Part shown: one piece after another, positions 1 through 63,385 of the stretch | Layout: the number at the start of each line of letters is the position of its first letter | Position numbering within the stretch: the stretch's first letter is position 1 | Translations under genes and position numbers: made by a program | The notes under the pieces: generated by a model | What the model was told of the DNA's origin: nothing | The model's database searches: none | Seen by the model: only the letters and a program-made list of their open reading frames with translations | Source: Paraprevotella xylaniphila YIT 11841 | Lineage (GTDB): Bacteria > Bacteroidota > Bacteroidia > Bacteroidales > Bacteroidaceae | DNA length: 63,385 nt | Reading direction: 5' to 3' | Assembly (NCBI RefSeq): GCF_000205165.1 | Contig: NZ_GL883836.1 | Span: forward strand, 68,381-131,765

Positions 1-114
1 TATGCCAGTCGCTCTCTTGTTAAGAGATAGGCCGTTTGGGCGTTCAAAAACAGGGGGGGATTTAACGGAGATATAGAAGAAAGAATCTATTGAATTGATA
101 TTTTATCTAAAACC

Positions 115-3100
115 ATGAACGGTAGAAAGTATTTTTTAAGTTTATTTTGGACTGTGTGTGTTATCGCAATGAAAGCACAGTCGCCAATTTCTTTTACGTC
201 CGATCAAGGATTGTCGAATACACGTATCCGTTCCATAACGGAGGACAGTCGGAAAAACGTTTGGATTTGTACCCAAAGTGGCCTGAACCGTTACGATGGG
301 GTGAAAATGAATGTTTACCGGCATCAGGACGGGATGTCGGGAACCTTGGGGCATGATATCGTCACTTGCGTCTTGGAAGTAGAACCCGGGTGTGTGTTGG
401 TAGGCATGGAGTCCGGGGTGCAGGTTTATTCTTACGATACGGATAAGTTTACCGATGTACCTCTGTTGGCAGAAGGAGGCGATACGCTTTCTGCCCATAT
501 CGTTTCGATGGCCAAGCTTTCCGGGGGAGACGTATACGTCTGTACGGCAGGATATGGATTATACCTGTTGTGTAAAGGGGACAAGGGCAAAATGTATTTG
601 AAGGAAACGAAAGAAATGCAAAGTGGCTCTCCTCTTTTGCAACTGTTTGAAGATAAAAAAAGGCGTTTGTGGATGTTGGGGGCGGATGGTTGCATATACT
701 GTCGTGCGGAAGGGAAGGTGCATAGGTTGGCCCGGCGACCGGGTGCCGTGGATTTTTGCCAAAGTTCGTCCGGGCGTGTTTATTTGGCTATGCAGAATGA
801 CGGGCTTCTGTGTTATTCCGAAAAGGACCGTAGTTTCTACCGGGTTTCTTCCGGGCATGAAAGTGGAGTCATCGCTTCCATCAATCCCGGAACGGACGGG
901 CAGGTCCTGATTGCCACCGATGGGGGAGGCTTACGGGTGTATGACGAGTCTACGGGACGAATCACCCAAAGTCCTATCCGTACGTATGAGTACAATCTGG
1001 CTACCTCCAATGTGAAAGAAGCCATTGTGGACAGTGACGGGAATACATGGGTAGGTGTGTATTGGAAAGGCGTATGGGTTATGCCGGACATGGCTACGGG
1101 CTTCGACTATGTAGGGCGGCGATCGGTACAGAAAAACACCATCGGCACGAACTGCGTGACCGCCATTGTCGGAGACGGCAGGGGCGACTTATGGTTGGCA
1201 GCCGACCATTGCGGGGTGTACCATCTGAAAGCGGACGGGAGCAGCAGCGTGCATTTCAAGCCCGGAGTGGTGAAGACCATGCCTTCTACGGTGGTGAGCA
1301 TCCTGGTGGACTCGGAAGGAGGTGTATGGCTTGGTTCCACGTGGTCGGGTGTATCGAAAATGAATCCGGAAACGGGGGAATGTACCCGTATCGGGGCATG
1401 GGTAAAGGGTGGGGAGAAAATCCCCAATGCGTATGCCATGGTGGAGGACGGGGCCGGTAACATTTGGATAGGCACGAACGGTGACGGGTTGTACTGTTAC
1501 CGGCCGAAGACGCATGGATTGGAACATTATCAAGTGAGGGAGGGCGACGAGGTTCGTTATCCTGACAGGATTTTGTATAACTCTTATATTACGGCGTTAT
1601 TGGTATGGGGGGATTGCCTTTATGTGGGGATGGCGGACGGGATGGATGTGTTCCGGTTGACACCGGAAGGTCCTAAAAGGAAAGGGAGGTTTTTGCCAAA
1701 AGCCAATGTCCGGGATATGGAGATTGGTGAAGACGGGGTGCTTTGGGTGGCTACGTCTACCGGTCTGGTACGTTTCGATGTAAAGGACGGCAGTATGAAG
1801 TCTTATACGGCGGCAGACGGGCTTCCCACGAATTCTCTGTGCAGCATAGAGAGGGATGCCGGCGGAAAGGTGTGGGTGGGTACGGATGACGGGCTTGCTT
1901 GCTTCAATCCGGCCAAGGAGACTTTCGACAATTATCGTATCGAAGACGGGTTGCAAGGCAATGAGTTCGGTGCGAAGGCTTCGTATGCCCAAAACGGTCT
2001 GTTGTATTTCGGAGGAATCAACGGGCTGACTTGTTTCCGCCCTTCTGATGTGGGAAAGAGGGATGGCGTGAACCTGGAAAAAATGGATTTGCGCATCGTG
2101 GATTTTTACGTCAACGGTAAAGCGGTTCATGCGGGTGACCGTTCCGGGCATTATACGATTATCGACCGTTGGCTTCCGTTGACGGACGAAGTAAACCTTT
2201 CCCATCATGACAAATCTTTCAGTGTAGAGCTTTCCACGATGTCTTTCAGCAACTCTCGCGTGACCTATCGGTATTGTGTCAATGATGGTGAATGGATGGC
2301 CTTGGAACATGGGCAGAACCGCATATCTTTTGTGAACATGGAGGCGGGAACCTACCGCATAAGGATAAAGGCGGAGGCATACGGGGAGTCGTCGGATGTG
2401 AAGGAACTGACGGTGAAGGTGCATCCGGTATGGTACCTGTCTCCATTGGCAGTCATGGTCTATTGCGTGCTTTTCCTTTTCATTTGCTATATGGTATTTT
2501 TGCAAGTCAAAGAGCACTTCAAAACCAAACGGATTTTTGAAAAGCATCGCCAGGAAGAGGAATTGAATGAGGCCCGGATCCAGTTTTTCATGAATATCAG
2601 TCATGAAATACGTACGCCGATGACGCTTATCCTCAGTCCGCTTATGAAATTGATGAAGCAAGATCAGGATGAAGCGCATCAACGCAGTTATTCGCTCATG
2701 TATCAGAACTCTCAGCGTATCCTCCGGCTGATCAATCAGTTGATGGATGCGCGTAAGATAGAAAAAGGGCAGTTCCGTCTGAAATACCATAAGGTGGAAA
2801 TGGTGGGGTTTGTCAATAATCTCTATGAGTTGTTTGAAACCACGGCTCGTAATCGGGGCATTACGTTCTGCTTTGTGCACGACATGGAACGGATGGATGT
2901 TTGTGTGGATCCGCAGAATTTCGACAAAGTAATCATGAATTTGCTGTCGAATGCGTTCAAGTTTACTCCCGACGGGGGTGACATTACCATCGAACTGAAG
3001 GAGGTGGACGGCAATGTCTCGGGCGAACGGGACTTCAGGCTTTCGGTGACGGACAGTGGGGTGGGAATCCCCGACCAGGAGAAGAAGCGGGTGTTCGAGC

Positions 3101-4209
3101 GTTTCTATTCAGGCAAGTGGGGAGGCGATTACGTCGGTACAGGCATAGGGCTGAACCTGACAAAGTTGCTGGTAGAGCTGCATGAGGGGCATATTTGGGC
3201 AGAGAATAATCCTAAGGGCAAGGGCACGCGTTTCATCGTGCAGATGCCTCAGGCGTTGGAATTGTTGGAAGACATTTCGGATGACAAGATGCCCCGGGCT
3301 GTTTATTCCGCACCGTTGGAGGCAGAGCATGTGGCAGAGACGGTAGCCGAATTGCCGGAAGAAAAGAAAGGCGGAAGCAAGCACGGACGTATATTGGTCG
3401 TGGAGGACGAGACGGCTATACGGCGTTATCTGCATGGTGAGTTTTCCGGGGAATATCATGTCTGTGAATGCAGCAACGGGCAAGAGGCATGGGACTACAT
3501 TGTCCAGAACGTTGAAAAAGTGGATTTGGTCGTGAGCGATGTCATGATGCCGGTCATGGACGGTATTGCGCTTTGCCGCAACATCAAGGGAAGTTTCAAC
3601 ACGAACCATATACCGGTGATTCTTTTGACGGCAAAAAGCGATGATGCCGACCGGTTGGAAGGATTGTCCATAGGAGCTGATGCCTATATGTCCAAACCTT
3701 TTAATATGGATGTCTTGCGGCAGACTGCGGAAAACCTGTTGAAAAACAAGCGGAGGCTTCAGGGCAAATATAGCGTGGCTCAACAGGAAGGGAAAATAGA
3801 CAAGATAGAATGGATGTCTCCGAACGACCAGATGATGGAACGGGTGATGAAGGTGATCAACGAGAATATTTCCAATCCGGATTTGGGTGTGGAATTCATT
3901 GCCGATAAAATAGGTATCAGCCGGGTACATTTCCATCGGAGATTGAAAAACGCGACGGGACTGACTCCGCGCGACTTTGTGCGGAATATCCGCCTTATGC
4001 AGGCTGCAAAGCTGCTTTCAAGGACGGATACCGATGTGACCGGCGTGTCGGTGGCCACCGGGTTCAGGTCGGCATCTACGTTTTCTACATGCTTTAAGGC
4101 TTATTATGGTATGTCGCCTACTGAATATGCCCACAAGAATTCCAAGTCGGAAGATGGACCGGAAAAGAATGGGGACGGGAATGTTACAGGAGACAGGCAT
4201 GAACAGTAG
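115..4209 (+). CDS. Hybrid two-component system sensor/regulator (HTCS)
   Basis: 1364 aa, the usual size of Bacteroidota HTCS regulators. A signal peptide (to about residue 22) leads into a periplasmic sensor of two-bladed propeller repeats (NVWICTQSGLNRYDG and many similar units) and a Y_Y_Y domain near 680-770. One membrane segment lies at about 776-800. The cytoplasmic part has a HisKA domain with phospho-acceptor H830 in NISHEIRTP, an ATPase domain (NLLSNAFKF, DSGVGIP, GTGIGLNL), a receiver domain with E1097/D1098 and phospho-acceptor D1142 (SDVMMPVMDG), and an AraC-type DNA-binding domain from about 1243 to 1340. In this family the periplasmic domain binds an oligosaccharide and the AraC domain activates the polysaccharide operon. 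It heads the xylan locus and is the obvious candidate to read the ATGTWACAT arrays downstream. The inducer, likely a xylan oligosaccharide, is inferred from context. Confidence 0.96.
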   Translation: MNGRKYFLSLFWTVCVIAMKAQSPISFTSDQGLSNTRIRSITEDSRKNVWICTQSGLNRYDGVKMNVYRHQDGMSGTLGHDIVTCVLEVEPGCVLVGMESGVQVYSYDTDKFTDVPLLAEGGDTLSAHIVSMAKLSGGDVYVCTAGYGLYLLCKGDKGKMYLKETKEMQSGSPLLQLFEDKKRRLWMLGADGCIYCRAEGKVHRLARRPGAVDFCQSSSGRVYLAMQNDGLLCYSEKDRSFYRVSSGHESGVIASINPGTDGQVLIATDGGGLRVYDESTGRITQSPIRTYEYNLATSNVKEAIVDSDGNTWVGVYWKGVWVMPDMATGFDYVGRRSVQKNTIGTNCVTAIVGDGRGDLWLAADHCGVYHLKADGSSSVHFKPGVVKTMPSTVVSILVDSEGGVWLGSTWSGVSKMNPETGECTRIGAWVKGGEKIPNAYAMVEDGAGNIWIGTNGDGLYCYRPKTHGLEHYQVREGDEVRYPDRILYNSYITALLVWGDCLYVGMADGMDVFRLTPEGPKRKGRFLPKANVRDMEIGEDGVLWVATSTGLVRFDVKDGSMKSYTAADGLPTNSLCSIERDAGGKVWVGTDDGLACFNPAKETFDNYRIEDGLQGNEFGAKASYAQNGLLYFGGINGLTCFRPSDVGKRDGVNLEKMDLRIVDFYVNGKAVHAGDRSGHYTIIDRWLPLTDEVNLSHHDKSFSVELSTMSFSNSRVTYRYCVNDGEWMALEHGQNRISFVNMEAGTYRIRIKAEAYGESSDVKELTVKVHPVWYLSPLAVMVYCVLFLFICYMVFLQVKEHFKTKRIFEKHRQEEELNEARIQFFMNISHEIRTPMTLILSPLMKLMKQDQDEAHQRSYSLMYQNSQRILRLINQLMDARKIEKGQFRLKYHKVEMVGFVNNLYELFETTARNRGITFCFVHDMERMDVCVDPQNFDKVIMNLLSNAFKFTPDGGDITIELKEVDGNVSGERDFRLSVTDSGVGIPDQEKKRVFERFYSGKWGGDYVGTGIGLNLTKLLVELHEGHIWAENNPKGKGTRFIVQMPQALELLEDISDDKMPRAVYSAPLEAEHVAETVAELPEEKKGGSKHGRILVVEDETAIRRYLHGEFSGEYHVCECSNGQEAWDYIVQNVEKVDLVVSDVMMPVMDGIALCRNIKGSFNTNHIPVILLTAKSDDADRLEGLSIGADAYMSKPFNMDVLRQTAENLLKNKRRLQGKYSVAQQEGKIDKIEWMSPNDQMMERVMKVINENISNPDLGVEFIADKIGISRVHFHRRLKNATGLTPRDFVRNIRLMQAAKLLSRTDTDVTGVSVATGFRSASTFSTCFKAYYGMSPTEYAHKNSKSEDGPEKNGDGNVTGDRHEQ

Positions 4210-4215
4210 CTTCTG

Positions 4216-4284
4216 ATGTAACAGGATGCTATGTGAAATGTAATATCCGGGCATTTGTTACAAAATAGCAAAAATCCGTTACGC
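4216..4284 (+). promoter_or_regulatory. Phased ATGTWACAT-like operator sites before the 621-aa gene
   Basis: GTTACGC (4278) and GTTACAA (4257) are 21 bp apart and are centred about 35 and 56 bp upstream of the -7 box at 4315. A further ATGTAACAG at 4216 is centred 95 bp upstream. The 35/56/95 spacing matches the sites at four other promoters in the locus. Binding by the HTCS is inferred. Confidence 0.6.
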
Positions 4285-4314
4285 AGGAATAAACAGGAAT
4301 GGTTTGTTTCTGCG

Positions 4315-4322
4315 TAATTTTG
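4315..4322 (+). promoter_or_regulatory. Bacteroidota -7 box for the 621-aa gene
   Basis: TAATTTTG fits TAnnTTTG, with the start codon about 50 bp downstream. Confidence 0.6.
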
Positions 4323-4371
4323 TATCCGTATTGAGAATCTTTATTATGTTAAACTAAAATTTTATGGAGAA

Positions 4372-6237
4372 ATGTTACGAAAAAATTTGCTTTTGGCTTT
4401 CTTGGGCTTGACCGCCGGTACGGGGCTGTGTGCCCAAGGAGAGAAGAGTCCCGTGTCGTTGCAGTACGACGTGAACGGGGTTGCCAACGTGTCCCTTGAA
4501 GACTTGGTGTTTGACGGGGAAGGTACATGGAATCCCGAGACAGGTTTGCTTACGACCACCGCAGGCGGTTGGACACTTACGTTGTATTTGGATAATGAAG
4601 ATTTTTCCAATGTCGGTTATATCAATGTGGCCACAGACGAGAGTACCGACAAGGGGTATGCTTGTCTTGTCAACGATGTGCAGGTAATCGCTCCCGACGG
4701 AAAAGGGGCTGGCGGTGGTTGGTATAGTTCGTGGAGGAGTGCCAATTATGCGGCACAATGGAGTGGGGATACGGAAAATCCGAAAAGGACGTACCAACAG
4801 CTTTGTCCCACGGCTGCCCGTTACGTGTTTAATGGAAAGGCAGACCAAGGTGGTGTGGGTGCCATGGTCATCCAGTCCATTACGGTGGTGAAGAATCTGT
4901 TGAAGGCTTATCCCGGAAATGAAACAAGCCTGAATGCCTTGCCGAGGCTCAAGAACGACGGAAACTTCAACTTTACGGAGGAGGAGGCGAACGGTACTTG
5001 GAACATGGGAGTGGTTACGGACATATTCTATGGCGCGTCTTCCAGTGTGCAAGGATGGCCCTCTTATTGTGACCTGACGGGTTACGACGAACTGCGGGTG
5101 TACTTGCCAAAGGATAACAATGTGGGGGTACGTTGCTGGTTTTGCACGGCAGAACATAATGGCGACAACTCGAGCAATGACAACCTGTATGTCCCTATTG
5201 TGAAGCAGAACGATGACGGTAGGGATTATGCATCCGTGGACTTGGCTGAGGTGAGAGCTGAATGTGGGGGAAAGGCACACCTCATCGGAATGAAGACGGA
5301 AGTCGGAGGTTCGACGGTAGTCAATGACATTATCGCTGTGGATTACAGCAAAACCGAGGTGGATTATGTGCTGAACGGCTCGGGCGAATATACGGAAGGC
5401 ATGAAAGCTGCCATGGCAGACACGAAGGCCACGGTGATAGATGCCACCGGGTTGTCCAATGCCGTGCCGATGGCTTTAGTTTCCGTTAACCCGAACTGCC
5501 TCTTCCTCGTGTCTGACGCTACGAAACTCTCCAACGAGAAGAACGTGGTGGTGAAAGGTGAAGACGGCACGTACACTTGTGCCAACTTGGCATTGGAGGG
5601 CGGATACGCTTTCCGTACGCCCTATGCCTTCACTGCGACATCTGCCAGTGTGAAGAAGACGATGCCCGCTTCTGGTTTCGCAACCTTCGTGTCTCCTTTC
5701 GAGGTGTCCGTGGCTGACGGTTGCAAGGCATTCAATTTGACCGGTGTGGACAATAACGACATGGTGGTGGGCGAAGAAACAGCCACGTTGGCAGCCAATG
5801 CACCCGCATTGTTGTCCGGCAACGGTGAATATGGTTTCACGGCGACAGGCGTGGAGGTGACCGCTACGCCCCAGTCCCTTGTGAACGGCATCCTGACCGC
5901 TTCGTATGCAGACGGCGCGATGGCTCCCAAGGGCAGCTATGTGCTCCAAACCCAGGCAGAAGGCACTGCCTTTTATAAGGTGCAGGAGGACGGCAAGCAG
6001 CGCGTCACTCCTTTCACGGCATACCTTTCGTTGCCGGAGGCTGCGGGCGTGAACGTGCGTTCGATAGGCATAGGCTTCTCCGAGGACGGGACGACCGGAA
6101 TCTCTGCCGTAGCGGACGGAATGGTTGGCACAGCAGCCGTTTACGACCTGCAAGGCCGCAAGATGGAAAGCCTGGCCAAAGGCATCAATGTCGTGAAATA
6201 CTCGGACGGCAGCGTGAAAAAAGTAATCATAAAATAA
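4372..6237 (+). CDS. Secreted protein of unknown function with T9SS-like tail; possible glycan-binding protein
   Basis: 621 aa. The signal peptide ends in TGLCAQ. Residues about 25-185 and 190-330 look like two beta-sandwich modules (rich in Gly, Trp and Asn; GGWTLTLYLDNEDF, DLTGYDELRVYLPKDN). Residues about 425-585 hold a module (SGFATFVSPFEVSV, ANAPALLSGNGEYGF) of a kind I associate with Prevotella-type secreted proteins. The C terminus (VYDLQGRK, then YSDGSVKKVIIK) resembles a T9SS sorting domain. No catalytic motif is evident. It sits directly after the HTCS with its own promoter and the operator array, so it is probably co-induced with the enzymes. A role as surface xylan-binding protein, perhaps standing in for the missing SusD, is inference. 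GGAGA just before ATG 4372 supports the start. Translation is certain; function is not. Confidence 0.8.
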   Translation: MLRKNLLLAFLGLTAGTGLCAQGEKSPVSLQYDVNGVANVSLEDLVFDGEGTWNPETGLLTTTAGGWTLTLYLDNEDFSNVGYINVATDESTDKGYACLVNDVQVIAPDGKGAGGGWYSSWRSANYAAQWSGDTENPKRTYQQLCPTAARYVFNGKADQGGVGAMVIQSITVVKNLLKAYPGNETSLNALPRLKNDGNFNFTEEEANGTWNMGVVTDIFYGASSSVQGWPSYCDLTGYDELRVYLPKDNNVGVRCWFCTAEHNGDNSSNDNLYVPIVKQNDDGRDYASVDLAEVRAECGGKAHLIGMKTEVGGSTVVNDIIAVDYSKTEVDYVLNGSGEYTEGMKAAMADTKATVIDATGLSNAVPMALVSVNPNCLFLVSDATKLSNEKNVVVKGEDGTYTCANLALEGGYAFRTPYAFTATSASVKKTMPASGFATFVSPFEVSVADGCKAFNLTGVDNNDMVVGEETATLAANAPALLSGNGEYGFTATGVEVTATPQSLVNGILTASYADGAMAPKGSYVLQTQAEGTAFYKVQEDGKQRVTPFTAYLSLPEAAGVNVRSIGIGFSEDGTTGISAVADGMVGTAAVYDLQGRKMESLAKGINVVKYSDGSVKKVIIK

Positions 6238-6263
6238 GTATAACCTTATAAAACAGAAGAACG

Positions 6264-6425
6264 ATGAAAAAAGAATATCAGTCTCCCGTGATGGAGGTGA
6301 CGGAGTTGGAAACAAAAGAAATGGTGTTGCAAGCTTCTGATGGTTGTCCCGGAGTATCCGATTCTCCTTCCGACACGGGAATGGGCTCAGAGGCTAACAA
6401 GAACATTTGGGACAGCCTTTGGTGA
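6264..6425 (+). CDS. Small 53-aa peptide of unknown function
   Basis: ATG at 6264 opens a 53-residue frame that starts MKKEYQSPVMEVTELE and ends in NIWDSLW. It lies 26 bp after the 621-aa gene and before a strong terminator at 6478, so the two genes form one transcript. It has no signal peptide or membrane segment, one Cys (DGCPG), an acidic first half and a Ser/Asp/Gly-rich second half. Short proteins starting MKK-Y-xP-xxEV-x-E are common in Bacteroidales after surface-protein genes, but I know of no function. The short length limits certainty; the position between gene and terminator supports it being real. Confidence 0.65.
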   Translation: MKKEYQSPVMEVTELETKEMVLQASDGCPGVSDSPSDTGMGSEANKNIWDSLW

Positions 6426-6477
6426 TGGATATCAGCACAAGTCTTTTCATATAATGTTAGTTAGATTTAGAATGCGG

Positions 6478-6512
6478 AGTGCGCTGGGAAGTGATTCCCG
6501 GCGCACTTTTTT
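6478..6512 (+). terminator. Intrinsic terminator after the 53-aa peptide gene
   Basis: A 13-bp stem (AGTGCGCTGGGAA / TTCCCGGCGCACT, one G-U pair) with a GTGA loop is followed by six T. It separates the 621-aa/peptide unit from the GH115 operon. Confidence 0.85.
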
Positions 6513-6540
6513 CCCGTTTATGGGATAAAAAAGCGCTTTT

Positions 6541-6568
6541 GTTACTTTATCAAAAAATAATGTTACAT
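6541..6568 (+). promoter_or_regulatory. Phased operator sites before the first GH115 operon
   Basis: GTTACTT (6541) and GTTACAT (6562, within TGTTACATAGGC) are 21 bp apart and centred 55 and 34 bp upstream of the -7 box, the same geometry as at the other locus promoters. Confidence 0.65.
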
Positions 6569-6597
6569 AGGCGAAATTAAGCAATGCCTTTTTCGTG

Positions 6598-6605
6598 TAA
6601 CTTTG
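6598..6605 (+). promoter_or_regulatory. -7 box of the first GH115 operon
   Basis: TAACTTTG fits TAnnTTTG; ATG 6629 is 24 bp further on. It follows directly after a terminator, so it must start the enzyme operon. Confidence 0.7.
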
Positions 6606-6628
6606 CGAGAAACAATAAAAGGTGAACC

Positions 6629-9595
6629 ATGAAAAGTAACTTCTTGAAAATATGGGTTTGTACTTTCTTGAAAATATGGGTTTGTACTTTCTTCTTTGTG
6701 GAAGGGATAGTGAGTGCATGGGGGGCAGGCCATGTGGCCTTCTCGCCATTGCGCGGTGCTTTTTGTCTTGCCGAGCACGGGCGTGCCGCTACCATCCATG
6801 TGGATACGGCAGATTATAAAGGTGTGTATCTTGCCGCCCTAAATTTGGGGACGGACATCGGAAAAGTGACCGGAACGAAAGCCGATGTCTCTACGGCTTT
6901 GCCCATGGGGCAGGGAACTGTGATAGCCGGGACGCTCGGCCGGAACCGACGGATAGACGAATGGGTGAAACAGGGGAAAATTGACGTGTCTGCCATCGAA
7001 GGGAAATGGGAGAGCTTCCTGGTTCAAACGGTGGAGGGGAACCTCGTGATTGCGGGGAGTGATAAGCGTGGTACAATCTTTGGCATATATGACCTTTCGG
7101 AAAAGATAGGTGTTTCGCCGTGGCACTATTTTGCCGACGTTCCAGTACAGCGGCACGAAGTATTGTTTGTGAATCCGGGGCGGTATGTACAGGGTTCACC
7201 GAAAGTGAAATACCGTGGTATTTTCCTGAACGACGAATGGCCGAGCCTTGGCGGTTGGGCATCCACGAAGTTCGGTGGGTTCAACAGCCGCTTTTATGCC
7301 CATGTGTTCGAACTGTTGCTCCGGTTGAAAGCCAACTACATGTGGCCGGCCATGTGGGCCAGTTCGTTTTATGAGGATGACCCGGCGAACGGACAGTTGG
7401 CAGACGATATGGGCATCGTGATGGGCACTTCCCATCATGAGCCGATGATGCGTCCGCATAAGGATTATACCAAGCGGCGGAAAGAAGTAGGGCCTTGGGA
7501 TTACGCCACTAATAAAGAAGGCATTGATTCTTTCTTCGTCGAAGGGGCGGAACGGAGCCGTAAGTACGAAAGTATCGTGACCATCGGAATGCGCGGTGAT
7601 GGGGATGTGGCCATGGGAGGCGGCACGGATGAGGAGAACATGGCTGTGTTGTCGGATGTGATTAAAGGACAACGTGAAATTCTCGGACGTGTACATGGGA
7701 AAGACCCTGCCGGAATACCGCAACTTTGGGCGGTGTTTACGGAGGTACAACGGTATTATGACAAAGGTTTCAAGGTGCCTGATGACGTGATGCTGCTTTT
7801 CTGTGATAACAACTGGGGATATATCCGCAGGGTAGGACCGTGGCGGGAACAGCGGCGTAAAGGAGGCATGGGGCTGTATTATCATATTGACATGAACGGC
7901 GGACCGTGGAATGACCGATGGATTAACACTACGACCATCCCTAAGTTGCGCGAACAGTTCAATTTGGCTTACCAATCGGGCATAGACGACTTATGGATTG
8001 TGAATGTGGGAGACCTGAAGCCAAAGGAATTGCCTATTGATTTTATTATGCGTTATGCTTGGAATCCAGATGCCATACAAGCGGATGAAACGGATGATTA
8101 CCTGAGGGGGTGGGCACGGCAGAATTTCAGCGGGGCGCATGCGGATGCCATTGCCGGCATTGTGTCCCGTTATTCCCAATATAACCTGTGGCGGAAACCC
8201 GAAGTGCAGTCCACCGATATATTCAGCGTCGTAAATCACCGTGAAGCCGACCGTGTGACGGAGTTATGGCGTGCATTGGTACATGATGCGGATTCTGTAG
8301 GACAACTTATGCCTCAGGCATACAAAGACGCTTATTACCAGTTGGTGCTTTATCCGGCCAAAGCTTCGGCCGGAGTGGCAGAAATCTATTTAGCTGCGGC
8401 AAAGAACCAACTTTATGCGCGGCAAGGACGTGTGACGGCAAACGATTATGCGCGGCGGGTGGAGGATTTGTATATGGCGGATACGGCCATGACCGCCTAT
8501 TATAATAAGGTGTTGGCCGGAGGAAAATGGGAGAAGATGATGAGCGATATTCATTTGGGATATACCCAATGGTCGATGCCTAAAAAAGATTCCGTTCCGC
8601 AGGTGGTACGTGTGGAGCCTTTGTCGAAGCCCGTGATGGGCGTGGCCGTGGAAGGAAGCGAGGCGGCATCGCCGGAAGGAGATTTGGAACTCCCGGTTTT
8701 TGATAATTTTGAGAACCGTAAGTATTACATCGACATCTTCAATCGGGGGACGAGGGCGTTCGATTTCAAGGTCAAGGCCGGCGAGCCATGGATGGACGTG
8801 AGCCTTAGGAAAGGGACAGTGGAAACAGAAACCCGTCTTTGGGTCGGTATAGATTGGACGAAAGTAAAGGTCGGAAAGACGGAAGGCATGCTTTATATTT
8901 GTCGGGGAAGGGAGCGTGTGCCGGTGAAACTCCGTGTGGTAAAAGCTGAGAGGCCCGTTCAGGTAGAGGGGCACTGGTTCGGAAATGCTTGCGGAAATGA
9001 GTTCTCCGTACCTGCATGGCAGTTCAACGCTTGTTGGCCCGGACGATATGCAAAGTGGACTTTCCTGCCCGGTTTGGGCCGGGGTAAGGGCTGCATGGGA
9101 CTGACACCGGTCACGGCACCTTCGGTTGAGGCGTTCCAGGATGCTCCATCTCTGGAATATCAGGTTTATTTTCCGAATACGGGGATGCAGACAGTTTGTC
9201 TCGGTATCCTTCCCACGCAGGATGTGGCACCCGAACGGGGTTTGCGGTTGGCTTTTGGTTTAGACAATGGAGCCGTTCGCACGTTGGATGCCCGTCAGGG
9301 ATTCAAGGATGAGTTCCGGGAATATACTCCGGAGAACTTGCGGAAGTCACCGAATCTCAAACCGCTTCCTCCTCGTAACCGGACGTTGAAGCTCATCAAC
9401 GGGAATGGATTCTGCCGCAACGAAGTGTTCGACAACCTGCGTTGGCTGACGGCAGAATTCAAGGTGGACCAACCGGGATTGCATACGTTCAAGGTTTATA
9501 TGGTAGATCCGGAAATTGTTTTGGAGCAGTTGGTGTTCAATCCCGACAATACGCATCCGAGCTATTTCGGTGCACCACCGGTCAGGCATCAGTGA
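6629..9595 (+). CDS. GH115 alpha-glucuronidase
   Basis: 988 aa. GH115 enzymes release (4-O-methyl-)glucuronic acid from xylan, including internal residues. The family blocks are clear: KYRGIFLNDEWPSLGGW near 192-208, RLKANYMWPAMW, GTSHHEPM, MRGDGD, FCDNNWGYIRR and LWIVNVGDLKPKELP, followed by a C-terminal beta domain (about 700-988), the usual length for the family. The N terminus is odd: the signal peptide contains an exact tandem copy LKIWVCTF-LKIWVCTF from a 24-bp duplication. A start at 6629 fits the promoter 24 bp upstream. It is the first gene of the long enzyme operon and has a paralogue at 28111. Exported, probably periplasmic, since no T9SS-like tail is present. Confidence 0.95.
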   Translation: MKSNFLKIWVCTFLKIWVCTFFFVEGIVSAWGAGHVAFSPLRGAFCLAEHGRAATIHVDTADYKGVYLAALNLGTDIGKVTGTKADVSTALPMGQGTVIAGTLGRNRRIDEWVKQGKIDVSAIEGKWESFLVQTVEGNLVIAGSDKRGTIFGIYDLSEKIGVSPWHYFADVPVQRHEVLFVNPGRYVQGSPKVKYRGIFLNDEWPSLGGWASTKFGGFNSRFYAHVFELLLRLKANYMWPAMWASSFYEDDPANGQLADDMGIVMGTSHHEPMMRPHKDYTKRRKEVGPWDYATNKEGIDSFFVEGAERSRKYESIVTIGMRGDGDVAMGGGTDEENMAVLSDVIKGQREILGRVHGKDPAGIPQLWAVFTEVQRYYDKGFKVPDDVMLLFCDNNWGYIRRVGPWREQRRKGGMGLYYHIDMNGGPWNDRWINTTTIPKLREQFNLAYQSGIDDLWIVNVGDLKPKELPIDFIMRYAWNPDAIQADETDDYLRGWARQNFSGAHADAIAGIVSRYSQYNLWRKPEVQSTDIFSVVNHREADRVTELWRALVHDADSVGQLMPQAYKDAYYQLVLYPAKASAGVAEIYLAAAKNQLYARQGRVTANDYARRVEDLYMADTAMTAYYNKVLAGGKWEKMMSDIHLGYTQWSMPKKDSVPQVVRVEPLSKPVMGVAVEGSEAASPEGDLELPVFDNFENRKYYIDIFNRGTRAFDFKVKAGEPWMDVSLRKGTVETETRLWVGIDWTKVKVGKTEGMLYICRGRERVPVKLRVVKAERPVQVEGHWFGNACGNEFSVPAWQFNACWPGRYAKWTFLPGLGRGKGCMGLTPVTAPSVEAFQDAPSLEYQVYFPNTGMQTVCLGILPTQDVAPERGLRLAFGLDNGAVRTLDARQGFKDEFREYTPENLRKSPNLKPLPPRNRTLKLINGNGFCRNEVFDNLRWLTAEFKVDQPGLHTFKVYMVDPEIVLEQLVFNPDNTHPSYFGAPPVRHQ
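6641..6693 (+). repeat. 24-bp exact tandem duplication in the GH115 signal peptide
   Basis: Unit 6641-6664 is repeated exactly at 6665-6688, with five bases of a third copy. It keeps frame and doubles eight residues (LKIWVCTF) of the hydrophobic signal-peptide core. Confidence 0.95.
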
Positions 9596-9654
9596 GAGCG
9601 GAAGCGGTGGAACGTATGGTGTTTTGGAAATTTAATTGGTATTCATTAAAATAA

Positions 9655-10830
<1,176 letters not shown>

Positions 10831-10901
10831 GGGTTAGGACGGAACTGATAGGATGAGATTATAAAACGTAAGTAAGGACATGAGTTAAAGAAGTTATACA
10901 C

Positions 10902-11987
10902 ATGAGGAAGAACTTGATATTCGGGATGGTTATGATGTGTTCGTTATTGGGACATGGTCAAGTTCCGGCTGTGAAGACATTTGGGATGAAGGGCAATCCC
11001 ATTGTGACGGATAAGTTTACGGCTGATCCGGCTCCCATGGTTCACGACGGGACATTGTATTTGTATGTAGGACACGATGAGGCACGTGACGGAGAGATGT
11101 TCAACATTACGGAATGGCTGTGCTATTCCACAAAGGACATGAAGACGTGGACAGACCATGGGGCTGTATTGAAACCTACTGATTTTTCTTGGGCCGTAGG
11201 CGAGGCTTGGGCCTCCCAAGTGGTGGAAAAAAACGGGAAGTTCTATTATTATACCACAGTGCAGGCTGGCGAACCTTATACGGGCAAGGCGGTAGGTGTG
11301 GCTGTGGGAGACAGTCCTACGGGCCCTTTTAAGGATGCCATCGGGAAACCGTTGGTTACGGATGCCATGACTCCGAACGGAAAAAGGGGATGGTGGAACG
11401 ACATCGACCCTACGGTTTTCATAGACGATGAGGGGACTCCTTGGTTGAGTTGGGGGAACGGGACATGTTTCTTGGCCAAACTAAAATCGAATATGACGGA
11501 ATTGGATGGAGAGATACAAATATTGGAATTGCCCCATTACGTGGAAGGACCCTGGTTGCATAAACGGGGAGATTTGTATTACTTGACCTATGCTTCGATG
11601 GGAAAGGGGCGTGAGATGATACACTATGCCACAGCGGAATCCATAGGCGGGACGTGGACTTACCGGGGGGCTTTGACCGGCATGGCGGAAAACAGTTTCA
11701 CGATACATCCCGGAATCATAGAATTCAAAGGACAGTGGTATCTGTTCTATCACAATGCTTCGCTTGTCATCGGGAATCAGGCCGGTGCCACAGGGCGCAG
11801 AAGTGTTTGTGCGGACTATCTGTATTATTTGCCCGATGGTTCCATGGCATACGTGGAACAGACGAAAGCCGGACTGACGCAACCTCCCAAAACGGCTGAA
11901 GACGTATCGCGGATAGCTAATCCTTATCCGGAGGAACCGAAGGAAGTGAAGAAGCGTGCGGTAAACACCGATGGTGCGGTGAAGTAA
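10902..11987 (+). CDS. GH43 family arabinofuranosidase/xylosidase
   Basis: 361 aa with a signal peptide ending near GHGQ. Five-bladed propeller of GH43: general base D42 in TADPAP, the pKa-modulating Asp in NDIDPTVF and the acid Glu in VEGPW. There is no CBM; the last 35 residues are charged and probably a tail. Its start (NPIVTDKFTADPAPM) closely resembles the next two genes, so the three are probably paralogues. It should remove arabinose or xylose from xylan fragments; specificity is not readable here. Confidence 0.92.
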   Translation: MRKNLIFGMVMMCSLLGHGQVPAVKTFGMKGNPIVTDKFTADPAPMVHDGTLYLYVGHDEARDGEMFNITEWLCYSTKDMKTWTDHGAVLKPTDFSWAVGEAWASQVVEKNGKFYYYTTVQAGEPYTGKAVGVAVGDSPTGPFKDAIGKPLVTDAMTPNGKRGWWNDIDPTVFIDDEGTPWLSWGNGTCFLAKLKSNMTELDGEIQILELPHYVEGPWLHKRGDLYYLTYASMGKGREMIHYATAESIGGTWTYRGALTGMAENSFTIHPGIIEFKGQWYLFYHNASLVIGNQAGATGRRSVCADYLYYLPDGSMAYVEQTKAGLTQPPKTAEDVSRIANPYPEEPKEVKKRAVNTDGAVK

Positions 11988-12002
11988 TCTTTATACGATG
12001 AT

Positions 12003-13373
12003 ATGATGAAGCAAGTGGAAGTTATGAAAGTCTTGTCGGCCTTGTCTTTAGGCTTGTTTTTCATGGACTTGTCTGCTCAAAATCCGATAGTGCAGACCCA
12101 TTATACGGCCGATCCGGCACCGATGGTGTACCGGGACACCTTGTATTTATATGTAGGGTGTGACGAAAAGGACGCACCTCGGAATGCCTACCTGATGCGG
12201 GAGTATCGCTTGTATACGACTACGGATATGGTGAATTGGACCGACCACGGTGCGGTGCTCCGTACGAGCGCTTTCGGTTGGTCGGCGGGCGATGCCAGTG
12301 CGGCGCAGTGTATCGGGCGGAATGGCAAGTTCTATTGGTATATTTCTTCGCAGAACCGGTTTAAGCCCGGCTCGTCCATCGGTGTGGCCGTAGGTGATAC
12401 CCCTTACGGTCCTTTCAAGGACGCTTTGGGACATGCGTTGGTGACGAATGACATGACCACATACGCCAAGCACAGTTGGGATGATCTCGACCCGTCCGTG
12501 TTTGTGGACGATGGCGGGCAAGCATGGTTGTATTGGGGAAATGGCGTGTGTTACCGTGCCAAGTTGAAGGAGGACATGGTGTCGTTGGACGGAGGTATCG
12601 AGGCCATCGACCGGAAGGATGCTTCGTCCTTTTCTGGAGGCTTCACGGAGGCACCGTGGATTTATGAAAGGCAAGGGCGTTATTATCTGGTTTATGCGTC
12701 CGGATTCCCCGAATCCATCCATTATTCCATGGCAAAGTCTGCCGGTGGAAAGTGGGAGGCACAAGGTGTGGTCATGCCGACGGAGAAAGGAAGCAACACC
12801 AACCATCCGGGTATCGTGGATTTTAAGGGACATTCCTACTTTTTCTATCATAACGATGCCTTGCCCGGCGGGCACAGCTATTGCCGTTCGGTGTGTGTGG
12901 AAGAGTTTGCTTACGGTGCCGACGGGACGATTCCGGAGTTGCACATGACATACGAGGGGGTGAAGCAAGGTGTCGGCACGTTAGACCCTTACCGTCGAAC
13001 GGAAGCCGAGACTATCGCTTGGTCGGAAGGGGTGACTTCTGCCGTTTCGGCCGAGAAAGGGGTATATATCACCGGAATACACGACGGGGATTATATCAAG
13101 GTGCGCGATGTGGATTTCGGGGATTCCGGCTCGAAGAAGTTCGTGGCAGCTGCTTCCAGCCGTTACCATGGTGGGGAGATGGAGTTGCGCATAGATGGGC
13201 GTGACGGTGAAATCATAGGCAAGGTCCGCATTCCTTATACTGGCGAGTGGGATAAGTGGGGCGAGTTTGCTACGGATGTGAAAGCCGTTACGGGAATACA
13301 TGATTTGTATTTCGTATGCCGGGGAAAGAAGCCTCATGAGTTGTTTAATTTTGATTATTGGTATTTTAAATGA
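12003..13373 (+). CDS. GH43 enzyme with C-terminal CBM6
   Basis: 456 aa, signal peptide ending LSAQN. GH43 domain about 22-330 with Asp in TADPAP, Asp in DDLDPSVF and Glu in TEAPW. A CBM6 follows at about 333-456 ([40 protein letters not shown]). GH43-CBM6 is the usual build of arabinoxylan arabinofuranohydrolases. It begins 15 bp after the preceding gene and ends 10 bp before a close paralogue. Confidence 0.93.
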
Positions 13374-13383
13374 AATAAAAGGT

Positions 13384-14745
13384 ATGAAAATAAGTAGATT
13401 GAAACATTGTATCGGGGGATTGGCTTTATGGCCAATGGCGTTGGCGGCACAGAATCCCATCGTGCAGACCATGTACACGGCAGACCCGGCACCGATGGTG
13501 CACGACGGTAAGTTGTTTTTGTACACCAGTCACGACGAAGACGCTTCCACATGGTTCGTGATGAATGACTGGAAGCTTTATACGACGACCGACATGGTGA
13601 ACTGGACCGACCACGGAGCGGTATTGTCTTACGAAACATTCTCGTGGGCGAAAGGTGATGCTTGGGCCATGCAATGCGTGGAGCGCGGAGGCAAGTTCTA
13701 TGCTTACGTGCCCGTGACGATGAAATCGGGGGGAGGTGCTATCGGAGTAGCCGTGGCAGACAGTCCTTATGGCCCGTTCCACGACCCGTTGGGAAAGCCG
13801 TTGGCGCAAAGCAAACGGGGAGACATCGACCCCACGGTCCTTGTGGATGACGACGGGCAGGCTTATCTCTATTGGGGAAATCCTTTTTGTTATTATGTGA
13901 AACTGAACGAAGACATGATTTCCTACAGTGGTGACATCGTCCGTGTCCCGATGGTGGAGGAGGCGTTTGGCAAACGTGAGGGCAACGTGGCCGAGCGTCC
14001 GACGCTCTATGAAGAAGGGCCTTGGTTGTACAAGCGCAAGGATTTGTATTATTTGCTGTGGGCGGGAGGCCCCATATCGGAGCATCTCGGTTATTCCATG
14101 AGCAAAAGCCCGACAGGCCCGTGGAAGTACGGTGGTGTGTTGATGCCTGCCGAAGGACGGAGCTTTACCAACCATCCCGGTATGGTGGACTATAAGGGAA
14201 ACACTTACCTGTTTTATCACAACGGGGCGTTGCCCGGTGGCGGAGGTTTTACCCGTTCGGTATGCGTGGAACAGGCGGAATTCAATAAAGACGGTTCGAT
14301 TGTCCCGTTGAAAATGACCGCCGGGATAGAGAAAGGGTTGGAGACGCTGAATCCTTTCCGGAAGACGGAAGCGGAAACCATCGCTTTCTCCGAAGGGGTG
14401 AAAGCTTCCCAGAACGAGGAAGTGGGCGTGTTTGTCAATGCCATGAAGGACGGGGCTTACATCAAGGTGAGGGACGTGGATTTCCGTGAAGGAGGCGCGT
14501 CCCGTATCACAGCCCGTGTGGGCACGACGCACAACGGCGGCGTGACGATGGAAGTACGTGCCGACGGTCGTGAGGGACGGTTGTTGGCCACATTGGAGGT
14601 GCCTATGACCGGAGGAGACAACCGTTGGGCATTGGTTTCTTCCGAAATAGAACGGATAACCGGCGTGCATGACCTGTATTTTATTTGCAAGGGGAACAAA
14701 CCCGGCAGGTTGATGTACTTCGATTATTGGATGTTTTCAAAATAA
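13384..14745 (+). CDS. GH43 enzyme with C-terminal CBM6 (paralogue of preceding gene)
   Basis: 453 aa from ATG 13384, chosen because it follows the upstream stop by 10 bp and gives a clean signal peptide ([12 protein letters not shown], cleavage near LAAQ); the longer open frame starts inside the previous gene. Catalytic Asp in TADPAP, Asp in DIDPTVL and Glu in EEGPW. CBM6 at about 330-453 ([40 protein letters not shown]). Same design as the neighbour, with an insertion ([12 protein letters not shown]) before the acid Glu, so the pair looks like an old tandem duplication that has diverged, perhaps towards singly and doubly substituted xylose. Confidence 0.93.
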
Positions 14746-14774
14746 TGGTTTAATGTCTTCATTATAATAGGAAA

Positions 14775-16415
14775 ATGAGAAGGATAATGAAAAAAAACAG
14801 CTTTTGGGGATGGTCGTTTGCTTGTGCGGTTGCGCTTTCATGGCATGCTCCGGTGTTTGCCGCATCTCCTGAAATGCGACTTACGGAGGTACAGCCCGCC
14901 ACATTTAAGAATCCGGTGGTCTGGGCCGATGTGCCCGACCCGGATGTGATTCGTGTGGGGGATTATTTCTATATGGTCAGCACGACCATGCACCTGATGC
15001 CCGGGGCACCGGTCATGCGTTCCAAAGATTTGGTGAACTGGGAGACGGTCAGTTATCTTTTCGACAAGTTGCATGAGACTCCGAAATACGACATGGAGGA
15101 AGGTACGGTATACGGACGGGGACAATGGGCTACATCCATCCGTTATCATGACGGTAAGTTTTATGCCTTGTTCTCTCCGAACGATGTGCCGTACCGTTCT
15201 TTTATTTATACTACGGACGACCCGGCTAAGGGTTGGACTTTGCACAGCCGCATGAAGCATTTCCACGACTGTTCTTTGTTCTTCGATGATGACGGACGTG
15301 CCTATGCCTTTTATGGTACGGGGCAGGTTACTGAATTGGAACCGGATTTGTCCGGTGTGAAAGAAGGTGGTTTGAACATCACCTTGCCGGTGAGGGATGA
15401 GGAGGAAAAGGGACTGCTTGAAGGTAGCCGTATGTTGAAACATGACGGGAAATATTATCTCCTGATGATTTCCTGGCCCAATGGGGGGAAACGCCGGCAG
15501 TTGTGCTACCGGGCCGACAAGATTGACGGTCCGTACGAAAAGAAAGTCATCTTGTGCGATAATTTTGCGGGCTTCCCTTACGTAGGACAAGGGACGATTG
15601 TGGACGATGCCGAAGGAAACTGGTATGGTGTGATATTCCAAGACCGTGGCGGCGTGGGGCGTGTGCTGACATTGTCCCCTTGCCGTTGGATAGACGGATG
15701 GCCTATGTTGGGCGATGAAAACGGCCGTGTGCCGGAAGTGATGGAAGTGCCGGTGAAAGGCGGGCCGGTCATCCCCTTGGTCGTAAGCGATGAGTTCGAT
15801 GGGGACAAGCTGAAGATGGAGTGGCAGTGGAACCATAACCCTGTGGATGAGGCTTGGACACTGAAGGAACACAAAGGATTCCTACGTTTGAAAACCAATA
15901 AGATAGTACAGAATCTGTATGAAGCCCGTAACACGCTTACCCAACGGATGGAAGGGCCGGAATGCAGCGGACGCATAGGTCTGGATGTCAAGGGAATGAA
16001 GGATGGTGACCGTGCCGGATTCGCCGCCTTTAACGGCCATTCCGGTATCCTGACCGTGGAGAAAGACGGGAAGGACTTGTTCTTGGTGATGACTGAGGAG
16101 GTTGTGTCATTGACCGACAAGGAGAAGAAAGTCACAGGGGTGGAACGGAAAGAATGCGCCCGTGTCAAGCTTCCTCGTACCAAGAATGTTTACCTGCGTA
16201 TAGATGCGGATTTCCGTTTGAAACGGGATATAGCCGTGTTCTATTACAGTCTGGACGGTGAGGAATGGACGAAAATAGGTTCTGATTTCAAGATGCGTTT
16301 TGACTTCCGTAAGCTCTTCATGGGCACGAAGTTCGGCATATTCAATTATGCCACGAAGACGGGTGGAGGTTACGTGGATGTAGACTATTTCCGGTATGAA
16401 AAGGTTGAAAAGTGA
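14775..16415 (+). CDS. GH43 family beta-xylosidase/arabinofuranosidase with C-terminal beta-sandwich
   Basis: 546 aa. Signal peptide ending PVFAAS; ATG 14775 (AGGA just upstream) or 14787 are both possible. GH43 propeller about 40-330: Asp in DVPDPDVI, Asp in DCSLFFDD, acid Glu in LLEGSRM. Residues about 335-546 form a concanavalin-like sandwich (DEFDGDKLKMEWQWNHNP, RIDADFRLKRD, FGIFNYATK) typical of the GH43 branch of beta-xylosidases. It differs from the three GH43 genes before it and likely cuts xylooligosaccharides or arabinose from them. Confidence 0.92.
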   Translation: MRRIMKKNSFWGWSFACAVALSWHAPVFAASPEMRLTEVQPATFKNPVVWADVPDPDVIRVGDYFYMVSTTMHLMPGAPVMRSKDLVNWETVSYLFDKLHETPKYDMEEGTVYGRGQWATSIRYHDGKFYALFSPNDVPYRSFIYTTDDPAKGWTLHSRMKHFHDCSLFFDDDGRAYAFYGTGQVTELEPDLSGVKEGGLNITLPVRDEEEKGLLEGSRMLKHDGKYYLLMISWPNGGKRRQLCYRADKIDGPYEKKVILCDNFAGFPYVGQGTIVDDAEGNWYGVIFQDRGGVGRVLTLSPCRWIDGWPMLGDENGRVPEVMEVPVKGGPVIPLVVSDEFDGDKLKMEWQWNHNPVDEAWTLKEHKGFLRLKTNKIVQNLYEARNTLTQRMEGPECSGRIGLDVKGMKDGDRAGFAAFNGHSGILTVEKDGKDLFLVMTEEVVSLTDKEKKVTGVERKECARVKLPRTKNVYLRIDADFRLKRDIAVFYYSLDGEEWTKIGSDFKMRFDFRKLFMGTKFGIFNYATKTGGGYVDVDYFRYEKVEK

Positions 16416-16429
16416 AAATCGCGATTAAG

Positions 16430-16463
16430 CTCGGCAGAGGAAAGCTTGCTTGCCTCTGCCGAG
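16430..16463 (+). other. Perfect hairpin inside the enzyme operon
   Basis: CTCGGCAGAGG (16430-16440) pairs exactly with CCTCTGCCGAG (16453-16463) around a 12-nt loop. No T run follows, so it is not a typical terminator; it may stabilise or process the mRNA between GH43 and the CE6-like gene. Confidence 0.6.
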
Positions 16464-16526
16464 TGGGAGCGATTTATGCAAAAAGTACGTGGGATTGAAG
16501 AATAAAATGGCAGAAAGGGAAACTGA

Positions 16527-17387
<861 letters not shown>

Positions 17388-17401
17388 AAACCTGAATCTA
17401 T

Positions 17402-19741
17402 ATGCAAATGAATAAACTTATAGGAACTTGTCTGCTCTGCGCTTGGGTATGGGGAACGCAGGCAAACGCGCAAGAGAGCATCAAAGTGGGTAATACAACC
17501 CGTAACATGATTACATACGCCCCCGAGGGATTGCCTTATAATCCGCCTTTGGTCATTTCGTTACATGGAATGAATCAGGATGCCAATTACCAAAAAGGAC
17601 AGGCGAATTGGGAAGCCGTGGCCGATACGGCCAAGTTTGTGGTGGTTTACCCCAATGGCATCAATAAGGCTTGGGATATATCCGGTGATACGGATATAAA
17701 GTTTCTGGAGACGGTTATCGACACGATGTACAACCGTTACCACATCAACCGTAACCGGGTATATCTCTCCGGTTTTTCCATGGGCGGTATGATGACGTAC
17801 CATGCCATGGCGCGGATGAGTGATAAAATTGCGGCCTTCGGCCCGGTGAGCGGTATTTCGGTGGACTACCGTAATCCTTCAGGCAGACGTGCAGTGCCCA
17901 TCATCCATACGCACGGCACAGCTGACAACGTCGTATACTACAACGGGGATGCCAACCATCCGGCCGGAGGGTATGGAAGTATACCGGAATATGTGAAGAA
18001 GTGGGCTGCGTTCGACGGTTGCGACATGAATCCCGAAGTCATCAAACCCTATCCTGCCGGTAAACCGGGGTCATCGGCTACATATACCCGGTATTCCGGA
18101 GGAAAGGACGGAGTGGAAGTCGTGCTCATTTCAATAGAGGGCAAAGGACATTGGCACTCCAATGATCCGGCCAGTGTCATGACGACGGAAGAAATCTGGA
18201 ATTTTTGCAAGCGATATTCGTTGGGACCAGAGGAACCGGAACCTCCTGCTTTGGTGTCGGCTGAGCCGGAAAACCATTCTTTTGACTTGCCTTCGCAGGA
18301 TTTGGCTTTTGTTTACACCTTCGATGAAGCGGTAGATGGTGGAGAAGCCAAGGCTATTCTTTCCGGCGAAGGCATGGAATATCCGCTTGTGTTGTCTGAG
18401 AGTGGTTTTAGCAAACGCTTGACATTCCGTTTGCCGGACGGGGTACAGTTGCCTGATGGGGATTATACGCTGAGAGTGGAACATTTGGAGAACGAAGCGG
18501 GAGGTGTTTTGCAGTCGTGCGTGTTCACTTATACGATAGGAGTGGTTGAGGTCGGCGATGAACTTGCCATAGAGACGTTGCTTTCACCTGTTTGGAGAGA
18601 AGAGCAAGCGGTGGTGGGCGAAGGCATACCTACCGGTTGGAAGCGTGTGAACAGCCGTAAGGACGGCACGAAGGATGAGAAAGGATCGGGGGCCGCCAAT
18701 ACAGGCGGTGCCCGGCTGAAATACTTCCCTGAAGGAGGTGATTTCGATGCGGGGTTCTATTTGAGTGCCCGTGATTACGATGTATGTGACTTTTATTTTG
18801 GGAGTTACGATGGGTATCGTCTGCACTTGTTGCCCGGACAATACGTATTGTCATTCAATTCCGTATATTGGAGTGCGGGGTCGGAAGAAGGAAAGGCCAC
18901 CTTTGATGTGCAAGTGACCGATGGGACAGGCAAGGGCGTGTGGTCGCAGGTCGGGCTGCTTTCTTCTGGATGTATGGACGAGGTCTCCACGGAAAAAGTA
19001 AAAGGTTCCAAAGCGCATGAATATGTGTTTTCCATAACATCCGAAGGTAATTATGAATTGCATTTTACGATGTCGCAGGGGTGGAATTCCATCATTCTCG
19101 GTGGGATAAGGATGACGACTCAGCCTTCTGTGGCCGACGTGTACAAAGGTGGCTTCCTGAGATTGATGAAGGAAGCGGCGCGGGGATACGAGGCAACGGC
19201 ATCGGATTGTTATGCCGCTTCGGAAGATTTACGCACAGCTTTGAAAATCGTGTTGGATCAATATGAAGGTTTCGTTTCCACAGCTCCTTCGGAGTATGAA
19301 GAAGCGATGGAAGCGGTAGAGGCTGTATGGCTACCTTTGGCTGACCGGAAAGAAAGCGTAGACGTGTATGTGAATGCTTTGGAAACGGCACAGGAAGCTT
19401 TATCCGGATGGGAGAAGGACGGGTTTGACTTGACAGCACAGGCTTATTTGGATTTGAAGGAGGCCGTGCGGGACTGCGCATTCGGGCAGGTGGACATGAC
19501 AGACAACTTGCGGATGCGGGATGCGGCGGAAAGTTTGTCCGGCTATGTGCAGAAGTTGCGGGAGGAAGCCTTGACGGTGGACGGCGTGACGGTGTCGGGG
19601 CGTCCTGTAAGTGTGGAGCATTATGATTTGAGTGGCCGTAGGATAAAGCCCGGTTGCCGGGGCGTGACGGTGGTGCGTGAACTTTACCGTGACGGCAGTG
19701 TCCGTGTGCAAAAAAGGTTGAATGTTTTTTCTTCTTTGTAA
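17402..19741 (+). CDS. CE1-type esterase (PHB-depolymerase/feruloyl-esterase fold) with extra domains and T9SS-like tail
   Basis: 779 aa. Signal peptide ending ANAQES. Residues about 25-275 are an alpha/beta-hydrolase of the LpqC/PHB-depolymerase type: oxyanion block SLHGMNQ, nucleophile S126 in SGFSMGG, Asp block THGTADNVVYY and His in GHWHSND. An Ig-like domain (about 280-385), a beta-sandwich (about 390-585) and an alpha-helical spacer (about 590-735) follow. The tail has YDLSGRRIKPG and YRDGSVRVQKRL, like the tails of the GH98 and the GH30-GH43 proteins. Likely a surface feruloyl or acetylxylan esterase; the T9SS route is inferred. Confidence 0.88.
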   Translation: MQMNKLIGTCLLCAWVWGTQANAQESIKVGNTTRNMITYAPEGLPYNPPLVISLHGMNQDANYQKGQANWEAVADTAKFVVVYPNGINKAWDISGDTDIKFLETVIDTMYNRYHINRNRVYLSGFSMGGMMTYHAMARMSDKIAAFGPVSGISVDYRNPSGRRAVPIIHTHGTADNVVYYNGDANHPAGGYGSIPEYVKKWAAFDGCDMNPEVIKPYPAGKPGSSATYTRYSGGKDGVEVVLISIEGKGHWHSNDPASVMTTEEIWNFCKRYSLGPEEPEPPALVSAEPENHSFDLPSQDLAFVYTFDEAVDGGEAKAILSGEGMEYPLVLSESGFSKRLTFRLPDGVQLPDGDYTLRVEHLENEAGGVLQSCVFTYTIGVVEVGDELAIETLLSPVWREEQAVVGEGIPTGWKRVNSRKDGTKDEKGSGAANTGGARLKYFPEGGDFDAGFYLSARDYDVCDFYFGSYDGYRLHLLPGQYVLSFNSVYWSAGSEEGKATFDVQVTDGTGKGVWSQVGLLSSGCMDEVSTEKVKGSKAHEYVFSITSEGNYELHFTMSQGWNSIILGGIRMTTQPSVADVYKGGFLRLMKEAARGYEATASDCYAASEDLRTALKIVLDQYEGFVSTAPSEYEEAMEAVEAVWLPLADRKESVDVYVNALETAQEALSGWEKDGFDLTAQAYLDLKEAVRDCAFGQVDMTDNLRMRDAAESLSGYVQKLREEALTVDGVTVSGRPVSVEHYDLSGRRIKPGCRGVTVVRELYRDGSVRVQKRLNVFSSL

Positions 19742-19763
19742 AGGCGAAGACTTTTTATTTGTA

Positions 19764-19771
19764 TATCTTTG
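19764..19771 (+). promoter_or_regulatory. Internal -7 box before GH95
   Basis: TATCTTTG fits TAnnTTTG, 36 bp before ATG 19807. No ATGTWACAT site precedes it, so this promoter may be constitutive or under other control. Confidence 0.5.
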
Positions 19772-19806
19772 TAAGAGGTTAGGAAATATTGAAAAAATCG
19801 AGTACG

Positions 19807-22236
19807 ATGAAAAAGAAGTTATTAGGAGCCTTGCTTCTGCTTTGTAGCAGCATGGCATGGGCGGGGGATTTGAAACTTTGGTATGGCAAGCCGGCCAAGG
19901 ATTGGACGGAAGCTTTGCCTGTGGGCAATTCCAAGTTGGGTGCCATGGTTTATGGCGGCACCGGGCGTGAGGAACTACAGTTGAATGAAGAGACATTCTG
20001 GGCCGGCGGTCCTTACGACAATAACAATCCGAATGCGTTGTACGTCCTGCCGGTAGTCCGGAATCTGATATTTCAGGGTAAGACACGTGAAGCCCAACGG
20101 TTGGTCGATGCCAATTTTTTTACGCGCAAGGATGGCATGAGCTATTTGACGATGGGAAGCCTTTTTCTGGATTTCCCAGGGCATGACAAGGCAACGGATT
20201 TTTATCGTGACTTGGATATCGGGAATGCTACGGCCACTACCCGCTATAAGGTGGACGGCGTGGCTTATGCCCGCACTGTGTTTGCCTCTTTCACGGATAG
20301 CGTGATTGTAGTGCGCCTGCAGGCCGACAAGGCCGGGGCTTTGGCTTTCACGGTGGGCTACGACGCTCCTTTAAAGCACGAAGTCAGTGCCGATGGAGAC
20401 ATGCTTTCCATCGCTTGTGAGGGCAAAGACCAGGAAGGTGTAAAAGCAGCCTTGTGTGCCGAGTGTCGCGTGAAAGTGGTGAGCGACGGCAAGACAACCG
20501 CCGATGGAAAAAAACTGGAGGTGGTCGGTGCAACGAAAGCTACGCTTTACCTGTCGGCGGCTACGAATTACGTGGACTACCACGATGTGAGCGGTGATGC
20601 GGCTGCCCGTGCCGACCGTTGCCTGCAACGTGCTGTCCAGATTCCTTATAAGAAAGCTTTGGAAAAACATGTGGCTTATTATCGGAATTTGTTCGGACGG
20701 GTGGAGTTGGATTTGGGTGAGACAGAGGCTGCGGCGCGTGAGACCCCTTTACGTATCCGCGATTTCAGTCAAGGTGGAGATCCGTCGTTGGCTGCGCTTT
20801 TGTTCCAGTATGGCCGTTATTTGTTGATTTCCTCTTCCCAACCCGGCGGGCAACCGGCTAATTTGCAAGGCATTTGGAACCGCAGTACGAATGCTCCTTG
20901 GGACAGCAAATACACCATCAATATCAACACTGAGATGAATTATTGGTTGGCCGAGGTGGCCAACTTGAGTGAGATGCACCAACCCTTGTTCTCCATGTTG
21001 GAAGACTTGTCCGTGACGGGGGCGAAGACAGCTCGTGACATGTACAATTGCGGAGGATGGGTGGCCCATCACAATACCGACTTGTGGCGCATCAGCGGCG
21101 TGGTGGATTTTGCAGCGGCCGGCATGTGGCCGAGTGGAGGGGCATGGTTGGCCCAGCATCTGTGGCAGCACTACCTGTTCACTGCCGACAAAAAGTTCCT
21201 GAAAGCTTATTATCCGGTATTGAAAGGCACGGCCCGTTTCTTTTTGGATTTCCTGACCGAGCATCCTTCTTACAAATGGTGGGTGGTGGCTCCGTCGGTG
21301 TCGCCCGAGCACGGTCCGGTAACGGCAGGTTGTACGATGGACAACCAAATAGTGTTTGATGCCTTGTACAATACTTTGCAGGCTTCTGAGATTGTGGGCG
21401 ATGATGCCGCTTTCCGCGATTCTTTGGCGCAGATGCTCGACCGGTTGCCGCCCATGCAAGTCGGACGGCACGGCCAGTTGCAGGAGTGGTTGCAAGACGT
21501 GGACGATCCTAAGGACGAGCACCGCCATATTTCCCACCTTTATGGCCTTTATCCGAGTAACCAGGTTTCCCCGTTTTCGCACCCCGGACTTTTCCGGGCT
21601 GCCCGTACTACGTTGGAGCAGCGTGGCGACAAGGCTACGGGGTGGAGCATCGGGTGGAAGATAAACTTCTGGGCGCGCATGTTGGATGGCAACCATGCTT
21701 ATCGTTTGATCAGCAACATGCTTCAGTTACTGCCCAGTGATGCCGTGGCGGGGGAATACCCAGAAGGCCGTACATATCCTAATATGTTCGATGCCCATCC
21801 GCCTTTCCAGATTGACGGCAACTTCGGGGCAGCGGCCGGTATTGCAGAGATGCTGTTGCAAAGCCACGACGGGGCGGTGCATCTGTTGCCTGCCTTGCCC
21901 GATGTGTGGAGAGAAGGCCGTGTGAAAGGTTTGCGGGCACGCGGGGGGTACGAAGTGGACATGGAGTGGGCCGATGGCCGTCTGTCGTCTGCCACCGTGC
22001 GTTCCACCGTAGGGGGTACGTTGCGTTTGCGTTCTTACGTACCGTTGAAAGGCAAGGGCTTGAAGAAAGCTTCGGGCGTGTGTCCCAATAGCTTGTTGGC
22101 TCCAGCCACAATCAAGGAACCTTTGTACTCGTCCGAACTGAAGGCACGTCCGTCGGTTTCCGTTCCCGAAGTGTATGAATATGATGTGCAAACCCAACCC
22201 GGGAAGACTTATAAATTCCGCATAGGGAATTTGTAG
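19807..22236 (+). CDS. GH95 alpha-L-fucosidase / alpha-L-galactosidase
   Basis: 809 aa from ATG 19807; an upstream TTG at 19789 is in frame but less likely. Signal peptide ending MAWAGD. Full-length GH95: N-terminal beta domain ([20 protein letters not shown]), (alpha/alpha)6 barrel with the family motifs [16 protein letters not shown] and QIDGNFG that hold the catalytic Asn, Glu and Asp, and a C-terminal beta domain. GH95 enzymes cut alpha-1,2-L-fucose. In the Bacteroides ovatus complex-xylan locus a GH95 acts on alpha-L-galactose, and given the xylan setting that activity is a real alternative here. Confidence 0.93.
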
Positions 22237-22265
22237 GTTTCCCCTAAAAAAATAATCACATAAGG

Positions 22266-24857
22266 ATGAAACAGGTTGTATGGATATGTTGGTGTTGGCT
22301 TAGCTGTATCACGTTGGGGGTACAGGCCAAGAAGACGGATAACCGCGAGGTGGTGAATTTGAACCGTGAGTGGACTTATCAGCGTGGCGATTATCCGGGA
22401 GCCGAACAGGCAGATTATGACGATTCAGGATGGGAGCACGTCGGCTTGCCCCATTCGTTCAGCATTCCCTATTTCATGTGGAAGGACTTTTATACCGGTT
22501 ACGGTTGGTATCGCAAGACAATAGTGTTGGACAAGGCTGACCTGAAGCGGGAAATCTTTTTGGAGTTCGACGGAGTGTTCCAAGTGGCAGAAGTATATAT
22601 GAATGGCCGTTTGGCCGCGACGCATAAAGGGGGCTACACCGGTTTCAACGTCCGTCTCACGCCATACATGAGAAAGGGAGAGAACCAAATCGCCGTACGG
22701 GTGGACAACTCGTGGCGGGGCGACGTGGCTCCGCGTGGAGGTGAACATGTGTTTAGTGGAGGTATCTACCGTAATGTGCGTCTGGTGAAGAAGAACCCCG
22801 TGCACATCGATTGGTATGGCACGTTTGTGACCACGCCGACCTTGGCTGCGCATAAGGGACGTTCGTCCTCCGTCCGTGTACAAACCGACGTGCGCAACCT
22901 GACGGACCAAGTGGGAACGTATGAATTGCAGATACAGGTATTGGATGAAAACCGGCGTGTCGTGTCCGGACAAAGGGCTGTCCGGCGCGTGGAAGCGCAA
23001 AGTATGGCTCGGTTCGATTTGTCTACTGATGAAATAGAGGGCGTGGCCTTGTGGCATCCGTCGCATCCTCATTTGTATTCGGTGGTGTGCAGCCTGTACA
23101 AAGGGCGCAAGTTATTGGACAGCGAAGAAGTGGCGTTCGGCTTCCGGTGGTTCGAGTGGACAGCCGACAAAGGTTTTTTCCTTAACGGGGAACATTTCTT
23201 CTTCCGGGGGGCGAATGTCCACCAGGACCAGGCTGGTTGGGGCGATGCCGTGACCGAAGAGGCCATGCGGCGAGACGTGCGGATGATGAAGGAAGCCGGC
23301 TTCGACATGATTCGTGGCAGCCACTATCCCCATGCTCCGGCTTTTGCAGAGGCATGTGACCGGGAGGGGATGCTCTTCTGGTCCGAAACCCCGTTTTGGG
23401 GTACGGCGGGGCCGAAAAAGGACGGAAGTTGGACCGCCAGTGCCTATCCCGTGAAGGAGAGTGACGTTGCGGGATTCGAGAGCAACGTGCTTGCGCAATT
23501 GGAAGAAATGATACGTATCCACCGTAACCATCCTTCCGTATTTGTGTGGAGCGTGAGCAACGAACCGTTCTTTACCGACGGGAAGACGATTCCGGCTGTG
23601 AAGGCTCTGTTGAAAAAGATGGTGGACACGGCGCACCGCCTCGACCCTACGCGCATGGCGGCCGTCGGAGGAGCACAACGCCCGTTAGGAGACGACCGTA
23701 TAGACAAGATAGGCGATGTGGCCGGGTATAATGGCGACGGGGCCAACATTGCCGACTTCCAGCAGCCCGGCATTCCCAGTGTCGTGACGGAATATGGCAG
23801 CACGTTGGCCGAGCGTCCCGGAAAATACATGGCCGGATGGGGCGATTTGGGCCGCGACGAAGGTTGGAAAGGACGCGAATGGCGGAGCGGACAGGCTATT
23901 TGGTGCGGATTCGACCATGGCAGCATTTTCGGAGAGAGCATGGCGCGGTTGGGCATTGTGGACTATTTCCGCCTGCCCAAGCGTTCGTGGTATTGGTATC
24001 GTAACGAATACGGGCACCGGTTGCCTCCGTCGTGGCCGCAAGAAGGCGTGTCTGCGCGTCTACGTCTGGAAGCTTCGAAGACAGGAGGCATCTTGGCCGA
24101 CGGTACGGACGATGTACAGTTGGTGCTTACGGTATTGGATAAGGAAGGCCGCGAGTTAAGCAATAGTCCGGATGTGACGCTTTCCGTCATTTCCGGTCCG
24201 GGAGAGTTCCCGACCGGGCGTTCCATCACGTTCTCGGCCGACAGCGACATACGGATTGCGGACGGCAAGGCTGCCATGGCACTGAGGTCTTATTATGCAG
24301 GCCGTACGGTGGTGGAGGCCTCTTCGTCCGGATTGGAATCCGCCCGGGTGCAGCTTGAATTTACGGGTGCGCCGGAATATGAGGAAGGCAAGTCGGTCCA
24401 AGTGCTTTCGCGCCCTTACGTGCGTTTCACTCCCGGCCATGTGGAGTCCGTGCTTCAGGTTTACGGTCCGGACAGTCCCACCTTTGCCAGTAGCTCGTCT
24501 GAGGGCCATTCTCCCGGTTTTGCGGCAGATGGCGACCGGAAGACTTATTGGAAGCCTGCTGAAAGCGACGCGTCTTCTTATCTGACGCTCGATGTGGAGC
24601 GGACATTGGAGGTGCATGCCGTGAAAGCCCAGTTTCCTCTGGAAACCTGTCAGAGTTTCAAAGTAGAGTTTTCTGTGGACAATGTGGAATGGGTCCTGGT
24701 TTCGGATGGAGTTGTGACAGAAGGAACATCATGGGAGAAGACGTTGGCGCATCCGCAAAAAGCCCGTTTTGTACGTTTCTCTTTCCCGTCAGAAGGGAAC
24801 GGACAGCGGTCGGCCGTGGCCGAGATAGAAGTACATGGCAAAGTGGGTGCCCGTTGA
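22266..24857 (+). CDS. GH2 enzyme (beta-galactosidase-like) with C-terminal F5/8-type C domain
   Basis: 863 aa. Signal peptide ending GVQAKK. GH2 sugar-binding domain (about 25-190), Ig-like domain (about 190-290) and TIM barrel (about 290-600) with acid/base E433 in WSVSNEPFF and nucleophile E509 in VVTEYGS. Then an Ig-like domain and a discoidin/CBM32-type domain (about 730-860; SEGHSPGFAADGDRKTYWKP, RFVRFSFPSEGN). It probably removes a beta-linked sugar such as galactose or xylose from side chains. It is the last gene before a 418-bp gap. Confidence 0.92.
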   Translation: MKQVVWICWCWLSCITLGVQAKKTDNREVVNLNREWTYQRGDYPGAEQADYDDSGWEHVGLPHSFSIPYFMWKDFYTGYGWYRKTIVLDKADLKREIFLEFDGVFQVAEVYMNGRLAATHKGGYTGFNVRLTPYMRKGENQIAVRVDNSWRGDVAPRGGEHVFSGGIYRNVRLVKKNPVHIDWYGTFVTTPTLAAHKGRSSSVRVQTDVRNLTDQVGTYELQIQVLDENRRVVSGQRAVRRVEAQSMARFDLSTDEIEGVALWHPSHPHLYSVVCSLYKGRKLLDSEEVAFGFRWFEWTADKGFFLNGEHFFFRGANVHQDQAGWGDAVTEEAMRRDVRMMKEAGFDMIRGSHYPHAPAFAEACDREGMLFWSETPFWGTAGPKKDGSWTASAYPVKESDVAGFESNVLAQLEEMIRIHRNHPSVFVWSVSNEPFFTDGKTIPAVKALLKKMVDTAHRLDPTRMAAVGGAQRPLGDDRIDKIGDVAGYNGDGANIADFQQPGIPSVVTEYGSTLAERPGKYMAGWGDLGRDEGWKGREWRSGQAIWCGFDHGSIFGESMARLGIVDYFRLPKRSWYWYRNEYGHRLPPSWPQEGVSARLRLEASKTGGILADGTDDVQLVLTVLDKEGRELSNSPDVTLSVISGPGEFPTGRSITFSADSDIRIADGKAAMALRSYYAGRTVVEASSSGLESARVQLEFTGAPEYEEGKSVQVLSRPYVRFTPGHVESVLQVYGPDSPTFASSSSEGHSPGFAADGDRKTYWKPAESDASSYLTLDVERTLEVHAVKAQFPLETCQSFKVEFSVDNVEWVLVSDGVVTEGTSWEKTLAHPQKARFVRFSFPSEGNGQRSAVAEIEVHGKVGAR

Positions 24858-24959
24858 ATGGGCGGGATATGCAGGGGTGTGCCGTAAGTGGAAATCTTTG
24901 GAAAGTAAATATTTATTCATTCCGAATTGATTCGGCTGAGATTACGGATTTGTTTGGCA

Positions 24960-25001
24960 CAGATTGGAAAATCATTCTCCTGAGAATGATTTTCCAATCT
25001 G
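24960..25001. repeat. Near-perfect 42-bp palindrome
   Basis: Twenty bases on each side match exactly around a CT centre (arms from CAGATTGGAAAATCATTCTC). No T run follows on either strand, so an intrinsic terminator is unlikely. It may be a transcript-processing hairpin or a protein-binding site. Confidence 0.85.
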
Positions 25002-25193
25002 CGGAACAATGTAAGTTGTTGAAATAGAATGTGTAATACTTGTGGTAATCAAGGCGTTACGAAAGGGTACATGTCATGGATATTTATCCCGGTGCGAATC
25101 GGTGTCTGGGAGTCGCATGGACAAAAGGGATGGCATTCCGGGAAAATAAGTAAGATGTGGACGGTTATGGTTGCGCCGGTTGGAGTAAATTCG

Positions 25194-25201
25194 TATATTT
25201 G
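25194..25201 (+). promoter_or_regulatory. -7 box of the GH127-type gene
   Basis: TATATTTG fits TAnnTTTG. It lies before and across the upstream end of the longest open frame (25201), which rules out that start and supports ATG 25276. Confidence 0.55.
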
Positions 25202-25275
25202 TGCGTGTAAGAAAGACACCCATTCGTGAGAAAGTGGGTGAGGTCAAATTAAAATTAAAAAATGATATAGGAGAT

Positions 25276-27636
25276 ATGAATGTATTGAAAACATTATGTT
25301 CGGCATCATTGCTGGTGGTGATGGCTTCGGCAGATGCCCGGATTCCGGTGAAAGTGGAGACTTTCCCATTGAACGACGTGAGACTGACGCAGGGTCCGTT
25401 TAAGCATGCGGAGGATTTGGATATCCGTTATCTGCTCGGGTTGGATCCCGACCGCCTGTTGGCACCTTATCTGAAAGGTGCGGGCTTGGAACCGAAAGCC
25501 GACAATTATACCAACTGGGAAAATACCGGTCTGGACGGCCATATCGGGGGGCATTACGTTTCGGCACTTGCCTATATGTACGCTGCCACCGGGAACGAGG
25601 AAATCAAACAACGGTTAGACTACATGTTGTCCGAATGGAAAAGGGCGCAGGACGCTGCCGGTGACGGATACCTTTGTGGTGCGCCGAACGGGCGCAAGAT
25701 ATGGGATGCCGTGTCTAAGGGGGACATACAGGCTTCTTCTTTCGGACTGAACGGAGGGTGGGTGCCTTTGTACAATATCCATAAGACGTATGCCGGTTTG
25801 CGTGACGCCTACGTGGTGGCAGGCTGTGCGCAAGCCAAGGACATGTTGGTGAAGTTGACCGATTGGATGATGAACCTGACGAAAGACCTGAGCGATGAAC
25901 AAATACAAGATATGTTGCGTAGCGAACACGGGGGATTGAACGAAGTGTTTGCCGATGTGGCCGACCTGACGGGAAAGGACGGCTATATGCAACTGGCCCG
26001 CCGTTTCTCGCACCGTGAGATTCTCGACCCTTTGTTGAAGCAGGAAGACCAACTGACGGGCAAGCATGCCAATACCCAAATCCCGAAAGTCATCGGTTAC
26101 AAGCGTATTGCGGACTTGGAAGGGGACGAAAGTTGGGACGATGCGGCACGTTTCTTCTGGAAGACGGTGGTGGATCAGCGCAGTATCTCCATAGGTGGCA
26201 ACAGCGTGCGCGAGCATTTCCATCCCTCGGAAGACTTTTCCAGCATGCTGACGAGCGAACAGGGACCGGAGACCTGCAATACCTATAATATGCTGCGGTT
26301 GACCAAGATGTTGTACCAGACCAGTGCGGACGCACATTACATGGACTATTACGAACGGGCGTTGTACAATCACATTTTGTCTACCATCGATCCTGTGCAA
26401 GGAGGCTTCGTATATTTCACGCCGATGCGTTCGGGGCATTACCGGGTGTATTCCCAACCACAGACGAGCTTTTGGTGTTGCGTAGGTTCCGGAATGGAGA
26501 ACCATGCGAAATACGGGGAGATGATTTATGCCCATGGCGGGGATGATTTGTATGTGAACCTGTTCATACCCTCGGTGTTGCAGTGGGGAAAGGTGCGTGT
26601 AGAGCAACGTACGTCTTTTCCTTATGAAGAAGCGACCACCCTTCGCCTGTCGTGTAGCAAGGCCAAGACGTTTACGGTGAAATTCCGTGTGCCGGAGTGG
26701 ACGGACGCTTCCCGGATGGAGTTGACGGTGAACGGGACGGCCCAACCTGTTTCGGTTTCCGGCGGTTATGTGGCGGTCAGCCGTAAATGGACGGACGGGG
26801 ACGAGGTGCGGTTGACTTTGCCGATGTCGCTCCGGGCTGTGGTTTTGCCTGACGGGTCGGACAACTATTCGTTCATGTATGGTCCGGTGGTCTTGGCTTC
26901 CCGTATGGGTAAACAGGAGCAGGTCGGATTGTTCGCCGATGACAGCCGGGGCGGCCATATCGCGGGCGGGCCGCAGTGGCCTTTGCAGGACATGCCGGTG
27001 ATTGTGGGCGACAAGGACGAACTTCTGTCACATATCGAAAAGGTGGAAGGGAAACCATTGGAATTCAAGCTTCGCGGTGTGCGTCCCGAACGTTATGAAG
27101 GGATGGTGTTGGAACCGTTCAATCGCTTGTATGAATGCCGTTATATGGTGTACTGGCCGGTGATTTCTCCCGAAAAACTGAAAGCCCAACAGGAGGAACT
27201 GGCACGTGTGGAGCGTGAACGGAATGCTTTGGAGGCTGCGACGGCAGATAAGGTCATCTGTGGGGAACAGCAGCCGGAGAGCGACCATTTCATCCAGTCG
27301 GAGCAGTCGCGTACGGGAAGCCAGGGCAATCGCCATTGGCGTGCTGCGGACGGGGCAGGTTGGTTTTCGTACCGTATGAAAACGAATGGGCGCGAAGTGG
27401 CCCGTTTGCGGGTGACTTATGCGGCAGGAGGTAAAGACGTGGCTGCTACAGTCTCGGTGGACGGGCAGGCGGCAGGCATATTGGGACAGCCGGATGGCAA
27501 GGGTATGCAGACGGTTTTCCTTGATTTGCCGGAAGGTGTGTCCGGGAAAGACGTGTTGACCGTGCGGTTTGCCCCTTCCGGGAAAAGTTCGACACCGCGT
27601 GTCTATGAAATAAGATTGTTGGTGGCTGACGAGTAA
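25276..27636 (+). CDS. GH127/GH146-like beta-L-arabinofuranosidase
   Basis: 786 aa from ATG 25276, chosen for AGGAG seven bases upstream, the promoter at 25194 and a good signal peptide (ending ASADAR). The (alpha/alpha)6 barrel has the zinc-thiolate site of the GH127 group: E332-x-C334 in GPETCNTY and C401-C402 in FWCCVGSG, where the Cys acts as nucleophile. Residues about 560-650 and 680-786 look like the C-terminal domains DUF4986 and DUF6805, which point to GH146 rather than GH127 proper. It should release beta-L-arabinofuranose. Single-gene unit or operon end, closed by a strong terminator. Confidence 0.9.
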   Translation: MNVLKTLCSASLLVVMASADARIPVKVETFPLNDVRLTQGPFKHAEDLDIRYLLGLDPDRLLAPYLKGAGLEPKADNYTNWENTGLDGHIGGHYVSALAYMYAATGNEEIKQRLDYMLSEWKRAQDAAGDGYLCGAPNGRKIWDAVSKGDIQASSFGLNGGWVPLYNIHKTYAGLRDAYVVAGCAQAKDMLVKLTDWMMNLTKDLSDEQIQDMLRSEHGGLNEVFADVADLTGKDGYMQLARRFSHREILDPLLKQEDQLTGKHANTQIPKVIGYKRIADLEGDESWDDAARFFWKTVVDQRSISIGGNSVREHFHPSEDFSSMLTSEQGPETCNTYNMLRLTKMLYQTSADAHYMDYYERALYNHILSTIDPVQGGFVYFTPMRSGHYRVYSQPQTSFWCCVGSGMENHAKYGEMIYAHGGDDLYVNLFIPSVLQWGKVRVEQRTSFPYEEATTLRLSCSKAKTFTVKFRVPEWTDASRMELTVNGTAQPVSVSGGYVAVSRKWTDGDEVRLTLPMSLRAVVLPDGSDNYSFMYGPVVLASRMGKQEQVGLFADDSRGGHIAGGPQWPLQDMPVIVGDKDELLSHIEKVEGKPLEFKLRGVRPERYEGMVLEPFNRLYECRYMVYWPVISPEKLKAQQEELARVERERNALEAATADKVICGEQQPESDHFIQSEQSRTGSQGNRHWRAADGAGWFSYRMKTNGREVARLRVTYAAGGKDVAATVSVDGQAAGILGQPDGKGMQTVFLDLPEGVSGKDVLTVRFAPSGKSSTPRVYEIRLLVADE

Positions 27637-27673
27637 AACAAGAGTGTCAGGGCTTGTCCTGCAAGTAAAATGC

Positions 27674-27709
27674 AAAACCGCTGGAGGAGGAACTCTTCCA
27701 GCGGTTTTT
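27674..27709 (+). terminator. Intrinsic terminator after the GH127-type gene
   Basis: AAAACCGCTGGA (27674-27685) pairs with TCCAGCGGTTTT (27697-27708) around an 11-nt loop, followed by T. It closes the first enzyme block. Confidence 0.88.
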
Positions 27710-28020
27710 GATACATAGCCGGTTGTTTTTCCAGCTGTTTGTGTTTCCATGATAACAATCTTCCTTCCTTAAACAATACCAACACCTAAGAACCAATCAT
27801 TAACCTAATTTCCAATTATGAAAAACCATCCTGTGCAATCTTTACCTTGAGGCAAAACCACCTGAAAAACCAACATTAACCTAATCATTATATTATGAAA
27901 CCTATTTTGCTTTGCCTTTATCCTTATAGTGCAAAGATAAGGTTATATTTCCTTTTTCATTTTTGAATAAGTAGCATATATTTTGTTTTATGAAACGTGA
28001 TGGAATTTTTTTTGGTAAAT
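27710..28020. other. Gap with two susC-like leader remnants
   Basis: Two similar blocks each have an AACCAAnCATTAACCTAAT-like stretch followed by ATGAAA (ATG at 27818 and 27895). This is the 5'-leader pattern I associate with susC genes in Bacteroidales, but the frames stop after 10 and 23 codons. A minus-strand TATCTTTG (27932-27939) has no gene behind it. The rest is AT-rich with no other feature. Possibly a scar where transporter genes were lost. Confidence 0.45.
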
Positions 28021-28067
28021 GAAACATAGGAGAATAAATATGTTACATAGGCAAAAATGGGTTACAT
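28021..28067 (+). promoter_or_regulatory. Phased operator sites before the second GH115 operon
   Basis: GAAACAT (28021), ATGTTACAT (28040-28048) and GTTACAT (28061) repeat at 21 and 19 bp and are centred 56, 35 and 16 bp upstream of the -7 box. The central copy is the clearest match to the palindromic core. Confidence 0.7.
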
Positions 28068-28078
28068 GCAGAATGCCG

Positions 28079-28086
28079 TATCTTTG
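28079..28086 (+). promoter_or_regulatory. -7 box of the second GH115 operon
   Basis: TATCTTTG fits TAnnTTTG. It lies inside the longest open frame, so translation must begin downstream, at 28111 or 28120. Confidence 0.7.
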
Positions 28087-28110
28087 CGTGTAAAGAACAA
28101 GATAGTATAT

Positions 28111-30717
28111 ATGAAGGTGATGAGAAGAAGAATAAGGATGTTGTGTATGGGAATCATGGCATGGGCGATGTCCTTTGCCGTGTATGCGAAAGCGAATACG
28201 TTACGTGTCTTTGGAGAACCCCGGAAAGGAAGTTTTCCTATATCCGAAGCTTATTTGGTATATGCCCTCGAAGATGGGAAGACTGTAGAGAAAGTGACCG
28301 GGCTATTGTCGGAAGACATCTTCAGGGTCACGGGGAAAAAAGTCGGCATACGTACGGAGGTAGCCGGGGGGCATCCGGTGATTCTTGGTATACATGGGAA
28401 GGGTAACGGACTTATAAGCCGTATGGTGGAAGAGGGACGGTTGGATGTTTCATCGCTTGAAGGCGGATGCGAGCAATTCATTATCCGGCGGGTGGAAAAT
28501 CCATTGCCCGGAGTGAAAGATGCTTTGGTTATCGTGGGCAGCGACCGTCGTGGGGTGGCTTACGGTGCCTTTACGCTCAGCGAGGCCATGGGCGTTTCAC
28601 CTTTCTACTGGTGGGCCGACGTACCAGTGGAACGCCGTGCGCGTTTGTGGGTCAAGGCAGATTATGTTTCGGACAAACCATCCGTCTGTTATCGCGGCAT
28701 TTTCCTGAACGATGAGGGATGGGGGCTGAATCCTTGGGCGGCAAAGACATTCGAGAAAGATTTGGGCAATATCGGTCCGAAAACCTATGCGCGGGTGTGC
28801 GAACTTGTCTTGCGCTTGAAAGGGAACATGCTCGCCCCGGCCATGCATGGTTGTTCCGACCCTTTTTATTTTCATCCGGAGAACAAACGCGTGGCAGATG
28901 AATACGGCATCATGGTGAACACTTCGCATTGTGAGCCGCTTCTGTTCAACAACGCTTCCAATAAAGAGTGGGACACGAAGAAAGACGGGGCATGGGATTA
29001 TACGCGAAACAAGGAGACCATTTTAGGAAAGTTGGACAAACGGGTATGTGAGGCTGCCCCTTATGAGAATGTATATACGTTGGCCATGCGCGGTTTGCAC
29101 GATGCCGGGATGCAGGGTGATCTGACGGAAGAAGGCAAGGTGGCTTTGCTGCATGAGGCCATTACCGACCAACGTGGCATCCTGTCGAAGTACGTGAGGA
29201 AACCGTTAGAGGAGATTCCCCAGATATTCGTTCCTTATAAAGAAGCGTTGGAACTCTATGAGAAAGGGTTGGAAGTGCCGGAGGATGTGACATTGGTGTG
29301 GCCGGACGATAACTATGGTTACTTGAAGCGGCTCAGTAATCCTGAGGAGCAGAAGCGCACGGGCGGTTCCGGTGTGTATTACCACCTTTCTTATTTAGGT
29401 GGCCCTCATGATTACCTGTGGCTGTGTACCACGCCGCCGGTGTTGATGTATGAGGAATTGAAAAAAGCGTATGATACGGGAGCCGACCGGTATTGGTTGC
29501 TGAATGTGGGCGACATCAAACCGATGGAATTGGGCATCAAGACTTTTTTCGATTTGGCTTGGGACTTGGACGCGTATGACTATGGGCGGGTTCACCGGCA
29601 TCAGGCCGAATTCATGGCCGGGATGTTCGGCAACCGTTATCAGGACGAGTTCCAGGACGCACTCGATACTTACTATCGGCTGGCTTGGAGCCGTAAGCCG
29701 GAGTTCATGGGGTGGGAACGTGAATGGGATGCCCCTGAATATAAGGAGTTGGCAGACACGGAATATTCTTTTGAGGTGTATAATGACGCACGTCAGCGGT
29801 TGGCCGATTACCGGCGTATTTCCGATTGGGCGGAGAAAACCATGGCCGGATTGCCGGAATCCTACCGTGCGTCCTTTTTTGAGATGTTGGGCTATCCAGC
29901 CATGGCCTCTTACCAGATGAACCGGAAGTTTCTGATGGCGCAACTTAACCACGAACGTGCTGAACAGGGGCGGATGGAAGAGGCTAATTGGGCTGCCCGA
30001 CAGTCCCGGGAGGCTTACGACAGCATAAACCGCTTGAACGACCGTTACAATCGGTTGTTGGATGGAAAGTGGAACCACATGATGATGTTGGCACCGGGGT
30101 GGGTGGCCAAATACCAAAACATGCCTCGCTTGGCCTTGTCGGATGAAGTGGGGGAAAAAGAAGTGGATATTATGCCTTGTGAGGAACAAGGGCGTTTGGA
30201 AGGTTGTACCGTGGTGGATTTGGCCGGATATACCCGGATGGACGGTGAGGGGACTCATAGTCTGAAAGTGGTGGAAGGCATCGGTTACGACGGGTGCGTT
30301 TTGCAGTTGGGCGAGGCTGTGGAGGCCTCTGTCAATCCTGAAGACCCAAGGTGTCCGCATGTGGAATATGCACTTCCGGACATGGCTGCCGATAGCGTGA
30401 CCGTGCATGTATATACTTTACCGTTTTTTCCTATATATAAAGGAAAGGGAACACGTTTCGGGATTTCCGTGGACGGCCATCCCGTCCAGGTGGCTCAAAA
30501 CCTACCCAAGGAGTTTTCCAAGGCGTGGAAAGACCAGGTGTTGCGTAACGGTGCTGTGGCTACATTCCGTTTTCCCATAGATGCCAAACGGAGGCGGCAC
30601 AAACTGGCCGTGGTATGTGGCGATCCGGGTGTAATGGTACAACGGGTCGTGGTGGATTGGGGCGGACTGCAAGATACGTATGTGGGGCCGGCCTTGTCTT
30701 TGGTTCGTGGAGAATGA
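28111..30717 (+). CDS. GH115 alpha-glucuronidase (second copy)
   Basis: 868 aa from ATG 28111 (28120 is also possible); the frame is open from 28057 but that start precedes the promoter. Signal peptide ending FAVYAKA. GH115 blocks: CYRGIFLNDEGWGLNPWA, RLKGNMLAPAMHG, NTSHCEPL, LAMRGLHDAG, VWPDDNYGYLKR and WLLNVGDIKPMELG. It is clearly diverged from the copy at 6629 (NEGW for NDEWP, SHCEP for SHHEP), which suggests a different acceptor, for example terminal against internal glucuronic acid. It leads the operon GH115-CE20-GH98-GH43 and its stop overlaps or abuts the next gene. Confidence 0.94.
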   Translation: MKVMRRRIRMLCMGIMAWAMSFAVYAKANTLRVFGEPRKGSFPISEAYLVYALEDGKTVEKVTGLLSEDIFRVTGKKVGIRTEVAGGHPVILGIHGKGNGLISRMVEEGRLDVSSLEGGCEQFIIRRVENPLPGVKDALVIVGSDRRGVAYGAFTLSEAMGVSPFYWWADVPVERRARLWVKADYVSDKPSVCYRGIFLNDEGWGLNPWAAKTFEKDLGNIGPKTYARVCELVLRLKGNMLAPAMHGCSDPFYFHPENKRVADEYGIMVNTSHCEPLLFNNASNKEWDTKKDGAWDYTRNKETILGKLDKRVCEAAPYENVYTLAMRGLHDAGMQGDLTEEGKVALLHEAITDQRGILSKYVRKPLEEIPQIFVPYKEALELYEKGLEVPEDVTLVWPDDNYGYLKRLSNPEEQKRTGGSGVYYHLSYLGGPHDYLWLCTTPPVLMYEELKKAYDTGADRYWLLNVGDIKPMELGIKTFFDLAWDLDAYDYGRVHRHQAEFMAGMFGNRYQDEFQDALDTYYRLAWSRKPEFMGWEREWDAPEYKELADTEYSFEVYNDARQRLADYRRISDWAEKTMAGLPESYRASFFEMLGYPAMASYQMNRKFLMAQLNHERAEQGRMEEANWAARQSREAYDSINRLNDRYNRLLDGKWNHMMMLAPGWVAKYQNMPRLALSDEVGEKEVDIMPCEEQGRLEGCTVVDLAGYTRMDGEGTHSLKVVEGIGYDGCVLQLGEAVEASVNPEDPRCPHVEYALPDMAADSVTVHVYTLPFFPIYKGKGTRFGISVDGHPVQVAQNLPKEFSKAWKDQVLRNGAVATFRFPIDAKRRRHKLAVVCGDPGVMVQRVVVDWGGLQDTYVGPALSLVRGE

Positions 30718-30746
30718 ATGGAATAACAATTATAGATAAAATAAAA

Positions 30747-32633
30747 ATGGAGATGGGAAAAGTGGCAAGGCGGCTATGTCTCGGCTTGCTTTTTGGGGGG
30801 ATGTCCTGTGTCGGCAATGAAGCCGGGGCTGTAATAAAACTGCCCAGTCTGGTAGGTGACCGCATGGTACTCCAGCGCGGGACGGATTTGAAAATATGGG
30901 GATGGGCCGATCCGGGCGAGAAGGTGACAGTACGTTTCCGGGGGGCGCATTATTATACCGAGGCTGACGGCCAAGGGCGATGGCACGTGCTGCTGCCTCC
31001 GCAACAGCCGGGAGGTCCTTTCCTCATGGAGGTGAACGAGAAAGTGATACGTGACGTGCTCGTGGGAGACGTTTTCTTGTGCGGGGGACAATCGAACCAA
31101 GAGAATCCGATAGAACGGTTGGTGGAGAAATTTCCTGAAATACCGGTGTCGAACAATCACATGATCCGCCATTTCAAAGTGCCTTATCAGGACGACGTGA
31201 GAGGCGTGAAGGAGAATCTGGCCGGAAGTGGGGTATGGCATTCGGCTACGGCTTCCGAAGTGATGAACTGGACTTCTTTGGCTTATTTCTTTGCCACGGA
31301 AGTGTACAACCGCTATAAAGTGCCGGTGGGCATGTTAGTTTCCAGCAAGGGGGGGACGGACATAGAATCTTGGATCAGCCAGGAATATCTGAAGGACTTC
31401 CCCAAGCTGCGGGTAGACCGCGAGGCATTAGAGGCCGCAGCCGAAGCCAAGCGCGACAAGGGTACCGGGAAATGGAACCGGAGGGATTTCGACGATTCCG
31501 CTTGGGACTCAGTGGACGTGCCGGGCACTTGGCGCGAGACGGGTATCCGGGTAAAGGGAAGCGTATGGTACAGGAAGAACTTCCGTCTTCCGTCTTCCAT
31601 GGTGGGACGGCATGCGAAACTCTATATGGGGCGCATGTCCGATTGTGACTCGGTGTTCGTGAACGGCACTTTCGTAGGTACGACGGCGTATTTCGGACCG
31701 CCGCGCAAGTATGATGTTCCGGCAGGCGTATTGGTGGAAGGTGTGAACAACGTGACCCTGAAGCTGACGGCATTGAACGGCAATGGAGAAATCGTGCGTG
31801 ACAAGGTGTATAAGTTGAAGGGGGATGACGACGAAGTGGAATTGTCCGGGGTGTGGAAATACAAGGTCGGATTCGACCGTGCCGAGGCAGAACCTTACGA
31901 GCAACGTCTGGCCAACCTGAGGCATGCCGGTTCCGGATTGTACAATGGCATGATTTACCCTGTGCGTAACTGGAAAGTGAAGGCAGCGATATGGTACCAA
32001 GGAGAGAATAATGCGGGACGGGCAGGAGAGTATGCCCCGTTGCTGACTTCCCTGATAGCGGACTGGCGCGAGACATGGGGGTGGCCGGAGATGCCTTTCC
32101 TCTTGGTGCAGTTGCCTAACTATATGGCAAAGCAAGACAAGCCTTCCGACAGCGGGTGGGCACGCCTGCGCGAGGCACAGTTCCAAGTATCCCGAAACGT
32201 TCCCCATACGGCTTTGGCCGTGACATACGATGCCGGGGAATGGAACGACATCCATCCTTTGGACAAGAAAACGGTGGCCCGGCGGTTGTTCCTTGGGGCA
32301 CGCAAAATCGTGTATGGCGAAAAGGTGGCGGCCTCGGGGCCTATATATAAAGGTCTGGAGACGAAAGGCAACCGCATTATCCTTTCATTCGACGATGCCG
32401 GACGGGGATTGTCGTGCCGGGGCGGAAGGCTGAAGCATTTTGCCATTGCGGGTGAAGACCGTAAGTTCGTATGGGCAGATGCCGTAATCAAAGGCGGCAA
32501 GGTGGTGGTGAGCAGTCCGGAGGTAGAACATCCCGTGGCCGTGCGTTATGCTTGGAGCAACAACCCCGAAGAGGCGAACTTATGTAACAAGGACGGGCTT
32601 TTGGCTTCTCCTTTCCGTACGGATAATTGGTAA
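30747..32633 (+). CDS. CE20-like acetylesterase (SGNH fold with inserted GH2-type domain)
   Basis: 628 aa; starts at 30714, 30747 and 30753 are possible, and 30747 or 30753 gives a proper signal peptide (VARRLCLGLLFGGMSC, maybe a lipoprotein at that Cys). Sialate O-acetylesterase family: N-terminal beta domain, nucleophile S116 in CGGQSNQENP, SKGGTDIESW, and later WYQGENNAGR and a His block near NDIHPLDK. Between them lies a jelly-roll insert (about 235-365; FDDSAWDSVDVPGTW, DCDSVFVNGTFVG) like a GH2 sugar-binding domain. This build is that of CE20 acetylesterases, which remove acetyl groups from hemicelluloses. Likely an acetylxylan esterase. Confidence 0.87.
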   Translation: MEMGKVARRLCLGLLFGGMSCVGNEAGAVIKLPSLVGDRMVLQRGTDLKIWGWADPGEKVTVRFRGAHYYTEADGQGRWHVLLPPQQPGGPFLMEVNEKVIRDVLVGDVFLCGGQSNQENPIERLVEKFPEIPVSNNHMIRHFKVPYQDDVRGVKENLAGSGVWHSATASEVMNWTSLAYFFATEVYNRYKVPVGMLVSSKGGTDIESWISQEYLKDFPKLRVDREALEAAAEAKRDKGTGKWNRRDFDDSAWDSVDVPGTWRETGIRVKGSVWYRKNFRLPSSMVGRHAKLYMGRMSDCDSVFVNGTFVGTTAYFGPPRKYDVPAGVLVEGVNNVTLKLTALNGNGEIVRDKVYKLKGDDDEVELSGVWKYKVGFDRAEAEPYEQRLANLRHAGSGLYNGMIYPVRNWKVKAAIWYQGENNAGRAGEYAPLLTSLIADWRETWGWPEMPFLLVQLPNYMAKQDKPSDSGWARLREAQFQVSRNVPHTALAVTYDAGEWNDIHPLDKKTVARRLFLGARKIVYGEKVAASGPIYKGLETKGNRIILSFDDAGRGLSCRGGRLKHFAIAGEDRKFVWADAVIKGGKVVVSSPEVEHPVAVRYAWSNNPEEANLCNKDGLLASPFRTDNW

Positions 32634-32666
32634 ATCATTATAATTAAAAATCAAACAATTACTTTT

Positions 32667-35600
32667 ATGAAACAATTTTATTTGAAATGCAAACGGGCGT
32701 TCTTGGCGGGCGTTTCGTTTGTCTTGATGGTTGGGGCAGGCTTGGTGGAAGCCAAGGCCGATGCACCCTTGCGACGGCCTATCTCGCCGGAGCGGCCCAT
32801 GTTGTTGGTGCATATCGACACGTGGAACTATCCCGACCCCGAGCGTATCATCGAGATGGTACCGGAAGACATTCTTCCTTACGTGGTGTTCAATATATCC
32901 TTGTCGGCTTCCGACAACGTCTGCGCGGACGGTTATGCCGTGGCCGGTTCTTGGCTGAAGGCATGTGCACAGAAGCGTGCGTGGGCCATGGTGCAATGTG
33001 CCAGTGGAGGCCATAGCCGTTTTTCCGATCATGACCTTTCTGTATACGAGGATTATTTCCGCCAATATCCCAACTTCCTCGGTTGGAACTTCGCCGAGCA
33101 GTTTTGGGGATTCGGTGAAGACGGGACTCCTTCTTTCTTGGAGCGTCTTTCGTTGTTCGGCGACATCTTGAAGATTTGCCATCGCTATGGCGGCTATTTG
33201 GTGGTGAGCTTCACGCAGGCCTACTATTCGGCCGACATGTTGCCCATTGCCTATATGAAACGAAATCCGGAAGTGAACCGTTTGTTGACGGAACATCCCG
33301 AACACTTTATCTGTTGTGAGAAATACACGATGCAACATGGGTTCTATGAAATAGAGAGTAATTGCCTTGGAGCTTTCTTAGGAGGTTATGCCGGGAATTA
33401 TGGCATCCGTTTCGATGATTGCGGATGGTCGCCCGATGATGGTAATCCGGCAACGGAAAACGATGGGGACTTGTATCCTTTCGTGAAAGCGGCAGGTGCA
33501 ATTCCTATCATGGAGCACGTGATGCTGACGGGGCAGACGGTCATCGACGGCCCTGAATTGATTTGGACGGATGTGTCCCGTGAAGTGAGTACTTCTGTGA
33601 CCCCCGATGGTTATACCCGCCGTAATTGGGATTGGTTCCCGCAGTTTGTCAATATCCAGATGGACGAGTTCCGTAAGATTCTGGACGGTACGGTACGCAT
33701 CCTTACCCGTGAAGAAGTCATCGACCGGACGAAAATCTGTCTGCAAAATGATGTGAACGACGGGACTTTTGACAGTTACCTGACTCCGGCCACTCTGTTT
33801 GACGGGCTGTACCGTCCGGATTGCGACCGTGACCGTATGGACGGTAATTCATGGTTGGAGAACAAATGGTGGATGAAAACTTCTGGTCGCTACCCTACGA
33901 TACCGCAGGTATATGATTTGTTGGACGATACGGCTAAGAAACTTCAAGTGGTGAAGGTTTCGGAATATGATACTCGTTGGCCGGACATAGCTGCCAAGGT
34001 GGAAGAACTCAACCGACTTTTCCCACAGGAATACACAGGTGACATTTATGCAGCCCATGCGGAAAATACTTGGATGACCTACAACCCCTATCAATATGAG
34101 GACCAAACGACGAACGGAGTGCGTACGCGTTATATTTCCAAACGTCGTGCTTCAGGAGTCATTCCTTTCTTGTATAATACGGCAGACAGCATCTCTTTGG
34201 ACTTTTCGCCATACGCCATGGCTGTGATGAAAGAATATCCGGATAGTGTGGCGCTCTACATGAGCAATTACCGCCTGAGCGATGATAACAATCTGGTAGA
34301 AGCTGAAAACGTGGAGGACACGGTACGCATCTATGGTGCCACGGAGGAACCAGTTGTGAAGTGGTATGACCGTGCCGACCATCGTGCCAGCGAAGTGAAA
34401 CAGACATGGGAAGACGGTGTGCTGACATTGGTAGTAGGCCATAATGGTCCGGTGGAACTGAGCATCGAGTGTAAGGGAAAAGCCACCGGACGTCTGACGG
34501 AATGGACACCGGCACGGGTAGAAGTACCCGAGCGTCCGTCCGTATATACCGGCACGTTGCAGTATGAAGCCGAATTTTTCGATTACAAGAATATCGGGGC
34601 TTGCCATACTAACGGTTATTATAATGGCTATCCGGGCTACCAAGGCCAAGGGTTCGTGGAAATGGGCACGAACCGTTCGGCTTCCATCCGTGACACGGTA
34701 AGAGTGCTTCGGAATGGAACTTATACCATAAGCGTCCGTTATCAGGTTCCGAATGGTAGTGCACGTATGTATTTGATTGTAAATGGAAAACGAAAATCTC
34801 TGACGATGCGTGCCACCAATGGTGTTTGGGCAGAGACATCTGTCGAGGCAGAGTTGGAGGCCGGGGAGAACGAAGTGGAATTGAAGTTTGTTTCAACGCC
34901 TGTAAACGTATTGGTGGATTGTATCAAGATAAATCGTGCTAATGCTTATGTTTACGATTTTGAAGATGACAAACCGGGCACGTCTGCTACAGACCCGGCG
35001 GCTGAAATGATGACCCTGATGGGAGGCGAAGCCGGCGTGGTCGCCATCGAAGACAATCAGGCATTGCATGCCTATGCTGCCGGTACGGACGGAATGGGGC
35101 AGGCCTTGTTGGATTTGTTCCCACGTGATGCCGTGGATTATAGCGTGTCATGGCACCAGTTGGAAGGCGATGCAGGCATGTTGCTCCGTGGCGGTTATCT
35201 GTTCCGCGTGCAAGGTGGTAAAGTATCGCTCGTTGTGATGGAAGAAGACGAAGACGGGACTTTGCGTGTGGGCAAAACTTTAGCCGAGGGAGACAAGGCC
35301 GAGGGGATGGCATACTACCGTGCCACGCTGCTTGATGGGAAATTATACTTTGACGGTTCTGTAGACGGGGTACAATGGCAGAATATGCTGTCAGCGGAGG
35401 ATGCCACGTTCTCATGCGGTGAAACACGTCTTTGTTGGGAAGCAGCCATGACGGTAGACGACATCCGTTTCCATAATACCGGGCTTACGATGTCACAGAC
35501 GGATTTGGAGGACATAAACATGACTTATGGTGGAACGAATGCGGTCATCCGCAGTTTGGAAATCAGCGGAACGGATTTGTTGGGTGATGTGAAGATTTCT

Positions 35601-36692
35601 TTGGCAGGCAATGCCTTTGGGCTTTCGCTCGACTCCTTGGGTGAATATACCGGCGCACTGGTTGTTGAGTCCAACCGCTTGACCAATGAGCAAGGTGCCG
35701 TGCGTGTATTCGTCCGTCTGAAACCGGAGATGGCTGTGGATGACTACGAGGATGTGATGACCATCGCTACTTCTTATATGGAAGAACGAAAGGTGAACCT
35801 GAAAGGGAGCGTGACCCCTGCCAATTATGCCACGTATTATGATTTCGAGGATGATGCCGTTTCTTCCGGGGCTTCCAACCCACCGGCAGAGGGGATTACC
35901 CGTGGCGTGGGCAACCTTTGTACGGCAGGCGTGTCGAACTATACAGATTCGGAGAACCGTACGAGCAAGATGTTACGGGTCTACACGGCACCGAGTGCGA
36001 ACGGCACCGGAGTGTTGGATTTGGAGCGGTTTACACGCAAAAGTACGGATTACAGCGTGACGTGGCGGCAGGTCGTGACTTCATCTGGCGATTACAAGAA
36101 CGGAGTGGTTCTTCGCGGTGATACGCTCACGATAGGGAACGCCAACCAAGGTTATACTCTGGGTATCATGGCCGGTTATTATATGAATGTGTACAACCAC
36201 GGTACGGTTACCGATTTCCGCATTTACAAGTCCACGTCTTCCAAGCAATTGAACATGTTCAACAGCGCGAGCGTATCCTTGCAGGCGGCTTTGGGCAAAA
36301 GTATTTGGTACCGTGCTTCGGTTTCGGGTTCTTCCAAGGTCACTTTGAAAATAGAGTACTCTACCGACGGGGAAACCTGGCATCTGGGGACTTCCACCAC
36401 GGATGAAGGTGGTGAATTCCAACAGGGAGCCACACAATATGTATGGGGCTTGGCCGCATCCCAAGGTAATTTCCTCATAGATGACATATCGTTCGAGGGA
36501 ATTACGTATGACGAGGGTGTGGAGAACGGAATTTACTCGGCCGAGGAAACTACGGCAACGGTGGAGCGCGAAGAGTTCTTCGACTTGTCTGGCCGTAGGA
36601 TACTTCCGGGCGATAGCATGACAGGAGTAATCATTCGCCGCAGTTACCTGTCGGATGGCACAGTCAAGGTGGATAAGATATTGAAACGATGA
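32667..36692 (+). CDS. GH98 endo-glycanase (probable endo-xylanase), multidomain with T9SS-like tail
   Basis: 1341 aa with a signal peptide ending VEAKAD. GH98 catalytic domain about 35-345 (RPMLLVHIDTWNYPDPERII, WAMVQCASGGHSR, GWNFAEQFWGF, GIRFDDCGW) and GH98 C-terminal domain to about 610. A CBM6/35-like domain is at about 628-757, then two concanavalin-like units starting YVYDFEDD (about 759) and TYYDFEDD (about 1054), separated by a beta domain. The tail has FFDLSGRRILPG and YLSDGTVKVDKIL. GH98 was first known for blood-group cleavage, but a Bacteroides ovatus GH98 in a complex-xylan locus is an endo-xylanase for heavily substituted xylan. Here it is the main candidate for surface backbone cutting. 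Confidence 0.92.
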   Translation: MKQFYLKCKRAFLAGVSFVLMVGAGLVEAKADAPLRRPISPERPMLLVHIDTWNYPDPERIIEMVPEDILPYVVFNISLSASDNVCADGYAVAGSWLKACAQKRAWAMVQCASGGHSRFSDHDLSVYEDYFRQYPNFLGWNFAEQFWGFGEDGTPSFLERLSLFGDILKICHRYGGYLVVSFTQAYYSADMLPIAYMKRNPEVNRLLTEHPEHFICCEKYTMQHGFYEIESNCLGAFLGGYAGNYGIRFDDCGWSPDDGNPATENDGDLYPFVKAAGAIPIMEHVMLTGQTVIDGPELIWTDVSREVSTSVTPDGYTRRNWDWFPQFVNIQMDEFRKILDGTVRILTREEVIDRTKICLQNDVNDGTFDSYLTPATLFDGLYRPDCDRDRMDGNSWLENKWWMKTSGRYPTIPQVYDLLDDTAKKLQVVKVSEYDTRWPDIAAKVEELNRLFPQEYTGDIYAAHAENTWMTYNPYQYEDQTTNGVRTRYISKRRASGVIPFLYNTADSISLDFSPYAMAVMKEYPDSVALYMSNYRLSDDNNLVEAENVEDTVRIYGATEEPVVKWYDRADHRASEVKQTWEDGVLTLVVGHNGPVELSIECKGKATGRLTEWTPARVEVPERPSVYTGTLQYEAEFFDYKNIGACHTNGYYNGYPGYQGQGFVEMGTNRSASIRDTVRVLRNGTYTISVRYQVPNGSARMYLIVNGKRKSLTMRATNGVWAETSVEAELEAGENEVELKFVSTPVNVLVDCIKINRANAYVYDFEDDKPGTSATDPAAEMMTLMGGEAGVVAIEDNQALHAYAAGTDGMGQALLDLFPRDAVDYSVSWHQLEGDAGMLLRGGYLFRVQGGKVSLVVMEEDEDGTLRVGKTLAEGDKAEGMAYYRATLLDGKLYFDGSVDGVQWQNMLSAEDATFSCGETRLCWEAAMTVDDIRFHNTGLTMSQTDLEDINMTYGGTNAVIRSLEISGTDLLGDVKISLAGNAFGLSLDSLGEYTGALVVESNRLTNEQGAVRVFVRLKPEMAVDDYEDVMTIATSYMEERKVNLKGSVTPANYATYYDFEDDAVSSGASNPPAEGITRGVGNLCTAGVSNYTDSENRTSKMLRVYTAPSANGTGVLDLERFTRKSTDYSVTWRQVVTSSGDYKNGVVLRGDTLTIGNANQGYTLGIMAGYYMNVYNHGTVTDFRIYKSTSSKQLNMFNSASVSLQAALGKSIWYRASVSGSSKVTLKIEYSTDGETWHLGTSTTDEGGEFQQGATQYVWGLAASQGNFLIDDISFEGITYDEGVENGIYSAEETTATVEREEFFDLSGRRILPGDSMTGVIIRRSYLSDGTVKVDKILKR

Positions 36693-36697
36693 ATTTT

Positions 36698-36747
36698 TCT
36701 GGAAAGAAACGGTACTAAACAGAATGTTTAGCCGTTTTCTTTCCAGA
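36698..36747 (+). other. Long hairpin between GH98 and GH43 genes
   Basis: TCTGGAAAGAAACGG (36698-36712) pairs with CCGTTTTCTTTCCAGA (36732-36747) with one bulged base, and the inside folds again (CTAAAC-AGAAT-GTTTAG). No T run follows. It may protect the upstream mRNA or reduce read-through into GH43. Confidence 0.7.
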
Positions 36748-36767
36748 TATTAAACAAGATAAAATCA

Positions 36768-38885
36768 ATGGAAAAAAAGAAAATGATTTTGGGAAGAGGC
36801 CATTGGGTGGCATTGTGGTGTGCTGCCGCATGCTGTTCTTTGACCGTAGGTGTGGATGCGTTCGGGCAACCGGATGCACAGGAGTATGTGTTTCATGGGG
36901 CGGGAAACCCTTATTTGCCGTTGTGGGAACATTTGCCCGATGGTGAGCCGCGCGTGTTTGAAGATCCGGACAATCCCGGGAAATACCGCGCTTACATCAT
37001 TGGTTCCCACGATTTGCGGATGAACAGTTATTGCGGGCCGGACATCCGGATGTGGTCGGCACCGGTAGAGGATTTGTCCAGTTGGCGTGACGAAGGCCCT
37101 ATCTTTACTTATCCCATTGAAGGACAGTGGGACGTGATGTATGCGCCTGACTTGGTGGAAGTACGCCGCCGGGATGGAAAGAAAGAATACTACCTGTATC
37201 CGCACAGCCGTGGGCGTAACCGGGAAGCGATGGTGACTAAGAGCGACCGTCCCGACGGGCCTTTCAAACCTATAAATTTGAATGCCGACGGCACCAAGAC
37301 TTTACCGGGCAGCATCTTGGGTTTCGACCCGTCTATTTATGTGGAGCAAATCACCGACCCGAAAGACCCCGACTACGAAATCGGCTTTCGTGCATACGGT
37401 TATTGGGGCTTCCAACGTTCGTCGGCAGCACAGCTTGACCCAAATACGATGTATTCCGTGCGGCCGGGTACGGAGGTGATTCCGTATTTCATGCCTGCCG
37501 GTACTCCGCAGGGAGGTGTCCGTGATCCGGAAGGTACTGAATATCCTTGCCTTTTTGAAGGGCAGGATCCCAAGGCTTTCAACTTCTTCGAGGCTTCTTC
37601 CATTCGTAAGGTGGGAAACAAATATGTGACGATATATAGCGGATATTCCGGCCCTGATTACGGCATAGGAAATTCCAATTCCACTTTGCGTTATGCTTAT
37701 GGGGATAGCCCGTTGGGACCTTGGAAGAGCGGTGGGGTCTTGGTGGATTCCCGTGCTCCGGTGCTGAACGAAGACGGTTCACGTTTGCAGACCACCAATG
37801 CCGGGCACAATACGCATGGGAGTATTGAGCAAATTAACGGACAATGGTACGTGTTCTACCACCGTCCGCCGCGTGGATTCGGTTTTGCGCGTCAGGCCAT
37901 GGTAGCCCCCATTCAGGTGGAATGGGATGAGAAGCCGGTAGCCAAGGGAGGCAAAGTCTCCATCCGGGCTTACGACCCGTATGCCAAGAACCATGTGTGG
38001 ACGGCCAAGGACAAACAAGGTAACGAATACAAAGGGGCGGAAGTCACGTCGGAAGGTTTCCACATTTTCGGGCTTGACCCTTACCAATACTATTCTGCCG
38101 GTATCGCCTGTTACTTGTCGGATATACGTCTTCAGCAAGATGCTTGGGACATTTGGGACAACCATGCCCCGATTGCCGGTGTGAAAAACGGAAATATCAT
38201 CGGATATAAATATTTTGGTTTCGGAGGTTTGAAAAAGGACCAGTTGGGTTTGAAAGCCTTTGAGGGGACGAAGAAAGGAAACCAGACGGCTTTCAATCTT
38301 TTCCTGACCCCAAGAACGTCCAAAGCTTTCAAAGTAAACGTATGGATGGATGGTCCTTGGGACAACGCTACGTGGAAAGGCAAGAAGATAGGAGAAATCC
38401 AGGTACCAGCCGGTTCGGCGCAGGAAGTCACACAGTTTACTGTGGATGTCTCGGCCCATGTGGACGGACTGGGTCGGAAGCATGCTATTTATTTGGTGGC
38501 AGAAGGAGGCAGTGGAGAGGAACTTTTCGACTTGACAGGGTTGGGATTCAGTTCGGTCGGGAAGAAGATAGCCCGTCCGGTCGTACCTTCTGTCAGCATA
38601 TCGGTGGACGGGAAGGCTATTGAATTGCCTAAGACTCCGGTACGTTCCACCAATGCCAATGGCATAACCGGCTACGGGACGTATGAAGTGGTATACGTGC
38701 TTCCTTCCGAGACTGCCCGTTTGCCTAAGGTGTCGGCATCTTCCGATAATAAGGACGTGAAAGTAGAAGTCAAGCAGGCTCGTCCGGATGCAGAGACTGC
38801 TGTGGTGACGTTCGACTATCAGGGACTGGTCAAGACCTACAAGGTGGTATTCTCCCGTTCTTTTGTGGTAATGGGGAGTAAATAA
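36768..38885 (+). CDS. GH43-like glycosidase with C-terminal beta-sandwich
   Basis: 705 aa. Signal peptide region MILGRGHWVALWCAAACCSLTVGVDAFGQ. The propeller (about 40-400) has the likely catalytic Asp in RVFEDPDN, Asp in LGFDPSIYV and Glu in FFEASSIR, plus NSTLRYAYGDSPLGPWK and GHNTHGSIEQINGQWYVFYHR, all typical of GH43. Residues about 400-560 resemble a CBM-like domain (FHIFGLDPYQYYSAGIACYL). A last beta domain (about 590-700) follows. It is a distant GH43 branch with unusual length; specificity is unknown. Last gene of the GH115-CE20-GH98 operon. Confidence 0.85.
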   Translation: MEKKKMILGRGHWVALWCAAACCSLTVGVDAFGQPDAQEYVFHGAGNPYLPLWEHLPDGEPRVFEDPDNPGKYRAYIIGSHDLRMNSYCGPDIRMWSAPVEDLSSWRDEGPIFTYPIEGQWDVMYAPDLVEVRRRDGKKEYYLYPHSRGRNREAMVTKSDRPDGPFKPINLNADGTKTLPGSILGFDPSIYVEQITDPKDPDYEIGFRAYGYWGFQRSSAAQLDPNTMYSVRPGTEVIPYFMPAGTPQGGVRDPEGTEYPCLFEGQDPKAFNFFEASSIRKVGNKYVTIYSGYSGPDYGIGNSNSTLRYAYGDSPLGPWKSGGVLVDSRAPVLNEDGSRLQTTNAGHNTHGSIEQINGQWYVFYHRPPRGFGFARQAMVAPIQVEWDEKPVAKGGKVSIRAYDPYAKNHVWTAKDKQGNEYKGAEVTSEGFHIFGLDPYQYYSAGIACYLSDIRLQQDAWDIWDNHAPIAGVKNGNIIGYKYFGFGGLKKDQLGLKAFEGTKKGNQTAFNLFLTPRTSKAFKVNVWMDGPWDNATWKGKKIGEIQVPAGSAQEVTQFTVDVSAHVDGLGRKHAIYLVAEGGSGEELFDLTGLGFSSVGKKIARPVVPSVSISVDGKAIELPKTPVRSTNANGITGYGTYEVVYVLPSETARLPKVSASSDNKDVKVEVKQARPDAETAVVTFDYQGLVKTYKVVFSRSFVVMGSK

Positions 38886-38925
38886 GAAACTTGTTTCCAG
38901 ATACTGTTTCCGGTTTTTGGGTTGT

Positions 38926-38964
38926 AAAAATAACGGGTGCGTTACAAACGCACCCGTTATTTTT
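38926..38964. terminator. Bidirectional terminator between convergent genes
   Basis: An exact 18-bp inverted repeat (arms start AAAAATAACGGGTGCG) around ACA, with T runs on both strands. It lies between the stop of GH43 (plus) and the stop of GH30-GH43 (minus). Confidence 0.93.
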
Positions 38965-38981
38965 GCATCTGCATTCCTTTT

Positions 38982-41882
38982 TTAATGTTCGGAGAGTTTC
39001 TTGTCGGTTTTCACGCTTCCGTCACTGTAATACGTCTTACGGATATACATGCCTGTGGCGGGTTGTTCTGTAAGACGCATACCGTTGGGGTGGTAATATT
39101 CATACCGTACGGGAGTTCTGTCTTCCATTTCGGTATTTGTGATGGCATCGGAACCTTTCCCGGCAAACTGCCATGTGTCGAACTTCACTTCGCCCCGTGT
39201 TTCCGTGAAAAGGAAATACACGTCATGCGATCCGGTAATAGGTGTGGGACAGTCGACGGATACTTCTGTGGCCTCCGGTGTGGAGAAGTCGAGGGTGACC
39301 ACGGGTTCGGCTTCTATGTCGTTTAGACGGATTTCCAACGTGCCTTCCCCTTGCAGGTTTGCCGTGAACTTTTTGATGCCCTCTGTGCCGAACATGACAC
39401 CTTTTACCATGGTCCAACCTCCGGATTGTGGGATAGTGATACGGGTATTGCCTGTTTTCTCGTAGCTTTCGGCACTCACTCCGGCTGCCGTGCACAAGTT
39501 TTCCGCTTGTTGGAGGATGAACGGGTCTACACGTTTGGCCGTGAGTTGCATAACGCCGGTCGGAGAAGCCGTCACGGCATTGATGCGTTGCGAGCGTTCC
39601 ACTACGGGTAATCTGTTCATGGCTATGCTACGGTAACCTCCGTTGATGGCCATTTGTTGTTCCAATCCTTGCGTGTGGTAAAGAAGGTAATAAGCATTAC
39701 TGAATTTTTGCAGGTGTGAATGGTTGTTACCGTACGGGTAGCCGAATGTGCCGGGGTTGGCGAAGTATTCTCCTTTGTAGGTCCAACTGTCCGGGGCAAG
39801 GGGCGTGTCGGTCGTCATGTAACATATACTGCATGCCGAAGGAGCTTCAGAGATACCGCCGTATGAAGGCCAGTTCGTACGTTCGCGCCAACTGGTACAA
39901 TAGGAATAGACCAGTTTTCCGCCCATCACGTTCAGTTCGTTGGCTTCGAAATGATAAGGCGCAGGAATCGGCATGATGTCACTGTCAAGCGAAATCATGT
40001 CCTTACCGAGGCGTACGATACGGGCATTGCCCGGCATGAGTTCCGTTCCTTCCGCGTTCGGGTTTCCGCCGCCGAAGGCCAACCACCCCGTACCGTCGTT
40101 GTCGATGACGACACCCGGGTCGAAAGGTGTACTGCAAAGGCCGAGTCCGGGTGTGCTGCCGGAAATGAGGTTTTTGCCGAGCGGGTCGGTCCATGGCCCC
40201 AGAGGAGAAGTGGAGGTAATGACGCCTACGCCTCCTCCGCTATTGGAGAAATATAGATAGAAATGGGTTTTCCCGTCGGCTTCTTCACGGGAGACGATTG
40301 AAGGTGCCCACGAAGCGTTCAGCCATTGCCCGCAGACGGTCGTCATATCTATGGTGCCGTGGTAAGTCCAGTTGACCAAATCCTCCGTAGACATCATGAC
40401 CAAGGAACGGATCTTTCCGTAAGTGTTGGAGGTCAGGCCTCCTGTCGCGTCGAATTCCTGTTGGTCGTTCGTTCCGTACACATAGAGGCGCCCTTCATAT
40501 TCGACGGATGTCGGGTCGGCACAGAAACGGTAGGGGTTGAGCGGGTTCACCTCGGTTGTTTTCTTGTAGGCTTCCATGACGGTAGGTTCACTCGGTTCGG
40601 GTGTCTCTGCTTCCGTCCGGATAAATTGCAGGGTATAGAAAGCGTTTCCGAGTAGGTCGATTTCCGGTGAGGCCGTTCCCGCATATTGTGTGCTTACGTC
40701 TTGCACGAAGCGGTTGCGCGTGGCGTTCGTCAGAACGGCGTATACCTGCCGGCTTTCAAACGGGAGGTTTGCTTTCAACTTTACTGGTTCGGAAGAGCGG
40801 TTGAGGACGAACAGACTGAGGGTGTCGCCGTTCTCACTGACGTATGCCGAACCGTTGACCGGAGTTTTTCCTTTGTCGGAGAATGAGGATTTGATGCGCG
40901 TCATTCCGGTTGCATATCGGGCATAATGCCCTAGCACGTAGGCGAAAGTACTTAATTCCGAAGCGTTGCCACCTCCTTTCCCGTCGCCGAACATGTGGTT
41001 TATCATATTGTAGTAAACATAGGCACTGAAACCGGCCCGCATGCAACTGTCTATCTGTTCCTGGAAATCGCAGGCACTTTCCCATGTGCCCACCTTGTCT
41101 TCGTCGAAAATATATTCGGTCATCCACATGGGGCGCTTCGTCAGGCTGCGCACGTAGTCCACGTAGGTCATGTCGTTTACGCCGTAAATATGGTTGCCCC
41201 AGATGTCGATACTGTTGCGCATGGCAGCCGATTTTACCAATTCCTGGTTGTATTTGTGGCTGTCCCATCCGAAGCATTCCGGTGCCATGACCTTGCATTC
41301 CGGGGAAAGGTGTTGGTGCAGGGCGGTTACCATGCGGGTCATTTCGTCGACGGTGTAGAGGCAGCCTTCGTATCCTTCCGGGTCGTAGTCGCTTTCGTTT
41401 TGGACGGATAGGATGTCTATGGCCGCTCCCTGGTCTTCCATGAACTGGCGGTAGCGTTCCAACCATCGGGCGTATGAGTCGATGCTGTCCGTATTGATAT
41501 GTCCGTGGTTAGAGGATTCTCCCCACGTCTGTTCGGCACCGACCTTGAAACAGAAGGGAGGTGTCCACGGGCTGGCAAAAACGATGGCACCGTGTGCCTT
41601 GGCCCATTTGACAGCGTTCACGTAACTCTTCCAGTTACTTTCGTCGGGGTTGATACGGATACGCATGATGTTATAGCCCATTCCGTCCGGTCCCCACAAC
41701 CGGTCCACTTGTTCTTGGGTGTAGACGTCAGCCCATTGTCCGTTCATTCCGCAGCCTCCGAATCCGTCTATTTTTTGGTATCTCGTTTCGGAGTCGAGGT
41801 TTACGTTGGCCGTACGCTGTGCGCAAAGCGGTATGCATCCCGTGAGGGCCGTTGCATACAAGAGGGTAATCGTTCTTTTCAT
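38982..41882 (-). CDS. GH30-GH43-CBM6 fusion with T9SS-like tail
   Basis: 966 aa on the minus strand. Signal peptide (TITLLYATALTGCIPLCAQR). Residues about 25-425 are GH30 of the glucuronoxylanase type, with acid/base E163 in SVQNESDYD and nucleophile E256 in WMTEYIF. Residues about 440-790 are GH43: Asp in FCADPTSV, Asp in PFDPGVVID, Glu in ISEAPS. A CBM6 (about 795-925; QQAENLCTAAGVSAESYEK, GSHDVYFLFTE) and a tail with YHPNGMRLTEQP and YYSDGSVKTDKKL end it. One chain thus joins an endo-xylanase to a debranching enzyme. The T9SS-like tail suggests the surface. It is divergent from the GH2 operon and shares its operator array. Confidence 0.92.
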   Translation of the reverse strand: MKRTITLLYATALTGCIPLCAQRTANVNLDSETRYQKIDGFGGCGMNGQWADVYTQEQVDRLWGPDGMGYNIMRIRINPDESNWKSYVNAVKWAKAHGAIVFASPWTPPFCFKVGAEQTWGESSNHGHINTDSIDSYARWLERYRQFMEDQGAAIDILSVQNESDYDPEGYEGCLYTVDEMTRMVTALHQHLSPECKVMAPECFGWDSHKYNQELVKSAAMRNSIDIWGNHIYGVNDMTYVDYVRSLTKRPMWMTEYIFDEDKVGTWESACDFQEQIDSCMRAGFSAYVYYNMINHMFGDGKGGGNASELSTFAYVLGHYARYATGMTRIKSSFSDKGKTPVNGSAYVSENGDTLSLFVLNRSSEPVKLKANLPFESRQVYAVLTNATRNRFVQDVSTQYAGTASPEIDLLGNAFYTLQFIRTEAETPEPSEPTVMEAYKKTTEVNPLNPYRFCADPTSVEYEGRLYVYGTNDQQEFDATGGLTSNTYGKIRSLVMMSTEDLVNWTYHGTIDMTTVCGQWLNASWAPSIVSREEADGKTHFYLYFSNSGGGVGVITSTSPLGPWTDPLGKNLISGSTPGLGLCSTPFDPGVVIDNDGTGWLAFGGGNPNAEGTELMPGNARIVRLGKDMISLDSDIMPIPAPYHFEANELNVMGGKLVYSYCTSWRERTNWPSYGGISEAPSACSICYMTTDTPLAPDSWTYKGEYFANPGTFGYPYGNNHSHLQKFSNAYYLLYHTQGLEQQMAINGGYRSIAMNRLPVVERSQRINAVTASPTGVMQLTAKRVDPFILQQAENLCTAAGVSAESYEKTGNTRITIPQSGGWTMVKGVMFGTEGIKKFTANLQGEGTLEIRLNDIEAEPVVTLDFSTPEATEVSVDCPTPITGSHDVYFLFTETRGEVKFDTWQFAGKGSDAITNTEMEDRTPVRYEYYHPNGMRLTEQPATGMYIRKTYYSDGSVKTDKKLSEH

Positions 41883-41946
41883 GTGTTTTTGGTTTTAAAG
41901 TTTGCAGGGTAAGTCCCATGGTTCATCTGTTTTTCTTGATGACAAG

Positions 41947-41954
41947 CAAAGTTA
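41947..41954 (-). promoter_or_regulatory. -7 box of the GH30-GH43 gene
   Basis: On the minus strand TAACTTTG, 64 bp before the start. The sites in the shared gap are centred 55, 75, 96 and 137 bp upstream of it, in the same phase as at the plus-strand promoters. Confidence 0.65.
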
Positions 41955-42006
41955 CGTATTTTCAGCCTGTCGCATTTTCGCTCCAATAGCGGATACTTTC
42001 GTACAA

Positions 42007-42095
42007 GTAACATCCTTTTCTTTTGTATAACATATATTTTTGCGTATGTAACATAGACCTTGAAAAAACTTTTTCAGGGCAAAGATTGGTAACAT
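42007..42095. promoter_or_regulatory. Shared divergent operator array (four ATGTWACAT sites)
   Basis: GTAACAT at 42007, ATAACAT at 42027, GTAACAT at 42048 (within the palindrome ATGTAACAT) and GTAACAT at 42089. Steps are 20, 21 and 41 bp. From the GH2 -7 box the centres are 34, 75, 96 and 116 bp away; from the minus-strand box they are 55, 75, 96 and 137 bp away. Confidence 0.72.
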
Positions 42096-42124
42096 GCGAT
42101 AAAGCCCCTTGCTTGGGATTTTCC

Positions 42125-42132
42125 TAACTTTG
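42125..42132 (+). promoter_or_regulatory. -7 box of the GH2 operon
   Basis: TAACTTTG fits TAnnTTTG, 30 bp before ATG 42163. Confidence 0.68.
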
Positions 42133-42162
42133 CTGCGAGAATCATGAAAAACTTGAAAACGT

Positions 42163-44580
42163 ATGATGAAGAAGAAAGCGTGGAGCCGGTGGATACTGGC
42201 GTTAGCGGTGGTTTGGCCATGCATGGCCGTAGCCCGCGATCGTGTGAGGGAAAAAGAGAATTTTGATTTCGATTGGAAGTTCATCCTGAATGCCGACGAC
42301 CGGGCAAACGCCGGTATGCAAGTGTCGGAAGCCGGATGGCAGGACGTACAGTTGCCGCACGACTGGAGCATTTCGCTGAATTTCGATCCGAAGTTGAGCG
42401 GAAGCAACGGGCATTTGCCCGGCGGTATCGGTTGGTACCGGAAGACGTTCCGGGTGGACAAAAAGGACAAAGGAAGGCGTATCGCCGTGTTGTTCGACGG
42501 CATATACAGCCGTAGCGACGTGTATGTGAACGGGCAGCATTTGGGATTCCGCCCCTACGGTTTCTGTTATCAGGAGTACGATCTCACACCTTATTTAAAT
42601 TATGGAGCCGAAAACGTGTTGGCTGTCCGGGTAAACAATCCGTTGGAACACGACAGCGTGGCACGTTGGTACACCGGTGCGGGGATTTACCGCCATGCTT
42701 GGTTGGTGAAAACAGCCGAGGTGCATGTGCCCTCCTACGGGACTTACGTCACGACTCCGGTGGTGACGGTGGAACGGGCGGAGGTTCGTGTCCGCACGTC
42801 GGTGGCGAACGAGGCGGAGCGTACCAAGACTTTGTCCGTCCGCCAACAGATTACGGACGGAGAGGGGCGCACAGTCGTGCAATCCGGCAAGCAAGCCTTG
42901 CAAGTGGCTGCCGGGCAGACGGCTGACACAGAGCATACGCTCGAAATCCCCCGTCCGCAGTTGTGGGACACGGAACATCCTTATCTTTATACTTTGCATA
43001 CCTCGGTATATGACGGGCGCAAACTGGTCGATACTTACGAAACGGTATTCGGCGTGCGTACGTGCGAGTTCACTTCCGACCGTGGTTTCCTGCTCAACGG
43101 GAAGCCGTTGAAGTTGAAAGGTTTCTGTTTGCACCAAGACGATGCCTCTTTAGGTACGGCTCTGCCTTTGCGTTCCATGGAACGCAAATTGGAGATTTGC
43201 AAGGAGTACGGAGTGAATGCCATCCGGTGCAGCCACAACCAACCGTCGCCGGAGTTCCTTGACCTTTGCGACCGCATGGGGTTTGTGGTTATTGACGAGG
43301 CGTTCGACAAGTGGAAGTCCGGCTATTATGCGCAGTATTTCGATGCGTGGTGGCAGGAGGACTTGAAGAACATGCTGGTGCGCGACCGCAACCATCCCTG
43401 TGTCGTATTATGGAGCATCGGCAATGAATTGCAGGAAGCATGGGACGGGTCAGATACGGGATGCCGACGGGCGGCTATGTTGCAGGACTTCGTGCACGGG
43501 TTCGAACCGTCGCGGCAGGTTTGCCTTGCGGCACAGAACCGCCATAACGAGAAGTTTTCCGGAGTGACCGACGTCGTGGGCTACAATTATCTGGAGGCAC
43601 GTATGCTTTCCGACCATAAGAAGTTTCCCGAGCGTCGCTTTTTAGTGACGGAGGAGTTGCCTTATTACTGCGGGGCGGAAGGGAATATCCGTAGTTACGA
43701 CACGAACAATCCGTGGAACATCATTGCCGAGAACGATTTTATCGCGGGCGGTTTCCTTTGGACCGGTACGGACTACATCGGTGAAGCCGGTTGGCCGAGC
43801 CACGGTTGGCCTGCGGGACTTTTCGATATTTGCATGGTGGAAAAGCCGCGTGCGGCTTTCCATCGGGCGATGTGGAACGACGAACCGATGGTGCGTATCG
43901 CCGTACGAGACAATGCGCTCGACATCGACCACGGGCGTGACCTTTGGCAATGGCCGAACATGGCGGCGATATGGAATTTCCCCCGAGCTTACGAGGGTTT
44001 GGTCATCGAAGTAAACACCACGACCAACTGCGAGCGTGTGGCTCTGTTCCACAACGGCAACGAGATGGGCGTACGCCGGACGACGGATTACCCGAACCAT
44101 ACGATAACGTGGTGCCTGCCTTACCGGCGTGGGACGCTTGTGGCTAAAGGCATTAACGGGACGGATACGGTGGCTGTGCATGAAATACGTACGGCAGGTG
44201 ATGCCGTGAGGTTGAAAGCCATAGTCGACCGTGGAAAATTGATGGCCGACGGGCAAGATTTGAGTTATGTGCAGGTGGAGTTGTTGGACCAAGACGGAAC
44301 GCTCGTGCAGCATGCAGACCGCCGGGTGAAAGCCTCCATTGAGGGCGAGGGCCGTTTAGTGGGATTCATCAGCAGTGACTTGCGGCGTAAGACTCCTTTC
44401 ACTTCCCATGAAGACAAGACGTATTTCGGGCGTGCCATGGCCATTGTGCAGTCTACCCGGAAGGTAGGGACAATCCGTTTACGCTTCGACGTGGAAGGAT
44501 GGGATGAACCTGTGTGGGTAGAGCTGACTTCGGAAGCCTTACCTAAGGATTACGTATCCGACATCCCGAGTTTTCGGTAA
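42163..44580 (+). CDS. GH2 beta-galactosidase-like enzyme (DUF4982 type)
   Basis: 805 aa. Signal peptide ending CMAVARD. Sugar-binding domain (about 25-180; FDWKFILNADD, LPHDWSI, GIGWYRKTF), Ig-like domain, TIM barrel (about 285-590) with acid/base E422 in WSIGNELQ and nucleophile E497 in LVTEELPYY, then Ig-like DUF4982-type domains. Complete family length. It probably takes a terminal beta-galactose or similar sugar from xylan side chains. First gene of the pair with the GH2 at 44661. Confidence 0.93.
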   Translation: MMKKKAWSRWILALAVVWPCMAVARDRVREKENFDFDWKFILNADDRANAGMQVSEAGWQDVQLPHDWSISLNFDPKLSGSNGHLPGGIGWYRKTFRVDKKDKGRRIAVLFDGIYSRSDVYVNGQHLGFRPYGFCYQEYDLTPYLNYGAENVLAVRVNNPLEHDSVARWYTGAGIYRHAWLVKTAEVHVPSYGTYVTTPVVTVERAEVRVRTSVANEAERTKTLSVRQQITDGEGRTVVQSGKQALQVAAGQTADTEHTLEIPRPQLWDTEHPYLYTLHTSVYDGRKLVDTYETVFGVRTCEFTSDRGFLLNGKPLKLKGFCLHQDDASLGTALPLRSMERKLEICKEYGVNAIRCSHNQPSPEFLDLCDRMGFVVIDEAFDKWKSGYYAQYFDAWWQEDLKNMLVRDRNHPCVVLWSIGNELQEAWDGSDTGCRRAAMLQDFVHGFEPSRQVCLAAQNRHNEKFSGVTDVVGYNYLEARMLSDHKKFPERRFLVTEELPYYCGAEGNIRSYDTNNPWNIIAENDFIAGGFLWTGTDYIGEAGWPSHGWPAGLFDICMVEKPRAAFHRAMWNDEPMVRIAVRDNALDIDHGRDLWQWPNMAAIWNFPRAYEGLVIEVNTTTNCERVALFHNGNEMGVRRTTDYPNHTITWCLPYRRGTLVAKGINGTDTVAVHEIRTAGDAVRLKAIVDRGKLMADGQDLSYVQVELLDQDGTLVQHADRRVKASIEGEGRLVGFISSDLRRKTPFTSHEDKTYFGRAMAIVQSTRKVGTIRLRFDVEGWDEPVWVELTSEALPKDYVSDIPSFR

Positions 44581-44621
44581 AAAGTGCAGGGTGGGATATA
44601 ACTGGACAATTTGGATTTTCT

Positions 44622-44629
44622 TACCTTTG
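44622..44629 (+). promoter_or_regulatory. Possible -7 box before the last GH2 gene
   Basis: TACCTTTG fits TAnnTTTG, 31 bp before ATG 44661. No operator site precedes it, so it may add to read-through from the upstream gene. Confidence 0.4.
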
Positions 44630-44660
44630 CCTTACGATAAACCTAAACCATTAAAAAGAC

Positions 44661-47516
44661 ATGATGAAGAAAAGGATGTGTGCATGGGTATGGGCCGTGC
44701 TTTTTTCGTGCGCGATGTTTCCCCAACGCCAACGGATGGACTTGCAAGGCAAATGGGCATTCAAGTTGGATGTCAGGGGAAACGGGGAAGAAAGCGGTTT
44801 TGCCACAGCACCGTTTGCTGAGGAAGTGATGCTTCCGGGTACGACAGACACGAATCGAAAAGGATTCCGGCCCACAAGGACGGACGAAACCACTTATCTC
44901 ACACGGTTGCACACTTATGTGGGCAGGGCTTGGTATAAGAAAGTGGTGGACATACCGGAAAGTTGGAAAAATAAAGTCGTGACACTGACTTTGGAACGCA
45001 CGAAGCCCACTCGCGTGTGGGTGGACGGCAAGGAAGCCGGAAGCCGGGACGGCATTTCCGTGCGCCAAGTGTACGACCTCTGCCGTTTTCTCACGCCCGG
45101 CCGGCATGAAATAGCCGTCAGGGTGGACAATGGCGAGTCCGTGCCGCCGGAATTGCTCGGGTCTTCCCATGCCTATACGGAATCCACACAAACGAATTGG
45201 AACGGTATCATCGGCGACATTTTCCTGGAAGCGAAAGAACCGTTGCATTTGGCCGGTGTGCAGGTTTATCCCGATGCGGAGAAAAAGTCGGTCCGGCTGA
45301 AAGTGAGGCTGGCCTCGCCCGAAGACATTCGGAACCGTATGCAGTTGGAAGTGCGCGCTACGGCATGGAACACGGAGAAAGAGCATCGCGTCCGTCCGCT
45401 TGAGTTTGGTTTGGAGAAGGGGCAGGCAGAGTACGACTTCGATTTCCCGTTGGGCGAAGAAGCTTTGTTGTGGAGCGAGTACGACCCTGCGCTGTACCGG
45501 TTGGAGGTCGAACTGCCCGGGTATGACCGGCTATCCGTCGATTTCGGTTTACGGGACTTCTGTGCGGAGGGAAAGCATTTCGCGATTAACGGTATGACCA
45601 CTTTCCTGCGCGGAAAGCATGACGCCTGTGTGTTTCCTTTGACAGGACATACGGCCATGGATGTGGAGACGTGGCGGCATTATTTCCGGGTGGCCAAATC
45701 CTATGGTATCAACCACTATCGTTTCCATTCCTGGTGTCCGCCCGAAGCCTGCTTTGAAGCCGCCGACATCGAAGGAATATATTTGCAGGCCGAACTGCCG
45801 TTCTGGGGATGGATGGGGAAGGACAACACCCGTTTGATTTCGTATCTGCGCGAAGAGGGTTTGCGCATTCAGCAGGAATACGGCCATCATGCTTCTTTCG
45901 TCATGTTTGCGTTGGGCAACGAACTGTCCGGAGATTTTGAAGTCATGCAATCTTTGGTCGATACTTTCCGGCAGGCAGACCACCGGCATTTGTATGCTTA
46001 CGGTTCCAATAATTACTTGGGTTTCAAAGGGCAGCTTCCGGGTGAGGACTATTTGGTGACGTGCCGTATCGGAGGTGAAAAGCCGCAGAGCCTCGACACG
46101 CATGTCCGTGGCTCGTTTTCATTTGCCGATGCGTACGACGGAGGGTATCTCAACCATACCTATCCCAATACGGCGATGGACTTTTCCGAAGCCGTGGCGC
46201 GGGCGGGCGTTCCGGTGGTGAGCCATGAGACGGGACAGTTTCAGGTGTATCCCGATTATCGCGAGATAGCCAAGTACACGGGTGTCTTGTACCCTTATAA
46301 TATGGAAGTCTTCAGGGACAGGCTAGCTCGTGCCGGGATGTCGGAACAGGCGGAAGATTTCTTTCTCGCTTCCGGGCGGTGGGCAGCCGAACTTTACAAG
46401 GCCGACATCGAAATGGACTTACGCACGGAGGGACTGGCCGGCTTCCAGTTGTTGGATTTGCAGGATTATCCGGGGCAGGGTTCGGCTTATGTCGGTATCT
46501 TGGATGCTTTTATGGACAGCAAGGGACTGGTTTCACCTGAGCGTTGGAGGGGATTTTGCAATGAAGTGGTTCCCTTGTTGCTGACGGAAAAATTCTGTTG
46601 GACGGAGGGGGAGACGTTGACGGCCCGGGTGAAGGTCGCCCATTATGGCGCACGTTCTTTGCAGGGAACCGAATTGGCATGGACGTTGAGGGACGAACAA
46701 GGGCACGTTGCCGGGAAGGGCGTGTGCCCCATAGTTTCTTCCGGACGGGGATTGCTGGAGGTCGGAGATATCCGGCAGCCGATTCCTGTGGCCGGCAAGG
46801 CGAGGAGGTTGGATCTGGAACTGGCCATAGAAGGTACGGACTATAAAAATACTTATCCGCTTTGGTTCTATCCCGAAAACCGGAGCGCAGAAGAAAGCCA
46901 TCCGGGCATCACGGTGGTCAAACGGTTGGACGGCCATGTGCTTTCGGCATTGGAAAACGGCGGGAAGGTATTATGGTTTCCCGAACGGGACCGCTATGCC
47001 TCCCAAACGGTAGGCGGGTTGTTCCAGACCGACTATTGGAATTACAGGATGTTTGAGACCATCAGCCGCAACAACCGGAAACCGGTCTCTCCTGGGACGA
47101 TGGGGCTACTGACCGACCCTAGCCATCCGTTGTTCCGTTCCTTTCCTACGGATTTCCATACGAATTGGCAATGGTTCCCTATTGTGAAGCAGAGTTATCC
47201 CTTGATTCTGGATCTTTTTCCGAAGGGCTACCGTCCCATCGTACAGGTTATCGACAATATCGAGCGGAACCATAAGTTGGGGCTGATATTCGAACTGGCG
47301 GTAGGGAAAGGGAAATTGCTGGTGTGCATGTCGGATCTTGAGGCGGTGGATGACAAGCCTGAAGTACGTCAGTTGTATCGCAGCATGTTGGATTATATGG
47401 CATCCGGTGATTTCAATCCGAAGACCGCTGTAAGTAGCGGTGAATTGCTTCGGTTACTCCAAATGAGGCCTGAGGAAACAAAGCGGGAAGAGTTGAGGAA
47501 TATATCTTTTGAATAG
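44661..47516 (+). CDS. GH2-related glycosidase with C-terminal amidotransferase-like domain
   Basis: 951 aa. Short hydrophobic N terminus with VLFSC, so either a signal peptide or a lipoprotein. GH2 sugar-binding domain (about 27-190; LQGKWAFKLDV, VMLPGTTD), Ig-like domain, and TIM barrel with candidate acid/base E421 in FALGNELSGD and nucleophile E523 in VVSHETGQF. Residues about 755-925 (LSALENGGKVLWFPERD, LGLIFELAVGKGKLLVCM) resemble a class-I glutamine-amidotransferase-like domain without an obvious catalytic Cys, as in several large GH2 proteins. A distant GH2 branch; substrate unknown. Last enzyme of the locus. Confidence 0.86.
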   Translation: MMKKRMCAWVWAVLFSCAMFPQRQRMDLQGKWAFKLDVRGNGEESGFATAPFAEEVMLPGTTDTNRKGFRPTRTDETTYLTRLHTYVGRAWYKKVVDIPESWKNKVVTLTLERTKPTRVWVDGKEAGSRDGISVRQVYDLCRFLTPGRHEIAVRVDNGESVPPELLGSSHAYTESTQTNWNGIIGDIFLEAKEPLHLAGVQVYPDAEKKSVRLKVRLASPEDIRNRMQLEVRATAWNTEKEHRVRPLEFGLEKGQAEYDFDFPLGEEALLWSEYDPALYRLEVELPGYDRLSVDFGLRDFCAEGKHFAINGMTTFLRGKHDACVFPLTGHTAMDVETWRHYFRVAKSYGINHYRFHSWCPPEACFEAADIEGIYLQAELPFWGWMGKDNTRLISYLREEGLRIQQEYGHHASFVMFALGNELSGDFEVMQSLVDTFRQADHRHLYAYGSNNYLGFKGQLPGEDYLVTCRIGGEKPQSLDTHVRGSFSFADAYDGGYLNHTYPNTAMDFSEAVARAGVPVVSHETGQFQVYPDYREIAKYTGVLYPYNMEVFRDRLARAGMSEQAEDFFLASGRWAAELYKADIEMDLRTEGLAGFQLLDLQDYPGQGSAYVGILDAFMDSKGLVSPERWRGFCNEVVPLLLTEKFCWTEGETLTARVKVAHYGARSLQGTELAWTLRDEQGHVAGKGVCPIVSSGRGLLEVGDIRQPIPVAGKARRLDLELAIEGTDYKNTYPLWFYPENRSAEESHPGITVVKRLDGHVLSALENGGKVLWFPERDRYASQTVGGLFQTDYWNYRMFETISRNNRKPVSPGTMGLLTDPSHPLFRSFPTDFHTNWQWFPIVKQSYPLILDLFPKGYRPIVQVIDNIERNHKLGLIFELAVGKGKLLVCMSDLEAVDDKPEVRQLYRSMLDYMASGDFNPKTAVSSGELLRLLQMRPEETKREELRNISFE

Positions 47517-47573
47517 TATTGTTTGTGGGACTGTTGTCCAGAACTTAGCTCTTGAGGTTGCGGAGAAGAGAAG

Positions 47574-47616
47574 AAAGCCTGCCCGTGCCGGTAACGAAAG
47601 GCACGGGCAGGCTTTT
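47574..47616. terminator. Bidirectional terminator between convergent genes
   Basis: A 16-bp perfect stem (AAAGCCTGCCCGTGCC and its complement) around a 10-nt loop, with T runs on both strands. It ends the xylan locus and the minus-strand pair to its right. Confidence 0.93.
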
Positions 47617-47637
47617 ATAAAGGATTTTTATCGAAAG

Positions 47638-49095
47638 TTACAAGGACTTGATGTCTCCGAACGGGAAGTTGATACCGATACTGATGTTCATGTTGGCATT
47701 TCCCACCGGAATGAATTGCGGAGTCACCTTGAAGAACTGGTGGTTGCTACCCAAGAAGAGACTGAATCCTTTTCCGTGGTAGTTGGCCACCCATCCGAAA
47801 GACGAACCGAAAGATGAAATGGCGTAGCTGATGGAGGCATCGAAGCACTTCACCGGAGCCACGTTGGCCGAGAAACGGCCTTCGGACCAAGAATAACGTC
47901 CATTGATACGAGTCGATTCCAAAAAGCCGAATTTCAGCTTATCATAGTATGGGAAAGTGTAAAGTGCACCTATGTTCAGTGTGGCTCCCAAAGCACGCGT
48001 ATGCTTTTTTGTACCTTGCGCCTTCATTTGGAACAAGTCTTCCAAATCATCTGTCAGATTGTCTATTTGGTCTTCGATAGACATACCCGGAGCCGCTTTG
48101 TCCGAATCGAACGGAATGTCATGGAAACCGTCGAACTCCCAAGGCTCGGCGGCCATGGTAGCCTGTGTGGCATTCTTGTAACTTATCCATCCTAAGTCGA
48201 GTACGGCCATGGACAATTCCAAATCTTCGCGTAATTGGTATGTGGCACCGAAGTCGAATGCCATGCCGAAACCACCGATGGCGTTGCCCGTTTCGATGTT
48301 GTCAAAGTCGAGTTCTTCTTCCTCTTTCTGTCCTACTACGGCTCCCGTGTTCTCGTCTACTACATCCTTGAGTTTAGTTTTGGTCGGAATGTCCACGATG
48401 CCGACGGAAGAAAATTCACCATTTCCAGACACGGCCCATTTGTCATCGGTCAAGGTCAGTTTCATGTCGTTGACGTGGAAGTCTGCGTTATATATGCCCA
48501 AAAGGAATTTTACTTTGGCTCCCACTGTCAGTTTGTCCATGATTTTACGTGAGTGTCCGAAAGCGATTTCCGCATAGTTGTTAGAATAGATACCCATGTC
48601 TTCGAGAGTATATTCGCTGTTCCCATTAGCCATGCCTACCTTAGCGAATTCGAATAAATCCTTGGGAAGGTTCATACGCGTACCGCTCTTTACGGAAAGG
48701 TCGAATGTGTTGAATCCTCCCCATTTATGGAAACCGAAAGACAGAATGGTCATATCGAGGTCTAAGTTCAGGCGGTTGCGGTTTTTCAATCCATCTAAGA
48801 ACTCTCCGGCATCCACGTGGTCGTTGAGGAACGTGGTGAGGCTTCCGTCGGGGAGTTTATGGATGAAATCCTTCACTCCGACAGTGGATTGTAGACCTAC
48901 GTTGAAATTACCTAATGGGATGAGGGGCATACTTATGTAGTTACGTTCATTGGCGAATGCCGGGTTCATCTGGTGGCGGTAGGTGTAGCCTTCAAGGAAA
49001 TAGGCCGAACGCAAACTGTTTTGTGCCAAAGTAGATACCGTGGGTAAGGACACCGCAAAAAGCAGGGCTGCTGCGATTTTATTTCTTCTTTTCAT
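47638..49095 (-). CDS. DUF5723-family outer-membrane protein
   Basis: 485 aa on the minus strand, signal peptide ending STLAQN. The sequence resembles DUF5723 proteins, predicted beta-barrels of the FadL/PorV type: the start YFLEGYTYRHQMNPAFANE, alternating aromatic strands and the end MNISIGINFPFGDIKSL. No function is established. It follows a large lipoprotein by 28 bp and shares its promoter, so the two probably act together at the outer membrane. Confidence 0.82.
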   Translation of the reverse strand: MKRRNKIAAALLFAVSLPTVSTLAQNSLRSAYFLEGYTYRHQMNPAFANERNYISMPLIPLGNFNVGLQSTVGVKDFIHKLPDGSLTTFLNDHVDAGEFLDGLKNRNRLNLDLDMTILSFGFHKWGGFNTFDLSVKSGTRMNLPKDLFEFAKVGMANGNSEYTLEDMGIYSNNYAEIAFGHSRKIMDKLTVGAKVKFLLGIYNADFHVNDMKLTLTDDKWAVSGNGEFSSVGIVDIPTKTKLKDVVDENTGAVVGQKEEEELDFDNIETGNAIGGFGMAFDFGATYQLREDLELSMAVLDLGWISYKNATQATMAAEPWEFDGFHDIPFDSDKAAPGMSIEDQIDNLTDDLEDLFQMKAQGTKKHTRALGATLNIGALYTFPYYDKLKFGFLESTRINGRYSWSEGRFSANVAPVKCFDASISYAISSFGSSFGWVANYHGKGFSLFLGSNHQFFKVTPQFIPVGNANMNISIGINFPFGDIKSL

Positions 49096-49123
49096 AAATT
49101 TATTCCGTTATAAAAATGAGATA

Positions 49124-50920
49124 TTAGTTCAAGTCTACCGTTACTCCGTCTTTGATGCGGATGCGGATATTGGAAAGCTTCAGGGTCATGCCTTTGTTCA
49201 GCGTGGCATTTTGGTTGACACCTTCCATGTCGGCCGTGAAATTGACAATCAGTCCGTCAAGGTCTTTCATGTCTCCGCTTTCGCATACGATCTCCAATTG
49301 TATGGGACTCTCGGTAGCTGTTTCACCATTTTCGCCTGTCAGTTTCAGACCCGGGGCAATCGTGTTTTTGACCGGATTAACCGTTACGTTGGGATATACG
49401 TTGCCGTTCCGGTCTATGGCTTGTGCATTAAGCTTGAAGTTGAGTGGAATACCGTTCAAGGCATCCATTTCTACGATGGCTTTTTTGATGGTGATGTCTT
49501 CCAGGTCACCGCCCCAATCGTTAATGGTATCTTTATAAACTATGTTCAGTTCGTTTCCGAATTGCAGCGGGGCATTCAGTTCGTAAATGGTGTTTACTTC
49601 GTAATAGGCACCATCGTTGCCGAGTTCCACTTCCGTGTCGTGTTGCAGTGCCTTGGCTTCTACGTCCGTAAGTTTGATTTCATCAGGAATGGTGCGTATC
49701 AGTTCATACAGGTTGTCACCTAATACAATATTCTTGGCGCCTGCGGGCAAATTCTCCATATTGATACGTGAGAGATAATATTCCGAAGTTGCACTTCCTG
49801 CAAGTGTGATGGTTTGGTCCGTAGGTGTACTGCCCAAGTCCGTACCGATTTGGAAACCTTCGTTGAAGACACCGTCTTTGGTCCATGTCATGCGTGCCTT
49901 CAAATTTACGTCAGCCGGGCTTCCGTTCTCAAGCCTCAGTTTGATGTACGGGTTCGTCAGGTCTAAGTTTACGTCATCCTTCAAGAAATCAGGTACACCT
50001 TCTACGGTGATCGGGTCTACGTTGATGTCAATTTTCGGGTCAACGATACCCGTTACACTCTGCAACGTGATGTCGGGCACTTCCGTGTCGGTAATCAGGT
50101 CTACTTGGATGTTTCCGGCCGGAACTCCGGGGGTTGTGGCCGTACCGTTAGCTATGACATGCGTTTGCAGTTTGAAATGTCCCGGTTCGTATATTCCTTG
50201 GCCGTCGGGGAAATTCTGGATGCGCTTGAAATATACAGGAATTTTCAGTGTCATACCTTTGCGGATTTCTTGATCCTGCAGGAATTCTATGGTCTGGTCT
50301 TCTCCTTCTTTGATACCATAATTTCCCGTATTGTCCAATTCAAAAACGAAACCGTTGGGTTGTGTCTGGCCTTCCAATTCCATTTCTATGGAGAATCCCT
50401 TTTTCAGGGTGATGACCTCCACGTTTTGGCTTGTCTGGCTGAAACTAAGGGTCAGATAGGCCGTGAAATCCACATCGGTGGAAGTGAGCGACACGATGTC
50501 CGTTGTTACGTCGTCTTTCGAGAAAAGGAAGTCCGTGGTCACATCGTTTACTTGGGCCTCCACTTCTTCGCTTGTGGCTGCCGGTGTGTTGAAGTACAGT
50601 GTTGTCGTCGTCGGGTTACTTTCCGGGGCGTTGATATGTACGGGGTCTATTTCCACGTCGGTTTCTGTGGTATCGGCTTTGTTCAGGGCATAATTCCCTT
50701 GTGCGTCAGCTTTTACGACACTGTTGTCTTCCAAATCCATAATTTCTTCCAACGTGAATTCTTCCGTTCCGCTACCCGGAATGCTGAGGTCTCCGCCCAC
50801 GGTGATAGTCATGTCAATGTCCTTGGTGAGGTCATAACTGTCATCCACGCAAGATGCGAAGAAGAACGGAGATAAGGCGGTTGTCCATAACGATGCCTTG
50901 ATGAGTCTTCGTTTGTTCAT
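49124..50920 (-). CDS. Large lipoprotein of unknown function
   Basis: 598 aa from the ATG at 50920; the open frame extends 45 bases further up but only this start gives a lipoprotein signal (lipobox FFASC, then VDDSYDLTKDIDMTITVGGD). The rest is beta-rich with repeated Asp/Asn/Thr-rich strands and no cysteine pair or catalytic motif. It probably makes a stack of beta domains on the outer membrane. Its promoter is at 51003-51010, and it forms an operon with the DUF5723 gene. I do not recognise a named family. Confidence 0.82.
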   Translation of the reverse strand: MNKRRLIKASLWTTALSPFFFASCVDDSYDLTKDIDMTITVGGDLSIPGSGTEEFTLEEIMDLEDNSVVKADAQGNYALNKADTTETDVEIDPVHINAPESNPTTTTLYFNTPAATSEEVEAQVNDVTTDFLFSKDDVTTDIVSLTSTDVDFTAYLTLSFSQTSQNVEVITLKKGFSIEMELEGQTQPNGFVFELDNTGNYGIKEGEDQTIEFLQDQEIRKGMTLKIPVYFKRIQNFPDGQGIYEPGHFKLQTHVIANGTATTPGVPAGNIQVDLITDTEVPDITLQSVTGIVDPKIDINVDPITVEGVPDFLKDDVNLDLTNPYIKLRLENGSPADVNLKARMTWTKDGVFNEGFQIGTDLGSTPTDQTITLAGSATSEYYLSRINMENLPAGAKNIVLGDNLYELIRTIPDEIKLTDVEAKALQHDTEVELGNDGAYYEVNTIYELNAPLQFGNELNIVYKDTINDWGGDLEDITIKKAIVEMDALNGIPLNFKLNAQAIDRNGNVYPNVTVNPVKNTIAPGLKLTGENGETATESPIQLEIVCESGDMKDLDGLIVNFTADMEGVNQNATLNKGMTLKLSNIRIRIKDGVTVDLN

Positions 50921-51002
50921 AATTAATAATGTTTTGAAGTTATTTCTGAATCTAAATAATGCCAATACGTCTTTTTGACCATTTGTTTAGCTTAATCGAC
51001 CA

Positions 51003-51010
51003 CAAAGATA
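51003..51010 (-). promoter_or_regulatory. -7 box of the lipoprotein/DUF5723 operon
   Basis: TATCTTTG on the minus strand, 82 bp before ATG 50920. Confidence 0.55.
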
Positions 51011-51148
51011 TTTAAAATAAACATAATATAAGTATATTTCATGAAATATTTTGGAAGAAGTTTTATTTTTATAGGCAGAGATTCTTTATTTTATATTATC
51101 AAGATTACTTTTCTAAGATGTCAGGACGTGCAATCGGGCTTTTTTGCT

Positions 51149-51156
51149 TAACTTTG
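51149..51156 (+). promoter_or_regulatory. -7 box of purL
   Basis: TAACTTTG fits TAnnTTTG, 40 bp before ATG 51197. Confidence 0.6.
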
Positions 51157-51196
51157 CAGCACAAGTATTTATTCTAATCTGTTACAAATAGTAGTT

Positions 51197-54100
51197 ATGT
51201 CTATTTCATTTTTTAGAACTCCCGGCGGGAGCGTCATCGCTACAGAGGCGGACCATCGTCTCAATGCGGAGGAAATCGAAAAATTATGTTGGCTTTACGG
51301 TGGTGCCACCGTGGAAACCGAAGACGGACTGAAAGGTTGTTTCGTAGGTCCGCGTCGTGAGATGATTACTCCGTGGAGTACGAATGCCGTTGAGATTACT
51401 CAAAACATGAGCCTCAGCGGTATTTCTCGTATAGAAGAGTATTTCCCAGTGGAAGATGAACATGCCGGGCACGATCCGATGCTGCAACGTATGTATAAGG
51501 GTTTGGACCAGGATATTTTTACGGTTGATATCCAACCGGCTCCCATCGTGTATATAGAGAATCTGGAAGAATATAACGAACAGGAAGGATTGGCTCTTTC
51601 GCCAGAGGAAATCGAATACCTGCATCAGGTGGAAGGCCAGTTGGGGCGTAAGCTGACGGATTCGGAGGTGTTCGGTTTCGCACAAATCAATTCCGAGCAT
51701 TGCCGTCATAAGATTTTCGGCGGTACGTTCATCATCGACGGGAAGGAAATGGAGTCTTCTTTGTTCCAGATGATTAAGAAAACTACACAGGAAAATCCGC
51801 ATAAAATCATTTCGGCATACAAGGACAATGTGGCTTTTGCACAAGGGCCGGTGGTGGAACAGTTTGCGCCGAAAGACCATTCCACGTCCGACTATTTTGT
51901 GATCAAGGATATCGAGTCTGTGATTTCCATCAAGGCGGAGACACACAACTTCCCGACCACGGTGGAACCTTTCAATGGAGCTTCCACGGGAACGGGCGGT
52001 GAGATACGCGACCGTATGGGCGGAGGTGTCGGTTCATGGCCGATAGCCGGGACGGCGGTCTACATGACCTCTTATCCGCGTACAGATGAGGGTCGTGATT
52101 GGGAGGACATCCTGCCGGTACGCCGTTGGTTATACCAGACTCCGGAACAGATTTTGATCAAGGCATCGAACGGGGCTTCCGACTTCGGTAACAAGTTCGG
52201 GCAACCGCTGATTACCGGTTCCGTACTGACATTTGAACATCAGGAGAACGGCGAACGTTACGGTTATGACAAGGTGATTATGTTGGCCGGAGGCGTGGGA
52301 TACGGCACAAAGCGCGACTGTTTGAAAGGAACGCCGCAGAAAGGCAACAAGGTCGTAGTGGTCGGCGGTGACAACTACCGTATCGGTTTGGGCGGCGGTT
52401 CTGTTTCGTCGGTGGATACGGGACGCTATTCTTCCGGCATCGAACTGAATGCCGTGCAGCGTGCGAATCCCGAGATGCAGAAGCGTGCCAACAATTTGGT
52501 GCGTGCATTGTGCGAAGAGGACGTGAATCCGGTGGTTTCCATACACGACCACGGTTCGGCCGGACATGTGAACTGTCTTTCCGAGTTGGTGGAGGAGTGC
52601 GGTGGATTGATAGATATGTCCAAATTGCCGATTGGTGACAAGACTTTGTCTTCTAAGGAAATCATAGCCAACGAATCGCAGGAACGCATGGGATTGTTGA
52701 TTCAGGAAGAACATATCGAACACGTGCGTAAGATAGCCGAACGCGAGCGTGCACCGATGTACGTGGTCGGTGAAACGACCGGCGACGCGCACTTTGCTTT
52801 CCAGCAGGCCGATGGCGTGCGTCCGTTTGATTTGGATGTGTCGCAGATGTTCGGTCACAGTCCTAAGACGTACATGCGCGACAATACGGTGGAGCGTAAG
52901 TATGAGGACGTGACGTATGATGAAGCCAAGTTGAATGAATACGTGGCTCGTGTGTTGCGTTTGGAGGCCGTGGCTTGTAAGGATTGGCTGACCAATAAAG
53001 TAGACCGTTCCGTGACGGGCAAAGTGGCGCGACAGCAATGCCAAGGTGAAATCCAGTTGCCGTTGAGCGACTGCGGTGTCGTGGCTTTGGATTACCGTGG
53101 AAAGGCCGGTATCGCTACCGCTATCGGGCATGCGCCCCAAGCCGGTTTGGCAGACCCGGCCGCAGGTTCCGTGCTTTCGGTGGCCGAATCGTTGACTAAT
53201 ATCGTATGGGCACCGCTGGCCGAAGGGTTGGACAGCGTGTCTCTCTCTGCCAACTGGATGTGGCCGTGCCGCTCTCAGGAAGGCGAAGATGCCCGTTTGT
53301 ACCAAGGTGTACAGGCTTTGTCCGATTTCTGTTGTGCTTTGGAAATCAACGTGCCTACCGGAAAAGATTCCTTGTCCATGAGCCAGCAGTATCCCGGCGG
53401 CGAGAAAATCATCTCGCCGGGTACGGTCATCGTGAGTGCCGGTGGTGAGGTAAGCGACGTGAAAAAGGTAGTTTCGCCGGTGATGGTCAATAAGGAAAAG
53501 ACCACTTTCTATCATATCGATTTCAGCTTCGACGATTTGCGTTTGGGTGGTTCGGCTTTTGCCCAATCTTTAAATAAGGTGGGTTCGGATGTGCCGACCT
53601 GCAAGAATCCTGAATATTTCCGTGATGCTTTCAATGCCGTGCAGACGTTGGTAAACAAAGGCTTGGTTTTGGCCGGTCATGACATTTCGGCCGGAGGTTT
53701 GATTACCACTTTGCTTGAAATGTGTTTCGCGAATATGGAAGGCGGTATGGAAATCTCTTTGGACAAATTCGGACATCATGACATCGTGAAGATTCTCTTG
53801 GCTGAGAATCCGGGTGTGGTGGTGCAAATTGCCGACAAACATAAGGCGGAATTCAAGAAAATCATGGACGATGCCGGTGTGGGTTATCTCAAGTTGGGAC
53901 ATCCTACGGACGAACGCCTTGTTCAAGTGACAAAGGACGGTGCGGAGTACCAGTTCGGCATAGATTATCTGCGTGACGTATGGTATAGCACTTCCTACTT
54001 GCTCGACCGGAAGCAGAGTATGAACGGACGCGCCAAGGCTCGTTTTGAGAATTATAAGATGCAGCCGCTCGAAATGGTGTTTAATAAGGATTTCACGGGC

Positions 54101-54901
54101 AAGTTGGCGCAGTACGGGTTGAACCCTGACCGTCGTACCCCGTCGGGCATCAAGGCCGCCATTATCCGTGAAAAGGGAACGAACGGTGAGCGCGAAATGG
54201 CTTATTCGCTCTATTTGGCGGGATTCGACGTGAAGGATGTCATGATGACCGACCTGATAAGCGGACGGGAGACGTTGGAAGATATCAATATGATTGTCTT
54301 CTGTGGTGGGTTCTCCAATTCGGATGTGTTGGGTTCTGCCAAAGGTTGGGCCGGTGCTTTCTTGTATAATCCGAAGGCCAAGGCGGCACTCGACAATTTC
54401 TATGCCCGTGAAGACACGCTGTCTTTGGGTATTTGCAACGGTTGCCAGTTGATGGTGGAACTGGATTTGATTAATCCGGAATTTACGAAGAAGGCGCACA
54501 TGTTGCACAATGACTCTCATAAGTTTGAATCGGAGTTCGTAGGGTTGACCATCCCGATGAACCGGAGCGTGATGTTCGGTTCGCTGAGCGGGAACAAGTT
54601 GGGCATCTGGGTAGCTCATGGCGAAGGCAAGTTCTCGTTGCCTTATCCTGAAGATAAGTATAATGTGATTGCCAAATACAGCTATGATGAGTATCCCGGT
54701 AATCCGAACGGGTCGGATTACAGTGTGGCCGGTATATGCAGTGCCGACGGGCGCCATTTGGCCATGATGCCCCACTTGGAGCGTGCCATCTTCCCGTGGC
54801 AGAACGCCTGGTATCCGGCAGACCGCCGTGCGGATGAGGTCACGCCTTGGATGGAAGCTTTTGTCAATGCCCGTAAGTGGGTGGAGGCTCATAAGAAATA
54901 A
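51197..54901 (+). CDS. purL: Phosphoribosylformylglycinamidine synthase (FGAM synthase)
   Basis: 1234 aa, the long single-chain form that joins the synthetase and glutaminase parts. It makes FGAM from FGAR, glutamine and ATP, the fourth step of purine synthesis, in the cytoplasm. Visible blocks: SEHCRHKIFGG, ETHNFPTTVEPFNGASTGTGGEIRD (split across residues near 255-275), GDKTLSSKEI, PTGKDSLSMSQ and the glutaminase site GICNGCQLM with C1080, and the C-terminal HGEGKF and MPHLERA. It stands alone, with its own promoter, and does not belong to the neighbouring loci. Confidence 0.98.
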   Translation: MSISFFRTPGGSVIATEADHRLNAEEIEKLCWLYGGATVETEDGLKGCFVGPRREMITPWSTNAVEITQNMSLSGISRIEEYFPVEDEHAGHDPMLQRMYKGLDQDIFTVDIQPAPIVYIENLEEYNEQEGLALSPEEIEYLHQVEGQLGRKLTDSEVFGFAQINSEHCRHKIFGGTFIIDGKEMESSLFQMIKKTTQENPHKIISAYKDNVAFAQGPVVEQFAPKDHSTSDYFVIKDIESVISIKAETHNFPTTVEPFNGASTGTGGEIRDRMGGGVGSWPIAGTAVYMTSYPRTDEGRDWEDILPVRRWLYQTPEQILIKASNGASDFGNKFGQPLITGSVLTFEHQENGERYGYDKVIMLAGGVGYGTKRDCLKGTPQKGNKVVVVGGDNYRIGLGGGSVSSVDTGRYSSGIELNAVQRANPEMQKRANNLVRALCEEDVNPVVSIHDHGSAGHVNCLSELVEECGGLIDMSKLPIGDKTLSSKEIIANESQERMGLLIQEEHIEHVRKIAERERAPMYVVGETTGDAHFAFQQADGVRPFDLDVSQMFGHSPKTYMRDNTVERKYEDVTYDEAKLNEYVARVLRLEAVACKDWLTNKVDRSVTGKVARQQCQGEIQLPLSDCGVVALDYRGKAGIATAIGHAPQAGLADPAAGSVLSVAESLTNIVWAPLAEGLDSVSLSANWMWPCRSQEGEDARLYQGVQALSDFCCALEINVPTGKDSLSMSQQYPGGEKIISPGTVIVSAGGEVSDVKKVVSPVMVNKEKTTFYHIDFSFDDLRLGGSAFAQSLNKVGSDVPTCKNPEYFRDAFNAVQTLVNKGLVLAGHDISAGGLITTLLEMCFANMEGGMEISLDKFGHHDIVKILLAENPGVVVQIADKHKAEFKKIMDDAGVGYLKLGHPTDERLVQVTKDGAEYQFGIDYLRDVWYSTSYLLDRKQSMNGRAKARFENYKMQPLEMVFNKDFTGKLAQYGLNPDRRTPSGIKAAIIREKGTNGEREMAYSLYLAGFDVKDVMMTDLISGRETLEDINMIVFCGGFSNSDVLGSAKGWAGAFLYNPKAKAALDNFYAREDTLSLGICNGCQLMVELDLINPEFTKKAHMLHNDSHKFESEFVGLTIPMNRSVMFGSLSGNKLGIWVAHGEGKFSLPYPEDKYNVIAKYSYDEYPGNPNGSDYSVAGICSADGRHLAMMPHLERAIFPWQNAWYPADRRADEVTPWMEAFVNARKWVEAHKK

Positions 54902-54923
54902 TCATGTCCGGACGGCATGCAAA

Positions 54924-54953
54924 GGGGCTGTGCCTATGTCATGGCGCAGCCCC
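54924..54953 (+). other. Hairpin after purL
   Basis: GGGGCTGTGCC pairs with GGCGCAGCCCC (one G-U pair) around an 8-nt loop. No T run follows, so it may weaken but not stop transcription into the chromate-transporter genes. Confidence 0.6.
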
Positions 54954-54989
54954 GTGTGCTGTCTGTGCATCCCGTGTAAGAGTTGGAAT

Positions 54990-55538
54990 ATGAATATTTA
55001 TTGGAACAGTTTCCGTACGTTTTTCCGCATAGGTTTGTTTACCATAGGCGGGGGATATGCCATGATACCGTTGATTGAAGCGGATGTGGTGGACAAAAAC
55101 AGATGGGTGAGCCGTGAAGACTTTCTGGACTTGATGGCCATAGCCCAAAGTTGCCCCGGGATTTTTGCGGTCAACATGAGCATTTTTATCGGCTATAAGC
55201 TGAAGGGCGTACCCGGTAGCGTGGTTTGTGCTTTGGGTACCATCTTGCCCTCTTTCTTGATTATTCTCGGCATAGCCTTGTTTTTCCAACAGTTTCGGGA
55301 TAATGAGACCGTGCAGAGCATTTTCAAGGGTATCCGTCCGGCAGTGGTGGCACTGATAGCCGCCCCTACGTTTAAAATGGGGAAGAGTGCCAAAATCGGG
55401 ATGACCAATGTGTGGATACCGGTGGTGAGTGCCTTGTTGATTTGGCTGTTGGGTGTTTCTCCTATATACATTATTATAATGGCCGGTTTGGGAGGTTACC
55501 TGTACGGCCGTTATGTCAAACCGTCGGAAAGTAAATGA
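54990..55538 (+). CDS. Chromate transporter, short-chain, first subunit
   Basis: 182 aa from ATG 54990; the longer open frame overlaps purL and is unlikely. One CHR domain: FFRIGLFTIGGGYAMIPLIEADVV, then AQSCPGIFAVNMSIFIGYKLKG and GTILPSF, with about five or six membrane segments. Short CHR proteins come as adjacent pairs that work as a heterodimer, and the partner follows after seven bases. The family exports chromate; some members may carry other anions. Substrate here is not proven. Confidence 0.9.
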   Translation: MNIYWNSFRTFFRIGLFTIGGGYAMIPLIEADVVDKNRWVSREDFLDLMAIAQSCPGIFAVNMSIFIGYKLKGVPGSVVCALGTILPSFLIILGIALFFQQFRDNETVQSIFKGIRPAVVALIAAPTFKMGKSAKIGMTNVWIPVVSALLIWLLGVSPIYIIIMAGLGGYLYGRYVKPSESK

Positions 55539-55545
55539 TAAAGAT

Positions 55546-56121
55546 ATGTGGTGGTTATATATAAAGCTTTTCTATAGCTTCTTCAAAATCGGCTTGTTCG
55601 GTTTTGGGGGAGGCTATGCCATGATTTCCTTGATTCAAGGGGAAGTGGTCAACCGTTATCATTGGTTGACGAGCGGGCAGTTTACGGATATCGTGGCTAT
55701 CAGCCAGATGACACCGGGGCCGATAGGCATCAATTCGGCTACGTATGTGGGCTATACCAGTGTGGTCAATGCCGGTTACGGGCATGGTTGGGCGGTATTG
55801 GGCAGTGTGACGGCAACTTTTGCCGTGGTGCTTCCGTCGTTTATCCTGATGTTGCTTATCAGTAAGTTCCTGATGAAGTTCAAGAATCATCCTGTGGTGG
55901 AACATGTGTTCCAGGGTTTGCGTCCGGCTGTGGTCGGGTTGTTGGCGGCGGCAGCCTTGCTGTTGCTCACACCGGAGAATTTCAGTACACCGGACAATCC
56001 GTGGCAGTTCTATATCAGTATTTTCCTTTTTGCCTTTGCTTTTATCGGCAGTCTGGTGTATAAGATGAATCCTATCAAGTTGATTTGCTTTTGCGGGTTG
56101 GCGGGATGGATTCTGTTTTAA
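55546..56121 (+). CDS. Chromate transporter, short-chain, second subunit
   Basis: 191 aa from ATG 55546, seven bases after the stop of its partner (an upstream ATG at 55513 would overlap the partner and adds hydrophilic residues). CHR domain: FFKIGLFGFGGGYAMISLIQGEVV, SQMTPGPIGINSATYVGY and VLPSFIL. Related to, but distinct from, the first subunit, consistent with a two-gene transporter. Confidence 0.9.
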   Translation: MWWLYIKLFYSFFKIGLFGFGGGYAMISLIQGEVVNRYHWLTSGQFTDIVAISQMTPGPIGINSATYVGYTSVVNAGYGHGWAVLGSVTATFAVVLPSFILMLLISKFLMKFKNHPVVEHVFQGLRPAVVGLLAAAALLLLTPENFSTPDNPWQFYISIFLFAFAFIGSLVYKMNPIKLICFCGLAGWILF

Positions 56122-56133
56122 CCGTTAAATGAT

Positions 56134-56781
56134 ATGAGTATGATGGATACGGTAATTCCTTTTGCGTTGTTGTGTTTCACTTCATTGTTTACCATCACCA
56201 GTCCTTTGAGCACGATGCCGGTGTTTTTGACGATGACACAGTCTTTGGATGAGAAAGAACGGCGTGCAGTGGCCGTACGCGCCACTTTGGTGGCTTGTTG
56301 TGCATTGTTGCTGTTTGTATTGGCAGGTCAGTTCTTATTCAAGTTTTTTGGTATTTCCACCAACGGTTTCCGCATTGTGGGTGGAATTATTATTTTTCGT
56401 ATCGGTTTCGACATGTTGCAAGCCAAGTACACTCCGATGAACTTGCGGAAGGAAGAAATCAAGGAGTATGCCAACGATGTATCCGTGGCTCCTTTGGGAA
56501 TTCCTTTGTTATGCGGGCCGGGGGCAATAGCCAATGCTATCGTGCTGATGCAGGAAGCCTATTCCTTTGAGATGAAGACGGCGGTGATAGTAGCCATTAT
56601 TTTGGTTTATCTGATTACGTTCGTTCTTTTACGTTGGGCAGGGGTTTTAGTGAAGTTCATCGGTGAGACAGGAAATAATGTGATGATGCGTCTGATGGGG
56701 TTGATCCTGATGGTGATTGCAGTGGAATGTTTCGTAAGTGGGGCGCGCCCCATCCTGACGGAAATCCTGCGTGGAAGTTAG
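56134..56781 (+). CDS. MarC-family integral membrane protein
   Basis: 215 aa with six predicted membrane helices. UPF0056/MarC features: ITSPLSTMPVFLTMT near the start, GFRIVGGIIIFRIGFDML, and PLGIPLLCGPGAIANAIVLM. The family is widespread but its transport role is unclear; the old link to multiple antibiotic resistance has not held up. It follows the chromate pair by 12 bp and is closed by the terminator at 56848. Confidence 0.93.
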   Translation: MSMMDTVIPFALLCFTSLFTITSPLSTMPVFLTMTQSLDEKERRAVAVRATLVACCALLLFVLAGQFLFKFFGISTNGFRIVGGIIIFRIGFDMLQAKYTPMNLRKEEIKEYANDVSVAPLGIPLLCGPGAIANAIVLMQEAYSFEMKTAVIVAIILVYLITFVLLRWAGVLVKFIGETGNNVMMRLMGLILMVIAVECFVSGARPILTEILRGS

Positions 56782-56847
56782 AAGATATCAAAATGAAAGA
56801 GGCTTAGTCAAAGGCAATCCAAAGAGAAGTTGAAGGATTGATAAGAT

Positions 56848-56887
56848 AAAAACTGATGAAAGAAGAATATTTTTCATCGGTTTTTTT
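56848..56887 (+). terminator. Intrinsic terminator after marC
   Basis: AAAACTGATGAAA (56848-56860) pairs with TTTCATCGGTTTT (56871-56883), one G-U pair, with a T run to 56887. The T run overlaps the presumed upstream element of the arsR promoter. Confidence 0.85.
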
Positions 56888-56903
56888 GCGAAAAATGGAA
56901 TTG

Positions 56904-56919
56904 TTCGTATCTTTGCGAA
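56904..56919 (+). promoter_or_regulatory. ArsR operator 1 overlapping the arsR promoter
   Basis: TTCGTATCTTTGCGAA is a 16-bp palindrome whose arms enclose the -7 box TATCTTTG (56908-56915). A bound repressor would block the promoter. Two similar sites lie at 57291 and 58528. Confidence 0.75.
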
Positions 56920-56939
56920 CATTAAGGCTGTAGTAAAGC

Positions 56940-57263
56940 ATGAAGGATAAGAACTATACACTGGCGCAGGAACAAATAGCCCGTTTCGCCAAGGCGATGG
57001 GACACCCTGCAAGGATTGCCATACTTGAATTTCTGGCAAAACAAGAGTGCTGTTTCTTCGGGGACATCCATGAGGAACTCCCGATAGCCAAAGCAACGGT
57101 GTCACAGCACTTGAAAGAGTTGAAAGATGCCGGACTGATACAGGGGGAGATAGAACCTCCTAAAGTAAAGTATTGCATCAATCGGGAAAACTGGAATATA
57201 GCCCATGAACTTTTTGCCAAGTTCTTCGGACAATGTGCCTGCAAAAAAAGAAAGTTACTGTAA
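56940..57263 (+). CDS. arsR: ArsR-family arsenic-responsive repressor
   Basis: 107 aa, winged-helix repressor ([29 protein letters not shown]). It has a cysteine pair C37-C38 (QECCFFG) at the start of the DNA-binding region and C99/C101 near the C terminus (GQCACKK), which are possible As(III) ligands as in ArsR proteins. Arsenite binding should release the repressor from DNA. An operator palindrome overlaps its promoter, so it is likely autoregulated, and two more palindromes control the rest of the cluster. Confidence 0.93.
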
Positions 57264-57290
57264 AAAGTGGCACTTTTTTTATTCTTATTG

Positions 57291-57306
57291 TTCGTAATTC
57301 TACGAA
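57291..57306 (+). promoter_or_regulatory. ArsR operator 2 before the arsF-like gene
   Basis: TTCGTAATTCTACGAA is a perfect 6+4+6 palindrome, 38 bp before ATG 57345. It rules out the longer open frame start at 57267 for arsF. Confidence 0.75.
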
Positions 57307-57344
57307 ATACAAACATGTCTTATAACCAATTAAAAATAACTTGT

Positions 57345-57791
57345 ATGAATAAAATCGTTTTAACGTTGGCTTTAGTGTTTGGTATGACAGCCTGTGGAAA
57401 CAATACAGCGAAAAACAGTAGTGGCACAGAGCAGCAAACAGCACAGAGTGAGAAACAAGACCGTGTGGAAGTTCTCTATTTTCATGGTAAGCAACGGTGT
57501 GCCACTTGTATGGCGATAGAGAAAAACGCTAAAGAAGCAGTAGAGGCACAATTTGAGGCACAATTAAAGAACGGGGCACTCGTTTTCAAGACTATTGATA
57601 TCTCAAAAGAAGAAAACGAGGCAATCGCAGACAAGTACGAGGTGACGTGGTCTTCACTCTTTCTTGTCCGTTACCAAAGCGGTAAAGAGAGTGCGGAGGA
57701 CTTGACGAAGTATGCCTTTGCCAATGCCCGTACAGCTCCCGATACATTCAAACAAGGCCTGACAGAGAAAATAAACGGATTGCTCGACTAA
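57345..57791 (+). CDS. arsF: ArsF-like lipoprotein with thioredoxin-type CxxC
   Basis: 148 aa from ATG 57345, which gives a lipoprotein signal (FGMTAC, then GNNTAKNSS). Thioredoxin-like core with the CxxC in KQRCATCM and the strand ALVFKTIDIS. It matches the family named nitrophenyl compound nitroreductase subunit ArsF, linked to reduction of nitroaromatic organoarsenicals such as nitarsone. It is 11 bp before the ArsG-like permease and behind its own ArsR operator. The enzymatic role rests on family naming. Confidence 0.85.
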   Translation: MNKIVLTLALVFGMTACGNNTAKNSSGTEQQTAQSEKQDRVEVLYFHGKQRCATCMAIEKNAKEAVEAQFEAQLKNGALVFKTIDISKEENEAIADKYEVTWSSLFLVRYQSGKESAEDLTKYAFANARTAPDTFKQGLTEKINGLLD

Positions 57792-57802
57792 TTCGGAAAG
57801 TC

Positions 57803-58510
57803 ATGGAATGGCTGCAATCATTATTAGACAATAGCACGGCACCGGCTTTGATTGCTTTTCTGTTGGGATTGCTGACTGCCATTTCTCCTTGTCCGTTGGC
57901 TACGAATATCGCTGCTATCGGTTATATAGGGAAAGAGGTGGAAGACCGGAAAACCGTTTTCAGGAAAGGTTTGCTATATACGCTTGGGCGCATTGTCGCT
58001 TATACGGCATTGGGATGCGTGTTGATTATGGTTCTCGAAGAGGGGGCGAGCTTGTTTGGCATTCAAAAGGTAATAGGGAAATATGGGGAAATGTTGTTGC
58101 CTCCGGTTTTATTGGTCATCGGATTGTTTATGTTGTTCGGAAACAATCTCAATCTGCCTCAGTTCGGATTTAAGGGAAACAGAGAAGGACTGGCGAAGCA
58201 TGGCAACTGGGGTGCTTTATGGCTCGGTATGTTGTTTGCGATGGCATTTTGCCCGACAAGCGGTATTTTCTATTTTGGCATGTTAATTCCCATGTCCGCC
58301 ACATCACCGGCAGGCTATCTGCTGCCCGTATTGTTTGCGGTGGCAACGGCGCTCCCGGTTTTAATCGTTGCATGGATACTGGCATTCAGCGTACAGCACA
58401 TAAGCGGTTTCTACGGGAAGATGCAGACCGTTCGGGTGTGGTTGAACTTCATCGTCGGCGGGTTGTTTATAGCCATCGGTGGGTATTATGCCATAACCGT
58501 GTATCTGTAA
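57803..58510 (+). CDS. arsG: ArsG-like permease (DsbD/CcdA family)
   Basis: 235 aa, about six membrane helices. DsbD/CcdA-type halves carry single cysteines in TAISPCPLATN (C30) and MAFCPTSGIF. The family in arsenic operons of Bacteroidota is called ArsG, an aromatic aminobenzylarsenical efflux permease. It lies directly after arsF, so the pair probably reduces and exports aromatic arsenicals. A thiol-electron carrier in the style of CcdA remains an alternative. Confidence 0.87.
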   Translation: MEWLQSLLDNSTAPALIAFLLGLLTAISPCPLATNIAAIGYIGKEVEDRKTVFRKGLLYTLGRIVAYTALGCVLIMVLEEGASLFGIQKVIGKYGEMLLPPVLLVIGLFMLFGNNLNLPQFGFKGNREGLAKHGNWGALWLGMLFAMAFCPTSGIFYFGMLIPMSATSPAGYLLPVLFAVATALPVLIVAWILAFSVQHISGFYGKMQTVRVWLNFIVGGLFIAIGGYYAITVYL

Positions 58511-58527
58511 TTTTTTTATGGTCAATG

Positions 58528-58543
58528 TTCGTGATATAACGAA
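58528..58543 (+). promoter_or_regulatory. ArsR operator 3 before the thioredoxin/permease genes
   Basis: TTCGTGATATAACGAA has TTCGT and ACGAA arms around GATATA. It stands 31 bp before ATG 58575. Confidence 0.72.
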
Positions 58544-58574
58544 TAAAATAATTCAAACTTCAACTATCGTATTT

Positions 58575-58808
58575 ATGGAAATTAAAGTTTTAGGAGTAGG
58601 TTGCGCCAAATGCAAGGCGACCTACGCTGTCATTGAAAAAGTAGTGAAAGAACAGGGGCTTGATGCTACCCTCATCAAGGTGGAGGACATCATGGAATTG
58701 CTGAATTATAATATCATGGCTACTCCCGCAGTGGTCATCGATGGGGAGGTAAAGCTGAAAGGACACGTTCCCACGGAAAATGAAGTGAAGAAAATATTAG
58801 GGCTGTAA
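58575..58808 (+). CDS. Small thioredoxin-like protein with CxxC
   Basis: 77 aa from ATG 58575; the longer frame begins before the ArsR operator and is unlikely. Sequence starts MEIKVLGVGCAKCKATY, has NIMATPAVVIDG with the cis-Pro, and ends NEVKKILGL: the MTH895/TM0996-type glutaredoxin-like family often found beside permeases. It may be the ArsE-like partner of ArsF or a redox helper of the permease that follows after 12 bp. Confidence 0.9.
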   Translation: MEIKVLGVGCAKCKATYAVIEKVVKEQGLDATLIKVEDIMELLNYNIMATPAVVIDGEVKLKGHVPTENEVKKILGL

Positions 58809-58820
58809 ACTCCTGTCGCA

Positions 58821-60161
58821 ATGGACATGCAAAAAGAATTGAAAATATTAGGTTGGATTGTGGTTGTTTTCGTAGCCATATTCTTTATGCCACTTGGAAA
58901 CGAGCGGTTTCTTACAGCCATTGGTGCGACACTCGACCTGTCTCAATGGTATGCCCGGGAACATGTCATCCTATGCCTATTGCCCGCTTTCTTTATAGCC
59001 GGAGTAATTGCAGTCTTTGTCAGTCAAGGTTCCGTTATCAAGTATTTCGGAGCAAACGCAAAGAAATGGTTATCCTACACGGCTGCCGCCGTTTCGGGAA
59101 GTATTTTGGCTGTATGTTCGTGCACCATCCTGCCGTTGTTCACCGGCATATACAAACGCGGAGCCGGATTGGGGCCGGCCATCGCATTCCTGTATTCCGG
59201 TCCGGCTATCAGTATCTTGTCTATCATTCTGACAGCACGCATCTTGGGTATTGAAATGGGAATTGCACGTGTTGTCGGTGCGGTAAGTTTTTCCGTAATC
59301 ATTGGGCTTGCCATGTCCTTCATCTTCCGCAAAGAAGAGAAAGCCAAGAAAGAGGAACAGATGAATATTGTACTACCGGCGGAGAAACGCCCGGTGTGGC
59401 AGACCGCATTCCACTTCTTTACACTGGTGCTTATCCTTGTTTTCGCCAACTGGGGTGCACCTGCTGCTTCCGACAAAGGATTGTGGTTCTACTTGTTCAG
59501 TTACAAATGGTACATCACGGGCGGATTGGGCATACTTCTGTGTGGGGCATTAGTTGGCGTTCTCAAGCTTCCCGTATGGAAAGTCCTATTGGCGGCGGTC
59601 TTGACGGGAATGGCCGCAATCCTCTCAAACCTCTTTATTGCCAATGCGAAATTAGTTCCGCCCGTTCCTATGATTGTGGCAATAGCGGCGTTATCGCTCA
59701 TTTTGCTTACCGATACTCGGAGTGATGAAAATCGGGAGTGGGCTTTGTCCTCATGGGGATTTGCCAAACAGATATTGCCGCTTTTGGCAATCGGTGTGGT
59801 GGTAGCGGGCTTCCTGTTGGGATCCACGCACGATGGCACAGCCATTGCCGGAATCATTCCGAACAGTTGGATTGAGTGGGCGGTCGGGGGCAATTCGATT
59901 CTTTCCAACTTCCTCGCCAGCTTCGTCGGTGCATTCATGTATTTTGCCACGCTTACGGAAGTACCGATTGTTCAAGGTTTGTTGGCTTCGGGAATGGGCG
60001 AAGGTCCGGCATTGGCCTTGCTGCTTGCGGGACCTTCCCTGTCCCTGCCCAACATGCTCGTCATTCGGGGCGTGTTGGGAACAAAAAAGACAGTCGTTTA
60101 CGTGGGTCTTGTCATTGTGATGGCAACAATTTCGGGATATTTTTTCGGCATGCTGTCTTAA
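58821..60161 (+). CDS. ArsP-like permease (UPF0718 family)
   Basis: 446 aa with about ten membrane helices. The family motif is SCTILPLFTGIYKRGAGLGP followed by FLYSGPAISILS, and a related PSLSLPNMLVIRGVLG is in the second half. Cysteines CSC precede the first motif. ArsP proteins export trivalent organoarsenicals such as methylarsenite; others of the family may export metals. Its place under an ArsR operator favours an arsenical. It ends the cluster before the hairpin at 60183. Confidence 0.88.
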   Translation: MDMQKELKILGWIVVVFVAIFFMPLGNERFLTAIGATLDLSQWYAREHVILCLLPAFFIAGVIAVFVSQGSVIKYFGANAKKWLSYTAAAVSGSILAVCSCTILPLFTGIYKRGAGLGPAIAFLYSGPAISILSIILTARILGIEMGIARVVGAVSFSVIIGLAMSFIFRKEEKAKKEEQMNIVLPAEKRPVWQTAFHFFTLVLILVFANWGAPAASDKGLWFYLFSYKWYITGGLGILLCGALVGVLKLPVWKVLLAAVLTGMAAILSNLFIANAKLVPPVPMIVAIAALSLILLTDTRSDENREWALSSWGFAKQILPLLAIGVVVAGFLLGSTHDGTAIAGIIPNSWIEWAVGGNSILSNFLASFVGAFMYFATLTEVPIVQGLLASGMGEGPALALLLAGPSLSLPNMLVIRGVLGTKKTVVYVGLVIVMATISGYFFGMLS

Positions 60162-60182
60162 TGGAAATCTTTTAAGCGATAA

Positions 60183-60228
60183 AAACGGCAGAGGAAAGTG
60201 GCGAATCGGGCACAAACCTTTGCCGTTT
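60183..60228. terminator. Hairpin terminator after the arsenic cluster
   Basis: AAACGGCAGAGG (60183-60194) pairs with CCTTTGCCGTTT (60217-60228), one G-U pair, around a 22-nt loop. It lies between convergent genes; the T run is short. Confidence 0.6.
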
Positions 60229-60263
60229 GGGGTAAACGGATGGGTGGGGAGAAGGAACGTCCC

Positions 60264-60728
60264 CTATTTAAAGGCGTCGTGTTTGATGATTTTATGTATG
60301 TCTTTTATATTGAATTCACCTTTGAGGAGTACGAGTATGCCGTCTTCTTCCGAGTCTTCCGTGGAACGAATGACGACTACGATTTGGCGAATGACTTCCT
60401 TGTCTTTTTTGAAAAATACCCGGATGTGTTCATCGTCCTCCTTTACTTCTACCATTTTGGAATAGTCCTTAAAGTCCAACATTTCCAAATCAGCGAGGTA
60501 ACGTTTGAGAAGAGCAGAGTCGTTTTGCAGTTTCTCGGGCGTGAGTACTTTTATGCTTCTCACGTTGATGCCCGCCTTGTGGAGTTTCTTTTTCACCAAA
60601 GGCATGAGTATGCCCGGCATACGTACGGATGCTTGGTCGTATTGGTTGACGAATGCGTCTATTCCGGTGGTCTGCCTGCTGCACGACATGGCGCAAAGGC
60701 ATGCAAGGATAAGGATGAAATGTTTCAT
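60264..60728 (-). CDS. DUF4252-family lipoprotein
   Basis: 154 aa, minus strand. Lipobox CAMSC after a short hydrophobic stretch. DUF4252 features: core helices and strands with VRSIKVLTPEKL and HIRVFFKKDKEVIRQIVVVI. These proteins are common beside ECF sigma and anti-sigma genes in Bacteroidota; function unknown. Last gene of the four-gene unit that begins with the sigma factor. Confidence 0.85.
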   Translation of the reverse strand: MKHFILILACLCAMSCSRQTTGIDAFVNQYDQASVRMPGILMPLVKKKLHKAGINVRSIKVLTPEKLQNDSALLKRYLADLEMLDFKDYSKMVEVKEDDEHIRVFFKKDKEVIRQIVVVIRSTEDSEEDGILVLLKGEFNIKDIHKIIKHDAFK

Positions 60729-60740
60729 GATATTTGTTTT

Positions 60741-61178
60741 TTAGAGGTTTTTTAATAGTTTTTCCAGTTCTTCTTTCCGCATGTTTCCTATAATCCAAAT
60801 CAACTGCGTGTCATCTTTGCTTTGGACGGTGATTAGAAATGCGCTTGGGCTGTCAGAGGATTTTTCTTTCTTTAAGATACAGACCTTTTCATCGGAGTCT
60901 ACCGTTTTGATGAGTTGTTTGTACTTTTCGTCCTTGATGCATTGCTGCAAGTCTCTGTCGATGGACTGGAGGAGTTCTCGGTTGTCTATGTCCAGTATGT
61001 TGATTTCCTTAATGGATATGTTCGACATGTCTGGCAATAAGGTTTTGATGATTTCGCCGTTTATGTTGACGTAAGTCACTCCTTGCTTTTCGGCATAACG
61101 GTCGAAAAGCGTTTGTTGGGCTACGGCCGGCATGATGTATGCCAGTCCGGCCAATAGTACTATAAGTCGTCTTTTCAT
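60741..61178 (-). CDS. DUF4252-family exported protein
   Basis: 145 aa, minus strand. Signal peptide ending PAVAQQ. Same family as its neighbour but with a free N terminus instead of a lipobox (VTYVNINGEIIKTLLPDM, ISIKEINILDIDN). Its start overlaps the stop of the membrane protein gene by four bases (ATGA), so the two are translationally coupled. Confidence 0.86.
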   Translation of the reverse strand: MKRRLIVLLAGLAYIMPAVAQQTLFDRYAEKQGVTYVNINGEIIKTLLPDMSNISIKEINILDIDNRELLQSIDRDLQQCIKDEKYKQLIKTVDSDEKVCILKKEKSSDSPSAFLITVQSKDDTQLIWIIGNMRKEELEKLLKNL

Positions 61179-61666
61179 AAGGCAATGTCTTTAAGTTCGT
61201 GAATATTCTTATGGATGTCTCTTTTGATGTATTTTAATCTTTCGTGGGTGCGCAGGACGCTTTGTTCGCCCGTTTCTATACATTTGAGCGTACTTCCCAG
61301 TGCTTTTTTGGCAATGAGGGTTTCTTGGGGAGTGAGTTCGTTATGCTGTTGCAGGACATGCGTGATACCCACGTAGCAAAGCAAGGCGGCTGCCACGGCC
61401 ACTGGTCCCCAAAAAAGAAAGCGCCTTTTACGGGAGGGGACGACAGATTGCCGGTCTATCCAAGCTTCCAGACGTTGTTCCATTCCGTCAGGCGGGAGGG
61501 CTTGGCTTTCTTCCGCCAAGATGCGGAAGAGGGTAGCGTCGGCATGGCTCTCTTCCGTATGGGAAAGGAAGTGGGTCCGGAGCAGGTTCTCTTCTTCCAA
61601 AGTGGTTTTTCCTTCGTAATACCGCTTCAAGAGTTCCTGGTAATCAACTGTATTTTTTCTGTTCAT
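61175..61666 (-). CDS. Probable membrane anti-sigma or sigma-partner protein
   Basis: 163 aa, minus strand. N-terminal acidic helical part (residues 1-75; DYQELLKRYYEGKTTLEEENLL, a motif seen in anti-sigma-like proteins of Bacteroidota), one membrane helix at about 83-102 and a C-terminal part with basic residues. The start overlaps the sigma-factor gene by 23 bases. By position and build it should hold the sigma factor at the membrane; no named family is certain. Confidence 0.82.
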   Translation of the reverse strand: MNRKNTVDYQELLKRYYEGKTTLEEENLLRTHFLSHTEESHADATLFRILAEESQALPPDGMEQRLEAWIDRQSVVPSRKRRFLFWGPVAVAAALLCYVGITHVLQQHNELTPQETLIAKKALGSTLKCIETGEQSVLRTHERLKYIKRDIHKNIHELKDIAL

Positions 61667-62168
61667 GGTGGTGCTTTGTTTTTATATATAGTTCTCGTAA
61701 TTTTCGACGGGCGCGGGAGAGTATCATCCGGATGTGGGCTTCTTTCAACTGTACGGCGGCTGCAATTTCTTCAAAACTGTATCCGCCAATGTCCCTCATG
61801 ACGATGACTGTGTGTTGGGGCTCTTCCAAACTATCAATATATCGGTGCAGCAGTGCGGCTTCTTCCGAGTGGATGGTCTCTGAATAAGGAGTGGATGCCG
61901 CAGCTATGGTACGTTCTGTTTTTTCGTAGTTTTCGTATGAGAGGTGTCGTTTCCGTATGGTGTCGAGACACAGGTTCTTGACGCTTGTTACGGCGTACGC
62001 CCTGGCATCAAGGATTCCGTCCAGTGTATCCCGTTGTTTCCATAATTTCATATAGGCTTCCTGCACCATGTCTTCTGCGTCTTCCGGATTTCCCAATATC
62101 CGGTAGGCGGTGCGATACATGGAGGCAGACAACGGTAAATAGGTCTGTTTGAAGGTTTCTTTGTTCAT
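61644..62168 (-). CDS. ECF RNA polymerase sigma factor
   Basis: 174 aa, minus strand. Region 2 at about 5-75 (RTAYRILGNPEDAEDMVQEAYMKLWK) and region 4 at about 110-165 (GGYSFEEIAAAVQLKEAHIRMILSRARRKLREL). Typical length of an extracytoplasmic-function sigma factor. First of a four-gene unit with its presumed membrane partner and two DUF4252 genes; the signal sensed is unknown. Confidence 0.94.
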   Translation of the reverse strand: MNKETFKQTYLPLSASMYRTAYRILGNPEDAEDMVQEAYMKLWKQRDTLDGILDARAYAVTSVKNLCLDTIRKRHLSYENYEKTERTIAAASTPYSETIHSEEAALLHRYIDSLEEPQHTVIVMRDIGGYSFEEIAAAVQLKEAHIRMILSRARRKLRELYIKTKHHHEQKKYS

Positions 62169-62230
62169 GCGAGGGCTATGTTTTTATAAAGAAGACGCAA
62201 GGGAAGCGTTTTTGCAACAAAGGAAATAAA

Positions 62231-62275
62231 AAAAACTGCGGTAGTCTATTTAAAAAGACGAGTGCCGCAGTTTTT
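62231..62275 (-). terminator. Terminator of the MaoC-type gene
   Basis: AAAAACTGCGG (62231-62241) pairs with CCGCAGTTTTT (62265-62275); on the minus strand the stem is followed by a run of T. A weaker inner stem (GTCT/AGAC) is also present. Confidence 0.82.
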
Positions 62276-62329
62276 AGAATGTGTGCCGGTAATGTATCCG
62301 CTAAAAAGCGTCTGGCTATCTTTGTCGTA

Positions 62330-62794
62330 TCAGTTGAAATAATAAATGAAGATAGCCGTACCCTCCAATGCTTTTTTTCCGGTTTCTTTGATGTCCATCG
62401 TGAATCTGATTTCGGCCTTGACGGCACCGCGCAGATTGGCTAAAGACTGGAGTTTTGTACTCAAACGCACGCTTTGTCCGCTGAGGACGGCTTGGCCGAA
62501 TTTCATCTTGTCGATACCGTAATTAATCATCATCTTCAGATTGTTCACCTCAATGATTTGGTTCCATAAGTAGGGTAGGAGGGAGAGGGTCAGATAGCCG
62601 TGTACGATGGTGCTCTTGAACGGGCTTTCCTTTTGGGCACGCTCCACATCCGTGTGAATCCATTGATGATCCAAAGTGGCATCGGCAAAGAGGTTGATAC
62701 GTTCTTGATCCACCTGCAAATATTCCGATTCGCCCAAAGGCTGCCCTACATATTTTTCAAAATCTTCGAAAGAATTAATTACTAATTTACTCAT
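62330..62794 (-). CDS. MaoC-type (R)-specific enoyl-hydratase-like protein
   Basis: 154 aa, minus strand. Hot-dog fold with the hydratase motif ADATLDHQWIHTD (D42 and H47 as catalytic pair), then FKSTIVHGYLTLSLLPYL. Related proteins hydrate (R)-enoyl-CoA, but the CoA substrate here is unknown. It has its own promoter and terminator and no partner. Confidence 0.9.
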   Translation of the reverse strand: MSKLVINSFEDFEKYVGQPLGESEYLQVDQERINLFADATLDHQWIHTDVERAQKESPFKSTIVHGYLTLSLLPYLWNQIIEVNNLKMMINYGIDKMKFGQAVLSGQSVRLSTKLQSLANLRGAVKAEIRFTMDIKETGKKALEGTAIFIYYFN

Positions 62795-62835
62795 GTTCCC
62801 TGAGATTTAAGTTTATGTAATTTGTTATTTGTAAG

Positions 62836-62843
62836 CAAATATA
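62836..62843 (-). promoter_or_regulatory. -7 box of the MaoC-type gene
   Basis: TATATTTG on the minus strand, 41 bp before the start at 62794. Confidence 0.5.
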
Positions 62844-62916
62844 CAGAATAAAGTGTTTCCGGACAATAATCCGGCTGTTTTTTTGTTTTTTCTTCTCCGG
62901 AAATTTTAGAAAAAAG

Positions 62917-63222
62917 CCTTTCATCTTTCAGGATACGCTGTAAATATCTTGCTTTAAGCATATTAGTATCCTGAAGGATGGAAGTGCCATCTTTCAGCCG
63001 TTCTTCAGGTGACGGACTGCTACCGTTGTGCGCCAAACCAAAAATCAATCTAAGCCGAACGATTTTTCGATCTAAGCCGAACGATTTTCGGATGTGCGCC
63101 AAACGGAAAGCGGCATTCGGCTCAGCTCGTAGCTGACATGGGCTGAAAGACTACAGGTTGAAAGTTCAGGGTGTATCCGATTTGTATTGAGGTAGTTACA
63201 GTGTATCCTGAAAGATGAAAGG
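62917..63222. repeat. 306-bp segment with 27-nt inverted ends (MITE-like)
   Basis: Bases 62917-62943 and the complement of 63196-63222 match at 26 of 27 positions (start CCTTTCATCTTTCAGGATAC). Shorter related pieces lie inside at 62966-62984 and 62988-62998. No transposase and no clear target duplication are seen. Confidence 0.6.
63028..63104. repeat. 22-nt-period direct repeat
   Basis: ATCTAAGCCGAACGATTTT occurs at 63048-63066 and 63070-63088 (period 22). GTGCGCCAAAC flanks both, at 63028-63038 and 63094-63104, 66 bp apart, which is three periods. Confidence 0.85.
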
Positions 63223-63320
63223 TATTTTCCGAAAAAGTATGGAGGAGGAGAAAAGGCATGGGGAGTATCGAGTCCGACGGCTATCCGGTTTCTTTGAGGA
63301 AGGACGACACGGAGAGCGCA

Positions 63321-63380
63321 GAAACGTGCACTAATGTGCAGAAATGTGCGCAAACGAGCGGAAACGCGCACAAATGTGCA
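63321..63380. repeat. Degenerate 10-bp tandem repeat
   Basis: Six consecutive 10-base units fit GAAACGTGCA with changes at positions 1, 2, 5, 7 and 10 (second unit CTAATGTGCA). The run reaches nearly to the window end and may continue. Confidence 0.85.
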
Positions 63381-63385
63381 ACCTC

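Follow-up and report, generated by a model that had tools for sequence, protein, structure and literature searches.

A set of ATGTWACAT-like sites precedes several promoters of a large xylan-type PUL in Paraprevotella xylaniphila YIT 11841, which raises the question of what regulator reads these sites, by what rule they are laid out, and how far this rule reaches beyond the locus. The window analysed is the whole stretch of 63,385 bp (positions 68381–131765 of the contig); coordinates are given in window numbering unless labelled with a contig.

The regulator and the anatomy of its candidate operator

The HTCS gene (115..4209, plus strand) encodes a protein of 1364 aa, identified by Pfam and by seven orthologs at 59–77% identity, the 77% belonging to G001. 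The protein includes a Reg_prop and Y_Y_Y sensor, HisKA, HATPase_c, a receiver, and an AraC-type HTH_18 domain at residues 1262–1339 (Pfam). The surrounding PUL contains, in the window, two GH115 genes, several GH43 genes, GH95, GH2, GH127, GH98, and esterases, while its upstream part comprises an MFS transporter, GH10, GH43, GH67, two SusC, one SusD, and a 1196-aa gene with a sub-threshold CBM match. Among 18 genomes of the genus, the HTCS ortholog was present in the own genome (G000) and in seven others, and the best non-orthologous paralogue showed 38% identity, leaving a gap below the orthologs. The search for close relatives with the HTCS as a lone query was empty; the alignment of eight orthologs did retrieve relatives.

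The operator unit is a directional direct repeat of approximately TGTWACA-N4-C-N-AAA with copies 21 bp apart, and the first T of a TAnnTTTG box lies 34 or 35 bp past the proximal core centre (all distances were measured from the core centre to this T). The composite operator and promoter of gene 4372 (4256..4324, plus strand) has cores at 4259 and 4280 and a box at 4315–4322; with further cores at 4220 and 4242, the distances are 35, 56, 73, and 95 bp. No Pfam family was assigned to the 621-aa product of this gene at E ≤ 0.001. The GH115 gene 6629 is preceded by a composite element at 6540..6608 (plus strand; cores 6543 and 6564, box 6598–6605) with cores 34 and 55 bp before the box, and the GH115 gene 28111 by one at 28018..28088 (plus strand; cores 28023 and 28044, box 28079–28086) with cores 35 and 56, and also 16, bp before the box. 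In the divergent gap 41883–42162, the cores are located 34, 75, 96, and 116 bp from the plus box (42125) and 55, 75, 96, and 137 bp from the minus box (41954). All core-to-box distances of the original prediction were thus reproduced by remeasurement. The regular phasing it described was also found, with 21 bp rather than about 20.5 bp as the commonest tandem spacing. One composite element it missed lies on the minus strand at 27929..27996 (cores 27994 and 27973, first T of the box at 27939), divergent from the operator of gene 28111 and facing a small RNA candidate.

The column analysis used 14 operators, with core and box as the sole selection criteria. Counted from the core centre, the distal copy has C at +8 and A at both +10 and +11; the proximal copy has a less pronounced C and an A-tract spanning +10 to +12. 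One A-tract per unit (A at +11 and −10) was observed in 13 of the 14 operators. In 46 composites, picked by a matrix trained at 34/35 with 33–36 allowed and the A-tract included, the box started at 34 in 38 and at 35 in 8, with A at −10 in 45/46 and A at +11 in 42/46. A symmetric site was rejected, the mirrored T before the distal core (−34 to −31) being present in just 17–20 of the 46 composites. The site had been described as near-palindromic; this holds for the core, and the whole unit is an asymmetric direct repeat with its A-tract one turn downstream. The idea that one regulator occupies a single DNA face at intervals of two turns was supported for one kind of regulator.

The units of the divergent array all point in one direction, and the array therefore belongs to the minus-strand GH43/CBM6 gene (38982–41882); the original prediction had measured its sites from both boxes. 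This four-repeat array (41946..42054, minus strand) has centres at 41988 (weak), 42009, 42029, and 42050, i.e., 34 (weak), 55, 75, and 96 bp from the box (first T 41954). The plus-strand GH2 gene 42163 has a single, weaker unit of its own (42079..42136; core 42091, box 42125–42132) with the core 34 bp before the box. This element was matched by the sequence-only model R1, described below, at E 3.4e-6, with an operator-matrix score of −7.5 and a total of 3.8.

Placement and distribution of the sites

The word ATGTWACAT at ≤1 mismatch occurred 15 times in the window against 12.2 expected (28 of 100 shuffles reached 15), and the bare 21-bp pair at ≤3 mismatches was found 7 times against 6.05 expected. 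The core-to-box distances fell into the phase windows in 13 of 19 cases in nine window gaps, and 0 of 2000 shuffles reached 13, a test that is partly circular because the phase windows were set from the numbers of the original prediction. The signal is the placement of the sites and not the abundance of the word. A held-out matrix was trained on 14 operators of seven other Paraprevotella genomes, and both strands of the own contig were scanned. It returned nine elements with scores of 23.1–51.5; the next place, the plus element before gene 42163, scored 3.8, and the best of 20 shuffles 9.2. One element each precedes the MFS/GH10/GH43/GH67 genes, the SusC/SusD operon, the 1196-aa gene, and gene 4372, and the remaining ones precede the two GH115 genes, the GH43 gene (two, overlapping), and the small RNA candidate. 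Eight of the nine have a box at 34/35; the remaining one consists of the outer pair in the divergent array. All seven sequence-model matches in the window at E < 1e-5 were situated in operator-bearing gaps (4372, 6629, 28111/small RNA, and 41883–42162). The gap before purL had been said to lack the pattern, in agreement with a match there of the box part of the model alone (51129–51160, E = 0.047).

In the eight ortholog loci, 62 intergenic TGTWACA pairs (≤1 mismatch in total per pair) were counted at 8–80 bp, of which 22 had a distance of exactly 21 bp, with 3 or fewer at every other distance; their coding DNA contained 18 pairs, one at 21 bp. No intergenic pair at ≤1 mismatch in total was found in two paralogue loci. 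Model R1 was built from 38 composites of other genomes. At E ≤ 1e-4, it gave 3–17 matches in 8/8 genomes with the HTCS ortholog and none in 10/10 without it, with 150 of 692–1980 first-look candidates scored per genome; the training set came from seven of the eight positive genomes, and the ten negative genomes are less complete on average and may form another clade. The HTCS encoded at 115, originally named as the likely regulator, is the best candidate by this co-occurrence. Counterparts of the 27929–27996 operator were present in G001, G007, G011, G013, and G016, as well as on contig C94 of G014.

The relatives scan covered 34 loci (L214–L247) of the 40 fetched with the ortholog alignment; L208–L213 were taken as contigs of G011, G012, G013, G007, G014, and G001 and left out, and L221 was taken as G016:C26 again and left out of the counts. 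An element scoring ≥20, most at 34 bp, was detected in 15 of the 22 loci with a 40–49% identical HTCS (other Bacteroidaceae/Prevotellaceae). Of the other seven, four had only weaker matches (<20) and three (L215, L226, and L234) none at the cut-off of 14. Among 11 loci with remoter or partial HTCS matches, 0/11 reached 20, L235 having 15.4.

The operator is not exclusive to the PUL contig. At E < 0.001, R1 found 19 places in the own genome, 10 on this contig (two of them the single-site element at window 42079 and the outer part of the array at window 42014) and nine elsewhere, on C61, C33, C63 (two), C75, C42, C65, and C87 (two). On C33, the site lies at the head of a GH97-esterase-GH43/CBM6-GH31 operon, and its counterpart in P. 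clara (G001) is on C40. The C61 and C75 sites precede NVEALA/beta-propeller or beta-propeller genes, C75 also adjoining another HTCS; the C42 site precedes an Sde182-like gene, and the genes that follow the C63 sites have no Pfam name. On C65, the match comprises the operator part only, and its nearest downstream gene is about 0.8 kb away. The two C87 matches are at the locus of the 38%-identical HTCS paralogue, with the same 21/34-bp layout and some A-boxes reading TGCGACA. In a pattern count, single cores ahead of a box at any of the 29 allowed spacings did not outnumber the reversed control (30 vs. 25), though 8 of the 30 fell at spacings 34/35 (about 2 expected). From the off-contig matches and this pattern count, the regulon is probably wider than the PUL, and other HTCS may control some of the sites. 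Because of the off-contig and paralogue matches and the spacing-wide count, sequence alone does not name the regulator of each single site.

The HTCS gene itself seems to stand behind an invertible, phase-variable promoter. Inverted repeats of 30 bp flank 134 bp just upstream of the gene (C32:68177–68370), and an extra copy of the HTCS-proximal arm is located at the window start (1..29, minus strand), preceded by ten N. The other two arms are on the contig immediately before the window. Corresponding repeat pairs with differing letters were observed in P. clara (G001), G013, and G014, and two such cores in G007; none was found upstream of the HTCS in G012 or G016. The G013 segment aligned in the opposite orientation to G001 and G014 (32.5 vs. 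19.0 and 25.5 vs. 13.0; shuffle maxima 23.5 and 17.5), and the box points to the HTCS in G013 and away from it in G001 and G014. Inverted repeats around a promoter box are thus found in both orientations among the relatives, as is characteristic of an invertible promoter. The orientation evidence for the own genome is mixed, since its segment aligned in the G001/G014 orientation (30.0, shuffle maximum 27.0; 20.5, maximum 19.0) and carries a box-like TAAATTTG pointing to the HTCS. Such a promoter would add population-level switching of the whole regulon. Positive autoregulation is also suggested, because a composite operator precedes the HTCS gene by 0.2–0.5 kb in G007, G013, G014, and G016; none was found before the gene in the own genome or in P. 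clara.

The small RNA candidate on the minus strand

The minus-strand operator at 27929–27996 has no long ORF of its own ahead. The stretch beyond it was recovered at E ≤ 4e-9 in G000, G001, G007, G011, G013, G014, and G016 and in none of the other 11 of the 18 genomes; these are seven of the eight ortholog-bearing genomes, the eighth being G012. In the window, the candidate small RNA comprises about 260 nt (27668..27928, minus strand; ends inferred), with seeds at 27876–27900 and 27793–27826 and a terminator-like hairpin at 27674–27708. The two segments fit the FopS R1' seed consensus, 13 and 3 of 2000 shuffles reaching their local scores. The sequence GAAATTAGGTTAATGATTGG was invariant across six aligned copies. 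Paralogous stretches of this kind occur elsewhere in the genus behind canonical-looking boxes, and another one has a hairpin right after the seed when the minus strand is read. Short units of similar appearance were also found at divergent operators of the same kind in rumen relatives (45–46% identical HTCS): of 11 minus-strand places, four (L224, L229, and L233 twice) are short and AT-rich with AGGTTA and then a hairpin, three run into ORFs of >480 codons, and four are ambiguous.

General pairing of the candidate with SusC start regions was not supported, the energies being about equal to those of random stretches, though more favourable than those of shuffled seeds. For 22 of 23 start regions, with starts guessed as the first ATG, the means were −9.2 for seed 1 (random −8.8, shuffled −8.0), −13.2 for seed 2 (random −14.6, shuffled −11.7), and −19.6 for the whole stretch (random −25.5). 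The complement TAACCTAAT before ATGAA occurred 60 times in the 18 genomes against 11 in the reversed control, and 16 of the 60 matches are the antisense of such small RNA stretches. The long genes among the own-genome matches, which are candidate silencing targets, encode a rhamnogalacturonan lyase (C13:67776), a GH2 enzyme (C81:57432), and a fasciclin-type protein of a SusC PUL (C20:56668).

Two readings of this stretch were weighed. With a chance only slightly short of even, the xylan-sensing HTCS would induce, by way of the operator class that also serves its enzyme genes, a divergently encoded small RNA that carries two FopS-type seeds and silences other PUL genes at their start regions. 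It is rather doubtful that the stretch contains no functional RNA and is a degenerate leader or DNA around the 3' end of the GH127 gene. This second reading is favoured by the Rfam search, which gave only sub-threshold, chance-like matches (the release may be without a FopS model), by terminator-like hairpins that are clear in just three of six copies (G000, G001, and G011) and weak or not found in G007, G013, and G016, and by G012, which has the HTCS ortholog yet no strong match (best E 0.0055). However, the stretch is kept in seven genomes along with its operator, 20 consecutive columns are invariant across the six aligned copies, no ORF is conserved among these copies, in which the short ORFs differ between species, and two segments fit the FopS seed. 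If the silencing RNA is real, the sensing of one glycan would be tied directly, at the molecular level, to the setting aside of others. The coupling of operator and small RNA would then make an old question testable in one locus, namely how Bacteroidota restrain genes for other glycans while sensing one.

Proposed mechanism and comparison with known systems

The elements are very probably operators of the AraC-type HTCS encoded at 115–4209, which would act as a head-to-tail activator. The periplasmic sensor would bind a xylan fragment, upon which the DNA-binding domains would be phosphorylated and line up head to tail on the DNA, usually as two monomers and in arrays as up to four. In the AraC family, each monomer contacts two successive major grooves; here, one helix-turn-helix of each monomer would read TGTWACA and the other the A-tract one turn further, with neighbouring monomers 21 bp (two turns) apart on the same DNA face. 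The proximal unit ends about 20 bp before the TAnnTTTG box, adjoining the position of the upstream promoter element, so that it would recruit RNA polymerase. The assignment rests on sequence, spacing, orientation, conservation, and co-occurrence with the regulator; that the HTCS binds, that it is phosphorylated, that xylan is its signal, and that it activates instead of repressing is what we infer.

That the phased words arose by chance in AT-rich intergenic DNA is barely credible: the bare word and the bare pair do occur at chance counts, but the 21-bp excess in the ortholog loci, the held-out matrix scan, and the phase shuffles argue against it, and the elements track the presence of the HTCS across the relatives' loci and the 18 genomes. 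An assignment of the sites to a Crp-like global sugar regulator is very improbable. The published palindrome of the latter, TATGTTnTAnAACATA, has similar half-sites, with ATGTT and AACAT in common with the core; at ≤3 mismatches, however, it gave 2 matches against 1.94 expected, and one palindrome does not explain tandem asymmetric units. Unlikely, though to a lesser degree, is the reading of some or all sites by another regulator with the same operator grammar, e.g., a paralogous HTCS. The C87 locus with its 21/34-bp architecture and TGCGACA boxes is consistent with it, as are the match near an HTCS on C75 and the proximal box of the small RNA promoter, which has the form [TC]GC[GT]AC in 6/6 aligned copies. 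Nevertheless, G004, G005, G006, G008, and G009, which carry other HTCS at E ≤ 1e-100 and no ortholog, had no R1 match at E ≤ 1e-4, and the two paralogue loci were without an intergenic TGTWACA pair at ≤1 mismatch in total.

As a kind, the structure of the operator assigned here to the HTCS is already known, since a 2013 study predicted the operators of 16 HTCS, described for Bacteroides thetaiotaomicron, to be direct repeats with a spacing of about 21 bp (Ravcheev et al., PMC3878776). The elements share with these operators the two-site direct repeat averaging 21 bp before PUL operons, and the same inference was drawn there for monomers on one face two turns apart. Here, too, the tandem sites form direct repeats spaced about 21 bp apart, and these are conserved before PUL operons in the genomes that carry the HTCS ortholog. 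Unlike in the accessible part of that study, the present case concerns another regulator and genus; the box obeys a 34/35-bp rule, an array can have up to four units, and one target is a divergent small RNA-like stretch. The rule (21 bp, then 34/35 bp, in one orientation) is sharp enough to predict the regulons of this HTCS, and such a prediction would span Paraprevotella and rumen Bacteroidaceae. A mutant of the PUL 43 HTCS of Bacteroides xylanisolvens no longer expressed that PUL, nor the unlinked GH67, GH10, GH2, and transporter genes (PMC4855328); the C33 operon would likewise be an unlinked target, and the available text of that paper, unlike the present case, describes no operator.

No HTCS operator at a small RNA gene and no operator for this xylan regulator was found in the open-licence literature, to the extent of the excerpts at hand, and PMC12596196 contains no occurrence of HTCS, direct repeat, or binding motif. 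The TTTCATA...AGGTTAA-type seed of the candidate resembles that of the FopS/GibS family, whose 14 described FopS RNAs are said, in the accessible part of the source, to use canonical promoters (PMC11697453). In contrast to that family as described there, the stretch has two seeds, lies inside a PUL, and stands behind an HTCS-type operator. Like the DonS-type RNAs in the sections available of PMC7366714, the candidate would be a short RNA divergent beside a PUL operon. Those RNAs are cis-antisense to susC homologs, whereas here the minus box at 27939 and the plus box at 28079 face outward in opposite directions. No overlap of the two transcripts would result, so a DonS-type antisense RNA was rejected. 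The arrangement of operator and small RNA would therefore be new among these systems, if the RNA is real.

Composite operators and sRNA candidates elsewhere in the genome

Composite operators of the same type, in which TGTWACA-core units repeated 21 bp apart are followed by a TAnnTTTG box, were also found on other contigs of P. xylaniphila YIT 11841. The copy at C33:278335-278406 heads an unlinked GH97-esterase-GH43/CBM6-GH31 operon and has a counterpart on P. clara contig C40. Others lie at C61:224260-224331, C63:40017-40083, C63:42124-42190, and C75:10165-10236, the last with a further HTCS gene some 5 kb away; the genes behind these composites encode NVEALA, beta-propeller, or unnamed products. 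At the C87 locus of a 38% identical HTCS paralogue, the 21/34-bp layout is retained and several core boxes read TGCGACA. The proximal box of the minus-strand promoter facing the sRNA candidate (window 27929-27996) has a similar form in the alignment of six genomes. Two more FopS/GibS-like sRNA candidates were detected outside the PUL, at C33:79731 and C23:62316, and both have counterparts within the genus; no Rfam match was found for the former (locus L151).

Segment preceding the HTCS gene

Just upstream of the window, before the HTCS gene, inverted repeats flank a 134-bp segment (C32:68177-68370), and the window start (1-29) holds a ten-N run and a further copy of the repeat arm. The segment occurs in either orientation across related genomes. 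In this respect the arm-flanked segment resembles an invertible promoter.

A short ORF of 54 codons, including the stop, was read at window 6264-6425, between the genes at 4372 and 6629 (GH115).

Receiver domain of the HTCS

The receiver domain of the window HTCS carries NHIP at residues ~1163-1167, whereas several orthologs have SHIP. The NHIP differs from the S/CHIP reported at this position for most HTCS (PMC11253607).
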